Positions 1 through 64,000 of a stretch of DNA of 64,000 bases are shown one piece after another. The stretch is from NCBI GenBank assembly GCA_021157965.1, contig JAGGVO010000041.1, forward strand, positions 1 through 64,000. Direction: 5' to 3'. The stretch comes from Candidatus Neomarinimicrobiota bacterium (GTDB lineage: Bacteria > Fidelibacterota > Fidelibacteria > Fidelibacterales > Fidelibacteraceae). The notes beneath the pieces are model-generated. The model was given only the letters and a program-made list of their open reading frames with translations. It did no database searches and was not told the origin of the DNA. A program made the translations under genes and the position numbers. Position 1 is the stretch's first letter; every line of letters begins with the position of its first letter.

Positions 1-2
1 GG

Positions 3-638
3 GTCAAAACGGAAAATGTGCCCGATATCGGAACCGGCGAATTCACCTATCCCACCGGTGAGTATTATGACGGCGGAATCAACCTCTGCTTTTTCACCCA
101 CGGCGGCAATATTGACTCCGAATGGAGTGCACAGGGCGACCGCTTTATCTATGTGGATCAGCGGGACAGCACCACGGAATGGCGCCTCTATGAAGGAATC
201 CACAAAGCGGCTGACGATGCCAATGGTATCTCCGTCCGGGCCCGTTTCAACAATTGGGTGACCGGTAAAGCCTGGTTCGATGATTTCAGCGTGGTTAAAA
301 TGGTTGTTGCTCCCGGGAGTGCTATTCAACCCAAAGAAAAGGATATTCCTGAAATTCCCGAACGTTTTGCCCTGCATCAGAACTATCCCAACCCCTTCAA
401 CCCTGTTACGACAATTCAATATGATCTGCCCCATCAGACACATGTCTCCATTGATATTTACAATATCATGGGACAACATGTAAAAACACTGGTCAATGCC
501 GTTCAGAGTCCGGGAAGCTATTCCTTAATCTGGGATGCCACCAATGACCGGGGAGCCCTGGCTCCTTCCGGTATGTATCTATATGTTCTGAAAACCAACG
601 AACAGCAACTGTCGAAAAAGATGGTTCTGTTGCGTTAG
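3..638 (+). CDS. C-terminal part of a secreted protein with T9SS-type sorting tail (5' partial)
   Basis: The reading frame is open from base 3 and ends with TAG at 636-638, so the N-terminus lies outside the window. The last 85 or so residues form a type IX secretion sorting tail: the core NYPNPFNPVTTIQYDLP, a middle strand with DIYNIMGQHVKTL, and a final YVLKTNEQQLSKKMVLLR. Before it, residues reading RARFNNWVTGKAWFDDFSV look like the end of a beta-sandwich (carbohydrate-binding or jelly-roll type) domain. The protein is probably exported and attached to the cell surface. Its position just upstream of a TonB receptor and a sugar-use operon suggests a role on an extracellular glycan, but the catalytic part, if any, is not visible. 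Confidence 0.8.
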   Translation, partial: VKTENVPDIGTGEFTYPTGEYYDGGINLCFFTHGGNIDSEWSAQGDRFIYVDQRDSTTEWRLYEGIHKAADDANGISVRARFNNWVTGKAWFDDFSVVKMVVAPGSAIQPKEKDIPEIPERFALHQNYPNPFNPVTTIQYDLPHQTHVSIDIYNIMGQHVKTLVNAVQSPGSYSLIWDATNDRGALAPSGMYLYVLKTNEQQLSKKMVLLR

Positions 639-655
639 TTTTCCTTTCCCCTGAG

Positions 656-682
656 TCCATCGGAGCTTACCGCTCCGGTGGA
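656..682 (+). terminator. Inverted repeat between two genes (weak terminator or attenuator)
   Basis: Two 11-base arms, TCCATCGGAGC and GCTCCGGTGGA, pair with one G-T wobble around a 5-base loop. The hairpin sits 18 bases after the stop of the sorting-tail protein and 30 bases before the receptor start. No clear T-run follows, so it may be a processing or attenuation stem and not a full terminator. Confidence 0.4.
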
Positions 683-712
683 TTCCTGTTAAAATCGTTG
701 AAGGATTATCAC

Positions 713-3364
713 ATGAGACGTTCATTGCGAATTGCCATAATGGCTTTTATCCTGCAGTATTCCATCTTGTCCGCCGGGACAACCGGGAAAATCGCCGGCC
801 AAGTAATTGATGGTGAAACCGGAGAACCTTTAATCGGTGTGAATATCATTGTGGATGGAACTTCCCACGGTGCAGCCACCAATGCGGATGGATACTATAC
901 CATTCTGAACATCATGCCGGGGACTTATTCTGTCCGGGCCTCCATGATCGGATATCAGGCAGTAGTACAGCAAAATGTACAGGTGATGATTGATTTAACC
1001 ACTCCCCTGGATTTTGAGCTGACCACAGAGGTCCTGGCCGGACAGGAAGTGATTGTAATTGCCAAAATGCCCACCGTAAAAAAAGACGTAACCTCAACCT
1101 CCTTCCGTGTAAGCTCAGATGAAATTGAACAGCTTCAGGTTCAGACCCTCAGTGAAATTGTGAATCTCCAGGCCGGTGTGGTGGAAGGGCACTTCCGTGG
1201 CGGCCGGGCCGGTGAAGTGATGTATATCGTGGACGGCATTCCCATGAATGACGCCTACTCCGGAGACAACCTCTTTGATGTAGAGAGTGATATGATTCAG
1301 GAAGTGGAAATCATCAGCGGTACGTTCAATGCCGAATATGGCCAGGCTATGTCCGGCATTGTCAACATCGTTACCAAGGAGGGACAGCAGAACTATTCCG
1401 GTAAGCTCTCCCTTTTTTCCGGTGATTATGTGAGTTCACATACCAAAACATTCATGCATATCGACCATATCAACCCTCTTTCCGTCTCCAATCTGCAAAT
1501 GAGTTTAAGCGGTCCCTTTCCCATCCTGAAAAATCGGGTGTCCTTTTCCATATTAGGAAGGATTTACGGCAATGAGGGCTGGCAATACGGTCGGCGTATC
1601 TTCCGCCCTCAGGATTTCAGCACGTTTTCCGACAATCCTGAAGAAAATATAATCCGATCAACCGGAGACAGTGCCTACGTTCCCATGAATCCCAACAAGA
1701 CTAAAACCATTCAGGGGAAAATCAGTGTCAGACTATCCCAACGGGATAAGTTAAATTATACTTTCTTCTATGAAGATGCATACCACCGGGATTTTGACCG
1801 TCTTTTCAAATACAATCCGGACGGTAACTATCACCATGAAAGCAATAGTTATCAGAATGGACTTCAGTACACCCACATGTTTGGGAAATCCACCTTTCTT
1901 ACGGCCAATGCCTCTGAATCCTTTACCGAATACGGCCAGTATGTCTACGAGAATCCCTATGATCCCCGTTATGTGCCCATTGAGCATCTCACACAAAATA
2001 ATTCCAACGGTTTTTCCACCGGTGGCATGCGGATGTGGCACCATTTCCGGAACAACCGCACCCGCATTTTTAAAGCCGATTTAAGAAGCCAGTTTACCGC
2101 AAATCAAACCCTGGGCATTGGGGCAAGCCACAAGCAATGTCGCTTATGGCTCCATGAATATCAGCTGTATTTCGATGAAAACAACGCGATTCGTATCCCC
2201 TCCGATTCCTCCTGGTATAATAACTCCTACACCCGTGAGCCTGTGGAAATCGCCGCCTACATCCAGGACAAACTGGAGCTGGGGGAGATGATCATCAACA
2301 TGGGCCTCCGGCTGGATTATTTTGACCCGAACGGTGAAGTGCCGGAATATTTTTACGATACCCGGGAAGCACCGAAACGGCAAGCCAAAACATCCCATCA
2401 GTGGAGTCCCCGCATCGGCATTGCTTATCCTATTTCCGATCAGGGGGTTATCCATTTTTCCTATGGACATTTCTTTCAGATTCCCAATTATGAACATCTG
2501 TATATCAACCCCGATTTTGAGGTAAATCTGATCCAGCTTAAAGGTGATCAGCCGCCTCGGGGCCGATATAATATCATGGGCAATGCCGAATTGAAACCGG
2601 AAAAAACCGTCAGTTATGAAATCGGCATCAAACAGGCCATTACTTCCGACCTGACCATCGACATCACCGGCTATAACAAGGATATCCGGGATTTAATCGG
2701 TCAGATTACCATGCAAAACATCTACGGAGGAAAATTCTGGCGCTTTATCAACCGGGATTATGCCAATGTTAAGGGCATTACAGTTGCCCTTGAAATGCTT
2801 GAGCGTCCCGGCTCCTTTGGCTTTTCTGTGGATTATACTTATCAGTCCGCCACAGGAAACGCCTCGGATCCCTTGGATGAATCCAAAAACCAGGAATCCG
2901 ATCCGCCCATTCAATCAGAAAAGAAACGCAGACCTCTGGACTGGGATCAAACCCATTCCCTGAACATGGCCCTGACCACCACCCGGATGGGATATCACAT
3001 CAGCCTGATCGGAAAAATCGGAAGCGGCACCCCCTATACCCGGGAATCGCCATACTACAATAACCGGATCCTGAATGGTGAACGCAAACCCATGACCATG
3101 ACCTTTGACCTGAATGTAACCAAAGACTTTTTCCTCAACACCTGGACAATTTCTCCTTTTATGAAAATTACCAATCTTCTGGATCGGAAAAATAACCGTG
3201 AAGTATATGCTTCCAGCGGCACGGCTGATTACAACTACGATATGGTTTTTGAAACATACCGTGGATATAAAACGCAGGAAGAATGGTATATACAGCCAAA
3301 CTATTACGATGAACCCCGAAAAATCATCATTGGCTGCTCCTTAAGTTTTGATCAGAAACGATGA
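713..3364 (+). CDS. TonB-dependent receptor with N-terminal carboxypeptidase-regulatory-like domain
   Basis: An 883-residue outer-membrane receptor that should import a ligand with energy from TonB. ATG at 713 is preferred over the upstream TTG at 698 because AAGGAT lies just before it and it begins a clean signal peptide (MRRSLRIAIMAF). Residues about 25-105 form a CarbopepD_reg-type beta-sandwich (GKIAGQVIDGETGEPLIGVN). A plug domain follows, with MYIVDGIPMND and the end-of-plug signature GQAMSGIVNIVTKEG. The rest alternates aromatic strands as in a 22-strand barrel. It overlaps the next gene by four bases (ATGA), so the two are translationally coupled. There is no SusD homologue beside it, so it is not a classical SusCD pair. 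The ligand is inferred to be an oligosaccharide from the operon only. Confidence 0.88.
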   Translation: MRRSLRIAIMAFILQYSILSAGTTGKIAGQVIDGETGEPLIGVNIIVDGTSHGAATNADGYYTILNIMPGTYSVRASMIGYQAVVQQNVQVMIDLTTPLDFELTTEVLAGQEVIVIAKMPTVKKDVTSTSFRVSSDEIEQLQVQTLSEIVNLQAGVVEGHFRGGRAGEVMYIVDGIPMNDAYSGDNLFDVESDMIQEVEIISGTFNAEYGQAMSGIVNIVTKEGQQNYSGKLSLFSGDYVSSHTKTFMHIDHINPLSVSNLQMSLSGPFPILKNRVSFSILGRIYGNEGWQYGRRIFRPQDFSTFSDNPEENIIRSTGDSAYVPMNPNKTKTIQGKISVRLSQRDKLNYTFFYEDAYHRDFDRLFKYNPDGNYHHESNSYQNGLQYTHMFGKSTFLTANASESFTEYGQYVYENPYDPRYVPIEHLTQNNSNGFSTGGMRMWHHFRNNRTRIFKADLRSQFTANQTLGIGASHKQCRLWLHEYQLYFDENNAIRIPSDSSWYNNSYTREPVEIAAYIQDKLELGEMIINMGLRLDYFDPNGEVPEYFYDTREAPKRQAKTSHQWSPRIGIAYPISDQGVIHFSYGHFFQIPNYEHLYINPDFEVNLIQLKGDQPPRGRYNIMGNAELKPEKTVSYEIGIKQAITSDLTIDITGYNKDIRDLIGQITMQNIYGGKFWRFINRDYANVKGITVALEMLERPGSFGFSVDYTYQSATGNASDPLDESKNQESDPPIQSEKKRRPLDWDQTHSLNMALTTTRMGYHISLIGKIGSGTPYTRESPYYNNRILNGERKPMTMTFDLNVTKDFFLNTWTISPFMKITNLLDRKNNREVYASSGTADYNYDMVFETYRGYKTQEEWYIQPNYYDEPRKIIIGCSLSFDQKR

Positions 3365-6300
3365 GAATTAACATGAAGACTTACACCATGAAAAAAAACA
3401 CAATTGTTCTGGTTGCCGTTTTAAGTTGTCTGATGATTAACAGCCTGCCTCTACCGGGACAAACACCTCAATCCATGCGGGGACACCGGGAATACCGCAG
3501 GCGGGGACTGATGAACGGGAACCTGGTCCATACTCTTTTCTGGAATTACTGTGAAGTGGGTAGTTACCCCGACGACCCCTCCGGTTGTTGGCCTTCTCCG
3601 GAACGACACTACCTGGACGACATCACCCTGATTGTCTCGGTGGAAACAATCAACAGGAACGGTGAAGTTATCCATCCCATGGAAACACAGTACCGGGAAT
3701 TTGTGGATGTCTCTCCGGAAGGAATCCCATGGGGTTTTGAAGCTCGCCCCAACTGGTTTAATATGGACAAAGAATCCAATACATCCCCGGCCATGAGTAA
3801 CAATCCAAATTCCTGGCCCGATTACTGGCTGGATAAACCACTGTCCTGGGCCGGATACTGGAACGGCTATTTCGGAAAAGGCATCTATAATGCTGATTTG
3901 GAAACGGTGTTTGTCTTTGATGATGATCCGGATAAAGAACCCAACCTCCACATGAATTTTTACTGTGATTCAAGAGACTCCACCCGGGGTGGTGTGGGAC
4001 TTGTTGTGAAAGCCCGGGGATTTCAATGGAGCCAGGTGCTGGCGGAAGACTGTATTTTCTGGCTTTATGATATCACCAATGAATCCAATACTAATTATAA
4101 CAAATCTTATTTTGCCCAATACATCGACTGGGGTATCGGGGGTGTGGGCAGTGATGTGCAAAACATCGGTGAATACGACCTGGACCTGGACATCGCCTTT
4201 GCTTACGGGCCTCCCGGAGCCGTGGGAACACCGGGAAACTGGCAGCCTATCGGTTATGCCGGCTACGCCTTTCTGGAAAGTCCCGGCATTGAAACAGACG
4301 GTAAAGACAATGATAATGACGGCATGGTGGATGAGTCCAGAGAAAGCAACGGACCGGGAAATTTTATAGATACATATCCCTATGGTATTGATAACGTGGA
4401 AAACTTTGTCCGGGTGTACAAATATGACCCGAAACCCCATTGGGAAAATGATGAGGATTGTGACTGGGAACCTTACACCGACGTAAATGGAAACGGACAA
4501 TGGGATCCGAATGAACCGTTAAATGACGATGTGGGTGCTGACGGTGTAGGCATGTACGATTTACACTATACCGGTCCGGATGAGGGGGAAGGGGACGGAT
4601 TACCCACCAACGGAGAACCCAATTACAATGCCACAGATCCGGATGAATCGGATCAAATCGGTTTAACCGGTTTTGATATCTTTCCCACCCATCGCTATGA
4701 ACTCATCAATGATGAAGAAAACTGGGGTGTCTTCAGCCGGATGCCTCCCCCCATGAGTGAAATTGTACAACCGAACAATCTGAGTATGTTTTTCTCGTCA
4801 GGAGCCTTTCCTCTTATGCAAAACCAAACAGAACGCTATTCCATGGCTCTGCTGTTCGGGGAAGACAAAGACGATCTGGTGAAAAATAAAAAAGCCGTCC
4901 AGCAAATTTATAATGCGGATTATCAGTTTGCCAAACCGCCGCTGAAACCTACAGTAAAAATCTACCCCGGCGACGGTGAAGTCACCCTTGTGTGGGATGA
5001 TATTGCGGAACAGTCCTTTGACCCCTTCCTGCAGGAATACGACTTTGAAGGCTATATGATTTACCGTGGGACTGAACCACAGTTTCTGGAAAGCAAAATT
5101 ATCACCGATTCTTACGGGAATAAAACATACCGGAAACCCATTGCCCAATTCGACTTGCAGGATGGTATTACCGGGCCACATCCTGTGGATATCTACGGCA
5201 TTAAATTCAATCAGGGGGATGACACCGGCATCCGGCATGTTTACACGGATAAAAATGTAAAGAACGGGCAGACCTACTATTATGCCGTCGTATCCTATGA
5301 TTATGGCTTTTACACATACACGGAAAACGGTGTGGAGGGGTTTCAGCCTTCGGAATGTTCGGCCATTATCAGCATGAATTCTTTGGGTCAGGTGACTTTT
5401 ATGGATATTAACTGTGGCAGTGCCACCCCCCGGCCCGCCGCCGCCGGATACATTCCCCCACAGGTGGAGGGAGAAATCGATCATGTAGGGCCCGGAACCG
5501 GCAGGATCAATGTCGCTTTGGTGGAAAAACATAAAATTCCCCCGGGAGAAACCACCTATGAACTTGCTTTTCTGGAATCCACCAAATTCCACAATGAAAC
5601 AAAACCTTTTTATATGGTCCGTAATGTTGAAGCAGACACCCTGGTTCTGGACAGTACCCGGGTTACATCCTACGGCGATGAGAGCCCCCTCTTCGACGGC
5701 ATTTCCCTCACAATCTACAACGATACAACAATCACAATCGATGAGGATAAATCCGGATTTATTAAAGGCTCGTCAGATTTCGTCCCAAAAATCCGCCTGA
5801 ATCCGAAAAACGAAGATGTCATCGGTTACCGCTTAAACCTGGAACAACCATCCGATTACCTCATCTCCTTTCATGATTCCGTTTACACCTATTCAGCCGG
5901 TGTTTTTGGCATTAAATCGGTACCATCCAATGTTCAGGTCTATAATATTACCGACTCAACAGACGCCCTTTATGCTGTATCGGATATAGATAAGGACGGA
6001 CAATACAGTCACGGGGATGATATCATCATTCTTGTTCCGGACGACGAATTTTTATTTAAACGCTACACATCCTGGATGATCCGTTTTGCACCACTTCTGG
6101 AAATCGATACGGTATGGGTTAATGAAGTTCCCTATGCCGATACAATCTGGATCACCGTAGATCCGCCACAACCCGGAGATATATACTATCTGGCCACCAA
6201 AAAGCCCTTCCGCGAGGGTGATATTTTCCGTTTTACCGTAACGGGTGAAGATTCCAGCAATACCCTGGCCCGGGAAGAACTGGATGATATCTGTGTGGTT

Positions 6301-6594
6301 CCCAATCCCTATGTGGTCACCGCCTCCTGGGAACCCCGGAACATGTACAAATTCGGACGAGGCGAACGTCGGCTCCATTTCTATCACCTGCCTAAAGACT
6401 GTACTATCCGGATTTACAACCTGCGGGGTCATCTCATTGATACCATTGAACACCACTCAACGGCCAATGACGGAATGGCCGCCTGGGATATCTTATCCAA
6501 AGATGACAATGAAATTGCTTACGGAATTTACATTTACCATGTAGAAGCACCGGGAGTGGGAGAAAAAATCGGACGTTTTGCCCTGATTAAATGA
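3361..6594 (+). CDS. Large secreted protein with FnIII-like segments and sorting-type C-terminus
   Basis: A 1077-residue exported protein of no assigned family. It starts inside the stop codon of the receptor gene; the signal peptide fits best from the internal Met at residue 10 (MKKNTIVLVAVLSCLM), so the true start could be 3388. The middle carries calcium-binding-like acidic loops (DGKDNDNDGMVDES, DVNGNGQWDPNEP) and a fibronectin-III-like stretch near residues 530-680 (VTLVWDDIAEQS, YYYAVVSYDYG). The end (IRIYNLRGHLIDTIEHHS, ending GRFALIK) matches the fold of a type IX sorting domain without the NYPNPFNP core. Proteins of this kind often sit next to TonB receptors in Marinimicrobia-like genomes. 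It may act as a surface partner of the receptor in place of SusD; that is inference. Confidence 0.7.
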   Translation: MRINMKTYTMKKNTIVLVAVLSCLMINSLPLPGQTPQSMRGHREYRRRGLMNGNLVHTLFWNYCEVGSYPDDPSGCWPSPERHYLDDITLIVSVETINRNGEVIHPMETQYREFVDVSPEGIPWGFEARPNWFNMDKESNTSPAMSNNPNSWPDYWLDKPLSWAGYWNGYFGKGIYNADLETVFVFDDDPDKEPNLHMNFYCDSRDSTRGGVGLVVKARGFQWSQVLAEDCIFWLYDITNESNTNYNKSYFAQYIDWGIGGVGSDVQNIGEYDLDLDIAFAYGPPGAVGTPGNWQPIGYAGYAFLESPGIETDGKDNDNDGMVDESRESNGPGNFIDTYPYGIDNVENFVRVYKYDPKPHWENDEDCDWEPYTDVNGNGQWDPNEPLNDDVGADGVGMYDLHYTGPDEGEGDGLPTNGEPNYNATDPDESDQIGLTGFDIFPTHRYELINDEENWGVFSRMPPPMSEIVQPNNLSMFFSSGAFPLMQNQTERYSMALLFGEDKDDLVKNKKAVQQIYNADYQFAKPPLKPTVKIYPGDGEVTLVWDDIAEQSFDPFLQEYDFEGYMIYRGTEPQFLESKIITDSYGNKTYRKPIAQFDLQDGITGPHPVDIYGIKFNQGDDTGIRHVYTDKNVKNGQTYYYAVVSYDYGFYTYTENGVEGFQPSECSAIISMNSLGQVTFMDINCGSATPRPAAAGYIPPQVEGEIDHVGPGTGRINVALVEKHKIPPGETTYELAFLESTKFHNETKPFYMVRNVEADTLVLDSTRVTSYGDESPLFDGISLTIYNDTTITIDEDKSGFIKGSSDFVPKIRLNPKNEDVIGYRLNLEQPSDYLISFHDSVYTYSAGVFGIKSVPSNVQVYNITDSTDALYAVSDIDKDGQYSHGDDIIILVPDDEFLFKRYTSWMIRFAPLLEIDTVWVNEVPYADTIWITVDPPQPGDIYYLATKKPFREGDIFRFTVTGEDSSNTLAREELDDICVVPNPYVVTASWEPRNMYKFGRGERRLHFYHLPKDCTIRIYNLRGHLIDTIEHHSTANDGMAAWDILSKDDNEIAYGIYIYHVEAPGVGEKIGRFALIK

Positions 6595-6595
6595 G

Positions 6596-7990
6596 ATGAA
6601 AAAAACGAGCAAACATAGGATGCTGAAGCTGATCCTTCCGGTCCTCTTCCTCTATCCGGTTCTGCCGGGATGTGATAGCGCGGAACCGGTGTCTCCCCCT
6701 GTTGCCACGATAAACGGCAGGACCGTTTCTGCCGGTGAATTTGCCTTTTTCTACGAATTTGTTCCCCGTCATATTACAAGCCAGGAAAAAGAAAAGGCCT
6801 ATACTGATGCATTACAACGGTTAACGGATCGGATTCTCCTGGCCCAGGAAGCGGAATCATTGGGACTCGGAGAATCGGATACCCTCATGCAGAGAGCTTT
6901 GGACCTTTTCCGCAGGCAGGCCGTAAACCGGGAACTCTATCTGAAATATGTCCGGAAACCCATTATCGTGACAGAAAGCGAAGCCCGGAAGGCCTTTGAA
7001 CGATCATGTAAAACATTGCATGTAAAACATTTTCAAACGGCTCTTGAATCGGAAATTAAAAATGTACGGTCCGGTGTAGTACCCTGGAATCACCTCCCTT
7101 TGTACCCCGGGTCCGAAACTATCGAATCCCCCCTATACGGAGAAGTGGATGCCGTTTCCTGGAACGATGTGGCTCCCGATTTGGAGGAAATGCTTTATTC
7201 TATGGAGCTGCACCAGATTTCCGAACCCATTTTTGACGGGACGTATTATCACATTTTCAAAGTGGTGGATTATGAAAAAAATGTTCTGATTCGTGAAAGC
7301 GATTTTCTGGCAAACAGGGAATCCATCGAGGGAGTTCTCCGGAAAAGGCAAGAGTCCTTTGCAGCCTCTGAATTTGTCCGGGATGTGATGGATCCGCAAC
7401 ACATCATTATCAAAGCCGATGCCTTGAACGCCCTAACCCGCCACATGTGGAAAAACAGACCGGTGGAACGAGATAAAAAACTACAATTTCTTCCCGACCG
7501 GGAGATTAACACACTGCAGGATACAGATCACCGGCTGGCTTCCATGGTCATTGTCACCTTTCGGGATGGAGAAATGACCGTTGATGATCTGATCATGAAT
7601 TACCGGGTCAATCCACAGCCGGTTATATACACCTCTGAAATTGGACTCCGGGAAAGTCTGAAAAATGCCGCTGCGGTCTATGTCCGGGACTATGTGCTTT
7701 CTGAAATGGGAATCAGGGAAAAGCTGGACCGGCTTCCCTCTGTTAAAGAAGAAGTCCAAACCCGCAAAGAATATTTACTGGCGAAAAAAATGATCCGGAA
7801 GCTCTACAGTTCGGTAAAAGACAGTATAACCACTGATGAAGGCCTGGAAGCCTGTCTGGAAAACTATCTGACAGAATTAAGAGCCAAAGCATCAATAGAA
7901 ATTGACGAGGAAATTCTTTTCAGCATCAACACCTCGGATGAGGGATTATCACGAAAAATAGATTTTGTAGGTGTATCCATATCACATTAG
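6596..7990 (+). CDS. Lipoprotein with degenerate SurA/PpiC (parvulin-like) fold
   Basis: A 464-residue lipoprotein: the signal peptide ends at LPGC (residues about 22-25). The N-terminal half has the SurA-N-like helical pattern (VATINGRTVSAGEFAFFYEF, then ALQRLTDRILLAQEAESLGL), followed by a parvulin-like region (LHVKHFQTA, then LHQISEPIFDGTYYHIFKV). The usual glycine-rich active-site loop (GGDLGW) is replaced by SPLYGEVDAVSW, so isomerase activity is doubtful. A second helical chain segment follows to the end. It begins two bases after the upstream stop and lies just before a PorV-like gene, so it probably serves as a periplasmic chaperone for outer-membrane or exported proteins of this operon. 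Confidence 0.65.
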   Translation: MKKTSKHRMLKLILPVLFLYPVLPGCDSAEPVSPPVATINGRTVSAGEFAFFYEFVPRHITSQEKEKAYTDALQRLTDRILLAQEAESLGLGESDTLMQRALDLFRRQAVNRELYLKYVRKPIIVTESEARKAFERSCKTLHVKHFQTALESEIKNVRSGVVPWNHLPLYPGSETIESPLYGEVDAVSWNDVAPDLEEMLYSMELHQISEPIFDGTYYHIFKVVDYEKNVLIRESDFLANRESIEGVLRKRQESFAASEFVRDVMDPQHIIIKADALNALTRHMWKNRPVERDKKLQFLPDREINTLQDTDHRLASMVIVTFRDGEMTVDDLIMNYRVNPQPVIYTSEIGLRESLKNAAAVYVRDYVLSEMGIREKLDRLPSVKEEVQTRKEYLLAKKMIRKLYSSVKDSITTDEGLEACLENYLTELRAKASIEIDEEILFSINTSDEGLSRKIDFVGVSISH

Positions 7991-8006
7991 TGAACAGGAG
8001 TTTTTC

Positions 8007-9056
8007 ATGAAAAGCACTCAGATAAAAAAACGCATCCTGCGAATCAGGAGAATGGGAATTGTTTTACTGGCAGGAGCATCCTTCTTATATGGCGAATCGG
8101 GAAGGCTGACCAATGTGGGCACAACCGCTGCACCTTTTCTGGAAGTTGGGGTGGGGTCTCGTGCCATTGGCATGGGAGGTGCTTTTGTTGCGGTATCCAA
8201 TGATGTGTCGGCCCTGTACTGGAATCCCGCCGGCCTGTGCCGCATGAATCAGGGAGAAGCCGTTTTTGAAAGAATTGAATGGCTCGCGGATATTGCTTTT
8301 AATTATATGGGCGTCGCCCTGCCCTTACGGGGTTTTGGAACCGCCGGTTTTTTTCTGAATGCCATGACGGTCCCCCACATGAAAGTGCGAACGGTGGATT
8401 TTCCCGACGGAACAGGGGAAGAATATGATGCTACAAGCTATGCCGTAGGACTTTCATATTCCTTTGGAATCACAGATCGCTTCTCCATGGGATTTACCGG
8501 AAAATTCATCTCTGAACGCATCTGGCATGAAAATACTTCCACAATGGCCGTGGATATCGGCACCTTGTATTATACAGGTTTCGGCAGCCTGCGTATCGGA
8601 GCGGCCATCACTAATTTCGGTCCATCCCTTCAAATGGACGGTAGCGACCTTATCATTTATTACGATGCCGACGAATCTATTGACGGAAATAACGACAGGA
8701 TCATGGGTAAGCTCATGACCGATGACTGGCCTCTTCCGCTGAATATGCAGTTCGGACTGGCTTATGATGTGATAAACAAACAGCACGCACGCCTCACAGT
8801 TGCCGTGGATGCTTTTCATCCCGTCAACAATACGGAAAGCATCAACGCAGGATGTGAACTGTTCCTGCTGAATATGCTCTACCTGCGGGCCGGATATAAG
8901 GCCATTGGGCAAAAAGATACGGAAGAAGGCCTGACTCTGGGAACGGGACTCCGCTACAAGATGTTCGGACAATCCAATATCATGGTAGATTATGCCTATG
9001 CCGATTTCGGGCGGTTGCAACATGTCAACCGATTTACAATCCGCCTGAATTTTTAG
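8007..9056 (+). CDS. PorV/PorQ-like outer-membrane beta-barrel protein
   Basis: A 349-residue outer-membrane barrel. ATG at 8007 is chosen because CAGGAG lies seven bases upstream; an in-frame start at 7971 would overlap the previous gene and hide the signal peptide. The region FLEVGVGSRAIGMGGAFVA followed by DVSALYWNPAGL is the hallmark of PorV/UPF0164 family members, which in type IX systems bring sorting-tail cargo to the PorU sortase. The end (NRFTIRLNF) is a typical final barrel strand with terminal Phe. Its place among genes for sorting-tail proteins supports a role as a dedicated shuttle for this cargo. A simple transport porin of the FadL-like superfamily is the alternative. Confidence 0.8.
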   Translation: MKSTQIKKRILRIRRMGIVLLAGASFLYGESGRLTNVGTTAAPFLEVGVGSRAIGMGGAFVAVSNDVSALYWNPAGLCRMNQGEAVFERIEWLADIAFNYMGVALPLRGFGTAGFFLNAMTVPHMKVRTVDFPDGTGEEYDATSYAVGLSYSFGITDRFSMGFTGKFISERIWHENTSTMAVDIGTLYYTGFGSLRIGAAITNFGPSLQMDGSDLIIYYDADESIDGNNDRIMGKLMTDDWPLPLNMQFGLAYDVINKQHARLTVAVDAFHPVNNTESINAGCELFLLNMLYLRAGYKAIGQKDTEEGLTLGTGLRYKMFGQSNIMVDYAYADFGRLQHVNRFTIRLNF

Positions 9057-9092
9057 ACATCACCATGTTAAAGGATAATTACAGGAACTTAC

Positions 9093-12000
9093 ATGAATAA
9101 ATACAGAGGGTGCCGCCAGGCATTGGCCAGACTTTCCTTCTGTGTGATAATCGGATTTTCTGTATCCTTTGCGGATCAGATTTCTATTCCCCGTGTAGAA
9201 CAAATGCCGAATCTGCCACAACCCTATCTGATGCGAAACTGGAAACAGGTGGCCATTGATTATGACAACCTCGTTTTTGATCTGAACCGGACAGGTCAAT
9301 ATTTACCCTTGATATGGATTAACACCAATACTTTCAATTATCCCAGCCACAACAGCTTCGGTCTTCATACCGTTGTGGGAACTCCTTATCCGGGCAATGC
9401 AGAAGCCATTAATGTGTTGCCTGCTGTAATCGGAGCCACTCTGGTTGGCATTGACAAAAGCAACCAAAATGGACACAACTGGGTGCTGGGTTGTGAGGAG
9501 TGGTTCAACCGAAGACCGGAAGAGAATGTCTATTTGAATGGCCCTACCGCCCAAAGCGGGGATGACTGGTGGTATGCCATGATGCCCAATGTGTTCTTTT
9601 ACCAATTATATGACCTGTATCCCGGAACGGGAGATTTTGACTTTCAGTTTGTATCGGTGGCTGATCAGTGGCTGAGAGCCGTGGAAGTCATGGGCGGCAG
9701 TGCTACGCCCTGGAACCGGGCACACATGAACTACAGGGGCTGGTACCTTTCCACCATGACACCCCACACGGAAGGCATAACGGAACCTGAATCCGCCGGA
9801 TCCATCGCATGGATTTTATATAACGCTTATGTACAAACAGGAAATCGCCGGTACCTGATGGGTGCCGAATGGGCCATGGAATTCCTGAATGGCTTTTCTA
9901 CTAATGCTGCCTATGAACTTCAGCTACCTTATGGCGTGTATATTGCTGCACGCATGAATGCAGAACTGGGAACCACATACAATGTGGACAAAATGCTCAA
10001 CTGGTGTTTCAATCCGGAGGAAAATGTCCGGCAGTGGGGTGTAACCCTGGGAAACTGGGGCGGTTACGACTGCTATGGTTTGGTGGGGGAAGCTCTTTAT
10101 GACGGCTATGCCTTTGTCATGAACGGGTTTGAAATGGCCGGAGCACTGGTGCCCATGGTCCGATACGATGACCGATACGCCCGGGCCATCGGCAAATGGG
10201 TATTGAATCTGGCCAATGCTTCCCGCCTTTTTTATGCCAATTACCTGCCGGCAGATCACCAGGATGGCGAAGCCTGGGCCTATGAATATGATACCACCGC
10301 CTGCATCGCCCATGAATCCATGCGGGAATTTGCCATCGGTAGCGGTGTGAGTCCCTTTGCCACCGGCGATGCCATCTCGGGCGGCTGGGGTGCCACCAAT
10401 TTTGCCCTTTACGGTTCCTCCCACGTGGGTATTCTGGGCGGAATAATCGATACCACTGAGATTCCGGGCATCCTGCAACTGGACCTTTGCAAAACAGATT
10501 ATTTCCAAAAAAATTCCTATCCTTCCTATTTATACTATAATCCGTATGACGAAAATAAAACCGTAACACTGAATACAGGCCCGGCTGTCGTAGATCTCTA
10601 CGATGTTGTATCCAATCAGATTCTCAAAACCGGCATCAGCGGCAAAACGGAGATAACCATACCGGCAGACGGGGTGATTCTGGCCGTATTGATACCCGCC
10701 GGAGGAAATATCACTTACGTTGAAGAAAAGATGCTGGTGAATGGCATTGTCGCCGATTATTACAGCGGCCGGCCCGTCAGCAACCATCCGCCAAGAATTA
10801 AAGCGCTGGCAACGGACTCTGCTACTGTTCTATTCAACCAAACCGTCACCCTCTATTGCACGGCGGCAGACAGAGACCTGGACGCATTGACATATTTGTG
10901 GACAAACGGAAACGATACACTGGATGGCAATGCACCTTCCATATCCTGGACCGCTCCGTCTGCCGATACACTGGTGACTGTTTACTGCTTTGTCAGTGAC
11001 GGGACGGCAGAACCGGTCCGGGACAGCCTGATGATTTCAGTCATTGAAGCATTCAATCATAATCCCGTGATTGAGGAACTGATTGCCTCTGCCCGAAAAA
11101 TCAACCGAAGTGACACAACAACCATTTATTGCCGGGCCTCCGATCCTGACGCAGATCCACTGAATTTTACATGGACCACAAAATCCGGAACTCTTACTGG
11201 CAGTGATTCAGTTGTTACCTGGATTGCACCTGATTCGGCAGGATATTTTTATGTTGTATGTTCCATTGATGACGCCCGGGGAGGATATGATACAGACAGC
11301 ATCGGGATTGTGGTCCGTGATTCATCCGGAGCCCAAACCGGCGAACCGGTTGCCTGGTATCCCTTCAACGGAGATGCAACGGATGACAGCGGTTTAAATA
11401 ACCATGGCATCGTAAACGGTGCCGTACTCACAGCCAACCGTTTCGATAATGCCAATTGCGCCTACTCTTTTAATGGCACAAACCAGAACATCCGCGTTCC
11501 GAACAGTGCCAGTTTGAACTTTACAGAAGCTATTTCCGTCAGTTTCTGGATGAACGCCTCCGAACTCTACAGCTCCCGGGAATCTTACCCCATCTCTCAC
11601 GGAAACTGGGAAAACCGTTGGAAGATATCCATCATTCCCGAGAAACGCATCCGCTGGACCATCAAAACAACAGATGGCATCAAGGATTTGGATTCACAGA
11701 TCAAAGTATCCACAAATACCTGGTATCACATTGTAGGACTTTTCGACGGCCGGAATATTGAATTGTTTATCAATGGAAATCTGGATGCACATGCCACTTT
11801 TTCGGGAACTCTTTTAACCACATCTATTGATTTGATGATCGGGCAGGTTTTGCCAAATGTCACAGAGTATAACTTTAAAGGTACTTTGGATGATATTGCT
11901 ATTTATGATTATGCTTTATCCCTTGAGGAAATTGCCGAACTTTATTCCGTGACCAGTGGGAATCGCAACAACGACAATGAACTGCCGGAAAGTTTTCAAC

Positions 12001-12251
12001 TTTCCCAGAATTATCCCAATCCCTTTAATCCGGCAACAACAATTCATTATGACATTCCGAAAGCCGGTCATGTAAAACTGCAAATATTCGACATCAGCGG
12101 CCGGTTGATTGAAACTCTCGTGGATGAATATAAAACCGCCGGTTCTTATTCCCACATCTGGAACTCTTCTCATATCAGTTCCGGAATATATCTTTACCGC
12201 TTGCAGGCAGATGAACTGACTTTTGTGAAAAAATGTGTAAAACTGAAATGA
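9093..12251 (+). CDS. Secreted (alpha/alpha)-barrel-like protein with Ig/PKD-like repeats, LamG domain and T9SS tail
   Basis: A 1052-residue exported protein, probably a carbohydrate-active enzyme of a family I do not recognise. Signal peptide at 1-28. Residues about 30-560 are helical with many aromatic and acidic residues (GAEWAMEFLNGF, NWGGYDCYGLVGEALYDGY, GEAWAYEYDTTA), as in six-hairpin or (alpha/alpha)6 enzymes. Two similar Ig/PKD-like repeats follow (TLYCTAADRDLDALTYLWT and TIYCRASDPDADPLNFTWT). A LamG/concanavalin-type domain spans about 745-950 (VAWYPFNGDATDDSGLNNHG, KGTLDDIAIYDYALSLEEIA). A complete sorting tail ends the protein (SQNYPNPFNPATTIHYDIP). The layout suggests a surface enzyme with glycan-binding modules. 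No catalytic residues can be named. Confidence 0.75.
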   Translation: MNKYRGCRQALARLSFCVIIGFSVSFADQISIPRVEQMPNLPQPYLMRNWKQVAIDYDNLVFDLNRTGQYLPLIWINTNTFNYPSHNSFGLHTVVGTPYPGNAEAINVLPAVIGATLVGIDKSNQNGHNWVLGCEEWFNRRPEENVYLNGPTAQSGDDWWYAMMPNVFFYQLYDLYPGTGDFDFQFVSVADQWLRAVEVMGGSATPWNRAHMNYRGWYLSTMTPHTEGITEPESAGSIAWILYNAYVQTGNRRYLMGAEWAMEFLNGFSTNAAYELQLPYGVYIAARMNAELGTTYNVDKMLNWCFNPEENVRQWGVTLGNWGGYDCYGLVGEALYDGYAFVMNGFEMAGALVPMVRYDDRYARAIGKWVLNLANASRLFYANYLPADHQDGEAWAYEYDTTACIAHESMREFAIGSGVSPFATGDAISGGWGATNFALYGSSHVGILGGIIDTTEIPGILQLDLCKTDYFQKNSYPSYLYYNPYDENKTVTLNTGPAVVDLYDVVSNQILKTGISGKTEITIPADGVILAVLIPAGGNITYVEEKMLVNGIVADYYSGRPVSNHPPRIKALATDSATVLFNQTVTLYCTAADRDLDALTYLWTNGNDTLDGNAPSISWTAPSADTLVTVYCFVSDGTAEPVRDSLMISVIEAFNHNPVIEELIASARKINRSDTTTIYCRASDPDADPLNFTWTTKSGTLTGSDSVVTWIAPDSAGYFYVVCSIDDARGGYDTDSIGIVVRDSSGAQTGEPVAWYPFNGDATDDSGLNNHGIVNGAVLTANRFDNANCAYSFNGTNQNIRVPNSASLNFTEAISVSFWMNASELYSSRESYPISHGNWENRWKISIIPEKRIRWTIKTTDGIKDLDSQIKVSTNTWYHIVGLFDGRNIELFINGNLDAHATFSGTLLTTSIDLMIGQVLPNVTEYNFKGTLDDIAIYDYALSLEEIAELYSVTSGNRNNDNELPESFQLSQNYPNPFNPATTIHYDIPKAGHVKLQIFDISGRLIETLVDEYKTAGSYSHIWNSSHISSGIYLYRLQADELTFVKKCVKLK

Positions 12252-12264
12252 AAATCACTCCATC

Positions 12265-14814
12265 ATGAAAAAATTATTAACTGATATACTGCAAAAAAAA
12301 TACGGCACAACCCCCACCGCCCTTTTCAAAAAAAAGTCTCATCCCCCATCATTCTTAATCTTATCCTCAACCATAATCATCATCTTCCTCTTCGCCTGTT
12401 CCCCACGCATTCCCCGGGATCATTCCACCCTTCCGGTATCATTCACCGGCGACGCCAAAATCGAAACAGGCGGTCCCTATGTTGGCGTCTCTTTTCATCA
12501 TAGTGCCATGATTCCCCAGCGCATCAGTTTCTACTATCCTGTGGCCAACAGTATCGATCACAGCCGGGATTACTGGACCCGGGATACTTCTTATGTGGCT
12601 GAGTGGCTTTTGAAGATTGGTGATCAATCACCGGTTGCTGTTGGAAAAGAAAAAACTCCTTTCAAACTCACACCGGCTTCTGTTGTATTTACACAGCAAA
12701 AAAACACTTGCCAAATAAAAGCCGCCTATGAATTTTGCCTGAACAAACCGGCCATGATTCTCTCCATTCAGATAAGTAACACATCGGATAAGACAGAGCG
12801 GTTTGAATTCAGCACTCTTTTTAAAACATCCATTCGCACCTGTCATACTTTTCGGCGGATAGACCGGTCGGAAAGCACCCTTGAAGGAAGCACGGCTTAT
12901 TTTCACTTCCCGGAGGATGATGCGGACCGGTCCGTTCTCTTTGTGGCCAACGGTGGCGATACACCGGCACAAAGCATGCTTGCCGGACCTGCCCAGTCCT
13001 CTGCCGTGCGCCATGTCTATATTAAAAATCTGAAGCCGGGAGAATCCATGAATATCGTCCAGATCATTGGATCCTCCAAGATGGAAGAAAGCCGGGAACT
13101 GGTGGCTTATTTACAGCAAAACAACCAGGATGAAGTCCGCCTGTATGAAAAATATATAAACGATAAAGCCTTTGGGACTGCTTTAAAAACCGGTGATCCT
13201 GAAACAGATCATTCCGCGGCTTACGCAAAAGCGGTCATGGCTGCCAATGTCCATTTTCTGGAAGATGAAATCGTCCCCATGCCCTGTCCGGCGGAATACA
13301 ATTTCTACTTTACCCATGATGCCCTGGTCTCGGATCTGGCCGCCGTCTGTTTTGACATTGCCCGGGTAAAATCGGATCTGGATTATATCATCCGCCATGC
13401 CAGTGCCGAACATGTAATTCCACATGCCTATTACTGGAAAGACGGAAAATATGTAACGGAATTCGCTGATTCGGACAATTGGAATAATTTCTGGTTCGTC
13501 CAGGTGGCGGCAAAATATCTTCGTCATTCCGGAGATAGCACTTTTGTGAAGTCGCTTCTTCCTTATATCCGAACCAGTGTGGAAAATTCCCTCCACACAC
13601 TGGAAAAGGATTATCTCATGTGGTCCTACCGGCCGGACTGGTGGGACATCGGCCACAATTACGGTCCCAGGACATACATGACTACCCTTGCCATTAAAAG
13701 TTTGAGGGATTACATATATCTTGCCACCGCATTAGATCAAAGTACTGTGCCTGTCCAAAAATATGCATCTCTGGCAGACAGTATGCAGACTGCCCTGGTA
13801 GAAAAACTGTGGCACGACGAAATGGGTTACCTTATAAACTACCACAACGACGGATCCCTGGACGGGCACTATTATATCGGATCCCTTTTGGCTGCACATT
13901 ATGGTTTACTGGATAAAGAAAGACAGAATAAACTGGTACAGACAGCCACATCTGTCTTACTGGATGAAAAGGTGGGGATATACAATGTATGGCCCATGGA
14001 TTTTGAGGAATGGCGGGATTTTATGAAATTTGCAGGAAATGAAGCCGGTAAAAAATACTACTATTTTAACGGTGGCATCTGGCCCCAGGGGAATGCATGG
14101 TATGCCATGGCCCTCATTGCCAACGGGGAAAGGTCTAAAGCCGCTGAATTCATTGATAATACCCTGTCCCTTCACGGAATCATGGAAGGTCCCAACGGCC
14201 AGCCGGCTTATTATGAAGTCCGAAACGCCAACCGGGAAAATCCTGAAGAATACGGGACAGTCGATAAACCCCAGTTTTTGTGGGCCGGTGCCTGGTATTT
14301 GAACAGCCTGTATCAATTATTCGGTGTTACGGACAACGGGTGGAATATTGCCCTTGACCCCTATCTGCAAAAAAATCAGAAGGCGTGTTCTCTTACCCTA
14401 TATGTGAACGGGAACCCCATCCTTCTCCATATCGAAGGCCGTGGTGATGTGATAGAGAAAATTCATTATGACAAGAAGACTGCATATTCGGCCGTTTTCC
14501 CGGAGAATTTTTCAGGAGTCAAAAATGTTACCGTAAAATTGGGGGATCGTCCTCAAAAACCCTGTTTGTTACGCTCAGAAGCACAGGTTAAATCCTGTCA
14601 ATTTGTTGAAGGCGCATTGAAAATGACACTGAAAGCCTATGAAGGACATCATAATAAAACGATAGTCATCTCTCCCGTCAAACCGGTCTCTCTCACGCTG
14701 AACGGCCGTCCCTTCAGCGGGGAATGGGCGGGCAGCAAGTCCGGCGTTTATTATAAAATCTCCATACACATGGTTCATAGTAAAGAATATGATGAATTGG
14801 TAGTAAATTTTTGA
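12265..14814 (+). CDS. Lipoprotein resembling glycogen-debranching / six-hairpin glycosidases
   Basis: An 849-residue lipoprotein. The N-terminus is unusually long and basic before the membrane segment (residues about 29-44) and lipobox FLFAC. Residues about 50-270 are a beta-rich domain. Residues about 320-690 look like an (alpha/alpha)6 barrel of the GDE/trehalase-like clan: NFYFTHDALVSDLAAVCFD, FWFVQVAAKYLRHSGD, YRPDWWDIGHNYGPRTYMTT, GGIWPQGNAWYAMAL and PQFLWAGAWYLNSLYQLFG. A beta-sandwich tail follows. It lies 13 bases after the LamG protein and overlaps the binding-protein gene. It probably trims oligosaccharides in the periplasm or at the cell surface before ABC uptake. The exact bond is unknown; general acid/base residues could be among the Asp/Glu of FTHDAL and DWWD, but this is not proven. 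Confidence 0.65.
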   Translation: MKKLLTDILQKKYGTTPTALFKKKSHPPSFLILSSTIIIIFLFACSPRIPRDHSTLPVSFTGDAKIETGGPYVGVSFHHSAMIPQRISFYYPVANSIDHSRDYWTRDTSYVAEWLLKIGDQSPVAVGKEKTPFKLTPASVVFTQQKNTCQIKAAYEFCLNKPAMILSIQISNTSDKTERFEFSTLFKTSIRTCHTFRRIDRSESTLEGSTAYFHFPEDDADRSVLFVANGGDTPAQSMLAGPAQSSAVRHVYIKNLKPGESMNIVQIIGSSKMEESRELVAYLQQNNQDEVRLYEKYINDKAFGTALKTGDPETDHSAAYAKAVMAANVHFLEDEIVPMPCPAEYNFYFTHDALVSDLAAVCFDIARVKSDLDYIIRHASAEHVIPHAYYWKDGKYVTEFADSDNWNNFWFVQVAAKYLRHSGDSTFVKSLLPYIRTSVENSLHTLEKDYLMWSYRPDWWDIGHNYGPRTYMTTLAIKSLRDYIYLATALDQSTVPVQKYASLADSMQTALVEKLWHDEMGYLINYHNDGSLDGHYYIGSLLAAHYGLLDKERQNKLVQTATSVLLDEKVGIYNVWPMDFEEWRDFMKFAGNEAGKKYYYFNGGIWPQGNAWYAMALIANGERSKAAEFIDNTLSLHGIMEGPNGQPAYYEVRNANRENPEEYGTVDKPQFLWAGAWYLNSLYQLFGVTDNGWNIALDPYLQKNQKACSLTLYVNGNPILLHIEGRGDVIEKIHYDKKTAYSAVFPENFSGVKNVTVKLGDRPQKPCLLRSEAQVKSCQFVEGALKMTLKAYEGHHNKTIVISPVKPVSLTLNGRPFSGEWAGSKSGVYYKISIHMVHSKEYDELVVNF

Positions 14815-14816
14815 GA

Positions 14817-16127
14817 ATGATGAAGCGTAAAATAATCCTGATTTTCCTGATTGTTGGGCTGACAGCCTGCGATGAAAAATCCTCCCGAAAAAGGGATGAA
14901 CAGGCTGAAGTTATTCATCTAACCTATTGGTGTTCTTCGAATCAGAATGAGATCAATCTGGCAGAGGAACTGGTGGAAAAATGGAACCGTACCCATCCGG
15001 ACATACAGGTCCTGTTACAGCCCATTCCCGCCAGTCAATCCTCCGAAGAGGTCTTGTTGGCTGCCATTGCAGGCAAAACCACACCGGACATTTGTTCAAA
15101 TATCTGGCCCGGGGCCATGGATGATTTTACCAATGCCGGAGGACTGGTCCGCCTTGATGAATTTCCGGACTTCTTTGACGTAATGTTATCCCGGATACCT
15201 CTGGAACTTCTCCAGGCTTTTCAGGCTCCGGATAGTCATTTTTATCAAATCCCGTGGAAAACCAATCCTATTATGGTCATGTATAATGTCCGTCTTTTCC
15301 GGGAAGCCGGTATTGAAAATCCGCCTGAAACATACAGCGAATACCTTGACGCGGCTCGGCTGATCACAAAAGATCTGGATGGGGACGGTCATTTCGACCA
15401 ATGGATGGGATACCGGGATATCCGGCCCATCTGGTGGCAGCGATTCTTTGACTATTACACATTTTACATTGCAGCTTCCGGCGGTAAAACCCTGTTTGAC
15501 AAATCAGAAATCGTTTTTAACAACGATGCATCCGTGAAAGTCTTTCAGTTCTTTCAGGAATTGTATGCCAAAGGCTACTACCCCCGGACAACCTTTCAGG
15601 GAGATCATTTTGTTGCCGGAAAACTGGCCACTCAATTTGTGGGTCCCTGGAATGTCATCCACGTGGAACAGTTTAAAAAACCGGGCTTTGAATTTGACAT
15701 TTCACCGATTCCCGTCCCCGATGACCATGAAGGACCGGTTTATACTTACGGTGACCATAAAAACATCGCTCTTTTCAGCACAACTGAGCACCCGGATGCT
15801 GCCTGGGAGTTTGCCAAATTCCTGATTACTCGCTACGCCGATTTAAGATTGCTGGAGTTGTGCAGCCAGATCCCACTGCGGGCAAATCTGACAGACGATC
15901 CCCTCTATCGGGATTATTTCACCCATCATCCCCGAATGGTGAAATATGCAGAACAGGCTCCCTATACACGGGGCGTGGACGGGGCATCGGATTTGAAAGA
16001 AATCTTTGACGGAATCTCCCAGGAATATGAAGCCTGTGCTGTTTTTGATCTGAAAACACCGGAGCAGGCAGTAAAAGATGCGGCAGAACGGGCAGAAATG
16101 ATTATTGAATGGAACCGCTCACGATGA
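14817..16127 (+). CDS. ABC transporter sugar-binding lipoprotein (family 1 solute-binding protein)
   Basis: A 436-residue lipoprotein with a short signal peptide ending at LTAC, then a two-lobe solute-binding protein of the maltose/multiple-sugar family. Seen: LTYWCSSNQNEINLAEEL at the start, AAIAGKTTPDICSNIWPGAM, FYQIPWKTNPIMVMYNVRLF, FREAGIENPPETYSEYLDAA and the late lobe segment NIALFSTTEHPDAAWEFAKF. All are usual in this family. ATG at 14817 is chosen over the overlapping TTG at 14811. It is followed by two permeases with four-base overlaps, forming one transporter. The ligand is likely a short oligosaccharide, probably mannose-containing given the GH130 gene downstream. Confidence 0.88.
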   Translation: MMKRKIILIFLIVGLTACDEKSSRKRDEQAEVIHLTYWCSSNQNEINLAEELVEKWNRTHPDIQVLLQPIPASQSSEEVLLAAIAGKTTPDICSNIWPGAMDDFTNAGGLVRLDEFPDFFDVMLSRIPLELLQAFQAPDSHFYQIPWKTNPIMVMYNVRLFREAGIENPPETYSEYLDAARLITKDLDGDGHFDQWMGYRDIRPIWWQRFFDYYTFYIAASGGKTLFDKSEIVFNNDASVKVFQFFQELYAKGYYPRTTFQGDHFVAGKLATQFVGPWNVIHVEQFKKPGFEFDISPIPVPDDHEGPVYTYGDHKNIALFSTTEHPDAAWEFAKFLITRYADLRLLELCSQIPLRANLTDDPLYRDYFTHHPRMVKYAEQAPYTRGVDGASDLKEIFDGISQEYEACAVFDLKTPEQAVKDAAERAEMIIEWNRSR

Positions 16128-16999
16128 AACGAAAAAGCAAAAATCCCGAAAACAGAATAGGCTATCTGATGAGCCTGCCCTACACCCTTTATTTTCTCCT
16201 TTTTGTCGGTTTTCCACTTGTTTTTTCCTTTATCCTGATTTTCCATAAATGGAATGTTATCACCCCTATGGAATGGGTTGGTTTGCGGAATTTTATCCGA
16301 CTTTCTCAGGATAAACTCTTTTTTCAATCCATCCTCAATACCCTCAAATTTCTTATTATTCATATCCCTCTTCAAATCGTGGTTGCCCTGCTTCTGGCAG
16401 TTTTACTCAATCAAAAGATCAAAGCACGGGGCTTTTTCCGTGCAGTCTATTTCCTGCCGGTGATTGTCTCAGGAGTGGTGATTACCCTTTTATGGAGACA
16501 ACTGTATGCCTATGATTCAGGCCTGTTGAATACCCTTCTGACCAAATTGGGTTTATCACGCATTCCATGGATTACCCATCCGGACTGGGCCATGCCATCC
16601 ATTGCCATTATGGCGACCTGGAAGAACGTAGGATTATATATTGTCCTTTTTCTGGTAGGTCTTCAGGGCATCCCCCGTTATTTGTATGAAGCCGCGGAAA
16701 TTGACGGAGCAAGGCCTGTTCAGCAATTCTTTTTTATTACCCTGCCTGCCCTGAACAGCACCATAGTCCTTGTGATTATCTTATCCACTATCGGTGGTTT
16801 TTCCCTCTTTATTGAACCCTTCGTCATGACCGGCGGCGGACCTGTCAACAGCACGTTGTCTGCCATGCTGTATATTTACAATCAGGCGTTTTATTTCGGT
16901 CACATGGGCTATGCTGCCACACTGGGGTTTTTCTTTGCTGTAATTGTGCTGATAATTGTGTTGATTCAAAAGAAACTCGTGGAGCAGAAAGACACATGA
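16124..16999 (+). CDS. ABC sugar transporter permease, MalF/UgpA type
   Basis: A 291-residue inner-membrane protein with six predicted membrane segments. ATG at 16124 overlaps the stop of the binding-protein gene (ATGA), which is preferred to the in-frame ATG at 16109. The EAA loop that contacts the ATPase is present (EAAEIDGARPVQQFFFITLP), and the end carries TGGGPVNSTLSAMLYIYNQA, typical of MalF-type subunits. It pairs with the next gene. No ATP-binding subunit is encoded anywhere in this operon, so a shared MsmX/UgpC-like ATPase elsewhere is expected. Confidence 0.92.
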   Translation: MKRKSKNPENRIGYLMSLPYTLYFLLFVGFPLVFSFILIFHKWNVITPMEWVGLRNFIRLSQDKLFFQSILNTLKFLIIHIPLQIVVALLLAVLLNQKIKARGFFRAVYFLPVIVSGVVITLLWRQLYAYDSGLLNTLLTKLGLSRIPWITHPDWAMPSIAIMATWKNVGLYIVLFLVGLQGIPRYLYEAAEIDGARPVQQFFFITLPALNSTIVLVIILSTIGGFSLFIEPFVMTGGGPVNSTLSAMLYIYNQAFYFGHMGYAATLGFFFAVIVLIIVLIQKKLVEQKDT

Positions 17000-17805
17000 A
17001 AAAATTTTGGATATACCTCTTCCTGATTGTCGGAGGATTGATTTTTGCTTATCCTTTTTTATGGATGATCTCCGCCAGCTTCAAACCGGAAATGGAAATC
17101 AGTCATGTGGGATTATGGTCTTCACACTACACGTTGGAGAGCTACAAGGCGGTCATGCATAAAATCCCCATCTGGCGATCCCTCTTTAACAGTCTTTTTG
17201 TTTCATCCTGTGTTACTCTTTCCGTCATTTTTTTCGGATCTATTGTTGGATATGCTCTCTCCCGCCTCCGTTTTTTCGGACGGGATTTGATTCTGGGAGT
17301 GATCCTTTTCACTATGGTAATTCCTTTTCAAATCACCTTGATCCCCATGTACATCCTCATGGTCAAATTCGGTTGGGTGGATAGTTACGCCGCCCTCATT
17401 GTGCCCGGGATGATCAGTACATTTGGCATCCTCCTTTTCCGGCAATTCTTCCTGGATATTCCCCAGGATCTTATCGATGCCGCACGGATAGACGGGTGTA
17501 ATGATTTGATGATTCTGTTCAGGATCTTCTGGCCTCTTTCACGGCCGGTTATCATTACTGTAGGTATTATTTCTTTTATGGGAAGCTGGAACGATGTTTT
17601 ATGGCCTCTGATTGTGATCCGTGTCCGGGAACTGATGACCATGCCCCAGATGGTGACCCTTTTTGCCGTAGGCGGTCAGGCAGAAGCCCAGCTCGGAGCA
17701 GAACTGGCGGCGGCAACACTTTTAGCTGTTCCCATCATTCTGGTCTATGCCTTCTTCCAGCGGTATTTCATCGAAAGCATGGCAACGACAGGATTAAAAA
17801 ACTAA
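16996..17805 (+). CDS. ABC sugar transporter permease, MalG/UgpE type
   Basis: A 269-residue inner-membrane protein with six membrane segments, starting inside the stop of the MalF-type gene. The N-terminal segment FAYPFLWMISASFKPEMEI and the EAA-like loop DAARIDGCNDLMILFRIFWP are characteristic of MalG-type partners. It forms the membrane channel with the upstream permease. Its stop overlaps the ATG of the dehydrogenase gene (TAATG), so uptake and metabolism genes are coupled. Confidence 0.92.
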   Translation: MKKFWIYLFLIVGGLIFAYPFLWMISASFKPEMEISHVGLWSSHYTLESYKAVMHKIPIWRSLFNSLFVSSCVTLSVIFFGSIVGYALSRLRFFGRDLILGVILFTMVIPFQITLIPMYILMVKFGWVDSYAALIVPGMISTFGILLFRQFFLDIPQDLIDAARIDGCNDLMILFRIFWPLSRPVIITVGIISFMGSWNDVLWPLIVIRVRELMTMPQMVTLFAVGGQAEAQLGAELAAATLLAVPIILVYAFFQRYFIESMATTGLKN

Positions 17806-18821
17806 TGATGAAAGCTGTACAATTTAATGGAAAAAGCCTGAATTCCATTGAGCGTGCGCTTCGGGTTCCCCAACATCATGAGGTATTGCTCCGTGTTCAG
17901 GCCTGTGGGGTCTGCGGGACGGATGTCAAAATCCTGAAGGGTGAATCTGAAGCCAGTCCACCTGTGATTCTGGGACACGAGTTCTGTGGCATCGCAGAGA
18001 AAACCGGCGAACGGGTCACATCCGTCAAGCCTGGCGACACTATCAGCGTGGACCCCAATATACATTGCGGGCATTGCAGGTTTTGCCGGAAAGGAAAGAT
18101 CAATCTCTGTGAAAATCTGACAGCCCTCGGTGTGAACATAGACGGTGGATTTGCCACACACTGCTATGTGCCTGAAAGCCAGTGTTATCATATCCCACCG
18201 GATTTACCTCCCGAACAGGCAGCCTTGATGGAACCCCTCTCCTGTGCCCTGTATGGTTTTCAAAAGGCTTGCATTAATCCCGGTGATGCGGTTGTCATTA
18301 TGGGCGGCGGAATAATTGGTATCCTCATGTTGAAACTTGCCAGACTCTCCCCGGCACTCATGGTTCTTCTGGTGGAACCGGATGAAAACCGGAGAAATTA
18401 CGGAATGTCACTGGGGGCAGACGCGGCTTTTAACCCTCATGATCCCCGTCTTCAGGAAAAAATCCACGCATTAACCCAAGGCGGAGCCGATTGTGTTATA
18501 GAATGTGTGGGAAATATCCAAGCCGTTAAAACTGCATATTCCCTCTTAAGCCGTGGCGGTCATTTAATCCTGTTTGGTGTAACACACCCTGAGCAATCTT
18601 TCTCCTTATATCCTTATGAACTCTTTAAAAATGACATCCGTATCAGTGGCTCATTTCTCAATCCGGGAACTTTTCAACCCGCCATCGATCTGGTACAATC
18701 GAAAAAGATCACATTGGATGACATTGAGATAAAAACATTCCCTCTGACAGAGATTGAACATGCCATTGGGAATCAGACCGAACGGAAAAGCCTGAAAACC
18801 GTCGTAACCATGAACCCGTAA
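17805..18821 (+). CDS. Zinc-dependent medium-chain alcohol/polyol dehydrogenase
   Basis: A 338-residue cytoplasmic oxidoreductase of the sorbitol/threonine dehydrogenase group. The catalytic zinc site is seen as CGVCGTDVKIL and GHEFCG; the structural zinc site as CGHCRFCRKGKINLCE; and the NAD(P)-binding Rossmann motif as GGGIIGIL. The frame is open further upstream to 17601, but that stretch lies inside the permease gene; ATG at 17805 (or 17808) begins the true protein (MKAVQFNGKS). In this operon it may oxidise a sugar, sugar alcohol or keto-sugar derived from the imported glycan. The substrate cannot be told from sequence. Confidence 0.88.
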   Translation: MMKAVQFNGKSLNSIERALRVPQHHEVLLRVQACGVCGTDVKILKGESEASPPVILGHEFCGIAEKTGERVTSVKPGDTISVDPNIHCGHCRFCRKGKINLCENLTALGVNIDGGFATHCYVPESQCYHIPPDLPPEQAALMEPLSCALYGFQKACINPGDAVVIMGGGIIGILMLKLARLSPALMVLLVEPDENRRNYGMSLGADAAFNPHDPRLQEKIHALTQGGADCVIECVGNIQAVKTAYSLLSRGGHLILFGVTHPEQSFSLYPYELFKNDIRISGSFLNPGTFQPAIDLVQSKKITLDDIEIKTFPLTEIEHAIGNQTERKSLKTVVTMNP

Positions 18822-18839
18822 ACACAGGAAACAGAAGCA

Positions 18840-19754
18840 ATGATCACACTACGCAGAATTTCAAAAGATCCGATTTTTTTACCCGATCCGGAACATGAAT
18901 GGGAACGGGCAGCTGTTTTTAATGCAGGAGCCGTATACGAAAACGGACGATTTCATATGATTTACAGAGCGACCAACATCGGTGGTCATGCCCGTTATGG
19001 TGAATATATTAATCAACTGGGGTATGCCACCAGTGATGATCTGATTCACTGGGATAGGCGGGAAGAACCCATTGTAAAAAATGATGTTCCCCAGGAATTG
19101 AGAGGACCTGAGGATCCGCGAATTGTAAAAATCGACGATACCTTTTATATGACCTATACAGGCTTTGGAAACCGCTTTCCCGGCGATTACCGGATTTGTC
19201 TGGCTACCAGCAGGGATCTGATTCACTGGGACCGGAAAGGAATCCTTTTGGATGAAGAAAACAAAAACTCCGCCTTTTTTCCCAGAAAAATCAACGGTGA
19301 ATACATCCTGTTACACCGTCGCCATCCTGATATCTGGATTGCCTATTCCAAAGATCTGAAACACTTTTACAACCATACAAAAATCATGACAACCATCAAC
19401 GATGATTGGCAAAGTGCCCGTATCGGAATTGCCGGACCACCTGTAAAACATCCGGAGGGATGGCTCCTGTTCTATCATGCTGTGGATGAAACCAATACAT
19501 ACCGTTTGGGTGTTGCGCTGCTGGAGTATGATGATCCCACCAAGATTCTGGCCCGTCAATCCCGGCCTGTCATTGAACCCGAACTGGACTGGGAAATTCA
19601 TGGTTTTGTGCCCAATGTAATCTTCAGTTGTGCCACCATGGAAACGAAAGATCAGTATGTCGTGATTTATGCCGGTGCGGATACCGTTATCGGAGCGGCT
19701 GTCGTGGATAAACGTGATCTGATTTTTGAAGAGAAAGACCGGATAAAAGTATGA
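18840..19754 (+). CDS. GH130 family glycosidase, likely beta-mannoside phosphorylase
   Basis: A 304-residue cytoplasmic five-bladed beta-propeller enzyme. GH130 proteins cleave beta-mannosides, most by phosphorolysis to mannose 1-phosphate. The family signature GPEDPRI (residues 89-95, with the proposed general acid Asp92) is present, as are FNAGAVYENGRFHMIYRA and LLFYHAVDETNTYRLGVAL. The basic residues of FPRKINGEYILLHRRHPD and the His of FYHAVD match the phosphate-binding side of phosphorylases, so phosphorolysis is favoured over hydrolysis; this is inference. ACAGGAAACAG before ATG at 18840 is a good ribosome site. It overlaps the next gene by four bases. Confidence 0.88.
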   Translation: MITLRRISKDPIFLPDPEHEWERAAVFNAGAVYENGRFHMIYRATNIGGHARYGEYINQLGYATSDDLIHWDRREEPIVKNDVPQELRGPEDPRIVKIDDTFYMTYTGFGNRFPGDYRICLATSRDLIHWDRKGILLDEENKNSAFFPRKINGEYILLHRRHPDIWIAYSKDLKHFYNHTKIMTTINDDWQSARIGIAGPPVKHPEGWLLFYHAVDETNTYRLGVALLEYDDPTKILARQSRPVIEPELDWEIHGFVPNVIFSCATMETKDQYVVIYAGADTVIGAAVVDKRDLIFEEKDRIKV

Positions 19755-20977
19755 AAAGGACAATTCTTCTTCTATGTCTTTTAATCTTTTTTCAGGGATG
19801 TAACTCCCGGAAAGATAGTATGCACACCTCTGTAAACCTGAATCACGCCCTGAACCTGACAGACAGTCTTATAGTGGATGGGGAATCTCTCTCTTTTATC
19901 TACATCTATGCCGATGCACCCTCGTATGAACCGGTCATTGCCCCCGGTGAAGGTATCACCTGTGTGGATGATGTGGGACGTTTCCTGGAGGTACTGGAAA
20001 CAGAAATAAACAGGTTCCACAAAAATGATTTGCTCCCCGTTGCCGCCGGCATGACCCGTTTTTTACTGTATATGAGCCGTGATGATGGGTTGTGGTACAA
20101 TTTTATGCATGAGGATGGTTCCATCAATACGCAGTACCGGACAAGCACCGCTGAATTTCAATGGTGGGCCATCCGGGGACTTCGGGGACTCGCGGCTGCT
20201 TACAACATATTCAATGAGCGGCCGAAATATTCATATCTGCAAGAAAGGGTGAAAAAGCAAATTCAAACCATGGATTCCCATTTACAGGATATTTTATCCC
20301 TCTATCCGGAAAAGGAAAAAACACCTATTGGGAGTCGTCCGCTTTGGCTGATTAAAAAAGCTCCCGACATGAATGCAGAGCTCCTGACCGTTCTGGTCCG
20401 CCTGACTGAAACAGGGGACTTTGATTACCGTGAAGAAATCAAAAAAATAGCTGAAGGATTGATGGGATATCAGTATTTGAATGCGGAAAGTGAACTACAC
20501 GGTATGTATTTCTGCTGGGAATCTCTCTGGCATAACTGGGGTAATACACAGGCTGCAGCACTCCTGGCAGCATACCGGCTGATAAAAAATCCTGCCTACC
20601 TTGAAAGTGTGCGATTGTGGGCAGATCATTTTATCCCCTTTGTGCTTTCAAATCATTACCCCTGGGAAATTAAGGTACATGCTGATGGCATATACACAAT
20701 AACACACTATCCTCAGATTGCTTACGGCATCAATTCCATGTATCAGGGGATGCGAGCCCTTGCTGATGAAACGGGATATCAAAAATATCAAAAAATGTCC
20801 GACGAAATCCTTACCTGGTTCACCGGGAATAACACAGCCCGTATTGCCATGTATGATCCTGAAACAGGCCGCTGTTATGACGGGATTAATGATGCAGGAA
20901 ATGTGAATTATAATTCCGGTGCAGAATCTACTATTGAATGCCTGCTGGCGATGCAAAGGGCGGTAGACGGTAGATAA
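19751..20977 (+). CDS. Lipoprotein with (alpha/alpha)-barrel-like domain, unknown function
   Basis: A 408-residue lipoprotein: the signal peptide ends at FFQGC. The body is helical with regularly spaced aromatic motifs (EFQWWAIRGLRGLAAAYNIF, YFCWESLWHNWGNTQAAALL, YGINSMYQGMRALADETGYQ), the pattern of (alpha/alpha)6 toroids such as epimerases, lyases and unsaturated-glucuronyl hydrolases. I do not recognise a specific family. It is the last gene of the sugar operon and overlaps the GH130 gene by ATGA. It likely acts on the same glycan in the periplasm. Confidence 0.65.
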   Translation: MKRTILLLCLLIFFQGCNSRKDSMHTSVNLNHALNLTDSLIVDGESLSFIYIYADAPSYEPVIAPGEGITCVDDVGRFLEVLETEINRFHKNDLLPVAAGMTRFLLYMSRDDGLWYNFMHEDGSINTQYRTSTAEFQWWAIRGLRGLAAAYNIFNERPKYSYLQERVKKQIQTMDSHLQDILSLYPEKEKTPIGSRPLWLIKKAPDMNAELLTVLVRLTETGDFDYREEIKKIAEGLMGYQYLNAESELHGMYFCWESLWHNWGNTQAAALLAAYRLIKNPAYLESVRLWADHFIPFVLSNHYPWEIKVHADGIYTITHYPQIAYGINSMYQGMRALADETGYQKYQKMSDEILTWFTGNNTARIAMYDPETGRCYDGINDAGNVNYNSGAESTIECLLAMQRAVDGR

Positions 20978-21372
20978 AATTCTGAATTCTGAATTGAGTT
21001 ATGAATTAATGAATTTGGTTTATTCTGTAGAATTACAAACCTATTCATTTTTATACCTCGCTACTCATGAACACTTCAACAGCAAACGAAGTGAGCCTGA
21101 ACATCTTAACGTATCAACGTCTCAATGTCCGAAAACCTCTGAAAACCGTCTTCCACCCCCTTTTAATACCGCTTCTCCGGATCCCGCCGGGATGGCATGA
21201 TGATGCTGATTAGTTTGCTGATTATGTTATTCAACACATCAATATCATCAGCTTTTATAGAAAAGAAAATCCTGAAGTTGAATCTGGAAAATCACACCTC
21301 TGAAACAGATACTCTTTTGAAAACCCGATTTGAATAATTCGCTTTGTATATTTATAAATAATTTTATCATAT

Positions 21373-21390
21373 TATAGGAAAGATCCTATA
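21373..21390. repeat. Perfect 7-base inverted repeat upstream of the S46 peptidase gene
   Basis: TATAGGA and TCCTATA pair exactly around AAGA. It sits about 160 bases before the peptidase start and may be an operator or RNA stem. The left arm belongs to a motif shared with 47795-47812. Confidence 0.45.
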
Positions 21391-21431
21391 TTTAATCCCC
21401 TCCGGGGGTAAAATACACGCTCATTGCACCA

Positions 21432-21460
21432 TTGTCAAGATTATATTGCAATATTTATAT
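21432..21460 (+). promoter_or_regulatory. Candidate promoter of the S46 peptidase gene
   Basis: TTGTCA at 21432-21437 and TTATAT at 21455-21460 are 17 bases apart. This would start the transcript about 85 bases before ATG at 21552. The region is AT-rich, so chance matches are possible. Confidence 0.4.
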
Positions 21461-21551
21461 GTATATATTGCCGTTTTTTTCCCTAAGAAAAGTTTCAACA
21501 ATTCCTTCCATGTATTTTAAATTCAGAAACGAACGAAATCCCGGAGGAATC

Positions 21552-23681
21552 ATGAAAAGAATCCTTGGATTATGCCTGTTTATAACCTTAACGATTCAAA
21601 ATCTGTTTGCTGTTGAAGGCATGTATCTTCCCAACAAATTGCCCTTGAAAGAAATGCGGAAAGCCGGTCTTCGCCTGAGAATCGAGCCGAATGCCGATAC
21701 GGGCTACCCGGAAATTGCAGCGGGTATTGTGAACCTGAACGGTGCTTCTGCTTCATTTATCTCGCCGGAGGGACTCATCCTCACCAATCATCATGTGGCA
21801 TTCAGCGGGATTCAACAACTCAGCACCCTCGATGATAATATTCTGGAGAAAGGGTTCCTTGCCCGCACCCGTGACAAAGAAAAGCATGTCCCCCGTTTCC
21901 GGGCCTCTATTACGACCTCTTTTGAGGATGTTACTCAGGAAATTTTACACGGCCTTACCGACAATATGGATCCTGTCGCACGATATGATTCTGTAACTTA
22001 CCGGATCAAACGCATCATTGCCCGGGAAGAAAAAGGCCATGAGAAGGTTCTGATCCGTTCCTTTTACAATGGAAAATCCTATTATTTAATTCGCCGCCTT
22101 GAATTTAATGATGTGCGTCTTGTCTATACACCTCCCCGGGCTATTGGTGAATTTGGCGGGAATGTTGACAATTGGATGTGGCCACGCCATACAGGGGATT
22201 TTTCCATTTTTCGCATCTATGCCGATTCTTTAAACAATCCGGCAAAATATTCAGATGAAAATATCCCCTATCAACCTACATACTATTTCCCCCTTTCTGC
22301 GAAAGGCTTGAAACCCGGGGATTTCACTATGATTCTGGGATATCCCGGAATTACACAGCGTTATCTGACCGCCCGGGAAGCCGCATTTACCCTCAATGTG
22401 GAATACCCGGACGCAATCCGTCATTTTGAATTTCTGGTAAGTCTTATGGATTCCCTGGGCGCCGAAAATCCGGATAAAGCTCTGAAGTTTGCCTCCAGAA
22501 TCAAGGGACTGAACAACTACAAAAAAAAATATCAGGGAATGCTGGATGGATTAAAAAGCCGGGATGTTGTCGGAGAAAAACGTGCTTTGGAAGAAAAACT
22601 TAGTCATCGTGATGAAAACCGGGACATTTTACATCAACTGGAAGACCTGCAGAAAGAATACGAAATAAGCTATCATGCCCGGGAGCAATTTTACAATTTG
22701 CAGAGGGATCCCCGTCTTGTCGCAGTGGCCTCGGATATTGTCCGGTGGAATAATGAAAAGAAAAAACCGGATCTGGAACGGGAACAGGGGTTTCAACAGA
22801 GGGATTACGATAAACAACAGCGTTCCATGGCTTATTATTTGTCCTCTTATGACGAAACACTGGATAAAATCCTCCTGCACCAACATCTTACACAAATTTT
22901 GAAGTCACCGCCATCAGAGCGGATTCCTTTCATCGATTCACTTTTTTCCACGACAGGAGGAGAATCTGTTTCTCAGGCTGTAGGGACATTTGTGGAAAAT
23001 CTCTACTCCGAAACCCGGTTGACGGATCCGGAGTTCAGGCAAGATATCCTGGATATCACGCCGGAAGAATTCAGTAAAATTCAGGATCCTCTCATTCTTT
23101 TTGCGCGTTTGCTGGAAAAACAAGCCCGGGAATTCAGGAAAGAAGGTAAAAAACGCTCCGGCCAGAGAATGGTCCTCATGCCACGCTATTTTGATGCATT
23201 GAGAGTATTTCTTGACCACACCGTTTATCCGGACGCCAACGGAACCCTTCGCTGTTCATATGGCCATATCAATGGATATTCACCGGCTGATGCTATCTGG
23301 TATGAACCTTTTACCACCCTGAAAGGCGTATTGGAAAAGGATCGTGGTGAACACCCATTCAAAGTTCCTGAATCCATAAAATCCATTCATCTGAATCAAC
23401 GGAATCAACCTTTTTATGATAAACGGCTTCAGGATTTCCCTGTCAATTTTCTCCATACCATGGATATTACCAACGGGAATTCCGGAAGTGCCGTCCTGGA
23501 TAAAAAGGGACGCATTGTAGGAATTGCTTTTGATGGAAATTATGAAGCCATGACCAGCGACTGGATTTATGACAACGAACTGACCCGGGCTATATCGGTG
23601 GATATCCGCTACCTGTTGCTCATTCTGACAGATATTGAAAAGGCAGATGAGCTGTTGAATGAACTGACAATCATTCAATAG
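21552..23681 (+). CDS. S46 family dipeptidyl-peptidase, DPP7 type
   Basis: A 709-residue periplasmic serine peptidase that removes dipeptides from peptide N-termini. ATG at 21552 follows GGAGGA by three bases and begins a signal peptide ending near FAVEG. The chymotrypsin-like catalytic parts are visible: His81 in LILTNHHVAF, an Asp in the NVDNWMWPRHTGDFSIFRIY segment, and Ser644 in NGNSGSAVLD. A helical domain spans the middle. After the serine the motif FDGN has Gly662 where DPP11 enzymes have Arg, a position known to set specificity; Gly suits hydrophobic P1 residues (DPP7) and not Asp/Glu (DPP11). It stands alone, with no operon partner, and probably supports peptide feeding. Confidence 0.92.
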   Translation: MKRILGLCLFITLTIQNLFAVEGMYLPNKLPLKEMRKAGLRLRIEPNADTGYPEIAAGIVNLNGASASFISPEGLILTNHHVAFSGIQQLSTLDDNILEKGFLARTRDKEKHVPRFRASITTSFEDVTQEILHGLTDNMDPVARYDSVTYRIKRIIAREEKGHEKVLIRSFYNGKSYYLIRRLEFNDVRLVYTPPRAIGEFGGNVDNWMWPRHTGDFSIFRIYADSLNNPAKYSDENIPYQPTYYFPLSAKGLKPGDFTMILGYPGITQRYLTAREAAFTLNVEYPDAIRHFEFLVSLMDSLGAENPDKALKFASRIKGLNNYKKKYQGMLDGLKSRDVVGEKRALEEKLSHRDENRDILHQLEDLQKEYEISYHAREQFYNLQRDPRLVAVASDIVRWNNEKKKPDLEREQGFQQRDYDKQQRSMAYYLSSYDETLDKILLHQHLTQILKSPPSERIPFIDSLFSTTGGESVSQAVGTFVENLYSETRLTDPEFRQDILDITPEEFSKIQDPLILFARLLEKQAREFRKEGKKRSGQRMVLMPRYFDALRVFLDHTVYPDANGTLRCSYGHINGYSPADAIWYEPFTTLKGVLEKDRGEHPFKVPESIKSIHLNQRNQPFYDKRLQDFPVNFLHTMDITNGNSGSAVLDKKGRIVGIAFDGNYEAMTSDWIYDNELTRAISVDIRYLLLILTDIEKADELLNELTIIQ

Positions 23682-23869
23682 AAAAAAAGACTCTTTTCCC
23701 TGAACAGTTTATTGACGATAGAAAAAATGATCAATCGGCTCGATATGGCGATTCTGTTTCATGATATATGTCTTCAGCCGGGTTTCCCGGACCCTGTTTG
23801 CATGGCACCGCTGAACAAAGAGGACCCATCCTTCCTCATGATTATATATAACAATTTTATCTGTGGGTG

Positions 23870-23943
23870 CGGAGCTGACGAGACTCGAACTCGCAACTTC
23901 CGGCGTGACAGGCCGGTGCTCTAACCAGTTGAACTACAGCTCC
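23870..23943 (-). tRNA. tRNA-Asp (anticodon GTC)
   Basis: Read on the minus strand, a 7-pair acceptor stem GGAGCTG/CAGCTCC, D-loop GTTCAACTGGTTAGAGC, anticodon stem CCGGC/GCCGG around loop CTGTCAC (anticodon GTC), and T-arm GCGAGTTCGAGTCTCG are all present, with discriminator G. The 3' CCA is not encoded (CAC follows), so it must be added after transcription. Confidence 0.96.
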
Positions 23944-23961
23944 GTTGCCAAAAAGCGGATA

Positions 23962-23990
23962 ATGTTAACGGTTTTTAAAATGGGAGTCAA
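23962..23990 (-). promoter_or_regulatory. Promoter of tRNA-Asp
   Basis: On the minus strand, TTGACT (23990-23985) and TAACAT (23967-23962) are separated by 17 bases, and the -10 box ends 18 bases before the tRNA. This near-consensus sigma70-type pair fits a tRNA promoter well. Confidence 0.65.
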
Positions 23991-24033
23991 TGAGTTTTTC
24001 CACCATTTTTTAAAATTTTCCTGAATCCCGAAA

Positions 24034-24065
24034 CAAAAAAAGCCTCCTGCAGGAGGCTTTTTATT
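24034..24065 (-). terminator. Strong bidirectional terminator
   Basis: AGCCTCCTG and CAGGAGGCT form a perfect 9-pair stem without a loop spacer, flanked by seven A on the left and five T on the right. It ends the minus-strand polyferredoxin gene and shields the tRNA promoter from readthrough; it could also stop plus-strand transcripts. Confidence 0.9.
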
Positions 24066-24089
24066 TTCCAGGATATCATTGTTCAGTAA

Positions 24090-26021
24090 TCAGGGTGCCG
24101 GGATCACCTTAAAGGGTTCTTCAGGATGGAAGGGATTATCAAAATCCCGGGACGAACCATCCCGGAGATACACCGTCATGGTGGGAGATGTCAGCATTTC
24201 CACGATTTCCGCAGAGTCCACCTGTGTCGGATCAAAGTAAATATGAGCTATGGGTCTGTCCGTATACAGAGTTTCAAAACGTACAATCCCGTCATTTCCG
24301 GATAAATGGCTGATATAATAACTCAAATTCCGCTTATAGGAACTGTTTTCTGCTTCAGGTAAACCGATTTCCAGAACTTTCAGCTCCGACAATTCGTATG
24401 TTTCATAATTGTTAAAGGTTTGCTTTACGGCAGGAAAGAATTCCAGGACAAAATCCCTGAAAGATATAGGATCGAGGAGTTTTTCGCCTTCGGCGGTTTC
24501 AAATTCGACATAAACCGTCTCTTCTTTTCCCTCTTTCACCATAATATATTCACCGCCATTGATCGTCTTTAAAATATCGTCAACGGATTCAAGATTCTGA
24601 TCAAAGTAAATATCTACCATAACCGGTTCGCCAAATTCTGTTTTAAAGGCAAAAACCCCTTTATGTTTGGCTAACATCCGGTATAAATCATAGTTGTCGT
24701 ATCCGTCAAAAAGTTCATAAACACCGACTTGCAGGATATCCACCTGATCAATGGAGGGTTCGGGAGAATGTATTTTATATTTGCTGGGAGAAAAAACGGC
24801 TCTCATCACACCACTCTCATCCAACACATCCCCGTTATAAAAGATAATTACCCTGTGCTCACTGGCATAGGCATCCAGGCCGATGATACCGGGCTTACGC
24901 ATCAGTTTTCCCTGTAAACTTTTAGCACTACCATAACACTTGATAGATCGCAGATCTTCAAGTTCAACCGATTGAACATTTTCTACATTCCGGTAATCTC
25001 CCCAGCGCTCGCTGATTGTGGCGATTTCATAATTGCTTGCAAAGATGAGAGCCAGGACAAAGAGTACGGCAATGATGACCGGGGGAATCCAGGTCTTGTT
25101 CCATTTCCAGAAATGAATGGCGCCCTTTGTAGGGCAGGTTTTTACACAATCCATACACAGGGTACAATCCGGATGGTCCACTGTTTTATAATTATGGACT
25201 TCAATGCCCTGGGGACATTTTTGATCGCAAAGGGCACAGCTTGTGCACTGAGACTCGTTGACTTTAATCCTGAAGGGAGTCAAACCAAAAAACTTGTAAC
25301 GGAAGATTTCCGTTGCCGCTCCACTGAGTGCCAATGCCCCCAAAAGCCAGGCCACATGCAAATCCACACCGGCCCAACGGAGTATGAGATATACCACAAG
25401 AATAGGAGCTGAAACCAGAACATTGGCAGCGATGTTACTGACGGCTGAAAGAGGACACAGATACTTGCACCAGAAGTAGCGTACAAAAACAGAAACGACA
25501 AGGACGATAAAGAGAGCACTCAATGACCACCAAAGGACTGTATCCACATCAAAACCGGACGTTACCCCATAATATGGATCAAACTTTTTACAAAAAAGCT
25601 CACTGGATGTAATGGAAAAGTAAGCCGTGAAATAGAGGATAAAATACTTTAAAACCCGCAGAGCACGATCCGGCCATCCCTTCAGGGTAATTGTTTTCAA
25701 TCCGATTTTTGCAGCCAGTTTCCGCAGGTGTTCAATTACCGTTCCAATCGGACAGATATACCCGCAGAAGAGTTTGCCGAAAAGGATGATACCTACGACA
25801 AGGGCAACACCCATAAAGAGTTGTGTTGCACTCATGGAACAGGACAGACTCCCAAGCCAGGCCTTACTGCCCAGTGTCATCAATCCACCGAAAGGACAAT
25901 AGGCTTCAAAATCTACGACAAAATCCTTTTTAAACAGCGGAATCAGCATGAAAAGAACAATGAGTCCCAGGATTGTCAGTTGAATCGTTTGTTTCAAACG
26001 ATTGTTATATTGCTTCGCCAT
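24090..26021 (-). CDS. 4Fe-4S polyferredoxin membrane protein (NapH/NosR/CcoG-like) with three HMA-like domains
   Basis: A 643-residue inner-membrane redox protein. ATG at 26021 is chosen because AGGGG lies just upstream; a TTG at 26045 is in frame but has no site. Five or six membrane segments lie in residues 1-240, with the paired motifs FCGYICPIG (85-93) and WCKYLCPLS (184-192) of the NapH/CcoG group. Two 4Fe-4S clusters are bound by C259, C262, C265, C269 and C286, C289, C292, C296. After a further membrane segment (about 311-330) come about 310 residues that look like three ferredoxin-like (HMA) folds, with only one cysteine (IKCYG) and no CxxC. It may pass electrons across the membrane; the partner is unknown. 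Only a terminator separates it from the gene before it. Confidence 0.8.
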   Translation of the reverse strand: MAKQYNNRLKQTIQLTILGLIVLFMLIPLFKKDFVVDFEAYCPFGGLMTLGSKAWLGSLSCSMSATQLFMGVALVVGIILFGKLFCGYICPIGTVIEHLRKLAAKIGLKTITLKGWPDRALRVLKYFILYFTAYFSITSSELFCKKFDPYYGVTSGFDVDTVLWWSLSALFIVLVVSVFVRYFWCKYLCPLSAVSNIAANVLVSAPILVVYLILRWAGVDLHVAWLLGALALSGAATEIFRYKFFGLTPFRIKVNESQCTSCALCDQKCPQGIEVHNYKTVDHPDCTLCMDCVKTCPTKGAIHFWKWNKTWIPPVIIAVLFVLALIFASNYEIATISERWGDYRNVENVQSVELEDLRSIKCYGSAKSLQGKLMRKPGIIGLDAYASEHRVIIFYNGDVLDESGVMRAVFSPSKYKIHSPEPSIDQVDILQVGVYELFDGYDNYDLYRMLAKHKGVFAFKTEFGEPVMVDIYFDQNLESVDDILKTINGGEYIMVKEGKEETVYVEFETAEGEKLLDPISFRDFVLEFFPAVKQTFNNYETYELSELKVLEIGLPEAENSSYKRNLSYYISHLSGNDGIVRFETLYTDRPIAHIYFDPTQVDSAEIVEMLTSPTMTVYLRDGSSRDFDNPFHPEEPFKVIPAP

Positions 26022-26043
26022 AACGACCCCTATACAGATAAAC

Positions 26044-26074
26044 AATAAAAAGGGGGAGATGCAGATCTCCCCCT
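26044..26074 (-). terminator. Rho-independent terminator after the propeller/lamin-tail gene
   Basis: On the minus strand, AGGGGGAGAT and ATCTCCCCCT pair over 10 bases with a 4-base loop (CTGC), followed by TTTTTATTG. It directly follows the stop of the gene at 26094. The polyferredoxin gene starts 23 bases later, so either partial readthrough or an internal promoter must drive it. Confidence 0.88.
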
Positions 26075-26093
26075 TTCAGAAAGTTATATGTGA

Positions 26094-28709
26094 TTACTTA
26101 AGCAGTACCATACGATGTGTAGACTGATGTGTACCGGCCTCTACATGGTAGAGGTAGATACCGCTTGCTACGGACATACCCATCTGGTTTGTCCCGTTCC
26201 AGCGGATACTATGATATCCGGCCGGCATCTGCGTGTTGTCTACCAGTGTTTTAACCAGTTCACCCAGAATATTGTAGACTTGCACCGTGACATTCATCCG
26301 TTCCGGAAGATCAAACCGGATGGTTGTTTCCGGGTTGAAGGGATTGGGATAGTTCTCATGAACAGCGAATGTTTTCGGTAACTCATTCACAACAGAAACA
26401 GGCGGGAACTCTTCGTTGGCGGCACCGGGTGTCGCCGGCATTTCCTGCCATGTGTCTGTCCCGTCGGGATAGCGGCCAACAGCTGTATCGGGGGACTGAG
26501 CTTCATAGGTATATGAATCCACAATCGTGGGTGTATCATTCAGATTTTGAACCAGTCCGATATATCCGCCGGCAGCATCCAGCAAAACACCTGCATGAAG
26601 CGTACCTTCATTGGGCAGGTTATCGGCCCACATCACCAGGTATCCCCCGCCGGGAATTGTGGTTGCTGTCGGATCCGTATCGGGGATTTGCCATTCCAAA
26701 GGAGATTCAGAATCAGTTGAGAGATACAAACCTCCAATGTCAACGGCTTCGGCATTCGTGTTGTAGAATTCAATGAAATTATCATCGGCGGCTTCAACAT
26801 TGTTCGCCAGAATTTCATTGATGACGATACCTGTCACAGGTTCTTCCGGTGTCATATCCAGTTTGAGGATCACACCTTTCTGACCCACTGCCCAGAGGAC
26901 ATTGTTCCGATATGCGCATTTTTGCAGTGTGGGCTCAGAGACTTCCACTCCGGATACGTCCTGCACCCAGTTCGCTCCGGCATCTTCTGATTTATAGATC
27001 CGTCCACGACGACCCACGGCATACACCAGGTCATCCGTAACAAATTCCAAATCATAGATATCGTTCCCGTCGGGATCCGTAAAAACGACTTCCATAGAAT
27101 CCAGGGCATTGAAATCCGTTGTCCGGTAAATTTCACCTGATGAAGCACCAATCAACAATACACCGTTTCTGGATTCTACGGCACGCATGGACATCTTTCC
27201 ATAATCCCGGGCAAGATAAAAGGTATCCAGGTCAGCATCGGCATAGAGGATTTGGCCGCTTCCGACAGACGCAATGGTCAGATCGGGAGATACGGGCCAG
27301 AAGTCATACACTGTGCTGCTGCCTTCACTGCTGATTTCTACCCAGTTATCCCCACCATCCGTGGATTTCATAATTATTCCGGATGATCCCCCAGCCAGAA
27401 CAGTATTTTCATCCAGATAGCGCAAGGCATTGATGTGTTTCCGGGACATCTGAGCCATGGGATTGTCGACAAAGGTAAAGGTCTGTCCGCCATCGGTGGT
27501 TTTTTTAACCAGTCCGTTGCTACCGGCAAGCAAACCGGTGTTTTCATCGGCAAATTCAATTTCATAGATAGAGACAACGGTTTGCGTAATCGCGTTGGAT
27601 GGATAAGACCATGTAAGTCCCAGATCTTCACTTACCGTCATGTCACCACCGCTCCAGTCGGTAACCATCACTTTGGTATCTGTCGGCAGTGCAAGTCCCC
27701 AAAATGAGGATGAGGGCCATTCATTGATGGGTTCAAATGTTGCACCTCCGTCTGAGGTAGCCATCCACTGGGAATAATTTCCGAAAACAAAGCCTTCATC
27801 GGCATTGACAAAGTGGACAATCTCTGCATCATTTCCGGTATTGAAATAGAGGGTATCCCAATTGGCACCGGCATCGGTTGTTTTCAGAAGCCATCCATCG
27901 TTTCCTCCCACGTAAATGGTATTGTCGTCGATGACATCAACCGTGATGTTCCGGTCGTACTCATAAGAAAAGGGCCCGCTTTGTGTCCAGGTTTGTCCGT
28001 TATCCTTGGAAATGAAGGTGGTCCGATGGTATCCCACGACAACGAAGGTTGTTCCGGCCACATCAATATCATACAGACGTGAACTGGTGGTTCCTACAGG
28101 GAAATAGCCGGCCAAAGGACTATAATTCCAATTTGCACCTCCGTCCGTCGTATACCAGGCATCACCTCCATTAGCATCAGCGATAACTATGCCATGGTCC
28201 GCATCATAAAAAGCAATACCACCGTCCAGATCGGCATTGTTAAAATTAAAGGTGCTTTTGACCCAGTTTGCGCCGCCGTCCGTCGTTTTCAGCAATGTTG
28301 AATCATCGCCGGCTACATAGGCAACCTGATCTGAAATCACAGCAACACCGGCCAGATCAACAACCACACTGGTATCGGAGACATCAATCCAGTTACTGCC
28401 GCCATCCGTTGTTTTCAAAATCAAGCCATCATCTCCCACAGCATAACCGTTATTGGCATCTGCAAAATGGACATCAGCCAGATCCGGAACGGCCGGATCG
28501 GCAGCAATAACCGGTGTGAGTGTCTTCGCACCGTCTGTCGTTAAATAAATCGCGCCTTCTCCTCCTACAAGAACACCATTCTGGGCATCGTGAAAGTATA
28601 CGTCTGCCGGTTCAAAGGAAATGGATTGTTCTTTGACAACTTCCCAGGTTTGTCCCATGAGAAATGTTGCCGAGAGAAGAACCATTACAAGTGTTAACAC
28701 TTTTCGCAT
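26094..28709 (-). CDS. Secreted Ycf48/BNR beta-propeller protein with lamin-tail domain and T9SS tail
   Basis: An 871-residue surface protein. A perfect AAGGAGGT (28714-28721) precedes ATG. Signal peptide at 1-19 (MRKVLTLVMVLLSATFLMG). At least ten repeats of the Ycf48/BNR kind follow (ILKTTDGGSNW, LLKTTDGGANW, IYKSEDAGANW), giving a seven-bladed or larger propeller over residues about 20-645. A lamin-tail-type Ig domain spans about 650-770 (INEILANNVEAADDNFIEFY). The end is a full sorting tail (HENYPNPFNPETTIRFDLP). The function is not known; propellers of this kind bind proteins or glycans. It lies 40 bases downstream of the second barrel gene of the receptor cassette and may belong to the same transcript. 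Confidence 0.8.
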   Translation of the reverse strand: MRKVLTLVMVLLSATFLMGQTWEVVKEQSISFEPADVYFHDAQNGVLVGGEGAIYLTTDGAKTLTPVIAADPAVPDLADVHFADANNGYAVGDDGLILKTTDGGSNWIDVSDTSVVVDLAGVAVISDQVAYVAGDDSTLLKTTDGGANWVKSTFNFNNADLDGGIAFYDADHGIVIADANGGDAWYTTDGGANWNYSPLAGYFPVGTTSSRLYDIDVAGTTFVVVGYHRTTFISKDNGQTWTQSGPFSYEYDRNITVDVIDDNTIYVGGNDGWLLKTTDAGANWDTLYFNTGNDAEIVHFVNADEGFVFGNYSQWMATSDGGATFEPINEWPSSSFWGLALPTDTKVMVTDWSGGDMTVSEDLGLTWSYPSNAITQTVVSIYEIEFADENTGLLAGSNGLVKKTTDGGQTFTFVDNPMAQMSRKHINALRYLDENTVLAGGSSGIIMKSTDGGDNWVEISSEGSSTVYDFWPVSPDLTIASVGSGQILYADADLDTFYLARDYGKMSMRAVESRNGVLLIGASSGEIYRTTDFNALDSMEVVFTDPDGNDIYDLEFVTDDLVYAVGRRGRIYKSEDAGANWVQDVSGVEVSEPTLQKCAYRNNVLWAVGQKGVILKLDMTPEEPVTGIVINEILANNVEAADDNFIEFYNTNAEAVDIGGLYLSTDSESPLEWQIPDTDPTATTIPGGGYLVMWADNLPNEGTLHAGVLLDAAGGYIGLVQNLNDTPTIVDSYTYEAQSPDTAVGRYPDGTDTWQEMPATPGAANEEFPPVSVVNELPKTFAVHENYPNPFNPETTIRFDLPERMNVTVQVYNILGELVKTLVDNTQMPAGYHSIRWNGTNQMGMSVASGIYLYHVEAGTHQSTHRMVLLK

Positions 28710-28749
28710 TCTTACCTCCTTGTTATATTTTAATCGGAAGCATTGTCCG

Positions 28750-30162
28750 TTATCGCTTCACCGATAGACGGATTTGCCAGATTGTATTTTTATCATCCAA
28801 CCCGTCTGCATTTTCCACACCCCACACCAGGGTTGGGCAAATTCTATTGAATCCCCACTGATATTCAAAACCGGCCTGGACAAAATAACAGGTCAGTGAG
28901 GGAATATCCCAGGTAAAATGCAGGGGCACCTTTTCCGCACTGATGCCTCCGGTATAGGAAACAACCGGAAAGGGATGAATGTCAAAATCAAAAGAGACTC
29001 TCCATTCGTTTTCTTCACGGGTAAGGTTTTGTGCTTTCAGATAATTCCGGTAATCCCACGAACGTTTTCCGGCACGAGCCATAATATCCAAACGGGTATT
29101 CTTTATACCGCTAAATTCCAATCCGATACCACCCAAATACCGGGATTCATCCGTTTCAAAGAAAAGTGCTTCGTATATCCCGGTTTTGCCCCAATCCTCA
29201 ATATTTATCACCGTGCCGAAAATACTCCAGGATGCCTTTGCTTGTTTATAATTCAGCCAAATCTGTCCTTCAGATGTATTACGCTGCCAATATCCCCGTT
29301 CGGAAGCAACACTTTTTTTGCCTTTCCGGGCGTCATTCTCTTCGGTACCCACTGAAAATCCCAGATAGGCAGAAAACGGACTGTCCTGTTTTTCCAGTAG
29401 CAGTCCCGTTCCCAGTTCATACCCATCTTTATTATGTTCCATCTCAACAGAGGAACCGGGGTTTTCCATACGGTAAGCCAGATAACCAAACCAGGTTTGA
29501 ACCTGGGCATCCTGGTATTCCTTGACAGCTTCAAGAGCAGTCCGCCCGTGATAGCGTCGGAACCACCCGTCTACAGAAAGAGATGATATTGGCCTGATCC
29601 GCAGGGAATTTGTTACATCACTGTTCAGCTCACGGGATTCCGCCCGGGTAAAAACATCTTTGATTCCCCGTTCAACCCCATAATTGATGCCAAGGCCCCA
29701 GGTGACCCGTTTTCCGAAATCCCTGGAGAAGAAAAAATCAATCAGGGGACCGTTGTACCGGAAATCGCCGGATGTCGTATCGGTAAATCCAATATAGGTA
29801 GCATAATAATTCTTTTCAATTGAACGGAACTGCTGCTTATGCCAGGCGTTTCCAAAATCAATTGCCGCATAGAGAGCTGTTTTTTCATTCAGTTTGCGAT
29901 ATGTTTCAAACATGGCGCCATAACTAAATACGGCTTCCGGGTCAAAGGATCTTTGGATATTCTGTGATTTATAACCGGTGTAAATCACGGTATTCATGCC
30001 TTCAGAATGGTTATACGTTTTAAAATGAAGGGGGTGCCTGTCAAAATCCCACAATGTATTCCAGGATTCCGGAACAGAAATACCGATAGAATTGGTATAA
30101 CCATAACCCGTAGATAAGGCAATCAATAACAGGAACATAAGTTGTCTGATGAATCTATTCAT
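28750..30162 (-). CDS. Outer-membrane beta-barrel protein of receptor cassette 1 (DUF6850-like)
   Basis: A 470-residue predicted barrel. The frame is open to 30408, but that part lies within the lipoprotein gene; ATG at 30162 starts the signal peptide (MNRFIRQLMFLLLIALS) and overlaps the upstream stop by eight bases. The rest is made of short amphipathic aromatic strands (GLGINYGVERGI, WFGYLAYRMENPG, FVQAGFEYQWGF). It occupies the same place as the gene at 42145 in the paralogous cassette, with limited similarity (GYEL segments). In Bacteroidetes, DUF6850 barrels occur next to DUF4876 lipoproteins, which supports the assignment; the family name is from memory and not checked by search. Confidence 0.65.
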   Translation of the reverse strand: MNRFIRQLMFLLLIALSTGYGYTNSIGISVPESWNTLWDFDRHPLHFKTYNHSEGMNTVIYTGYKSQNIQRSFDPEAVFSYGAMFETYRKLNEKTALYAAIDFGNAWHKQQFRSIEKNYYATYIGFTDTTSGDFRYNGPLIDFFFSRDFGKRVTWGLGINYGVERGIKDVFTRAESRELNSDVTNSLRIRPISSLSVDGWFRRYHGRTALEAVKEYQDAQVQTWFGYLAYRMENPGSSVEMEHNKDGYELGTGLLLEKQDSPFSAYLGFSVGTEENDARKGKKSVASERGYWQRNTSEGQIWLNYKQAKASWSIFGTVINIEDWGKTGIYEALFFETDESRYLGGIGLEFSGIKNTRLDIMARAGKRSWDYRNYLKAQNLTREENEWRVSFDFDIHPFPVVSYTGGISAEKVPLHFTWDIPSLTCYFVQAGFEYQWGFNRICPTLVWGVENADGLDDKNTIWQIRLSVKR

Positions 30163-31276
30163 GGTGATATCCGGGGGTTGGTGTATCAAGAATGATAAAA
30201 TCGATAGTACTGTTATCCGTATCAAAACCGGGTTCAATACGTTCAATGGATTGTCCACTGTACTTAATGGCTCCCACACCGGCCCACCCGGCATCCAGTT
30301 CTTCTGTAATATCTTTAACATTCGTGGACGAAGAGCTGTATTCCACGACATCGATGATTGTTTCCATATCGATACCATCTGCGTAATTGATATCCCGGCC
30401 GTCTGCAATCAGCACCACATCATTCCCAAGAGCAATCATAAAATCCCGCCGGTGTCCCTCTTCGATATTATCGAGGTTCGGTACATCCGGATTGTCTGTG
30501 TCGGCATAATCCTGTGAATTCACAAATTCCCAGTCTGCATCTGATAAATCAATGCTGTTCACAAGCGTATCATTCCTCTGAACGATCACATGATTCATGG
30601 CATCCTGGGCCAAAACGACAAATTCTCCGGGTTCTACGGGATATTCACGACCTGTCACAGGCTCACCGGGAAATTGAAAAATATAGGTGACATTATCCGC
30701 GCCGATGGTACAGGATCCCATCCGACACACAATCATTCCGTCCAGATAGATTGTTTCAGAAGAGGCATTATACAATTCAATAAATTGATCAAAGAAGTAA
30801 AAAATCTTATTGGGGGGACCCATGTAATATATTTCATTAATCTTGAGTCCGGGATTTCCGCTGACACGTACTGTCAGCGTGTCGGTTACCGGGACTTCAT
30901 CATGAACGTAAAACTCCTGTTGTCCCGTAACCCGGGAAGTATCAAGGGCATTATCAAAGGGGTAATCAACGCCCACACTGGCTATATAATAACCATTTAG
31001 CAGACTATCGAAACAGACCCATCCGCTGTCATCGGTGTATCCGGTCCTTACAAAACCTTCATAATCCTGGTTTGTCAACACAACCGGGATTCCCGGTAAA
31101 ACAGCACTCTGCCCGTTAAAAAACTTCCCCAGAGAAGTTGTATCCAGGCGAATCATCAGGTTTTTCTGCTGCGTTCCCTCATATTCCGGCGGCTTATCAT
31201 CCACTTCCATACAAGAAAAGAGAAGGAAAGCCACAACACATAAAAAGGCGATCAGTTTCATAAAATGTTTCACCAT
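30155..31276 (-). CDS. DUF4876-like lipoprotein of receptor cassette 1
   Basis: A 373-residue lipoprotein with a signal peptide ending at LLFSC. Residues about 35-130 are a carboxypeptidase-like beta-sandwich (PGIPVVLTNQDYEGFVRTGY). The main part carries the DUF4876-type sequence INEIYYMGPPNKIFYF, DQFIELYNASSETIYLDG, VVLAQDAMNH and SIDLSDADWEF, which resembles a lamin-tail Ig fold. The start codon overlaps the receptor stop by seven bases (ATGGTGA). It is a paralogue of the protein at 43638. It probably sits on the outer membrane as a partner of the upstream TonB receptor, like a SusD-type substrate lid; that role is inference. Confidence 0.78.
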   Translation of the reverse strand: MVKHFMKLIAFLCVVAFLLFSCMEVDDKPPEYEGTQQKNLMIRLDTTSLGKFFNGQSAVLPGIPVVLTNQDYEGFVRTGYTDDSGWVCFDSLLNGYYIASVGVDYPFDNALDTSRVTGQQEFYVHDEVPVTDTLTVRVSGNPGLKINEIYYMGPPNKIFYFFDQFIELYNASSETIYLDGMIVCRMGSCTIGADNVTYIFQFPGEPVTGREYPVEPGEFVVLAQDAMNHVIVQRNDTLVNSIDLSDADWEFVNSQDYADTDNPDVPNLDNIEEGHRRDFMIALGNDVVLIADGRDINYADGIDMETIIDVVEYSSSSTNVKDITEELDAGWAGVGAIKYSGQSIERIEPGFDTDNSTIDFIILDTPTPGYHHE

Positions 31277-33819
31277 TGCGTACTGACCTCCAGTCCGTAA
31301 TAAATGGGCACATTCAATTTATAAATATTTCCCCGGTAGGGATCAATCCATATACCCGGATCATCAAAGAGATTGTTTACGTACAGTGACACTTCCGTGT
31401 TTTGTCCCACCGATTTACTCAATCGTGCATTTACAATCCAATGATCACCATATTCCCAGCGTTCAGCATCATACCAGTATGTCATTCCCTGGTAGAGAGT
31501 AACCGGGTGATCTTCGAGGACTGTTTCAATGGAATTCGATTTGTAAACAGTTCTTTTTTGATCAAAGGGGATATACTGCAGATCCACCGTGAACCATACG
31601 CCCAAAACCTGATTAATATATGATGTTTGCTGGCCGAGGATGATTTTGTGTTTCCAGGTTTCGTGATTGGGGACCCAGATTTCTTCCCATGAGGTATCCA
31701 CGGAACTGTCGTAATACCGGCCCTCTTTACCCCGGAGAGAATAGCGATACGTGGCATTGAATACAAACTTCAGATTCTTAACCCGCTTTGTTTTCAGGGA
31801 AAATTCAACCCCCCTGTCTTTACTCCAGGCGGCATTTTCCATCAGGCTGTAGGTGAGAGAGGTAAGGGTATCGGGGTTGATTTCATATCCGACAGGATAA
31901 GCTATCGTAGAAGGTTGATCCTTCGATTCCTGATAGTAGGCTGTCAGAGTCAGTCCAAGCCAGTCCGTTGCTTTCCAGTCCAGACTGGTTTCCAGCTTGT
32001 CCGTATAATAAGACTTCAAATCCGGGTTCTGTTGTTTATATTCCACTTCCACCCACTGGGAATCAATGAAAGTCTGGACATAGGCTGAATTCCGGTATAC
32101 ATGGCTCAGGGAAATCGACTTGACACTGCGTCCTGCACCAAATCGCCAAAAAAGACCATCCGCCAGTTCGATCCGGGTATTGAAACGCGGGCTTAGAAAT
32201 TCTCCCTGACGTGCATTCAGAAAAGAAACATCGTCCCTGCCGATGCTTATATCCAGCCCGCGGACGTTGATAGCGTCATAACGCAGGCCGAGCATCATCT
32301 CAACAGAACGGTCATTGACCGTCCATTTCCAGTTCCGTTCACCGTACACACTGAATTTTGGGAAACCGGGATAAACATCAAACGAGTAGCTCCGGCGAGT
32401 GCTGTAAGCACCATAGTAGTTGTAAATAGAATCCAGATGAACGCCGCTGCCGGTATTTTTCTGATAGTTGAATTCCAATCCGAAGAGAGTTCCGGTTTCA
32501 TTCCCGTTTTTCCGTTTGACCGTTTTGTCCCGAAGCAGCTTGTAGCTTATATCCCACTCTCTGCCGTCTTCCCAGAGCTCACCAATATACCCGTAAACCG
32601 TATCAATCTGATCATTAACCCACCGGCTGCGGTAGTTATTCTTGCGGTTCATATCCACATTGAAATAGTTGGAATACATCAGTTGTGGATCCGGTTTGTA
32701 TTTCAGGATGAGTCCGCCGCTTGTTCTGTAATCATGGCTATGGCGCCCTACTTTATTGGCATCTGTCGGTTTTTCATCATCCAAAGACCGGGTATATCTT
32801 CCTTTCAGCACATAATTCAGCTTTTTATCAAAAGCTTCACCGGAGTAAGCCGTACTCAGGTAGAAGCGGTGATATTCATCGCCCTTTTTCCGGATATTCC
32901 GTTCGCTGTAGGCGTAGTTTACATGGTAATCCAGCGTGCCTCCAAAGGGAACCTTCAATCCGCTGCTGAAACTGGCACCCTTGGTATCGGGGTTGAATTT
33001 ACCTTTCAGCCGTGAACGGACCTGACCCCGTTTTGTTTTAACCTTAATCACGCCATCGGCAAAATTGCTGTATTCAACAGAGGGAATACCGGTAATGACT
33101 TCGACACTTTCAATATCGTCTGCGGGGATGGTTCGCAAATCGATACCGGAAGTAAGGGAACTGCTCATTCCGGTAATCATGGCGTCGTTATTGATTACGT
33201 TGCCATCCACCATCACTGTTGTCCCGAAGGTCTCGTTTCCGGACAAGGTAGTATAACTGCTCGCCACTTTCCGGATACCAATGCTTTGATCTGAGGACAG
33301 GCCAATCTGCCGGGATTTTTCCACACCGGGAACAAGGGTCAGAACATCACCCAGATTATCGGCCTGGAGATGATCAATTTCCCCGCTGTCAATACGGCGT
33401 GTTGTCACCATCTCGCTCTGGATAACATCCTTTTCCACGGCCTTCACTTCGATACCGCCGATCATAAAACAGTATTCAGAATTCCAGCGCCCTTTTTGAT
33501 TGATCAGGCGGATTGTTACATCATACGTTTGATCCTGTAAAACATCAAAATCAAAAAGGCTGTTATTGTAGAACCCTTCTTTCAGGGCTGCCAGCTTATA
33601 CCGTCCGGGAGGGACATCCCGGAACATGAAAAAGCCTTCTTTATCTGACATCGTTTCCATCTGGAAGTTGTCGTCTTCAGGATCTTCAAGCACAATCAGT
33701 GCTTCGGGGATCACGGCTTTATCCATGTGACAAATGACTTTACCCCTGATCACCGAGGCCGAAGCCCCGGCGACAAGGATCAAAAGTATCAGGCAAAAAT
33801 GTAAAAGTCTTTTCTTCAT
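31270..33819 (-). CDS. TonB-dependent receptor of cassette 1
   Basis: An 849-residue outer-membrane receptor. ATG at 33819 overlaps the stop of the membrane-protein gene (ATGA); an in-frame GTG at 33837 is less likely. Signal peptide MKKRLLHFCLILLILVAG, then a carboxypeptidase-like domain (VIRGKVICHMDKAVIPEAL), then a plug with RIDSGEIDHLQADNLGDVL, IPADDIESVEVITGIPSVEY and VKTKRG, then a barrel. The plug is clearly paralogous to that of the receptor at 44786 (RINSGEIEHLQASSLGDVM, IPADNLEKVEVIRGIPSVKY). The ligand is unknown. Confidence 0.87.
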   Translation of the reverse strand: MKKRLLHFCLILLILVAGASASVIRGKVICHMDKAVIPEALIVLEDPEDDNFQMETMSDKEGFFMFRDVPPGRYKLAALKEGFYNNSLFDFDVLQDQTYDVTIRLINQKGRWNSEYCFMIGGIEVKAVEKDVIQSEMVTTRRIDSGEIDHLQADNLGDVLTLVPGVEKSRQIGLSSDQSIGIRKVASSYTTLSGNETFGTTVMVDGNVINNDAMITGMSSSLTSGIDLRTIPADDIESVEVITGIPSVEYSNFADGVIKVKTKRGQVRSRLKGKFNPDTKGASFSSGLKVPFGGTLDYHVNYAYSERNIRKKGDEYHRFYLSTAYSGEAFDKKLNYVLKGRYTRSLDDEKPTDANKVGRHSHDYRTSGGLILKYKPDPQLMYSNYFNVDMNRKNNYRSRWVNDQIDTVYGYIGELWEDGREWDISYKLLRDKTVKRKNGNETGTLFGLEFNYQKNTGSGVHLDSIYNYYGAYSTRRSYSFDVYPGFPKFSVYGERNWKWTVNDRSVEMMLGLRYDAINVRGLDISIGRDDVSFLNARQGEFLSPRFNTRIELADGLFWRFGAGRSVKSISLSHVYRNSAYVQTFIDSQWVEVEYKQQNPDLKSYYTDKLETSLDWKATDWLGLTLTAYYQESKDQPSTIAYPVGYEINPDTLTSLTYSLMENAAWSKDRGVEFSLKTKRVKNLKFVFNATYRYSLRGKEGRYYDSSVDTSWEEIWVPNHETWKHKIILGQQTSYINQVLGVWFTVDLQYIPFDQKRTVYKSNSIETVLEDHPVTLYQGMTYWYDAERWEYGDHWIVNARLSKSVGQNTEVSLYVNNLFDDPGIWIDPYRGNIYKLNVPIYYGLEVSTQW

Positions 33820-35075
33820 TTCCTTTCCGAGTGCCACACGGGCACATAAATGTAAACCATGCAGGCGATGAGTCCATATAACCCGGTAACGGCCACGAGC
33901 ACCAGTTCAGGTATGGACTTTTTCAGCTTGCGTTTTTCTTTTTTCAGAAAAATGACAAATATAAGCAGGGCAATGATATTCCCGATCCAGGCCAATGGAA
34001 AATGCCAGTCCGCATAGAGCCCCACATAAGTTGTGGAACCATCATTCAGTGAAATGGAGAAGGGAAAGATCGCCCGTGCAATTTTTCCCTGCGGGAATTC
34101 TTCCCGGGTTTTCCAGGATTCATGATATTCATCGATCAGGTTATAATCCCGGTCCGTTACGAAAACATCGATGCCGTCTTCCTTATCCAGAGTCACCTGG
34201 CGGAAAAAGAGATCGGTCGTGATAAGGAGTATTGCTTTTCCACTGTCATAAGCTCCTTTTGTGGGCAATTCTACAGGCTTATATTCGTCATAGGTTAAGA
34301 AATAAATCCTGTCATCCTCAGATATAATGGTTCCGTAATACTCCTTAAGGGTATTTTCGGTGACCATCATGTGACGAATTTTGATATCCTTCGGAAAATG
34401 TGTATTGGCAACAACGGGTTGGCCTTTCGCTTTTTTGATATGGTAAAGGTCATCCTTTGCGTCCACAACAAAGCACCCTTCGTCAAAAGCCTTCCGGGTC
34501 GTGGGATTTGTAAATATCTTTTTGGCCGGAAATTCAAATCCTTTTTCTTTCAGCGCTTGTGTAAAAAGGGCGCTCATCTCTTTATCCACTTTCCGGGTAA
34601 TGCTGTTGACAAATTCCATACCTTCATCGGTGATCCGGAAATATTCATCGGGAAATTCGAGCCGCACACGGCCGGATTCAGATTCCAGGAGGGGATAAAG
34701 AGGTATCTGGGGAATATCCAGCTGATAGGGTTTTAACCGGTGCATATTCCGGTTCTTTTTAATTTCATTCACATCCAGTTTGATACCGTGGATGGATTCG
34801 GGCATTCTCCCGTCGGAGATCAATTGCATATAGTAGAAAAATGGGAGCTTTGCCTCATATTCGTCCCGGGTATAGATGTTCCCTTCTTCATCCAGGAACA
34901 CCAGCTTGTTATCTTTCCGGCGGTGCATAAAAAACATGGAATCCACCGGTGAGAAAGAGACATAAGGTGAGGGTGTTTTCACGTCAAAGAAAAGCCAGTA
35001 AAAATCGGGAAGGTAAATGGCCATAACCACAATGGCAACGAGTATTAATGTATAGCGACTGATTCGAACAATCAT
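33816..35075 (-). CDS. Membrane protein with large extracytoplasmic domain (DUF4857-like)
   Basis: A 419-residue protein with one membrane segment at about 6-24, a soluble domain of about 320 residues, and two membrane segments near the end (about 350-370 and 385-408) separated by the basic stretch KKEKRKLKK. This layout and its place after an ABC ATPase and permease and before a TonB receptor resemble Bacteroidetes DUF4857 proteins; the name is from memory and not checked. It overlaps both neighbours by four bases. It is likely the third part of the transporter, with the large domain in the periplasm, perhaps as a link to the receptor. Confidence 0.62.
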   Translation of the reverse strand: MIVRISRYTLILVAIVVMAIYLPDFYWLFFDVKTPSPYVSFSPVDSMFFMHRRKDNKLVFLDEEGNIYTRDEYEAKLPFFYYMQLISDGRMPESIHGIKLDVNEIKKNRNMHRLKPYQLDIPQIPLYPLLESESGRVRLEFPDEYFRITDEGMEFVNSITRKVDKEMSALFTQALKEKGFEFPAKKIFTNPTTRKAFDEGCFVVDAKDDLYHIKKAKGQPVVANTHFPKDIKIRHMMVTENTLKEYYGTIISEDDRIYFLTYDEYKPVELPTKGAYDSGKAILLITTDLFFRQVTLDKEDGIDVFVTDRDYNLIDEYHESWKTREEFPQGKIARAIFPFSISLNDGSTTYVGLYADWHFPLAWIGNIIALLIFVIFLKKEKRKLKKSIPELVLVAVTGLYGLIACMVYIYVPVWHSERK

Positions 35076-35743
35076 TTAAAGACCCCCTTTTTAAAGCGGT
35101 GACCGGAATAAATAACAGACACTGAGAGGAGGATTGTCAGAATCAGCATTCCGATCAGAACCCTGTCGTAAATATTATAGAACCATCCATACAGAAAGAG
35201 TTTTCCGAATCCCACGGCAAAAAGAATATAGAAAATGCGCCGTTTCCACAGCGGCTCCAGAATCACATACGAAGCCAGAGAATAGGCGGTCAATCCCAAA
35301 AGATACCAGGGAACCGTAGTGAGAAACGCACTGTGGACAATTTCCGCCGGAAAATAGGTATATCCGACCAGCAGAAAAACCAGGGAATACACGCCGAACA
35401 TGGCCAGCAGGGAAACAAAACCAATCCCGGCCATAACCAGTAACACGTTGTATTCATCCACAGGAAGGTGAAATGTCAGTTTAATCCGTTTACGCTGAAT
35501 TTCGGGGACAAACTGAACCGCTGCAACCACAAGTCCTGCCAGGAGGGGCAGATATCGAAGGGTCGTATAGAATTTCACGCCCCTGAAAATGATATTATAC
35601 CAATAGCTGGCAGCTTCATAGAATTTATACGAATGCCCCACGGAAGCAAATACATAAATGATGGCTCCCGCAAAAAGTAATCCCATGGCCAAATAGGCCC
35701 ACCGGATTTTTAACCATTCTTTATAGAATATGTTCTTTATCAT
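35072..35743 (-). CDS. ABC-2-type transporter permease
   Basis: A 223-residue inner-membrane protein with about six membrane segments. The N-terminus MIKNIFYKEWLKIRWAYLAM is the amphipathic elbow helix seen in ABC-2 exporters and ABC-type membrane parts of the NosY/YhgE kind. The ATPase gene ends eight bases upstream, and the next gene overlaps by ATGA. It should form the channel with the upstream ATPase. The cargo is unknown. Confidence 0.75.
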   Translation of the reverse strand: MIKNIFYKEWLKIRWAYLAMGLLFAGAIIYVFASVGHSYKFYEAASYWYNIIFRGVKFYTTLRYLPLLAGLVVAAVQFVPEIQRKRIKLTFHLPVDEYNVLLVMAGIGFVSLLAMFGVYSLVFLLVGYTYFPAEIVHSAFLTTVPWYLLGLTAYSLASYVILEPLWKRRIFYILFAVGFGKLFLYGWFYNIYDRVLIGMLILTILLSVSVIYSGHRFKKGVFK

Positions 35744-35751
35744 CTCTCCTC

Positions 35752-36639
35752 CTAATACTTCCCGGTTATGCCGATAAAGGCATCTTCCAGTGTCATGGGG
35801 ACTTCCCTGAAATTATCGTAGGCAATACCTTTATCTTTCAGGTATTTTTTCACATCTTCCGGGGATTTGAATGAATAAACCGAGGCGTGATTCTTCACCC
35901 GGTCATAATTGGTAATGACATCATCTTTTGTCAAATTCACCGGGCCGTTTTTTACCTGAAAATCATACTGTCGAAAATGGTTCATAAAGTAATCCATTGA
36001 AGAGGAGTGTAAAACTCCTTCATATCCCATGATCACCACATCATCAATCAGGCGTTCCATATCCTGAATAATGTGGGAAGTGACAAAAATGGTTTTGTTT
36101 TCAGCTTTGCCGTATTCTGCCAGGAATTCGACAAAAAGACGCCGGTATCCCGGATCAAGCCCCATGGAAAAGTCATCCATAATCATCAAATCCGGATCCT
36201 GTGCCAGAATAAGTCCTAAGGCAACCTGGCTTTGCTGTCCGCAACTCATGGTGGATATTTTTTGCTTTTCCGTAATTTTAAGCTTGCTCATGAGTTCATA
36301 ATAGGGCTCTTTTTTCCATTGGGGATAAAACTGTGAATAAAATTTCTCGATCTGGTAGATATTCATAAAATCATACTGAATATGTCCCTCCAGAAGAAAT
36401 CCTACTTTTGATTTGGTTTCAGGACTCAGATACTGAGAGTTTTCGCCCAGGATAAAGCATTCCCCGGCTTTGGGCTCCAGAAACCCGTTCAAAATGTTAA
36501 TGGTGGTGGTTTTACCCGTTCCGTTCTTGCCAAGAAGTCCCAGTATTGAACCGGTCTTAATATTAAAACTCATGTTCTCGTAGACCTTCTTGTCTCCGTA
36601 ATAGTGTGTGAGATTTCTACATTCTACAGCGTATTCCAT
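35752..36639 (-). CDS. ABC transporter ATP-binding protein with altered signature
   Basis: A 295-residue cytoplasmic ATPase of the ABC-2 exporter class. ATG at 36639 follows AGAGAAAG; the open frame to 36720 includes a Cys-rich stretch that is not homologous to anything and is rejected. Walker A is GLLGKNGTGKTTT (about residues 37-49). The signature is MSCGQQSQ in place of LSGGQ, and the Walker B end reads LMIMDDFSMGLDP, with Asp where the catalytic Glu is usual. The C-terminal 80 residues carry an accessory domain (GPVNLTKDDVITNYDRV). These changes may slow ATP hydrolysis. It heads the five-gene run that ends in the second receptor cassette. Confidence 0.82.
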   Translation of the reverse strand: MEYAVECRNLTHYYGDKKVYENMSFNIKTGSILGLLGKNGTGKTTTINILNGFLEPKAGECFILGENSQYLSPETKSKVGFLLEGHIQYDFMNIYQIEKFYSQFYPQWKKEPYYELMSKLKITEKQKISTMSCGQQSQVALGLILAQDPDLMIMDDFSMGLDPGYRRLFVEFLAEYGKAENKTIFVTSHIIQDMERLIDDVVIMGYEGVLHSSSMDYFMNHFRQYDFQVKNGPVNLTKDDVITNYDRVKNHASVYSFKSPEDVKKYLKDKGIAYDNFREVPMTLEDAFIGITGKY

Positions 36640-36949
36640 ACACTTTCTCTTGGTTATGTGTTTAGAGTGTTTACAGCATAAGCAATTTTCGCAAACTATC
36701 CGATAAATGACAAGCATCAATTTCAGAAAATCTTATATTTTTGCAACAATATGATAATTTTTTTTCAAAATTCCTGTACTTTATAAAGACAAAACCAGAA
36801 TATGGGCACACATAGTAAAAACATTGCGCGTTAATAATATACAATACGTGCATAAATATACACAACTGTTCAAAAACAATATCTTGTGTTTTCAGGAGAA
36901 TTACCGGTACGCCGGGAGAGGAGTTTTTCGGCATACCGGTAAGTTATTT
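36640..36949 (-). other. Non-coding gap between the ABC operon and the M16 peptidase gene
   Basis: About 310 AT-rich bases on the minus strand. It holds the stem-loop at 36901-36942 just after the M16 stop, and presumably the promoter of the ABC genes. No convincing -35/-10 pair could be picked. Short open frames here lack ribosome sites and are rejected. Confidence 0.55.
36901..36942 (-). terminator. Long stem-loop after the M16 peptidase gene
   Basis: TTACCGGTACGCCG and CGGCATACCGGTAA form a 14-pair stem with one mismatch around a 14-base loop. It starts seven bases after the M16 stop on the minus strand. A T-run is lacking, so it may terminate weakly or protect the 3' end of the transcript. 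Confidence 0.5.
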
Positions 36950-39793
36950 TCATTTTTTCAGGATTTGTTTTTGTGGATACAGAACCACCCGGATATACCC
37001 GTCTGTGTCGAGATATTTCCGGGCTTTATCCACAACAACTTCTTTGGACAGATTTTTGATATAGTCGTCAATGGCTAACAGCATGTCGGGGTCATCTCCA
37101 TAGAAGTAGATATTTTTCAGTTCATTCAACCAGTATTTGTTCTGCTTCAGGTTATTTTCGCGCTGACGCAGGGCAATTTCCCGGACTTTTTCCACCGCCA
37201 CGGGATCAAGTTCTCCGGCCTTTATCCGTTCCAGTTCATCCAGGAGCTTATCCGTCAACTCTTCAACCCGGGCAGGTTCGCAGGCAAAATAGAATTGCAC
37301 GGAGGTTTCTTCCACGGGAAACCGTGAAATGTTTCCCCGGACAGACACTCCGTATGTCCCGCTGCTTTCTTCACGGATAACCTCCCTTAACCGAGCCTTA
37401 ACCACATCTTTCATCGCTGTTATATAAAATTCCTCGGCGGGAGAATAGTTAAAAGGACTGTGGAGCAGCATGAAATTGATACTTTTATCTTCCTCACCCC
37501 GGTATATTTCCTTTTCAACCGGACCCCCGGCAAAACGGACGCCTTCATCTTTCCAGCTTTCCTTCCGATCCAACGCGGGAAGCGTGGCCAGATATTGTTC
37601 CACCAGAGGGCGCATCTCCTCCAAGGTAAAACTCCCGACAAAAACGAAGGTGAAATCGCCGGCATCTGCATACCTGTCTTTATAGAAATCCGCTGCGACC
37701 TGCATATCCATCTTGTCCAGATCATCCAGAGACATGGGCTCCCGGCGGGGATGATGGTCATACATAATCGCCATCACACTGTCATGATAGACGGATTCGG
37801 GATCTGCGGCAGCATTATAAAGCCGTGCCCTGTACTGTTCAACAAGGGTGTTAAAGGCGCTACTGTCCACACGGGGCTGGACAAAATAGGAATATATCAT
37901 TTCGAAAAGGGTCTTTGAATCGGAAACCGTGCTGTTTCCGCGCATCCCTTCAGAGAGAATGGCAATGTAGGGGTTTACTCTGACATTCTTACCGGCCAGT
38001 TTCTTCTGGAGGTCCGTGGCATTGTAAGCACCCAATCCGCTTTGCTGGATGAGTTGTGCCCCTATCTTGGCACTGACCAGGTCTTCTGTGGGCGCCAGAC
38101 TCCACCCCCCTGGACTTACAGCCGCAAATTCAATCTCATCTGCCTTAAAATCTGTTGGTTTCAATACCACTTTTGACCCGTTTGAAAGAGTCCATTCCGT
38201 GACACCTACCGACGGATACTCTTTTTCCCGGATAATTTCTCCCGGTTCGGGGAGTTCTGCAAGCAGTGGCTCTGTGAGAACCGTTTCCGTATAAGGTTTA
38301 ATCTCCATAGTGATGACTTTTTCAAAAATAGCATTCAAATCGTCTTCCGTAGGAACAGGCAATCCTTCTTTTTCAGGCATTTCCACCAGTACAATGCGGT
38401 TTTCGTCAGTCATAAGACCTTCAGATACAGCCATGACTTCCTCCAGGCGAATGCCGGGTATTTCCTGCTGTGCCAGCTTATATTCCCATTCAATTCCCGG
38501 AATGCTTTCACCGCTGAGGAAATTCCGGATATACTCTGCAGCGATGGATTCCGATTCCCGGTTTTCACGTTCGGTATAACTGCGTTTGTAACCGGTCAGG
38601 AGTTGTTTTTTGGCTCGTTCCAGTTCTGATTCCAGAAATCCGTGCCGCCTGGCCCGTTCTGCTTCAGTCAGAATGGTTTCAATACTTTCCATAAGACGTC
38701 CGGGTTTGGCAATGACATTCAGTCCGAAGACGTCCACGGTCCGCACATAACTGCCTTTGCCGCAACTGGCCCGGACAAAGGGTGCGTCAGGTTCCCGGTT
38801 GATTTCGGCCAGCCGGGCATTCAACATGCGGAAATAAAGATTCTCAAGAAGCGTTTGCCGGTAATCGGCGGCAGTTTTATTTACTTGTGGTATCTTTTTA
38901 TAATAAATGCTCGCCCGCTCTGCTGTGGCTTCTTTATCGGTACAAATGGAATAAAGGGGCTCTTCGTTATCGGGGACTTGAAATAGTTCCCGTTCACGGG
39001 GGTTTTCCGGTCCTTCAAAAGGTTCAAAAGTATCACGGATCCACGTCAGCATCGAGTCGGCCTTAAAATCTCCGACAGCAATCACCGCCATAAGATCCGG
39101 ACGGTACCACTCATGATAATAGCGTTTAATTTCTGAGTGCGGGGCTTTTCGGATGACAAGGGTATCACCGATGGTCAGCCTGTCTGCATATTTGGATCCC
39201 CTGAACAGAACCTTGATATGTTCGTCAAACATCCGAGCCCTGGCTGAACGGCCGGACCGGAACTCTTCTATGACTACACCTTTTTCTTTTTCCACTTCGA
39301 GAGAATCAAACAGAAGTTTATAGGCCCAGTTTTCAAGGATATTAACTCCCATTTTCAACAGGGGCAGCGAATCCGTCGGGACCTCAAGGATATAAATCGT
39401 TTCATCAAAACCGGTATAGGCATTTAAATCATACCCAAACCGGACGCCAATACGCTCCAGGGTATCAATCAGGGAGTTGTGAGGATAATCGGCCATTCCG
39501 TTGAAGTGAAGATGTTCCAGCAAATGGGCAAACCCTTTCTGGGAATCGTCTTCCAGAATGGCACCGGCATTGACAGCCAAACGCAATTCCGCCCTGTTTT
39601 CCGGTTCTCCATTCTCCCGTATATAGTATGTCATGCCATTATCAAGTTTCCCCTTTAATATTTTTGAATCCACGGGGATTTGAGCCTCAAGGGGAATCTG
39701 CTCCGGTTTGCTGACCACGGATTTATCGGCACAGGAAAACATGATTCCTGCGGTGACAAGTATTAAGATCCATGCTATGTGTTTATGCTTCAT
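36950..39793 (-). CDS. M16 family zinc metallopeptidase lipoprotein
   Basis: A 947-residue lipoprotein, processing-protease type. ATG at 39793 follows GAGGAG; the open frame to 39832 is less likely. Signal peptide ends at MFSC (residue 21). The inverted zinc motif HLLEH is at 90-94, with the third ligand probably a Glu in EKEKGVVIEEF about 75 residues later. The full-length four-domain M16 layout is present, and the second half lacks the zinc motif, as is normal. Being a lipoprotein, it should act in the periplasm or on the surface. It lies 88 bases after the clan CD protease gene in the same direction, so the two peptidases may be made together. Confidence 0.88.
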   Translation of the reverse strand: MKHKHIAWILILVTAGIMFSCADKSVVSKPEQIPLEAQIPVDSKILKGKLDNGMTYYIRENGEPENRAELRLAVNAGAILEDDSQKGFAHLLEHLHFNGMADYPHNSLIDTLERIGVRFGYDLNAYTGFDETIYILEVPTDSLPLLKMGVNILENWAYKLLFDSLEVEKEKGVVIEEFRSGRSARARMFDEHIKVLFRGSKYADRLTIGDTLVIRKAPHSEIKRYYHEWYRPDLMAVIAVGDFKADSMLTWIRDTFEPFEGPENPRERELFQVPDNEEPLYSICTDKEATAERASIYYKKIPQVNKTAADYRQTLLENLYFRMLNARLAEINREPDAPFVRASCGKGSYVRTVDVFGLNVIAKPGRLMESIETILTEAERARRHGFLESELERAKKQLLTGYKRSYTERENRESESIAAEYIRNFLSGESIPGIEWEYKLAQQEIPGIRLEEVMAVSEGLMTDENRIVLVEMPEKEGLPVPTEDDLNAIFEKVITMEIKPYTETVLTEPLLAELPEPGEIIREKEYPSVGVTEWTLSNGSKVVLKPTDFKADEIEFAAVSPGGWSLAPTEDLVSAKIGAQLIQQSGLGAYNATDLQKKLAGKNVRVNPYIAILSEGMRGNSTVSDSKTLFEMIYSYFVQPRVDSSAFNTLVEQYRARLYNAAADPESVYHDSVMAIMYDHHPRREPMSLDDLDKMDMQVAADFYKDRYADAGDFTFVFVGSFTLEEMRPLVEQYLATLPALDRKESWKDEGVRFAGGPVEKEIYRGEEDKSINFMLLHSPFNYSPAEEFYITAMKDVVKARLREVIREESSGTYGVSVRGNISRFPVEETSVQFYFACEPARVEELTDKLLDELERIKAGELDPVAVEKVREIALRQRENNLKQNKYWLNELKNIYFYGDDPDMLLAIDDYIKNLSKEVVVDKARKYLDTDGYIRVVLYPQKQILKK

Positions 39794-39881
39794 CTGTCTC
39801 CTCATCTTTATATTATGTCCCATTGAGCGCATTTCGTTTCAATATCCCGAGGGTATACTCTTCTCACGGTTGACGGTTGCC

Positions 39882-42128
39882 TCAGGGTGTAATGGGATTG
39901 TTGGCGCCTTCTTTCAGGCGGTTATAGCTTTTCAGGGCTTCTTTCCGGACGGCCTTCGGCGTTTTGGGATCGGCAACTATTTTTAAAAGTGCTCCTTCGG
40001 CAAGCCCGGGGGCATCCGGATTCAGATGATACCATCCCAGAGCTTCCAGTGCAACAGTCCGGATATATTCACTTTCTTGAGGTGATGCTCCATATTTCAG
40101 CAGGACGGAAATGGCTTCGGGAAACTGGTAGTTTCTAAAAATCCGGATCTGCCTGTTTTTCTCTTTATCTGTGAGTGTTGTATCTTCAAGGGACTTAAGT
40201 AAATCGTCGTAAAGGCGGTGGTTTGAACTTCGGTCCAAACGTTGAATCGTCTCATTAATACGTGACAGTTCATTGTCGGTTTTAATATCATTACGATAGG
40301 TATAGCAGGTTTCCTGTTCATCGGCCAGAATAATTTCCAGGGCTCCCCGGGCGGCAAAGCGGACCCGTTTGGAAACATCGGATTCCACGGCGCCGGCCAA
40401 AACCGGCAGATAACGTTCGTGTCCTGCAGCGCCCATCATATTCATGGAAATACGGCGAATCAGTTCGGACGGATCCTTCGCCGCTTTTTCCAGAAGATCA
40501 TAAAATTCAGGCGTACGGAGGATTGCCAGGCATTTCAGGGCCTGAAGCCGGACGTTTTCCGACGGATCTTCGAGGAAGGTTCGCACCAGAAAGTCCTTCC
40601 CTGCCTTGCCTTCCAGTTCAAACACCTTCCGGACAGCCAGTCCCCGAAGCGTCAGATCTTCGGATTCGAGCAGTTGTTCCCAGATTTTCACATCGTCTTT
40701 ATGATAGGCAAGAAGCCAATCCCACCATACCGTTTCCCGGCTTTGGTTGGAAAAATGAAAGGTGGGATCTCCGATCACATGGTTTTCAAGATACGTGTTG
40801 AACTGATGCCACTGGCCGACTCGCGCCCCCCGGGATATCATGCCGATCAGTTCATTGGGCCAGATATCCTGTTTCACATTGACCGTGTTGGCAACCCCCA
40901 CCAACGTTGCCCCTTCTTCCATGATATAAGTACCGGAAATATAATTTTCCTTAAAAAACTGTCCGTTAAAACATTCGTCAAAAACCACCATTCGCGCCAT
41001 CGGATCCGTTTTTAAGATATCGGAACTGTAGATATCCATCGCCGCGTAATACAGGGAATCTTCCCGAATGGATTCCGGGTCGTAGAGACCTTCAAACCAT
41101 TCATCCTTCACATGATACGCGTCCTGATAATATTTCCGGGACTCTTCAGCCCTTTCTTCACCATAGCGTTCCCGGGCAGTGCGGACTTTGCTTCTGAAAT
41201 GACGTTTAATATACTCTGCCGCCATGGCGGGATTCCGGGGTGTTTCAAGTCCGAGAAGATATTGCGTATCATATCCGCCATGACAGTGGAAAACAGCCAG
41301 ATCCAAATCAGGATGCTGCAATTCATCCAGAAGGATGGATTTTAAATCCTGGCTCATGGTGTGATAGTAATTTTTCAGATAAGCACCCGGCAGGTAGAGT
41401 TGGGGAAACTGTTCCTTCAGCATGTTAAGCTGGTCTTCCCAAGCACTAAGGGACTCACTATGATATCCGTGTCCGGCAAATGTAATCGCATGATCAAGGG
41501 CATTGGATTCATATTTCGCCTCAGCCGCTTTTTTCAGATAAGCAGCGATATCCTCATATTTTTCATCAGAATGGCGGGGGGATATAATCCGTCCGCTGTA
41601 GATATCCTTTTCGATCCGCTGGGGGGAATCGGGCCGCAGGGAGTAATAAAAGAGGCGGGAATCACTGGTATCCTGGCTGATAAAATCAAAACGCAGATCC
41701 GGATCATCGTAAAAACGGTCGGAGGCGATGGATGAGCGCTGCATGTCCTTAAACCTCACCGGATCCATTTTAAAAGCTGAAGTAAGATGCTGGGCATCCC
41801 GGATCATGGGAATGGGGATATCCCCCACAAAAACGGCGCCTTCTGTTGCAGGATTCTTATCAATCATGGCAATGATACTGTCTTTGATTTCACCGGGGTT
41901 CTCCCAGGACTTGCTGAAAAGTGTGGGTTTCATCCCGTCATACCGGAGGGCTTCCAGATAGGCCGTCAGTTCCTCGCGGACATGCTCATGAGTTTTATCA
42001 TCGATAAACACCAGAATGCCGGGTTTTTCACCGGTTTCAGGTGCCAGTTTGCCTGTTTGTACCATTGTGTGAGTACATCCGGATAAGAAGATGAACAGCA
42101 ACGCAAGGGTTGTCATCATACGCTTCAT
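39882..42128 (-). CDS. Clan CD (gingipain/caspase-like) peptidase lipoprotein with HEAT repeats
   Basis: A 748-residue lipoprotein. ATG at 42128 is chosen since it starts a compact lipoprotein signal (LFIFLSGC) ten bases after AGGAG; ATG at 42152 is in frame but has no site. The first 480 residues resemble C25-like folds: GAVFVGDIPIPMI (98-110), HCHGG with His283-Gly284, and VVFDECFNGQ with Cys386, the expected His-Gly...Cys dyad of clan CD. The gap between the two is about 100 residues, larger than usual in gingipains, owing to an inserted charged region. Residues about 480-740 are HEAT-like helical repeats (NVRLQALKCLAIL, LIRRISMNMMGAAGH, RVRFAARGALEII). It overlaps nothing but follows the barrel gene closely. 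Peptidase activity is inferred. Confidence 0.72.
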   Translation of the reverse strand: MKRMMTTLALLFIFLSGCTHTMVQTGKLAPETGEKPGILVFIDDKTHEHVREELTAYLEALRYDGMKPTLFSKSWENPGEIKDSIIAMIDKNPATEGAVFVGDIPIPMIRDAQHLTSAFKMDPVRFKDMQRSSIASDRFYDDPDLRFDFISQDTSDSRLFYYSLRPDSPQRIEKDIYSGRIISPRHSDEKYEDIAAYLKKAAEAKYESNALDHAITFAGHGYHSESLSAWEDQLNMLKEQFPQLYLPGAYLKNYYHTMSQDLKSILLDELQHPDLDLAVFHCHGGYDTQYLLGLETPRNPAMAAEYIKRHFRSKVRTARERYGEERAEESRKYYQDAYHVKDEWFEGLYDPESIREDSLYYAAMDIYSSDILKTDPMARMVVFDECFNGQFFKENYISGTYIMEEGATLVGVANTVNVKQDIWPNELIGMISRGARVGQWHQFNTYLENHVIGDPTFHFSNQSRETVWWDWLLAYHKDDVKIWEQLLESEDLTLRGLAVRKVFELEGKAGKDFLVRTFLEDPSENVRLQALKCLAILRTPEFYDLLEKAAKDPSELIRRISMNMMGAAGHERYLPVLAGAVESDVSKRVRFAARGALEIILADEQETCYTYRNDIKTDNELSRINETIQRLDRSSNHRLYDDLLKSLEDTTLTDKEKNRQIRIFRNYQFPEAISVLLKYGASPQESEYIRTVALEALGWYHLNPDAPGLAEGALLKIVADPKTPKAVRKEALKSYNRLKEGANNPITP

Positions 42129-42144
42129 AAAGAAGATTCTCCTT

Positions 42145-43641
42145 TTATTCATACTTGGGAATGAGTGTAATATTCAAAAGAAATTGATCCCGCCGGGCAT
42201 TTACGATGCGGAGATCATCCATCTCCGCCAACCAGGCATAGGATGCATCCAGGCGGGCGTTAAGGCGTGAAAGAATCTCTACATCGATGGATGAACCGGC
42301 TTTCAGGAGCGTGTTACCGGCTGTCATGGCCCATCTTTCATCCTCCAGAAAAGCCGGGGGAATGCTGTAAAAAGTCTGCTTCAAAAGGGATTCCCCGGAA
42401 ATTTCCTTCAAAACCGCCACATAAAAACGTGATGACAGATTGGCCTCCGGATCCGTATGCGCCTGGAGTTTCGGTCCGGCCATAACCTGTTTCCCGTAAA
42501 TGCCTCTTCCGTGAAAAGAATCCTCACGCCATGTTTCAAAACCTTCCATACACACACCGGCGGTGAGATATGAGGCCTTACCAAGAGTTATTCCGGCAAA
42601 GGCGGACATTTCCGTCAGGGTTCCTTTATACAGCGTCAGGGGAAAATCGGGATGTGTTGCCTCAGACGTCACAGTTTGTCCTTCTGCAGTCAGAACAGGA
42701 GAGATGAAGGATTCCCGGCTTGTTTGGGCAGAAATATCCCAGTTAATCCGACGGGTGGTCCAGGATCCTTGTGGAATGGCATCGGTACCTTCGTCTTCTG
42801 CTTCGCCCCGGCTCCATTCCGCCGTTACTTCTCCCTTCAGAGTTGTCCTGGCCGGAAGTGTGGTTTCAATGCCTGCGGATACGGAAAATCCCTGGCGCGT
42901 CTGGAGCCGTTCATAACTGGTTTGCCCCCGGTAATAGACGGGATGATTGAAACCGCGAAAAAGCATAAAAACGGGGGTGAGATTTTGTTCAAGGCTGTAT
43001 TTTACTGTTTCAATCTCTTCCTTGAACTCAAACAGGGCAGCGGAAAGACTCATGGCCTGCCTTCCGGAACGATAGAGAATGCCGGATGTCAGTTCATAAC
43101 CGTTTCGTTTCACACCGGGTTTGGGAAAATTCTGCTTGATGTGTTCATCCACCAGATATGTCAGGCCCAGTCCTCCGGATAGTGATTCAGACAGGGGTTG
43201 TTGCACATCCAGGGTCCATTGAATTCCGCTCATGTGCCAGTCGCCGGCTGTGGAATCGGCCAGATAGACCGGTATCTGTCCGTTGAGAGTGCTGTTGTGA
43301 CGAAAAAGCCGGTCATATTCCCGGTTTTCCCTGTAAGAAAAGGTTCCGGAAAAGAGTGTTTTGTTTGTCAGGGTTTTATATCCCGCCGCTGTAAGGGTGT
43401 GGTATGTTGCTGCCCCGGATTCAAAAGGGTGGTGAATGGAGCCGGATATATTGTTAAATCCATAACGATACCATGAACCGTTCGGGGCCGGTGCAACAAG
43501 GGATGCCGGATTGGCAAATTCCATGTATGTGGCATGAATAACGGGGGATCCTTTAAAATATTCCACTGGAGAAGCACCGGGAAGTCCCGTTGTCATGCCC
43601 ATGAAGAGGCATAAAACCGTCCACACCCATCGTCTCATCAT
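42145..43641 (-). CDS. Outer-membrane beta-barrel protein of receptor cassette 2 (DUF6850-like)
   Basis: A 498-residue predicted barrel with signal peptide MMRRWVWTVLCLFMGMTTG. Strand-like stretches alternate through the protein (LFSGTFSYRENREYDR, GGLGLTYLVDEHI, NGYELTSGILYRSGRQAMSL, ITLGKASYLTAGVCMEGFE). The start overlaps the lipoprotein stop by four bases. It occupies the third place of cassette 2, as does the gene at 28750 in cassette 1. The exact role is not known; a second barrel next to a TonB receptor could be a surface binding or assembly factor. Confidence 0.65.
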   Translation of the reverse strand: MMRRWVWTVLCLFMGMTTGLPGASPVEYFKGSPVIHATYMEFANPASLVAPAPNGSWYRYGFNNISGSIHHPFESGAATYHTLTAAGYKTLTNKTLFSGTFSYRENREYDRLFRHNSTLNGQIPVYLADSTAGDWHMSGIQWTLDVQQPLSESLSGGLGLTYLVDEHIKQNFPKPGVKRNGYELTSGILYRSGRQAMSLSAALFEFKEEIETVKYSLEQNLTPVFMLFRGFNHPVYYRGQTSYERLQTRQGFSVSAGIETTLPARTTLKGEVTAEWSRGEAEDEGTDAIPQGSWTTRRINWDISAQTSRESFISPVLTAEGQTVTSEATHPDFPLTLYKGTLTEMSAFAGITLGKASYLTAGVCMEGFETWREDSFHGRGIYGKQVMAGPKLQAHTDPEANLSSRFYVAVLKEISGESLLKQTFYSIPPAFLEDERWAMTAGNTLLKAGSSIDVEILSRLNARLDASYAWLAEMDDLRIVNARRDQFLLNITLIPKYE

Positions 43642-44789
43642 TGGGGCACCTCCCCTGGGGTGAGCGATTGGCTGATAATGAAATCAAAACTGCTGTTGTT
43701 GCTGTCTTTCAGGATGACCCGTCCATCCACGGCGACCGTATCCACAATCCGGGAAACAGACTGGGTTGTATAGGCCGGCATGCCACCTGTAAGTCCTGCA
43801 TCGATGGCAGGACTCAGCCGCTTTTTATCCATAAGGGAAGTGTTCTCCCGATAATCTACCCCGTCAATCACACTGGTCACGGGAATCAACAGGCGCTCAA
43901 AATTGTCATAACCGTATTGATAGGGATCTTTGACTTTTACAAGAAGAATCGCATCATTAAAAACGGAATAGAGAAAATCAATACCGTACTTATGATGAAC
44001 CTGGATCATATCTACAGCATTGGGGTTGTTCACATCTCCCTGGTCTTTCACATAGTATTCAAAATCTGCGTCCGTAAGATCGATGGAACTCTTATTGTAT
44101 TGGGCGTGATTAATGGCATCCTGGGCAATAATCACAGCCTCGCCGGGCTCCAGAGGATAATCGGTCCCTGTCCCAGGAAACATATAGGCATGGATGGCAT
44201 GAAGGTATTGATCATCGGCAAAACCATAATCCGTATCGCAAATGATGAGGCTGTCCAGATACTGAATGGTTTCGGAGTTATTGTAAATTTCCAGAAATTG
44301 GTCATGAAAGTAATTGGGGATGGGGTCGGGTTTAGACCCGCTGTAATAAATTTCAGAAATCACCAGGCTTCCGGAGCGGGACCGTGCAAGGGGAACGGTT
44401 AACGTAAGGGTTTCTCCGGGCTCGGCAAAAAGGATCACGTTGGAAGAATCCCCATTCAGGGTCCACATTTCGTTCCGGTTCAGAACTTCCCAGATTTCTT
44501 CCGTTTTCAAGGGGCGGGAGACAGAGATGCTGTAACGGTCAGGAAGGATAGCATTGAAAAGAACCACTCCCTGCGAATCGGTGACGGCTGTAAACTTGTT
44601 TCCATCAGTCAGTGAGAGGAGGGTTACGGTAGCCCCTTCCGTACTATTAAAGGAACCGGTACTGAAAACCGTGGTATCCTGCAACTGAATTTTCAGGTTA
44701 AAATGGGCTGAATGGGGGGATTCGGGGACATCCACACAAGCCCAGGTAAAAAGGAACAGCATGCTGAACAAAAGGGTATACTTTTTCAT
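43638..44789 (-). CDS. DUF4876-like lipoprotein of receptor cassette 2
   Basis: A 383-residue lipoprotein with a signal peptide ending at FTWAC. It has the same parts as the protein at 30155: an N-terminal beta-sandwich (GATVTLLSLTDGNKFTAV) and the sequence ISEIYYSGSKPDP, HDQFLEIYNNSETIQYLDS, VIIAQDAINH and SIDLTDADFEYY. The two are clear paralogues. It overlaps the receptor gene and the barrel gene by four bases on each side, so the three proteins are probably made in equal amounts. Confidence 0.78.
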   Translation of the reverse strand: MKKYTLLFSMLFLFTWACVDVPESPHSAHFNLKIQLQDTTVFSTGSFNSTEGATVTLLSLTDGNKFTAVTDSQGVVLFNAILPDRYSISVSRPLKTEEIWEVLNRNEMWTLNGDSSNVILFAEPGETLTLTVPLARSRSGSLVISEIYYSGSKPDPIPNYFHDQFLEIYNNSETIQYLDSLIICDTDYGFADDQYLHAIHAYMFPGTGTDYPLEPGEAVIIAQDAINHAQYNKSSIDLTDADFEYYVKDQGDVNNPNAVDMIQVHHKYGIDFLYSVFNDAILLVKVKDPYQYGYDNFERLLIPVTSVIDGVDYRENTSLMDKKRLSPAIDAGLTGGMPAYTTQSVSRIVDTVAVDGRVILKDSNNSSFDFIISQSLTPGEVPQ

Positions 44790-47461
44790 TCTTTACCCTC
44801 CCCGAGTGAGAACAGAGGATTCATCTGGACACTCAGTTCAAGGCCGAAATAGAGGTCCGGATTTTGTTTCAGGTAGGATTCAACAGGAGTCCGCTTTCGC
44901 CGGTACAGGGGGTGGGAATTAAAGAAATTATTCACAAAAAAGCTGAGCCGGGCATTGTCGCCGAGTCCTTTTGTCGCCCTGAAGTTAAAGACCCAGATAT
45001 TTTGAATATTTTCAGTTCTGAAATTATATGCCGGTTGTGACCGGACAAAGGCAGATCCTTCTTCTTCCGTGAGGAGCACCCTGTTCCCGCCGGGGGTAAG
45101 ATACCCCACTGCCAGGGAATCCTCCAGCCCCAGGAAGCGATCCCTGTCAAACACTACCTGCTGTGCGGAAAGAGTCGCCCAGGCGCCCAGATCCTTGAGC
45201 CTGAAATCCAGGATGTAGTTAATCAGAAATTTATCCGCTTCCATGGTGATGGGTTTCCAATAGGGTTTGATCCGTTCATCCAGGGTGGGATCATAGCGAT
45301 AGGAGGTGGCATAATCATAGGCATTTTCTTTTTCGCTGGTCGTATAGATATAAGATCCTTCCAGCCGGAACTGCATGTTCAGGGGGGCCAGGGGTCTGGA
45401 TTGTATACTGGCTTCAATTCCCCGGGAATAGGTGGTCAGGCTGTTTTCCCAAACGGAATAGGTGGTAAAAACAGAATCCCTCACCGGCATGGCGGGATCA
45501 TCCCGGTCATATTTATATTCAAAGATCGGCCGGGTCAATGTGGTTGCAAAGCCCTGGTCCGTCACATTGCTGAAGGCTGTCAGGGAAATGCCGAAATTCC
45601 CGATTTTCTGGTCAATGCTGGCTTCAATCTTATTTTGTACGGACGCTTTCAGATTCGGATTTTCCAGGTTGTATATATAGGTGGATACAATAACCCGGTC
45701 GTTGAGAATATCATTGATATCATCCACATCAAAGTAGATGGGATTGGGGTAAAGCATGCCGAGGGAGGGACTTTTGGAGGTCCGTCCGTAGCCAATGCGG
45801 AAACGGGTATCCCGGAAGGGGGAGAGCATGAGGTTAATTCTCGGACTCAGGCCGGAGCCGTGATCCGTCCCGGCAAAGCGATTTTTGCCATACATATCAT
45901 AACGAACCCCCAGATTCAATTGATAATTTACGAGAAACCGGCCTTCAATCTTGTCTTCGGCATAAAAACTGGTTGTGGAAAGGCCGGGGATATCGTCATA
46001 GGGCCGGGGGCGCTCCCGTTTATTGCTGTTTACTGTCGGCGGTTTCAGGGGATCGTAGATCCTTCCTTCACCATCATTAAATTCCAGACGCCAGGTTATA
46101 CCTGCAAGAAAGGTGTGGGTTGTTTTATTGAGGATGAGTTCCTGGTTATAACTTAAATCCTGATAAATATTCCAGGCCCTGCCCTTCACAGAGAGTTCAG
46201 ACATATAATTCTGAACATATATACCCTCCTGCCATCCTTCGGTCATTCTGTCCGATATATAGGTATGGTCCGTACTGATAAGCTGTTTCCGGTATGAATT
46301 CTGCCGGGTCATATTGACGGAAAAATTGTAATCCAATTTTTGGAAAGTGGAGAGCAGATAGGTACTTTGGTTACTGAAACGCAGTGTGTAATCCCGGTTA
46401 TATTTCACCGTTTGGTACAGATCATCCGGACGGAGTCCCCGTTCATCAAAAGAACGTGTATAATAGAGTCTGTTTTTCAGTGTGAGGATATTATCCATAA
46501 GGACGGAGGTCATGCTGATCTGACCGGCCAAGCGCGAATAATTTTCTTCCGGGATACGGATATTGCGCACACTGTGAGCATAATTGGCATTATAATCGAT
46601 TTGTTGTCCGAAAAGAGAAAAACCGCCTCCCAGATTTGCTTCCTGGTTGTTGAAATTGTATTTGATTTTCAGGCTGTGTTGCCGAAGACCGGTTTTTGTT
46701 TTGACATTCACGATACCGGACGTGAGGTCACCGTATTTCACAGAGGGGATCCCGCGGATAACTTCAACCTTTTCCAGGTTATCGGCGGGAATTTGTCTCA
46801 TATCCAGACCGGAGTTGGCAGTTGCCAGCACATCGCCGCTGCTTGTGGTTGTTTTAGTATCCAGCTGTAAATTGGCATTGTTGGACAGAGGAATATTATC
46901 AATAATGATTTGTGTACCGAACAGTTCATTCGATTCCGCATCACTGTCCGTCACATTATTTCGGATAGAAACCTGCTTCTTTTCTGCCATACCGGGATTT
47001 TCAAAACGTTGCCCGGGCACCAGGAGCATCACATCCCCAAGGCTGGAAGCCTGCAGGTGTTCAATTTCACCGCTGTTGATCCGCGTGCTGGTTTCCACGG
47101 CATCCGGGAGCAGTTCCCGTTCGGCCAGAACCACAACATCGCCGATTTTGAAATAATCCAGAACCATTTGAACGGTAACATTTCTGGAACCTTCCGGAGG
47201 GATCGTAATCGTATCGGAGTAGGTTTTATACCCCATGTAGGATACGGTAAAAGGGACATTTCCTGCTTTTAGACGGATACTGAAATATCCATTTTCGTCC
47301 GTACTGCAGCCCGTTTTCTGACCGGGTATCATGACATTGGCCGCCTGAAGCGGGCTGCCCTTTTCATCAAGAACCGTTCCCCGCAACAAACCCGTATCAG
47401 CTCCCATCAAAAGAGATGCCATGCAAAAAGTCGTGAGTATGATTTTCCGGAAGACTCTCAT
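44786..47461 (-). CDS. TonB-dependent receptor of cassette 2
   Basis: An 891-residue outer-membrane receptor. ATG at 47461 has AGGAA just before it and opens a signal peptide (MRVFRKIILTTFCMASLLMG); the open frame to 47530 is rejected. A carboxypeptidase-like domain (LLRGTVLDEKGSPLQAANV) leads into a plug with RINSGEIEHLQASSLGDVM and IPADNLEKVEVIRGIPSVKY, then a large barrel. It is paralogous to the receptor at 31270. It is the first gene of a run that continues through lipoprotein, barrel, clan CD protease and M16 peptidase. Confidence 0.87.
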   Translation of the reverse strand: MRVFRKIILTTFCMASLLMGADTGLLRGTVLDEKGSPLQAANVMIPGQKTGCSTDENGYFSIRLKAGNVPFTVSYMGYKTYSDTITIPPEGSRNVTVQMVLDYFKIGDVVVLAERELLPDAVETSTRINSGEIEHLQASSLGDVMLLVPGQRFENPGMAEKKQVSIRNNVTDSDAESNELFGTQIIIDNIPLSNNANLQLDTKTTTSSGDVLATANSGLDMRQIPADNLEKVEVIRGIPSVKYGDLTSGIVNVKTKTGLRQHSLKIKYNFNNQEANLGGGFSLFGQQIDYNANYAHSVRNIRIPEENYSRLAGQISMTSVLMDNILTLKNRLYYTRSFDERGLRPDDLYQTVKYNRDYTLRFSNQSTYLLSTFQKLDYNFSVNMTRQNSYRKQLISTDHTYISDRMTEGWQEGIYVQNYMSELSVKGRAWNIYQDLSYNQELILNKTTHTFLAGITWRLEFNDGEGRIYDPLKPPTVNSNKRERPRPYDDIPGLSTTSFYAEDKIEGRFLVNYQLNLGVRYDMYGKNRFAGTDHGSGLSPRINLMLSPFRDTRFRIGYGRTSKSPSLGMLYPNPIYFDVDDINDILNDRVIVSTYIYNLENPNLKASVQNKIEASIDQKIGNFGISLTAFSNVTDQGFATTLTRPIFEYKYDRDDPAMPVRDSVFTTYSVWENSLTTYSRGIEASIQSRPLAPLNMQFRLEGSYIYTTSEKENAYDYATSYRYDPTLDERIKPYWKPITMEADKFLINYILDFRLKDLGAWATLSAQQVVFDRDRFLGLEDSLAVGYLTPGGNRVLLTEEEGSAFVRSQPAYNFRTENIQNIWVFNFRATKGLGDNARLSFFVNNFFNSHPLYRRKRTPVESYLKQNPDLYFGLELSVQMNPLFSLGEGKE

Positions 47462-47539
47462 GATTCCTGAGGATAGCCTTTCCTTTTTATTGGCGGTTGG
47501 ACCGCTATACTTTAATATGGAGGTTATCAAACAAGCAAT

Positions 47540-47562
47540 TGACGGTATTTAAAAAACCGTCA
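47540..47562. promoter_or_regulatory. Candidate operator dyad upstream of receptor cassette 2
   Basis: TGACGGT and ACCGTCA are perfect inverted copies separated by nine A/T bases. The centre is about 90 bases before the receptor start, a usual place for a repressor or activator site. No regulator gene is adjacent. Confidence 0.4.
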
Positions 47563-47734
47563 GGATTAAAATTTACAGCATAAGATAATAGTTATAAAGT
47601 AAAACCATGATTTTTTTGAATTATTTTATGGAAAACCAGCAACAAACCGATGATCATTTTGTACTTATATAAAATCCCCTCTCTTTATTTCCGTATAATA
47701 TATTAACAATCATATAATCTTGCTTTTTTCTTAT

Positions 47735-47756
47735 CCGGGGATTATTTTATCCCCGG
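47735..47756 (-). terminator. GC-rich hairpin between apbE and receptor cassette 2
   Basis: CCGGGGAT and ATCCCCGG form a perfect 8-pair stem around a 6-base loop, about 90 bases after the ApbE stop. There is no T-run on the minus strand, so termination would be weak. Confidence 0.4.
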
Positions 47757-47794
47757 GGGTGCATAATTATAAGATTATTCATATATTTCATTAG

Positions 47795-47812
47795 AATTTT
47801 ATCATTATAGGA
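47795..47812. repeat. Intergenic motif shared with the S46 upstream region
   Basis: AATTTTATCATTATAGGA here matches AATTTTATCAT-AT-TATAGGA at 21360-21379 apart from a two-base insertion. Both copies lie in intergenic DNA beside GC-rich stems. Purpose unknown; could be a common regulatory site or a short dispersed repeat. Confidence 0.35.
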
Positions 47813-47847
47813 CTCCGTTAATCGGGGATCGTTAAGGTGAATTGATT

Positions 47848-48876
47848 CTATTTGACAAGAAAACGACCAAATCCGTTGGTCATTTTTTCCTGAATCGTGA
47901 CGGAATCCTGTCTGAAAATGAAATATCCCTCCACGGAATCCAGGCTTTCCAGCCAATCCGGCGCTTCATTTCCCATCACGATACACGCTGTTGCGATGGC
48001 ATCGGCCCGGGCACAATCCGGGGCGATAATGGTTACACTGGCTAAGGTATGCGTCACAGGTTCACCGGTTTTGGGATTGATGGTATGAGAAATTCTTCGA
48101 CCTTTATCCATATAAAAATTGCGGTAATCTCCGGATGTAGCCACACCTTGTCCTGAAATGGATATGATTGAGCTGAGATTTTCACCCGGGAGCGCGTTGT
48201 CATCCGGCCTGTCTATGCCCAGACGCCATGAACGATTCTTCACCTTTCCACAGGCAAACACTTCCCCGCCAATCTCAACCAGATGATTCATGAATCCACG
48301 GCTTTTCAGATAACGGGAAACAGCATCCACGCCAAATCCTTTTGCTACCGCTGCTAAATCCAGCCGGACACGTGAATCATTTTTCGTCAGTTTCGTGTTA
48401 TCCCATCCGATCAAATCAAATCCTGTGTATTCCAGGCAGGTTTTTATTTCATTGAGATCCGGGGCTTTTTTCTCCTTTGAACCGGCGCCGAATCCCCACA
48501 AATCCACCAGCGGGCCTACGGTGGGATCAAAAGCACCTCCAGACTCCTTCCAAACAGACTTGGATATTTCCAACACCCGGATAAATTCGGAAGAGATCTC
48601 CAGGGTATCACTTTCTTTCAGGCGGTTAAACCGTGAAATCTCACTTTCAGGATCCCAGGTGTTCATCTGTTTATTCATGGATTGCAACACGGAATCGATG
48701 CCGTCATGAATCTGAAGATGGCTGGCTTTATCCATCGCCGGACCATAAACACTGACATGATAAAAAGTCCCCATCGTCTGACCGGACCATTTTGTTACAG
48801 TTCCGGGCAGCTCACAATGCGTTACAAGCACTGTGAGGGATAGGATCAGCAAAAGAGATTTAAGATTGTGTTTCAT
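47848..48876 (-). CDS. apbE: FAD:protein FMN transferase (ApbE) lipoprotein
   Basis: A 342-residue periplasmic lipoprotein (signal peptide ends at VTHC) that attaches FMN through a phosphoester bond to Thr in FMN_bind-domain proteins such as RnfG or NqrC. Family segments are clear: GTFYHVSVYG, GGAFDPTVGPLVDLWGFG, LAAVAKGFGVDAV, LVEIGGEV, and RISHTINPKTGEPV followed by ADAIATACIVMG, which hold the magnesium and FAD sites. No full FMN_bind target gene is seen in this window. Its upstream DNA holds an unusual hexamer tandem repeat (48895-48942). Confidence 0.93.
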   Translation of the reverse strand: MKHNLKSLLLILSLTVLVTHCELPGTVTKWSGQTMGTFYHVSVYGPAMDKASHLQIHDGIDSVLQSMNKQMNTWDPESEISRFNRLKESDTLEISSEFIRVLEISKSVWKESGGAFDPTVGPLVDLWGFGAGSKEKKAPDLNEIKTCLEYTGFDLIGWDNTKLTKNDSRVRLDLAAVAKGFGVDAVSRYLKSRGFMNHLVEIGGEVFACGKVKNRSWRLGIDRPDDNALPGENLSSIISISGQGVATSGDYRNFYMDKGRRISHTINPKTGEPVTHTLASVTIIAPDCARADAIATACIVMGNEAPDWLESLDSVEGYFIFRQDSVTIQEKMTNGFGRFLVK

Positions 48877-48894
48877 TGTATGGTTTGGATAAAG

Positions 48895-48942
48895 TTGAAG
48901 TTTAGGTTTAGGTTTAGGTTTAGGTTGAGGTTGAGGTTGAGG
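48895..48942. repeat. Telomere-like hexamer tandem repeat upstream of apbE
   Basis: Eight hexamers in a row: one TTGAAG, four TTTAGG, three TTGAGG (plus strand). The array begins 18 bases upstream of the apbE start codon and so overlies the likely promoter or leader. Repeat number could change by slippage. Confidence 0.85.
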
Positions 48943-48992
48943 AGCAGAAAACGGCTAAAAACCGCCCCTTATGTTATACACTTATTCTCTCA

Positions 48993-49409
48993 TCACATAG
49001 GGTCTTGTGCTTTTTCACGAAGGGTTTTTAAAATTTGCCATTCGCTGTTTACGGCATCGTAATATTCCCAAAATACCCAACCGTTGGTGTTCACATGAGT
49101 AATATCCATCACGGCAGCCGAAGGCGATTTAAATTTTTTACCATTAAAAATTATCTGTCCCTCGTTCACCTCGGCATAATACTGGATTCCCTTGTATGTC
49201 CCCCGGAGCTTGGTTCCGTTGGGAATAACGGTCCCCCGCACTGCAAGTCCCGGTTCTTCACGTTTTTTTTCCGTTTCGTCCGGCATCAGGGCCGGCAATC
49301 CAAAATTCCGCCTTAATACATCATTGGGCGTTTCCTTGAAAGAACGGCGGCGGCGTTCTATTTCTTTATGTACATCGAAATCGATCAGAATGGTTCGCAT
49401 ATCCATCAT
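48993..49409 (-). CDS. Small protein with SeqA-N-like and RAMA-like domains
   Basis: A 138-residue cytoplasmic protein. AGAGG precedes ATG. Residues 1-40 (MRTILIDFDVHKEIERRRRS, TPNDVLRRNFGL) resemble the ribbon-helix-helix N-terminus of SeqA. Residues about 55-130 (GTKLRGTYKGIQYYAEV, GQIIFNGKKFKSPSAAV, TNGWVFWEYYD) fit the RAMA/DUF4357-type domain found with adenine methylases and restriction enzymes. It probably binds DNA or modified bases. No methylase or nuclease gene is near, and the neighbours (apbE, suf) give no clear hint. Confidence 0.7.
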   Translation of the reverse strand: MMDMRTILIDFDVHKEIERRRRSFKETPNDVLRRNFGLPALMPDETEKKREEPGLAVRGTVIPNGTKLRGTYKGIQYYAEVNEGQIIFNGKKFKSPSAAVMDITHVNTNGWVFWEYYDAVNSEWQILKTLREKAQDPM

Positions 49410-49496
49410 GAACCTCTTGTTTAAAAATTCTGCTAAACTTACTAATACTTTGAGGAATGATCAATGAATCACATAACAGAAAAGATTATCCTCTTT

Positions 49497-49934
49497 CTAA
49501 AGTCGTCCCATACCCACATTCTGATCCAGTATATCCTGAAGGGTTATTCCGTTAAGGACTTGATCCACGGCTTTTTGAACGGAAAACCAGAGATGCCGGA
49601 GAGAACAATATTCGACGGATTCACAAAGTTTATTCCTGTCCGGATGATATTTATAGCAAAAATCGGCTTCGTATAATTTTCCTCCAAGGGCATCCACAAT
49701 CCGGCTGACAGGGATATTTTTCGGCACATCGGCAAGGACATATCCCCCATGTTTCCCCCGTTCACTCAGAACCAGATGCTTCAATCGTAAAATCCGGAGG
49801 ATTTTGGCCGTATAAGCTTCGGAAATCCCCTCTTTTTCACTGATTTCATGGATTGTGATACCATTTTCTTTGCCGGATCGCGCTATGCGCAGAATACAAC
49901 GAAGTCCGTACACTTCCTGAGTGGTGAGCTTCAT
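49497..49934 (-). CDS. Rrf2 family Fe-S-sensing transcriptional regulator
   Basis: A 145-residue DNA-binding protein at the end of the suf operon. Winged helix at residues 1-65 (VYGLRCILRIARSG, ITIHEISEKEGISEAYTAKI). Three cysteines, C93, C104 and C110, form the loop that in IscR/SufR-type members holds a [2Fe-2S] or [4Fe-4S] cluster; spacing C-x10-C-x5-C differs from E. coli IscR (x5, x5). The gene starts directly after the sufT-like stop. It probably represses the suf operon when cluster supply is enough, acting at the dyad at 55108-55131. Confidence 0.88.
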   Translation of the reverse strand: MKLTTQEVYGLRCILRIARSGKENGITIHEISEKEGISEAYTAKILRILRLKHLVLSERGKHGGYVLADVPKNIPVSRIVDALGGKLYEADFCYKYHPDRNKLCESVEYCSLRHLWFSVQKAVDQVLNGITLQDILDQNVGMGRL

Positions 49935-50258
49935 TTACATAATTCCAAGAGCCAGTTTTCCGTCTTCCGTGATCATATCCTGATTCCAGGCCGGTTCCCA
50001 CACGATTTCCACATCCACCGCGTTTACCCCTTCAATATAACTCAGTTTGCTTTCCACCTTTTGAACAAGGGATTCAGCCACAGGACATGTCGGTGATGTG
50101 AGTGTCATTTTGATATAAACGTCCTGGTTATTGCTAATGTCAATATCATAAACAAGGCCCAAATCATAGATGTTGACCCAGATTTCAGGATCATAAACGG
50201 TTTTCAGCACCTTGATAACTTCCTCACGGATCTCTTTAATACTTCGTTTTTCTGTCAT
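49935..50258 (-). CDS. sufT: SufT-like MIP18/DUF59 Fe-S assembly protein
   Basis: A 107-residue protein of the MIP18 (DUF59) family that helps Fe-S cluster maturation. Typical sequence: VYDPEIWVNIYDLGLVYDID, MTLTSPTCPVAESL (with the conserved Cys of the family), and VDVEIVWEPAWNQDMI at the end. It is a single-domain form and shorter than the SufT proteins that carry an extra N-terminal segment. It lies between sufS (11 bases) and the regulator gene (no gap), so it is part of the suf operon. Confidence 0.87.
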   Translation of the reverse strand: MTEKRSIKEIREEVIKVLKTVYDPEIWVNIYDLGLVYDIDISNNQDVYIKMTLTSPTCPVAESLVQKVESKLSYIEGVNAVDVEIVWEPAWNQDMITEDGKLALGIM

Positions 50259-50269
50259 GTTTCCTCCTT

Positions 50270-51484
50270 TCAGACGAAGAGTTTCACCAGATCACGGAGG
50301 CATTCCGCCAGGTAATCGATTTCATCTATCGTATTATAAATCGCCAGGGAGGCCCTGGCGGTTCCAGGGATGCCGTAACGCTGCATCACGGGTTGGGCAC
50401 AATGGTGTCCGGTCCGGACGGCAATGCCCCGGGCATCCAGGAAACTGCCGACATCCAGGGGATGAATCTCTTTAATAAGAAATGAAAAGATGGCCGTTTT
50501 CCGGTCGGCGTCTCCATAAAACGTGAGCCCCGGAATTGCAGAAAGTTGTTTCCGGCCATGCTCAAGCAGTGTTTGTTCATGTTCCTGAATAACATCGTAG
50601 CCTGTATCCCGGATAAACCGGAGGGCTTCGGCCAATCCCACCACACCGGACATGTGGGGTGTGCCGGCTTCAAAACGGTAGGGCAGGGCGGCAAAGGTGG
50701 GATATTTCCCGAAGGCCACCTCTTCAATCATTTCACCGCCGCCGTGATAGGGCGGCCATGTTTCCAAATGTTTCTTTTTCACATAAATGGCACCAATACC
50801 CGTGGGAGCATAGGCCTTGTGTCCTGACAGCGCATACATGTCACAATCCAGATCCTGCACATCCACTTTTTCATGGGCAATGGCCTGAGCGCCGTCCACC
50901 AGAACCGGTACACCGTGCTCATGGGCAATCGCTGTTATCTCTTTGACGGGATTTACAGTTCCAAAAACATTGGATACATGCACCACACCCACTAAGCGTG
51001 TCCGGGGGCTAAAGGCTTCTTTATATGCCTCCAGGTCCAGCTCGCCACGCCGGCTGAAAGGAATCACCCTGATGGAAAATTTCAGTTCACGAGCCAGCAT
51101 CTGCCATGGAACGATGTTTGCATGATGTTCCATCCCCGAGAGAATGATTTCATCTCCGGTATTCAGTTGGGAGCGACCGAAAGACGCAGCAATCAGATTA
51201 ATACCCTCCGTAACTCCCCGGACAAAGACAATCTCCTCTGACGATGTAGCATTAAGGAAAGACCGGACCTCCTCCCGTGATGCTTCAAAAAGGTCTGTGG
51301 CTTTCCGGCTCAGGGTATGAACCCCCCGGTGAACATTGGCATTCTGATGAAGGTAATAATTGGAAATGGCTTCAATCACCCGCTGAGGCTTTTGGGTGGT
51401 CGCCGCATTATCCATATAGATCAGAGGATGACCGTTAACGGTTTCTTCAAGAATGGGAAAGGATTTTCTGATATCGTTATTCAT
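50270..51484 (-). CDS. sufS: Cysteine desulfurase SufS
   Basis: A 404-residue PLP enzyme that takes sulfur from cysteine for cluster assembly. The PLP-binding Lys223 lies in YALSGHKAYAPTG and the catalytic Cys362 in RTGHHCAQPVMQRYG, both as in group II (SufS) enzymes. NVHRGVHTLSRKATD and MEHHANIVPWQ are also typical. It is four bases downstream of sufD. No sufE or sufU is in this operon, so a sulfur acceptor must be encoded elsewhere or SufB must take sulfur directly. Confidence 0.95.
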   Translation of the reverse strand: MNNDIRKSFPILEETVNGHPLIYMDNAATTQKPQRVIEAISNYYLHQNANVHRGVHTLSRKATDLFEASREEVRSFLNATSSEEIVFVRGVTEGINLIAASFGRSQLNTGDEIILSGMEHHANIVPWQMLARELKFSIRVIPFSRRGELDLEAYKEAFSPRTRLVGVVHVSNVFGTVNPVKEITAIAHEHGVPVLVDGAQAIAHEKVDVQDLDCDMYALSGHKAYAPTGIGAIYVKKKHLETWPPYHGGGEMIEEVAFGKYPTFAALPYRFEAGTPHMSGVVGLAEALRFIRDTGYDVIQEHEQTLLEHGRKQLSAIPGLTFYGDADRKTAIFSFLIKEIHPLDVGSFLDARGIAVRTGHHCAQPVMQRYGIPGTARASLAIYNTIDEIDYLAECLRDLVKLFV

Positions 51485-51488
51485 ATTC

Positions 51489-52850
51489 TCACTCCTTCAT
51501 TGTATGCAGAGATTCAAAATCCTCTGCGGAGCCCCAGTCCCGCCCAAAACGGTTATAAAGCCGCTTATAGAGGAAAAACCGGACTGATCCCAGAATGATG
51601 GAATCCACCACATCATTGGCAAAGGCAAAAGTCAGCATGGAGCGGGCTACCTCTTTGGCAATCCCCCGGCTTTGAAGATAGAACATAGCTGTTTTATCCA
51701 GCTGCCCAACCGTGGCCCCATGAGAACACTTGACATCATCGGCAAAAATCTTGAGTTGGGGTTTGGAATCGGCATGAGCTTTGTCTGAAAGAATCAGATT
51801 CCTGTTTAACTGATGGGCTTCTGTTTTCTGGGCATCCTGTGCCACCAGAATCTTACCGTTAAATACCCCTCGTGATTCATCGTCCAGAATGCCTTTATAC
51901 ACCTGATTGCTGGTGGCATGGGGGGTGTGGTGTGTTATGACGGTCCTGTTGTCCATCAATTGACCGTCCCTGCCGGCGTAGAGGCCATAGAGCTGGCAAT
52001 TACTGCCCGGACCTGTTAAATCAGCGTCCACATCCTTCCTGGAAAGGCGGCTTCCTAAAGAAACCCATGTGTTCAGATAACGGCTGTCCCGCAGAAGAGT
52101 ACTGTTTGTACTTCCGAAAAAAAGACTCTTTTCATTCTGAAGCTGCAGGATGTGATGACGCAAACCGGCATTTTCTCCGACAAACACTTCGGTTACGGCA
52201 TTGGTCAGGACGGGTTTCCGGTCCAGGCTGTCGTATGTCTCTACTACCGTGGCTGAGCTTCCTGCTCCCATCAGGATGATATTACGGATTGCCGAGTAGC
52301 GCAGATTTTCATTACCCACCGTAAGATACAGGAGATGGATCGGTCTTTCACACTGGTAGTTCTCGGGAATACGAATCACGGCACCGTCTGTAAAAAAAGC
52401 GCCGTTTAAATAAGAAAAATAATCATTCCCCTTTTTATCGGTCTTCCCCAGGTATGCTTTTATCCCGTCAGGATCTTTTTGGGTTGCTTCTGCAAAACTT
52501 TCCACACACATATCGATTGGAAGATCGTGCGTCGTGGAAAAACGGGGAGCGTAATAACCGTTCACAAATACCAGGACATGGCTTTTCATCTGATTGAACG
52601 TATAGGGATATACCGCTTCGGGCGTTAGTCCGTCTAAATCTGACAATGTTGATTGTATAGGCGCTTGAGTTGAAAGATCCGTTAAATCCGTATATTTCCA
52701 CTCTTCATGTTTCAGGGTTGGAAATGGTGTTTTCTCCAGTTTTTTCAGGGATTCTTCCCGGAAATTTTTCAGAAAGGTCATCTGATCACCGGAGGTGGGC
52801 ATCCAAAGATTTTGATAAAAGTGTTTTGTGTCCGGTGCACGGTGTGTCAT
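51489..52850 (-). CDS. sufD: Fe-S assembly scaffold SufD
   Basis: A 453-residue protein of the SufB/SufD family with a beta-helix core, which forms the SufBC2D scaffold. It shares the family C-terminal part ([20 protein letters not shown], then [20 protein letters not shown]) with the conserved Cys and His. The N-terminal half is the shorter, variable type of SufD. Its start overlaps the sufC stop by four bases. Confidence 0.93.
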
Positions 52851-53605
52851 TGACTCTCTCCCGATTTGGTTTTTATCCAGTCATATCCCTTCCGTTCAAG
52901 GTCAAGAGCCAGGGTTTTGTCCCCTGATTCCACAATGCGGCCGTCATAAAGCACATGCACGTAATCGGGAACAATATAATCCAGAAGGCGCTGATAGTGG
53001 GTAATCACAAGGGTGGCATTGTCTTTATTTTTCAGGGAATTCACCCCATTAGCTACAGTTTTAAGGGCATCGATATCCAATCCTGAATCTGTTTCATCCA
53101 GGATTGCCAGCCGCGGTTCCAGAACAGCCATTTGAAGAATTTCGTTTCGTTTTTTCTCCCCGCCGGAAAAGCCTTCATTCACCGGGCGGCCCAGGAGCGA
53201 GGCATCCATATCCACCAGTTTCATCCGTTTGCGGACCAGCGTAAGAAAATCCATGGCATCCAGTTCGGGCAGTCCCCTGTGCTTGCGGATTTCATTCAAT
53301 GCTGTTTTCAAAAAGGTCGTATTGGAAACGCCGGGAATTTCAATGGGATACTGGAAGGCCAGGAAGAGTCCTTCCCGCGCACGTTCTTCAGGTGCCAATT
53401 CCAAAAGGTTTTTCCCGTCAAAAATCACCTCTCCGTCTTCCACCTCATATCCTTCCCGTCCGGCCAGAATATGAGCCAGTGTGCTTTTTCCTGAACCGTT
53501 GGGGCCCATGATGGCGTGAACTTCGCCGGGATGGATTTCAAGGTTGATCCCTTTGAGGATGTGATTCCCTTCGATGGATGCTTTCAGATTCCGAATGCTT
53601 AACAT
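52847..53605 (-). CDS. sufC: Fe-S assembly ATPase SufC
   Basis: A 252-residue ABC ATPase that drives the SufBCD scaffold. ATG at 53605 follows AAAGGA; the open frame to 53647 runs into sufB and is rejected. Walker [10 protein letters not shown] (34-42), signature [17 protein letters not shown] and Walker [18 protein letters not shown] are complete and of SufC type. 22 bases after sufB; overlaps sufD by ATGA. Confidence 0.95.
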
Positions 53606-53627
53606 ACGTATGTCCTTTATTTTCAAA

Positions 53628-55070
53628 TTAACCCACGCTGCCTTCAAGGCTTACGGTGAGGAGTTTCTGGGCTTCTACGGCAAACTCCATGGGCAGACGT
53701 TTAAAAACTTCCCTGGCATAACCGTTAATAATCACACCGATGGCTTCTTCCGTGCCGATTCCCCGCTGATTGCAGTAAAAAAGCTGGTCTTCATTGATTT
53801 TGGATGTGGTCGCTTCGTGTTCCACATTGGCGGTGGGATTGTCCACCTCCAGATAGGGAAAAGTATGGGCTCCACACCGATCGCCAATCAAAAGGGAATC
53901 ACATTGGGAGTAATTTTTTGCGTAATCGGCTTTGGGACCGATTTTCACCAGACCCCGATAGGAATTATTGCTGTAACCGGCAGAAATTCCCTTAGAGATA
54001 ATCGTACTCCGGGTATTTTTTCCCAGGTGGATCATTTTGGTGCCGGTATCGGCCTGTTGCCGGTTGTTGGTGAGGGCCACGGAGTGAAATTCCCCCACGG
54101 AATTATCCCCCCGGAGAATGAGACTGGGATATTTCCAGGTAATGGCCGATCCTGTTTCTACCTGAGCCCAGGAGATTTTGGAATTATTACCGCACACACC
54201 CCGCTTCGTCACAAAATTATAAATTCCCCCTTTGCCGTCTTTATCCCCGGCATACCAGTTCTGAACAGTGGAATATTTAATCTCCGCCCCATCCAGGGCA
54301 ATGAGTTCCACAACCGCGGCATGGAGTTGATTTTCATCCCTCACAGGGGCAGTACACCCCTCCAGATAACTCACATAACTTCCTTCATCGGCCACAATCA
54401 GGGTCCGCTCAAATTGACCTGTATTTGCGGCATTGATGCGAAAATAGGTGCTGAGCTCCATGGGACATCGCACCCCTTTGGGCACATAGACAAAGGTGCC
54501 GTCTGTAAATACGGCGGAATTCAGGGCCGCGAAAAAATTATCCGTAGGGGGAACTACTGAGCCTAAATATTTTTTAATCAAATCGGGATATTCACGAATT
54601 GCCTCTGAAATGGGAAGAAAAATAATACCCAGTTCCTTGAGTTTATTTTTAAATGTTGTAGCAACAGATACACTGTCCATGACGGCATCTACTGCCACAC
54701 CGGCGAGAGCTGCCCGCTCTTCCAAAGGAATACCCAGCTTATTAAAAGTCTCAAGAATTGCCGGATCCACTTCCTCCAGGCTTTTCGGTCCATCTTTCTT
54801 TTTTGGAGCTGCATAATAGTAAATATCCTGATAATCGAAGGGAGGATATTTTATAAAAGCCCAGGCAGGCTCCTTCATCCCGGTCCAGCGCCGGTAGGCT
54901 TTCAGACGCCACCGCAACATGCTTTCCGGCTCCCCTTTCTTGGCACTTATCAAACGGATGATATCCTCATTCAGCCCCTTTGGAGCCATTTCCATTTCAA
55001 TATCCGTTACAAAACCAAATTCATACTCTTTCTTCGTCAGTGAATCAATATGCTCGCGATCCTTGCTCAT
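53628..55070 (-). CDS. sufB: Fe-S assembly scaffold SufB
   Basis: A 480-residue scaffold protein on which Fe-S clusters are built. ATG at 55070 follows GAGGAG by five bases; an in-frame ATG at 55088 lies too close to the promoter. Typical segments: [37 protein letters not shown] (conserved Cys), [20 protein letters not shown] and [20 protein letters not shown]. First gene of the sufBCDS-sufT-rrf2 run. Confidence 0.95.
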
Positions 55071-55097
55071 GGTCTCCTCGGTTTTCATTTGAACGAG

Positions 55098-55127
55098 AGT
55101 TTACTCAAATCTATACTATTTTGTCAA
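55098..55127 (-). promoter_or_regulatory. Candidate suf operon promoter
   Basis: On the minus strand, the consensus -35 TTGACA (55127-55122) and a weaker -10 TAAACT (55103-55098) are 18 bases apart. The transcript would begin about 20 bases before the sufB ATG. Confidence 0.5.
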
Positions 55128-55131
55128 GATT
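55108..55131 (-). promoter_or_regulatory. Candidate Rrf2/IscR-type operator over the suf promoter
   Basis: A 24-base imperfect dyad: outer arms AATCT and AGATT, with inner AC and GT also in register. It covers the -35 box, so binding would block RNA polymerase. Size and TTGAC core fit sites known for Rrf2-family regulators, and such a regulator is encoded at the operon end. Confidence 0.5.
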
Positions 55132-55225
55132 AAAAGAAAAACTGTGTGATGGTTTCAACATGAAAACCCTTATGGGTATTCCAAACTTTTCATAAAAAAA
55201 TGAGGTGCTTACAGAAAAGATATCA

Positions 55226-55252
55226 CGGGGGGGTATTTCGATACACCCCCGG
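55226..55252. terminator. GC-rich stem-loop with TTCG loop
   Basis: GGGGGGGTAT and ATACACCCCC pair with one mismatch around TTCG; GGTTTTT follows on the plus strand. It lies about 110 bases after the minus-strand Nudix gene and upstream of the suf promoter, so it may insulate the two. The T-run is on the plus-strand side, where no gene is known to end. Confidence 0.45.
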
Positions 55253-55359
55253 TTTTTAGCTGGATAATTTTAAGTAAAGGCTCGGTGATTACTTCGGTTA
55301 GGTAAACAAGAATCTTTGTTGCACTATACAGAATAAAACGCTGTTTTTCAGTACACCGC

Positions 55360-55962
55360 TCAAAACTCTCCACTCACTATTCTAAACTCATTGAGTATCA
55401 TCGCTGTCGCCCCCCACACGTTCACCTGTGAAAAAAGAAATCCCGGGACTTCCCGCCCGTTTTCCAGTTTAAAGGTTTTATTTTCCGGGTGTCTGATGAG
55501 TTCTTCCAGGGATACGGGAATAACCTTGTCCACTTCGACAGGGTCGGGCTTAAAGGTAATGGCTTCCTCGGTAAGAGCCACGAAAGGGTAAACAATGAAT
55601 CCGCTGCGTGTAATGGCGAGCGGAGAGAGTTTTCCTGCAATTTCATGCGCTTTGATTTTAACACCAATTTCTTCTTCTGTTTCACGAATAGCGGTTTCCA
55701 AATAACTTTCTCCCGCTTCGTGATGCCCGCCAGGCAGACCAATCTGTCCCCGATGCGCATCATTTTCCCGGTCGCTCCTTCGAATCAAAGGAAAATATTG
55801 CCGACCATCCCGGGTATAAATCAGAATCATGGTGGCTGCGGGATAAAGATCCTCCAAAGGAATATCTTCACGATCTTCGGGCCACATTGCCCGGTGACTC
55901 GCCGCTCCCGGAAGAGGCCGGCTTAACATTATTTTCAGCGCATTTGCCGTCAGAACTTTCAT
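55360..55962 (-). CDS. CoA-type Nudix pyrophosphatase
   Basis: A 200-residue hydrolase that likely splits coenzyme A or its derivatives. The Nudix box is complete over GGHHEAGESYLETAIRETEE and the following EIGV. Just before it, PLIRRSDRENDAHRGQIGLP corresponds to the UPF0035 motif that marks CoA pyrophosphatases (NudL/YeaB). AAAGGAT precedes ATG. It is a single gene, divergent from the PAS protein gene. Confidence 0.87.
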   Translation of the reverse strand: MKVLTANALKIMLSRPLPGAASHRAMWPEDREDIPLEDLYPAATMILIYTRDGRQYFPLIRRSDRENDAHRGQIGLPGGHHEAGESYLETAIRETEEEIGVKIKAHEIAGKLSPLAITRSGFIVYPFVALTEEAITFKPDPVEVDKVIPVSLEELIRHPENKTFKLENGREVPGFLFSQVNVWGATAMILNEFRIVSGEF

Positions 55963-56153
55963 ATCCTTTAGTACAAAATCTCAAACAAAAGTTTCTCAAT
56001 AAGCAAAATTACAAAATAATTTCATAACAAATCCAGAATCCCTTATTAAGTCCACACGAGTTTTTTTAGATTTCAAAACCAACTTAAACCGAATGAAAAT
56101 TCCGGAGAAACCATGTTTGCCCGTAAAACTTTTCAGAACAATTATTCTTTTAC
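55963..56153. other. Divergent intergenic region
   Basis: 190 AT-rich bases between the minus-strand Nudix gene and the plus-strand PAS protein gene. Promoters for both must lie here; none is clear enough to mark. Confidence 0.5.
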
Positions 56154-59000
56154 ATGCTGAAAGGATCCGCTCCGGTGAAATATTTGCATAATATAAGCAA
56201 ACAAAAATACTATAAGATTTCCGTCTCCATACTTTTCGGCATTCTCAGCTTTACCCTGAATATTCATCCTTTGAATATTAACCTGGGGATCTTTGATATT
56301 CCTTTTTATATGGGAATTTTTTTCCCGGTGTACATAGCCATCGTATGGGGCTGGAAATATGGCTTGGTTTCAGCCTTTTCAGGGGGATATCTCTCAATTC
56401 TTCTCTTCCGACAAGGGACAGAATTTGGTGCGGTGTATTTTTTTGCTTTTTATATCCTGTGGGTTTTATGGCATGGACTGGGAGAAAAATTTTCCCGGGA
56501 AACCGGGAATACTATCTGGACAGACATGATCGTCCTCGATATATTCTACCGCTTTGTTATGATATTGAGCTCTTTTACCCTTTTTCCTGTGTTGCTTTCT
56601 TTCAAACCTTTCTTCTGGACCCATTCTACATACGCCCTGCCCTTTTCATCTGCTGAATTGGGTTATCATATCCTGATTCAATCCATCTTCGGGTTTTATT
56701 CCATTTTGTTTTTTCGTGTCGCTCTGACAAATTCGCAGGTGCGCCGTTTTTTTAACTTAAAGTCTCTCCCCTGGAAAAAGCATGTAAATATCTTTTTTCC
56801 GGGGTTGATTTTTCTGATCTTTCTGTATTGGATCTTTTCGGCATTTTTCCGGTATTTCATGATTTATTCCGGTACAATTCCATTTTTAAACATCCTGATT
56901 TATCAGACCCACAACCCATCGTTGATTCAGGATTTGGTGCCTGTTTATATCATGACGCTTTCGCTGATTTTACTCGAACAAAGAATCCGCAAGCTGCATC
57001 TCCAGTGGGAAAGCACCCTTACAGATGCCCGGAAAGGACACGAAGCACAGCTGCAGCGGGTGGAAATTTATGCAGAAAGTTTACGTTTGGTGAATGAATT
57101 ACTGGAGGTTACCCCTCCCGAAAATGTTTGGGAAAAAATCATCAGGGGATTAAACCGTTATAATCAATTAAAAAGTTTTTGGATTATCAAGTTATCGCCT
57201 GAAAAAAAATATACTTTTATAACTCCCGTTCCGGAAAAAGAGCGGAACGTGCTAACCCGTCTTTTAAACAGCCGGGATGGTCAAACACATCTACAGAAAC
57301 TGAAAAAAAGCAAAGATGTTGTCCCGGTTCCGGCAGTTGCCATCAATCGTAAGGAGCTTTTTCCTGATATATACCATGTTTTAATCAGCACCTGTCTTAC
57401 CCTTCCGACGGGAGACTTTTTCATTGCCTTTGTTGTGGAAGAAGAACTGACCGTCAGTGAGCTTTTTTCAAATATACTCCGTTTACTTGTCACCCTGCTG
57501 ATGCGAATTCATGACAAGAAAGAAATAGAAAATTCCGGTACCGGGTTTTCGGAAAAACAACAATTGAATAAAATTTTGATAGCTCACTATGCCCGCCTGT
57601 CCGGTTATTGGATTATTTGTAACGCATCCCATCAAATCAGGATGGCCAGTGAGGATTTTTTATCTTTTTCAGGATACAACCGGGCAGATATTTCAGGGCA
57701 TGACCTCCGGCGCATATTAAACATCCCGGAAAAAAACGAATCTTCCGGAGGGGCGGATACACCGGTTCCCGGTTTTCTGGTCCGGCAAAACGGCTCTCAA
57801 GCGCCGGTCCTTATAACATATATTCCTCTCAGCTCCAAAACGAACCCCGACTGGCTTATACATCTGGCGGATAATTTATCCGGTTACCTGAAACTGAAGG
57901 CTTATGAAAACAGAGAATTCAGATACAGATCCTATTTCAACAATATGAGCGATGCCTCCTTTGTCATTGACCGGACAACCCAGATCCTCGATGTCAACCA
58001 GGCGGCCTGTTCGCTGTTTAAATATCAACGGAATGAAATGATCGGTTTGAAAATCGCGGATATTGTCACTGAGGACGAAATCCCAAAAATTGACATTCAT
58101 ATACAGAATATCCTTAAAAATCAGGTTTCCCGTTTTGAAAGCACTCATGTCACCAAGAACGGTCACCGGGTTGCTACAGAGGTTCATGCCCGCCGGTTCT
58201 CAGAGCGGAATCATGAATTGATTCATGTGGTAATTCGCAATATAAGCGAACGGAAAGAACGGGAAGAAACCCTGATGCAGTTTTATGAAACGGCAAAAGC
58301 CATAGGGGATGCAGGCGGTATGCTTATACTGGGCTTTAATGAAGTGGGTAACATTCGTTATGCCAACACCCGGGCTCTTGAATTTTCCGGGTATGACATG
58401 TCCCGGTTACAGGAACGTTATTTTTACAATACCTTCATCTCTCCCGACCAGCAAAAAGATGCTCTGGTTTTTCTCGAATCCCTTGCACACCTTGAGAACA
58501 AACAAGGTCAAAAGATATATCCTTTCAGCGCCAAAGACGGTTCGGAAAAAATCATCCTGTGGGATTTTTCACATATCCGGAAAGAAAAGAGATACGACCT
58601 CTATTTTGCCATCGGAATCGAAGTGACAAGTTACTATAAGAAATTTGATGATATCCGACGAGAGCGGGATAATTATATGCAGTTGATGGAAAAGAGCCCT
58701 CTTCCCTGCCTTGTGACAGATCACAAAGGCTTGATTCTCAAAATCAATGCATCCTTTTCAACGTTACTGGACAAGCCCGATCACGCATTAAAATATCAAC
58801 CCCTGGATGTTTGTCTGGATTCTGAGGATTATCTTTCCCTGTATTCCCAAATTCCGGATCATTCAGGGCGTTCCATCCCGGGACGGAAAAGCACGTTGAA
58901 AGGGCCTGATCACAGGCAGATACCTGTCATTCTTTTTCTTTCAGTTCCCGATTCCCACACTGTGCTTCTTTTCGCAATTCCCGAAAAAGATTTACCCTGA
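56154..59000 (+). CDS. Membrane GAF/multi-PAS sensor without output domain
   Basis: A 948-residue inner-membrane sensor. About eight membrane segments fill residues 20-290 (FYMGIFFPVYIAIVWGWKYG resembles MASE-type or ECF-like sensors), then a coiled-coil linker, a GAF-like domain (about 300-480), and four PAS domains (about 485-600, 605-730, 735-850, 855-948; for example FVIDRTTQILDVNQAACSLF and CLVTDHKGLILKINASFSTL). The protein ends in the last PAS domain with a normal stop; there is no kinase, GGDEF, EAL or phosphatase part. A GTG at 56175, ten bases after AAAGGA, is another possible start. It may pass its signal by binding a partner kinase. It converges with the next gene, only five bases apart. 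Confidence 0.78.
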   Translation: MLKGSAPVKYLHNISKQKYYKISVSILFGILSFTLNIHPLNINLGIFDIPFYMGIFFPVYIAIVWGWKYGLVSAFSGGYLSILLFRQGTEFGAVYFFAFYILWVLWHGLGEKFSRETGNTIWTDMIVLDIFYRFVMILSSFTLFPVLLSFKPFFWTHSTYALPFSSAELGYHILIQSIFGFYSILFFRVALTNSQVRRFFNLKSLPWKKHVNIFFPGLIFLIFLYWIFSAFFRYFMIYSGTIPFLNILIYQTHNPSLIQDLVPVYIMTLSLILLEQRIRKLHLQWESTLTDARKGHEAQLQRVEIYAESLRLVNELLEVTPPENVWEKIIRGLNRYNQLKSFWIIKLSPEKKYTFITPVPEKERNVLTRLLNSRDGQTHLQKLKKSKDVVPVPAVAINRKELFPDIYHVLISTCLTLPTGDFFIAFVVEEELTVSELFSNILRLLVTLLMRIHDKKEIENSGTGFSEKQQLNKILIAHYARLSGYWIICNASHQIRMASEDFLSFSGYNRADISGHDLRRILNIPEKNESSGGADTPVPGFLVRQNGSQAPVLITYIPLSSKTNPDWLIHLADNLSGYLKLKAYENREFRYRSYFNNMSDASFVIDRTTQILDVNQAACSLFKYQRNEMIGLKIADIVTEDEIPKIDIHIQNILKNQVSRFESTHVTKNGHRVATEVHARRFSERNHELIHVVIRNISERKEREETLMQFYETAKAIGDAGGMLILGFNEVGNIRYANTRALEFSGYDMSRLQERYFYNTFISPDQQKDALVFLESLAHLENKQGQKIYPFSAKDGSEKIILWDFSHIRKEKRYDLYFAIGIEVTSYYKKFDDIRRERDNYMQLMEKSPLPCLVTDHKGLILKINASFSTLLDKPDHALKYQPLDVCLDSEDYLSLYSQIPDHSGRSIPGRKSTLKGPDHRQIPVILFLSVPDSHTVLLFAIPEKDLP

Positions 59001-59005
59001 AAGCT

Positions 59006-60322
59006 TTATTCTTCCACACGCTTCCGAATCAAGCGTGAAAAACGCGACAGATCATCAAGCGTTACCGGATTGTTCCGTTTATCCAGATTGATCACCATCC
59101 AGAATCCTTTTTTGATATTCTCTTCTTTCAGGCAATCAATCAATTTTTGCTGATGGCTGAATGCTCTGGTGCCGCTTTCATCATCCCACAATTCCAAAGC
59201 TGTCAGACAGCCCGGAGAGGGTGTAAAAGGATACCAGGCTTGTCCGGCATAAAAATCGGGGTTGATGGTGGTTCCATGGGCAATAATTTCGCTCCGGCCG
59301 GCTTTTCCTGCATAATAACTGGCATACACCGGAAGATAATCCCGCCACCGGGGAGGCAATACGGCCATATAATCGGTCCGGTCCCACAGGGTATCCGACG
59401 TATTTCCATGAAAAAATTCTTTCGGGTTTATTTCCCAGGGCATCTTCAGATCAACCACGGGTGTTGGACCGATAAAAACATTATCAGACCGGCTGATACC
59501 TCGCAAAGAATAGAGTCCTTCCGGCGTGTTTCCGTTTATAATATACCCGGGCAATCCGGAATTTGAGCGACCCAGGTGCCATACCGACCAGAGGGTCCGG
59601 TCATCTTCCATCTTCAGGCTTCCGTCGGCAAGGCGGCAAATAGTAACACCCGGATAATCTCTTTCCAGCCTGAAAAAGGTATAGAAAACAGGATAGCCCG
59701 GCAAAAAATCGGGAGACAGCACTTGATCAATGGGAGGCAGTTCAGGTCGGAAATGGAGTTCTGCCCTGAACATGCCCAGAACAGGATGGTTCGGCAGATG
59801 TCTGAATTTTTCAACCAGAAGATTCCTGATTTCCATTCCTGTCTGCAAATTAAATTGTGCGCGGTGCAAATAGAGAGCCGCCATGACAAACAGCTCGGGA
59901 TCATTTTCCTTCCGGAGAATTGACCGGACTTCCGGTACAAACTGCTCCGGATAAAGGCCGTAAATCACTTCCAATAAAGCCTGTTTCAGATCATTATCCA
60001 ATGTTGCATAGCGTCCAAGTGCCTTTTTAATGGCATTTCCCGCGATTTCCGAGCGGTATTGGGCCAGTCCCATAGCCCGGCAGGCATTTGCCCAGGCTTC
60101 CCTGTTGGATGCATTTGGAGGATTTTGGATAGCCGCCAGGATGGTTGAATCAATAAGGTTTTTCCTGAATGTTTCGCGATTTTCCGCCAGCGTCCTTTCC
60201 GCAAACGGTTCACGGGGAATGAACATGAAAATCACAAGAACGATTAGCAGGATAAACGCTCCACTGATAATCAGAAACCGGCGCGGTGGGATTTTAACAG
60301 AAACAAGAGGATTTATTTTCAT
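59006..60322 (-). CDS. Membrane-anchored protein with divergent L,D-transpeptidase-like domain
   Basis: A 438-residue protein with a single N-terminal membrane anchor (residues about 16-34), a helical HEAT-like region to about 190, and a C-terminal domain with GNTPEGLYSLRG, IAHGTTINPD (His349-Gly350) and PSPGCLTALEL (Cys372). This order resembles the YkuD L,D-transpeptidase site (HG...SHGC), but His is replaced by Pro and the following Arg is missing. If active it would act on peptidoglycan in the periplasm. It overlaps the upstream aldo/keto reductase gene by four bases. The call rests on motif spacing only. Confidence 0.5.
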   Translation of the reverse strand: MKINPLVSVKIPPRRFLIISGAFILLIVLVIFMFIPREPFAERTLAENRETFRKNLIDSTILAAIQNPPNASNREAWANACRAMGLAQYRSEIAGNAIKKALGRYATLDNDLKQALLEVIYGLYPEQFVPEVRSILRKENDPELFVMAALYLHRAQFNLQTGMEIRNLLVEKFRHLPNHPVLGMFRAELHFRPELPPIDQVLSPDFLPGYPVFYTFFRLERDYPGVTICRLADGSLKMEDDRTLWSVWHLGRSNSGLPGYIINGNTPEGLYSLRGISRSDNVFIGPTPVVDLKMPWEINPKEFFHGNTSDTLWDRTDYMAVLPPRWRDYLPVYASYYAGKAGRSEIIAHGTTINPDFYAGQAWYPFTPSPGCLTALELWDDESGTRAFSHQQKLIDCLKEENIKKGFWMVINLDKRNNPVTLDDLSRFSRLIRKRVEE

Positions 60323-61317
60323 GATTTGCCTTCCAGAATATGGTCGATTTTTTCCAGCTCTTCTTTTGAAAATTGTGTGTTTCGGGAAGCTTTTAAAGCA
60401 TCATCAATATGGGAAATTTTCCGGGCCCCGATAATGGCAGTGCTTACTTCCGGCCTGCGGAGGACCCAGGATACGGCCATTTGCGACATGGTTTGTCCCC
60501 GGTTTTCGGCAATATGACTCAGGGCGCGGACCTTATTCAGCATTTGCTCAGTGATGTGTTCAGGTTTTAAAAATCCTTCCGGTCTGCCGGCCCGGGAATC
60601 TTTCGGGATGCCGTTCAGATATTTTCCCGTCAATACACCCTGCTGAAGAGGTGAAAAGACTGCACAACCTATCCCTTCGGACCGGAGTACATCAAAGAGT
60701 CCTTTTTCGATATCCCGGTACAGCATATTGTACTTGGGCTGGTGAATCCGGCAGGGTGTTCCCAGGGAGGAAAGAATTTCAGCGGCTTTCAGTGTCTGTT
60801 CCGGCGAATAGGATGAAACACCTATATAAAGTGCTTTCCCGCTCCGGACGATATGGTCCAAAGCCATCATGGTTTCTTCAAGGAGTGTTTCCGGGTCGGG
60901 TCGGTGGTGGTAGAAAATATCCACATAGTCAAGACCCATTCTTTGAAGGCTTTGATCCAGGCTGGCAATCAGATATTTCCGGCTTCCTCCGTTGCCATAA
61001 GGTCCCGGCCACATAAGATATCCTGCCTTGGTTGAAATCACCAGTTCGTCCCTCCGGCCGGTCAGGTCTTCTTTGAGAATCCGGCCGAATGTCTTCTCCG
61101 CCGTGCCGAAAGCGGGACCGTAATTATTGGCCAGGTCAAAATGGGTAATGCCGTTATCAAAAGCATGAAGGATCAGCTTTCGCGCGTTTTCATGGATATC
61201 CACACTGCCGAAATTGTGCCAGAGTCCTAAAGATATCTGCGGCAGCTTCAAACCGCTTTTTCCGCAAAAACGGTAATCCATCTTTTCATATCGTTCATCA
61301 TAAGGTAGATAATTCAT
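60319..61317 (-). CDS. Aldo/keto reductase, YghZ-like
   Basis: A 332-residue NADPH-dependent reductase. The family catalytic set is visible: Asp and Tyr in FDLANNYG, Lys in VISTKAGYL, and His in IFYHHRPD. MDYRFCGKSGLKLPQISLGL and AVFSPLQQGVLTGKYLNG place it near YghZ/Kv-beta types, which reduce L-glyceraldehyde 3-phosphate or methylglyoxal. Met13 is an alternative start. The gene leads a two-gene unit with the transpeptidase-like gene. Confidence 0.9.
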   Translation of the reverse strand: MNYLPYDERYEKMDYRFCGKSGLKLPQISLGLWHNFGSVDIHENARKLILHAFDNGITHFDLANNYGPAFGTAEKTFGRILKEDLTGRRDELVISTKAGYLMWPGPYGNGGSRKYLIASLDQSLQRMGLDYVDIFYHHRPDPETLLEETMMALDHIVRSGKALYIGVSSYSPEQTLKAAEILSSLGTPCRIHQPKYNMLYRDIEKGLFDVLRSEGIGCAVFSPLQQGVLTGKYLNGIPKDSRAGRPEGFLKPEHITEQMLNKVRALSHIAENRGQTMSQMAVSWVLRRPEVSTAIIGARKISHIDDALKASRNTQFSKEELEKIDHILEGKS

Positions 61318-61473
61318 GCTATACTCCTTTATTGATGAGTTCCGGGTTGAGCCCGTGAGCTTATGAATTTCAGCTTCTCACAGCGTTCAATGTTCAAATA
61401 CCGCTGCGCAGCATTCAATCAATCCCCGTCTATCCGTCTCCCGCTCTTCTTCATACCTTGTACTGTCGTGCCA

Positions 61474-62436
61474 TCACGCCTCCGTGACAACATTCATCTT
61501 TTCTCCACGAATAAATGCTTCCAAATTCTCCACTGCCGTATTCAACAGGCGTTCCCGGGCGGCATGGGTTGCCCAGGCAATGTGGGGAGTAATAAAACAG
61601 TTAGGTATGCCTATCAGGGGATGGTCGGCCGGCGGAGGTTCCTTATCCAGCACATCCAGGCCCGCACCACGGATCGTCCCGTTTTTTAAAGCTTCTGCCA
61701 AATCCCGGTTGTTGATGAGCCCGCCCCGGCTTGTATTAATCAAAAAGGCTTTTTTCTTCATCATTTTCAGGTGATGCTTATCCACAATCTCGTGTGTTTC
61801 CGATGTCAGGGGACAATGCAACGTGAGAATGTCACTTGTTTTGAAAAGGGTTTTTACGGAAACCGCACGCCAGGAAGACGGTACGGATGAAGGAACCTGT
61901 GTATCATAATAGATGATGTTCATGCCAAAACCGTATCCGATGTCCGCCACGGCTTTGCCGATGCGCCCCAACCCAAGAACGCCCAGTATCAGTCCGTCAA
62001 GTTCAATCAGGGGATGTTCCCAATAACAATAATCCGGGGCTTTTGACCAGTTTCCCGATTGCACGCTTTTGTTATGATCGGCAAGACGGTGCACCAGATT
62101 GAGAATGTGGGCAAAGGTCATCTGGGCTACAGACCGTGTGCCGTAGGAGGGCACATTTGTGACGGTAATCCCCCTTTCCTGAGCCGCCTTTACATCGACG
62201 CTGTCGTATCCGGTCGCTAAAACACCCACATATTTTAAATCCGGCAGTTGTTCCAGCACGGCCCGGGACAACCGGGTTTTATTTGAGAGGATGACATGGG
62301 CGCCTGAAGCCCTTTCAATGATTTGAACATCCTGCGTGCGGTCGTAAATCGTCACATCACCCAATGCATTTAATTTCTTCCAATCCAAATCTCCGGGATT
62401 GAGAGTATATCCTTCCAGTACAACGATTTTCATCAT
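61474..62436 (-). CDS. D-2-hydroxyacid dehydrogenase (glycerate dehydrogenase-like)
   Basis: A 320-residue NAD-dependent dehydrogenase. The Rossmann motif GVLGLGRIGKAVADIGYGFG and the catalytic set are present: Arg in LINTSRGGLI, Glu in LDVLDKEPPP, and His in FITPHIAWAT. It is closest to glycerate/hydroxypyruvate dehydrogenases (HprA type). GGAG lies seven bases before ATG at 62436, within the end of the 32-codon ORF upstream, so the two may be coupled. Confidence 0.9.
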   Translation of the reverse strand: MMKIVVLEGYTLNPGDLDWKKLNALGDVTIYDRTQDVQIIERASGAHVILSNKTRLSRAVLEQLPDLKYVGVLATGYDSVDVKAAQERGITVTNVPSYGTRSVAQMTFAHILNLVHRLADHNKSVQSGNWSKAPDYCYWEHPLIELDGLILGVLGLGRIGKAVADIGYGFGMNIIYYDTQVPSSVPSSWRAVSVKTLFKTSDILTLHCPLTSETHEIVDKHHLKMMKKKAFLINTSRGGLINNRDLAEALKNGTIRGAGLDVLDKEPPPADHPLIGIPNCFITPHIAWATHAARERLLNTAVENLEAFIRGEKMNVVTEA

Positions 62437-62439
62437 GAT

Positions 62440-62538
62440 TTACTCCATGGCGGGAATCAGGGCATTTTCAACGGCTTTTAACAGTGCTTTGCTTGTTGTT
62501 GCAGCACCTGCCCAAAGATGGTCACGAAAATGTTTCAT
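62440..62538 (-). CDS. 32-residue ORF resembling the C-terminus of an FMN_bind domain
   Basis: ATG directly follows the lipase TAA (TAAATG), with GGGAG about ten bases upstream, and the ORF ends with TAA three bases before the dehydrogenase start. Part of the product, AGAATTSKALLKAVENAL, is very like the end of FMN_bind domains (SGATTSSKAL...AVENAL), where the Thr is the FMN attachment site used by ApbE. It could be a gene remnant, a tiny peptide, or chance. It is too short to judge by length alone. Confidence 0.4.
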   Translation of the reverse strand: MKHFRDHLWAGAATTSKALLKAVENALIPAME

Positions 62539-63342
62539 TTATTTGGATTCTCCCTGTTTTAACAGATTGGGGATTTCTTCCAGGCTTTTTCCCAGGTTGA
62601 ATTCTTTATCAATGAGAGTAGCGTCAAAATGTCCGGTGCGAAAGAAAGCATCTGCCTGCTCAAAGGTCTCTTTGCTGAAAAGAAGACCGGTATGAACCTG
62701 TTGGATAATCATGAAATCGGCATAACCGGGTAATTTCGTTTCAACAACCCGGACTTTTCCGTCGTCATCTCCATCCAGCAGAAGGCTGAAACCGATTTCA
62801 TTTTTCATTCCCCCGGCAAGGATGGCAAATTCACAGGATGGGGGAGGCAACTGTTTATAATGGGCATGTTTATTGGAAAACCGCAATTCCTGTCCCGGCG
62901 TATCGGTCCACCACCGGTACAGGGGAATCCTGTTCCACAGATCGGCGGATAACGCTCCCTGATTGGGCGGAGCCACCATAAGCCAGCGGTAGATGGGAAT
63001 TTCCGGATGGGCATAGTGCATTTCCCGGGCCACCAGATTCCCCATGCTGTGTGTAATCAACAAAATGGTATCCTGTTTTGTCTGGGCCTTAATCCATGTG
63101 GCCAGATCTTCCCCGTGTTCACGAATTGTTTTTTCCGTCGAGGGGTAGAAAAAATTAAACGTTTTATACCCGGCCTGATTCAACCGCCATTCCAGAAGGG
63201 CAAATACTTCCGGAAAGCCCAAAATGCCATGAACCAGTATCACGGGGTAGCGGGTAGGGTCGGGCTGTGACGGGAAAGCACCTTGATTCAGGATAAATAC
63301 CATCAGAAAAATTTTAATTACAACAGATATTTTTCTTTTCAT
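62539..63342 (-). CDS. Exported lipase-like alpha/beta hydrolase
   Basis: A 267-residue hydrolase with a signal peptide (MKRKISVVIKIFLMVFILNQ). The oxyanion segment YPVILVHGILGFPEVFALLE and the nucleophile elbow LLITHSMGNLVARE are seen; the usual GxSxG first Gly is Thr (THSMG). A late His is in QQVHTGLL. It resembles triacylglycerol lipases and PGAP1-like hydrolases. The open frame to 63558 lies inside the next gene and is rejected; ATG at 63342 overlaps that gene's stop (ATGA). Confidence 0.82.
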   Translation of the reverse strand: MKRKISVVIKIFLMVFILNQGAFPSQPDPTRYPVILVHGILGFPEVFALLEWRLNQAGYKTFNFFYPSTEKTIREHGEDLATWIKAQTKQDTILLITHSMGNLVAREMHYAHPEIPIYRWLMVAPPNQGALSADLWNRIPLYRWWTDTPGQELRFSNKHAHYKQLPPPSCEFAILAGGMKNEIGFSLLLDGDDDGKVRVVETKLPGYADFMIIQQVHTGLLFSKETFEQADAFFRTGHFDATLIDKEFNLGKSLEEIPNLLKQGESK

Positions 63343-64000
63343 TTGCTTTCTGATTTGCTCCTTTGATGTGTTATAAAAATAACTCCGCCAATAAGTGCCG
63401 GAAACACCACATTCAGCACAAAAACCATGAGAGGAACAGCGATTCCAACAGCAGTGGGGACACCAAAATCCGCCAAAAGCCAGGCTGTTGCATTTTCTCT
63501 GATTCCCAAACCACTGACAGATACAGGCAGGGCGGCGGCGCCCATGGCAATGATGCAAACAGCCGACACCGTAAACCAGTCGACCGAAAGCATGCGTAAT
63601 AAAATCCAGTACTGAAAAATAAAAACAAAATAGATTCCCAGGGTTAAAACTGCTGTTTTCGCTGCAATCAGTTTATAGCGGATACCTGAAAGTTGCCATT
63701 TTTTTATCCAGGGTTTTTCTCGCAGCTTATATAAGATAAAAGCTCCTGTTGCCGGGATCAGAGAAAAGAGTAAAAAAACCTTATGTTGAGGAAAAAGCAA
63801 AACAACGGCAGGACCAAACAGAAATAAAATAACTGCAGAAATCGTGATTTTTTCAATACCATAGGCTGTAACCCGGTTTCGGGTTTTTCCGGGAATAAAA
63901 AGCATTTTTGCAGCTTCTCCATGACCGCCGGGAACCGTCAACCGGAAAGCAAATCCCATAAAAAATACTTTAATCAATTCCGGATTATTTATTTCATGAC
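63339..64000 (-). CDS. Flippase-like membrane protein (LPG synthase TM / UPF0104 type), partial
   Basis: The frame is open to the right edge of the window, so the N-terminal part is missing; a TTG at 63977 is internal and not a start. Visible are MGFAFRLTVPGGHGEAAKM, which corresponds to the conserved loop of this family, and about five membrane segments (KITISAVILFLFGPAVVLLF, VLTLGIYFVFIFQYWILL, AAALPVSVSGLGIRENA). Family members span the inner membrane with 7-8 helices and move or modify lipids. The lipase gene is coupled to it, which hints at lipid-linked work. Confidence 0.78.
   Translation of the reverse strand, partial: HEINNPELIKVFFMGFAFRLTVPGGHGEAAKMLFIPGKTRNRVTAYGIEKITISAVILFLFGPAVVLLFPQHKVFLLFSLIPATGAFILYKLREKPWIKKWQLSGIRYKLIAAKTAVLTLGIYFVFIFQYWILLRMLSVDWFTVSAVCIIAMGAAALPVSVSGLGIRENATAWLLADFGVPTAVGIAVPLMVFVLNVVFPALIGGVIFITHQRSKSESK

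Follow-up and report, generated by a model that had tools for sequence, protein, structure and literature searches.

Here, we report a gene island in an uncultured marine bacterium of Candidatus Neomarinimicrobiota in which two cassettes, each consisting of a TonB-dependent receptor, a DUF4876 lipoprotein, and a DUF6850 protein, flank a clan CD-like/HEAT lipoprotein, an M16 protease, an ABC ATPase, a permease, and a DUF4857 protein. The island, about a dozen minus-strand genes within the 64,000-nucleotide stretch that we analyzed (the window; Table 1), is a genuine, widely conserved system. We estimate at roughly 55% the probability that it mediates protease-assisted acquisition of iron, with a working mode that would be best explained by analogy to the Fus/PqqL or gingipain-HmuY systems, without membership in either. 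Four families that lacked a function (DUF4876, DUF6850, DUF4857, and the unnamed clan CD/HEAT lipoprotein) are thus joined in one conserved, probably iron-related system that is common to marine, sediment, and host-associated bacteria.

Table 1. Features of the island, in the order of reading of the minus strand (positions in the window)
Feature	Positions	Strand	Supporting data
Region upstream of receptor 1	47462-47847	-	promoter-like stretch; partial conservation in an alignment with four related genomes
Receptor 1, TonB-dependent, N-terminal CarboxypepD_reg	44786-47461	-	Pfam Plug 1e-10, TonB_dep_Rec 1.4e-17
Lipoprotein 1, DUF4876, Ig-like and Lamin-tail-like domains	43638-44789	-	Pfam 7e-33
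DUF6850 protein 1	42145-43641	-	Pfam 9.5e-28
Clan CD-like (C25/CHAT-like) domain with C-terminal HEAT repeats, lipoprotein	39882-42152	-	Pfam HEAT_2
M16 metalloprotease, PqqL/FusC-like, lipoprotein signal	36950-39832	-	HLLEH (HxxEH) at residue 103
Gap between M16 gene and ATPase ATG	36640-36949	-	about 310 bases; block before ATPase conserved in four related genomes
ABC ATPase	35752-36639	-	Pfam ABC_tran 3e-21; Walker A GKNGTGKT; ATG start
ABC-2-like permease	35072-35743	-	about 5-6 membrane helices (hydropathy)
DUF4857 protein	33816-35075	-	Pfam 5.7e-85
Receptor 2, TonB-dependent	31270-33837	-	Pfam Plug 4e-10, TonB_dep_Rec 2.4e-19
Lipoprotein 2, DUF4876	30155-31276	-	Pfam 5e-19; lipobox LFSC
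DUF6850 protein 2	28750-30162	-	Pfam 1.1e-11; ATG start
YCF48-like beta-propeller, Lamin-tail domain (LTD), T9SS-type C-terminal tail	26094-28709	-	PSII_BNR 1.4e-39, LTD 1.6e-9, Por_Secre_tail 7.5e-8
Membrane polyferredoxin, NapH/NosR-like Fer4_5	24090-26045	-	Pfam Fer4_5 2e-11

Every component named in an earlier note on this DNA was recovered among the open reading frames and Pfam matches, and the 4-8 base overlaps described there within the cassettes were borne out by the coordinates (receptor 1/lipoprotein 1, 4 bases; lipoprotein 1/DUF6850 protein 1, 4; DUF6850 protein 1/clan CD gene, 8; permease/DUF4857, 4; DUF4857/receptor 2, 4, counted from the ATG; receptor 2/lipoprotein 2, 7; lipoprotein 2/DUF6850 protein 2, 8). 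The span originally delimited, 28750-47461, has to be extended to a lower edge of 24090 by the genes for the YCF48/LTD surface protein and the polyferredoxin. The former is a conserved partner at related loci, and the latter, which carries a long C-terminal domain past its last membrane helix, is found in 34 of 80 DUF4857 loci. At the other end, the reading frame of receptor 1 is open to 47530, with an ATG start at 47461; for receptor 2, the frame starts with GTG at 33837, and the ATG at 33819 is the likelier start. The gap between the M16 and ATPase genes suggests two transcription units and is probably a second promoter region. Ahead of receptor 1, only the conserved promoter-like block was found, with no convincing palindrome or confident Fur box; a generic promoter scan predicted sites no more numerous than in shuffled sequences and was not used. 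The apbE gene (47848-48876) lies upstream of the island here and in genome G005; because it was not seen in the upstream stretches read of G002 and G004, and given the 386-base gap, it was left out.

The cassettes had been described as paralogous, which holds for the receptors (28% identity, E 7e-79) and the lipoproteins (33%, E 5e-41), whereas the two DUF6850 proteins show scant likeness (E 4e-4). Both lipoproteins exceed the 27.9-bit cut-off of DUF4876 (PF16215), with 114.7 and 69.5 bits, respectively. Cys-18 of lipoprotein 1 is invariant, and the AlphaFold model of this protein matches 4Q1Z, the DUF4876 protein BT_1938 (E 4e-27). In the phylogenetic tree, the lineages of the two lipoproteins are separated by a long branch with 100/100 support, with several phyla on each side, which rules out a recent local duplication of the cassettes; furthermore, many genomes encode only one lipoprotein type. 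The cassettes being ancient separate lineages, one shared ligand is not implied, and the earlier suggestion of two matched receptors for a single ligand is not supported. Receptor 1 is kept in module A of other classes. DUF6850 is a probable outer-membrane barrel, with marked strand alternation in DUF6850 protein 1 only (z 3.6); sequence searches yielded no meaningful PDB relatives of this family, nor of DUF4857.

The permease, for which no Pfam match was obtained, adjoins the ATPase in nearly all loci. The top NCBIfam match of the ATPase is the peptide exporter ATPase PmtA, under the cut-off of that family, and an ABC pair of the exporter type is, taken alone, no indication of import. DUF4857 has one N-terminal helix (residues 2-20) and two C-terminal helices (359-377 and 391-409), with a large soluble domain between them that is probably periplasmic.

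The tentative clan CD-like assignment rests on structural matches, weak C25 similarity, and invariant residues. Among the Foldseek matches of the AlphaFold model were SAVED-CHAT and Raptor, at E values between about 3e-4 and 1e-3 to which the HEAT repeats contribute in part. No Pfam C25 match was found in the protein of the island itself, and 6 of 16 relatives gave weak Peptidase_C25 matches (best E 0.0011); the one that was inspected, at 16.2 bits against a cut-off of 23, covers the N-terminal half and misses the Cys. Across these 16 relatives from three phyla, His228, His289, His291, and Cys394 are invariant, and the alignment shows an invariant H291-G292 pair together with C394; clan CD cysteine peptidases have a His-Gly and a Cys following hydrophobic strands of a caspase-like fold. 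The protein is predicted to be catalytic. A role in defense was rejected, PADLOC giving just a weak HEAT match.

Among characterized proteases, the M16 protein is nearest to PqqL (6ofs, E 6e-68) and FusC (6b03, E 7e-42), both linked to iron uptake (PMC6793856); a closer PDB match is 9ldy (E 1e-167), for which a literature search found no paper. This PqqL/FusC type is linked to the cassettes only in the genus of the island: three related genomes carry the orthologue in unrelated neighborhoods, and the sister genus lacks it, so it was discarded as a part of the core. M16 genes of at least two distinct types nevertheless occur in 14 of the 80 DUF4857 loci, where one or two would be expected from about three M16 genes per 2.3-2.8 Mb genome. 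M16 is an optional component, with types other than that of the island found repeatedly next to the core in other genomes.

In two phyla, the exporter, DUF4857, DUF4876, and clan CD genes are found together much more often than chance would predict. Among 245 Neomarinimicrobiota genomes, DUF4876 is present in 28 of 28 with the clan CD protein and in 28 of 28 with DUF4857; among 297 Bacteroidota genomes, the corresponding counts are 6 of 6 and 10 of 12. The usual gene order elsewhere is receptor-DUF4876-DUF6850-clan CD, and in many named genomes the cassettes adjoin the exporter. Accordingly, the pattern that would have spoken against a single envelope system, with cassettes far from the exporter and no co-occurrence, was not observed, and the proposal of one conserved system is supported, with the M16 gene alone behaving as optional. 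The neighbors of the core agree with a role in iron metabolism: FecI-type sigma factors and FecR in Ignavibacteria, PepSY proteins, the polyferredoxin, and, in Desulfobacterota, FeoB, which together with DUF4198 adjoins an ATPase-permease-DUF4857 unit that comes without receptors.

The earlier note knew of no system with this set of genes; the core families have, however, already been published as an iron-starvation operon, to which no mechanism was assigned (PMC10434189). In Bacteroides thetaiotaomicron, BT3625-3633 (DUF4857, ABC ATPase, PepSY, two DUF4876, and a TonB receptor) is induced 37-128-fold in low iron, and PG1019-1022 of Porphyromonas gingivalis (DUF4876 and receptor) 21-215-fold (PMC10434189); in addition, a hemin-response set places the DUF4876 gene of P. 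gingivalis at a high rank (PMC10470040). The island belongs with this operon type by content, combining an ABC ATPase, a small permease, DUF4857, a TonB receptor, and DUF4876, and its relatives are strongly iron-induced. The published loci, which we compared with the island by annotation rather than sequence (the lipoprotein fold, with 4Q1Z), differ in listing no protease, in having PepSY proteins in place of the polyferredoxin, and in having a single receptor cassette. Through the island, these strongly induced, unexplained operons gain a testable role.

Coupling of a TonB receptor to an M16 protease is likewise a published idea, 'protease-associated import' (PMC6793856). Like FusABCD and YddB-PqqL (PMC6793856, PMC6071955), the island pairs a receptor with an adjacent two-domain, HxxEH-containing M16 protease in an iron-related context that includes an ABC transporter. 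However, neither FusA nor YddB was among the PDB matches of the receptors at E 0.001, so these are not detectably FusA-like; Pfam found no TonB-like FusB gene in 24090-48876; the transporter is a separate ATPase/permease/DUF4857 set; and the island adds the clan CD/HEAT protein, DUF4876, and DUF6850. Whereas Fus relatives have been described in Proteobacteria, the island suggests that protease-assisted iron import evolved outside that phylum too. A comparable combination is the gingipain-HmuY-HmuR system of P. gingivalis (PMC3040768), which obtains heme iron with a TonB receptor, a lipoprotein at the cell surface, and a clan CD (C25) protease, but HmuY belongs to a family other than DUF4876, and the clan CD protein of the island is a weakly C25-like, HEAT-containing lipoprotein encoded by a receptor-linked gene.

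Under the proposed mechanism, two unlike receptor modules would capture two iron-bearing ligands at the cell surface, with DUF4876 as the probable ligand-binding partner and DUF6850 as a probable accessory barrel. The clan CD/HEAT lipoprotein, joined in the genus of the island by the PqqL/FusC-type M16, would act on protein or peptide carriers, cutting them either on the outer surface or within the periplasm and thereby freeing iron, heme, or an iron-sulfur cofactor or rendering it importable. The polyferredoxin, or PepSY proteins elsewhere, may supply electrons for reduction of ferric iron, and the ATPase-permease-DUF4857 complex might either clear the envelope of the carrier or peptide or transport the freed cofactor. 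This scheme draws on gene content, conservation, co-occurrence, active-site motifs, and the two ancient cassette lineages in our analysis, and on the published induction of core relatives under iron starvation; from these we infer the place of each step, the protease substrates, the direction of the ABC transporter, and the exact cargo. Tentatively, and with less confidence than in protease-assisted iron acquisition itself, we envisage an uptake machine for protein-bound iron, with a receptor and lipoprotein unrelated to Fus/HmuY, in Bacteroidota, Ignavibacteriota, Calditrichota, and Neomarinimicrobiota. In this machine, a gingipain-like HEAT lipoprotein would be obligate to one DUF4876 cassette type, M16 would have been recruited several times independently, and ATPase-permease-DUF4857 would be a new envelope ABC complex for iron.

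The core often lacks M16 and, among DUF4857 loci, frequently lacks the clan CD gene, as would be expected if it took up ferric chelates or xenosiderophores, which the polyferredoxin or PepSY proteins reduce, with the proteases merely maturing or quality-controlling surface lipoproteins and receptors. The weak similarity of the receptors, in the PDB search, to the ferric enterobactin receptor and the precedent of XusABC in B. thetaiotaomicron (PMC10434189) point the same way. We consider this reading unlikely, although a serious contender, given that the clan CD protein accompanies the DUF4876 cassette in all genomes tested and that distinct M16 types were recruited repeatedly. Far less probable is a version that follows the earlier note: a metal-binding peptide, made or trimmed by the proteases together with the exporter, would be secreted and then retrieved by both receptors. 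The PmtA match and the proximity of proteases to receptors fit this version, but a non-exhaustive look noticed no precursor gene or modifying or maturation enzyme in or beside the cluster, and the receptor-less units beside FeoB and the separate ancestry of the cassettes also argue against it. The iron evidence favors protein- or complex-bound iron as the cargo.

The iron induction in Bacteroides could be indirect, the cargo being another envelope nutrient (e.g. nickel, cobalt, zinc, or peptide). DUF4198, the neighbor of the core in Desulfobacterota, is linked to nickel/cobalt transport, which is compatible with such a cargo. This possibility appears rather improbable in view of FeoB and FecI/FecR as neighbors and of the very strong response to iron in two genera (PMC10434189).

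All of the features named in the earlier note were recovered in place by ORF calls and Pfam. The island is transcribed from the minus strand in the order TonB receptor (rec1), DUF4876 lipoprotein (lip1), DUF6850 protein (barrel1), a lipoprotein with a clan CD-like domain and HEAT repeats, and an M16 protease, followed, after a gap of ~310 bases, by an ABC ATPase, a small permease, DUF4857, and a second cassette (rec2, the DUF4876 protein lip2, and the DUF6850 protein barrel2). Its last genes, after barrel2, encode a YCF48/LTD protein, which has a tail of the T9SS type, and then a membrane polyferredoxin. Most genes within each half are joined by overlaps of 4-8 bases. The paralogy claimed for the two receptors (28% identity, E 7e-79) and the two lipoproteins (33%, E 5e-41) was confirmed; the similarity between the two DUF6850 proteins is only marginal. 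ApbE, the Rrf2 regulator, and the SUF iron-sulphur assembly genes adjoin the island; ApbE is kept in one congener (G005) but did not show up in those parts of the upstream region that were read in G002 and G004.

Features surrounding the island
Feature	Position	Remarks
Plus-strand run: TonB receptor, T9SS-tailed laminin-G protein, MGH1-like glycoside hydrolase, ABC permease, zinc dehydrogenase	698-20977	looks like a carbohydrate-use locus
Peptidase S46	21432-23681	adjoins island, opposite strand
tRNA-Asp	23869-23943	after polyferredoxin
ApbE (FMN transferase)	47848-48876	between SUF and rec1
Small protein with RAMA/DUF2924-like domain	48993-49409	adjoins Rrf2; also kept in G005
SUF iron-sulphur assembly cluster (Rrf2-type regulator, DUF59, SufS-like, SufBD-core protein)	49497-55088	directly upstream of island

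The whole island recurs in the same order in three further genomes of the genus (G002, G004, and G005) and in part in G006. In the sister genus (G011 and G012), which lacks the M16 gene, rec2-lip2-barrel2 is divergent from ATPase-permease-DUF4857-rec1-lip1-barrel1-clan CD, and YCF48 and polyferredoxin accompany the former where the contig extends far enough. Across 245 Neomarinimicrobiota genomes, DUF4876 is found in 39, which include all 28 with DUF4857 and all 28 with a strong match to the clan CD protein; the latter two co-occur in 21 genomes against 3.2 expected, a comparison that ignores relatedness. Among 297 Bacteroidota genomes, counted likewise without regard to relatedness, DUF4876 is present in 29, including 6/6 genomes with the clan CD protein and 10 of the 12 with DUF4857. 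The tabulation that the earlier note proposed revealed the same pattern in two phyla, with the genes physically close. In 80 named loci around DUF4857, many on short contigs, the neighbors included TonB receptor (53), DUF4876 (45), DUF6850 (40), polyferredoxin (34), YCF48-like (29), clan CD (17), and M16 (14). The notion of a single system holds for the exporter, the cassettes, and the clan CD protein; M16 is an optional part. The orthologue of the window's M16 gene is cluster-linked only in the window's genus. In other classes, the place between the ATPase and rec2 is taken by a different two-domain M16 type, and in Ignavibacteria M16 genes are again near the core.

Locus comparison resolves two modules. 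The first is receptor-DUF4876-DUF6850-clan CD, to which polyferredoxin and YCF48 are often added; the other is ATPase-permease-DUF4857 plus a second receptor cassette. The window has the two fused, G202 has them side by side, a few kilobases lie between them in G201 and G219, and in G206 and G208 they occupy separate contigs; in many Bacteroidales, the first is joined straight to ATPase-permease-DUF4857. The lip1 and lip2 lineages fall on opposite sides of a long branch with 100/100 support in a tree built from 61 DUF4876 proteins, and each side holds several phyla. This indicates that the paralogy is ancient and that each receptor probably has a ligand of its own. The earlier proposal, in which proteases make or trim one peptide that two matched receptors import, is unsupported.

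The clan CD/HEAT model (mean pLDDT 83) matched SAVED-CHAT and Raptor (caspase-like folds) and many HEAT proteins in Foldseek. All 16 relatives compared, drawn from three phyla, keep His228, His289, His291-Gly292, and Cys394. Weak C25 matches came from 6 of 16 relatives, and the protein is probably catalytically active. The window M16 protein carries an HLLEH site and a lipoprotein signal; its nearest PDB matches are 9ldy, for which a literature search found no publication, PqqL, an iron-regulated periplasmic protease encoded beside a TonB receptor (PMC6793856), and FusC, which frees iron from imported ferredoxin (PMC6071955).

The core families form a published iron stimulon, in which BT3625-3633 and PG1019-1022 are induced 37-128-fold and 21-215-fold in low iron (PMC10434189), the B. 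thetaiotaomicron loci being likened to the island by published annotation rather than protein alignment. Elsewhere, the core neighbors FeoB, DUF4198, FecI-type sigma factor, FecR, PepSY proteins, and polyferredoxin. Some form of iron acquisition is, in our estimate, quite likely. For the specific route, we put the probability at roughly 0.55: iron-bearing ligands would be captured via two receptors, their carriers cut by the clan CD and M16 enzymes, ferric iron reduced through the polyferredoxin, and the residue or cofactor handled by ATPase-permease-DUF4857. We infer the outward-facing enzyme, the cleavage target, and the pumping direction of the ABC complex. Both Fus/PqqL and gingipain-HmuY resemble the island in their working, but it belongs to neither: its receptors had no FusA or YddB match in a PDB sequence search and FusB has no counterpart in the cluster, and the Pfam C25 cut-off was reached by neither the window protein nor the relatives inspected. 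On this reading, the island would be a new form of protease-associated iron import.

In other Neomarinimicrobiota classes (L066, L068, L070, L071, and L078), a sensor kinase-response regulator pair resembling NtrB/NtrC comes after DUF4857. In Bacteroidales (L117-L140), an ECF sigma factor, small proteins u2/u3, and an RND-type efflux pump, u4, recurrently precede the polyferredoxin and ABC genes. A minimal version in Desulfobacterota (L079, L080, and L082), with ATPase-permease-DUF4857 beside FeoB and DUF4198 and no receptors in view, may help to assign this complex.
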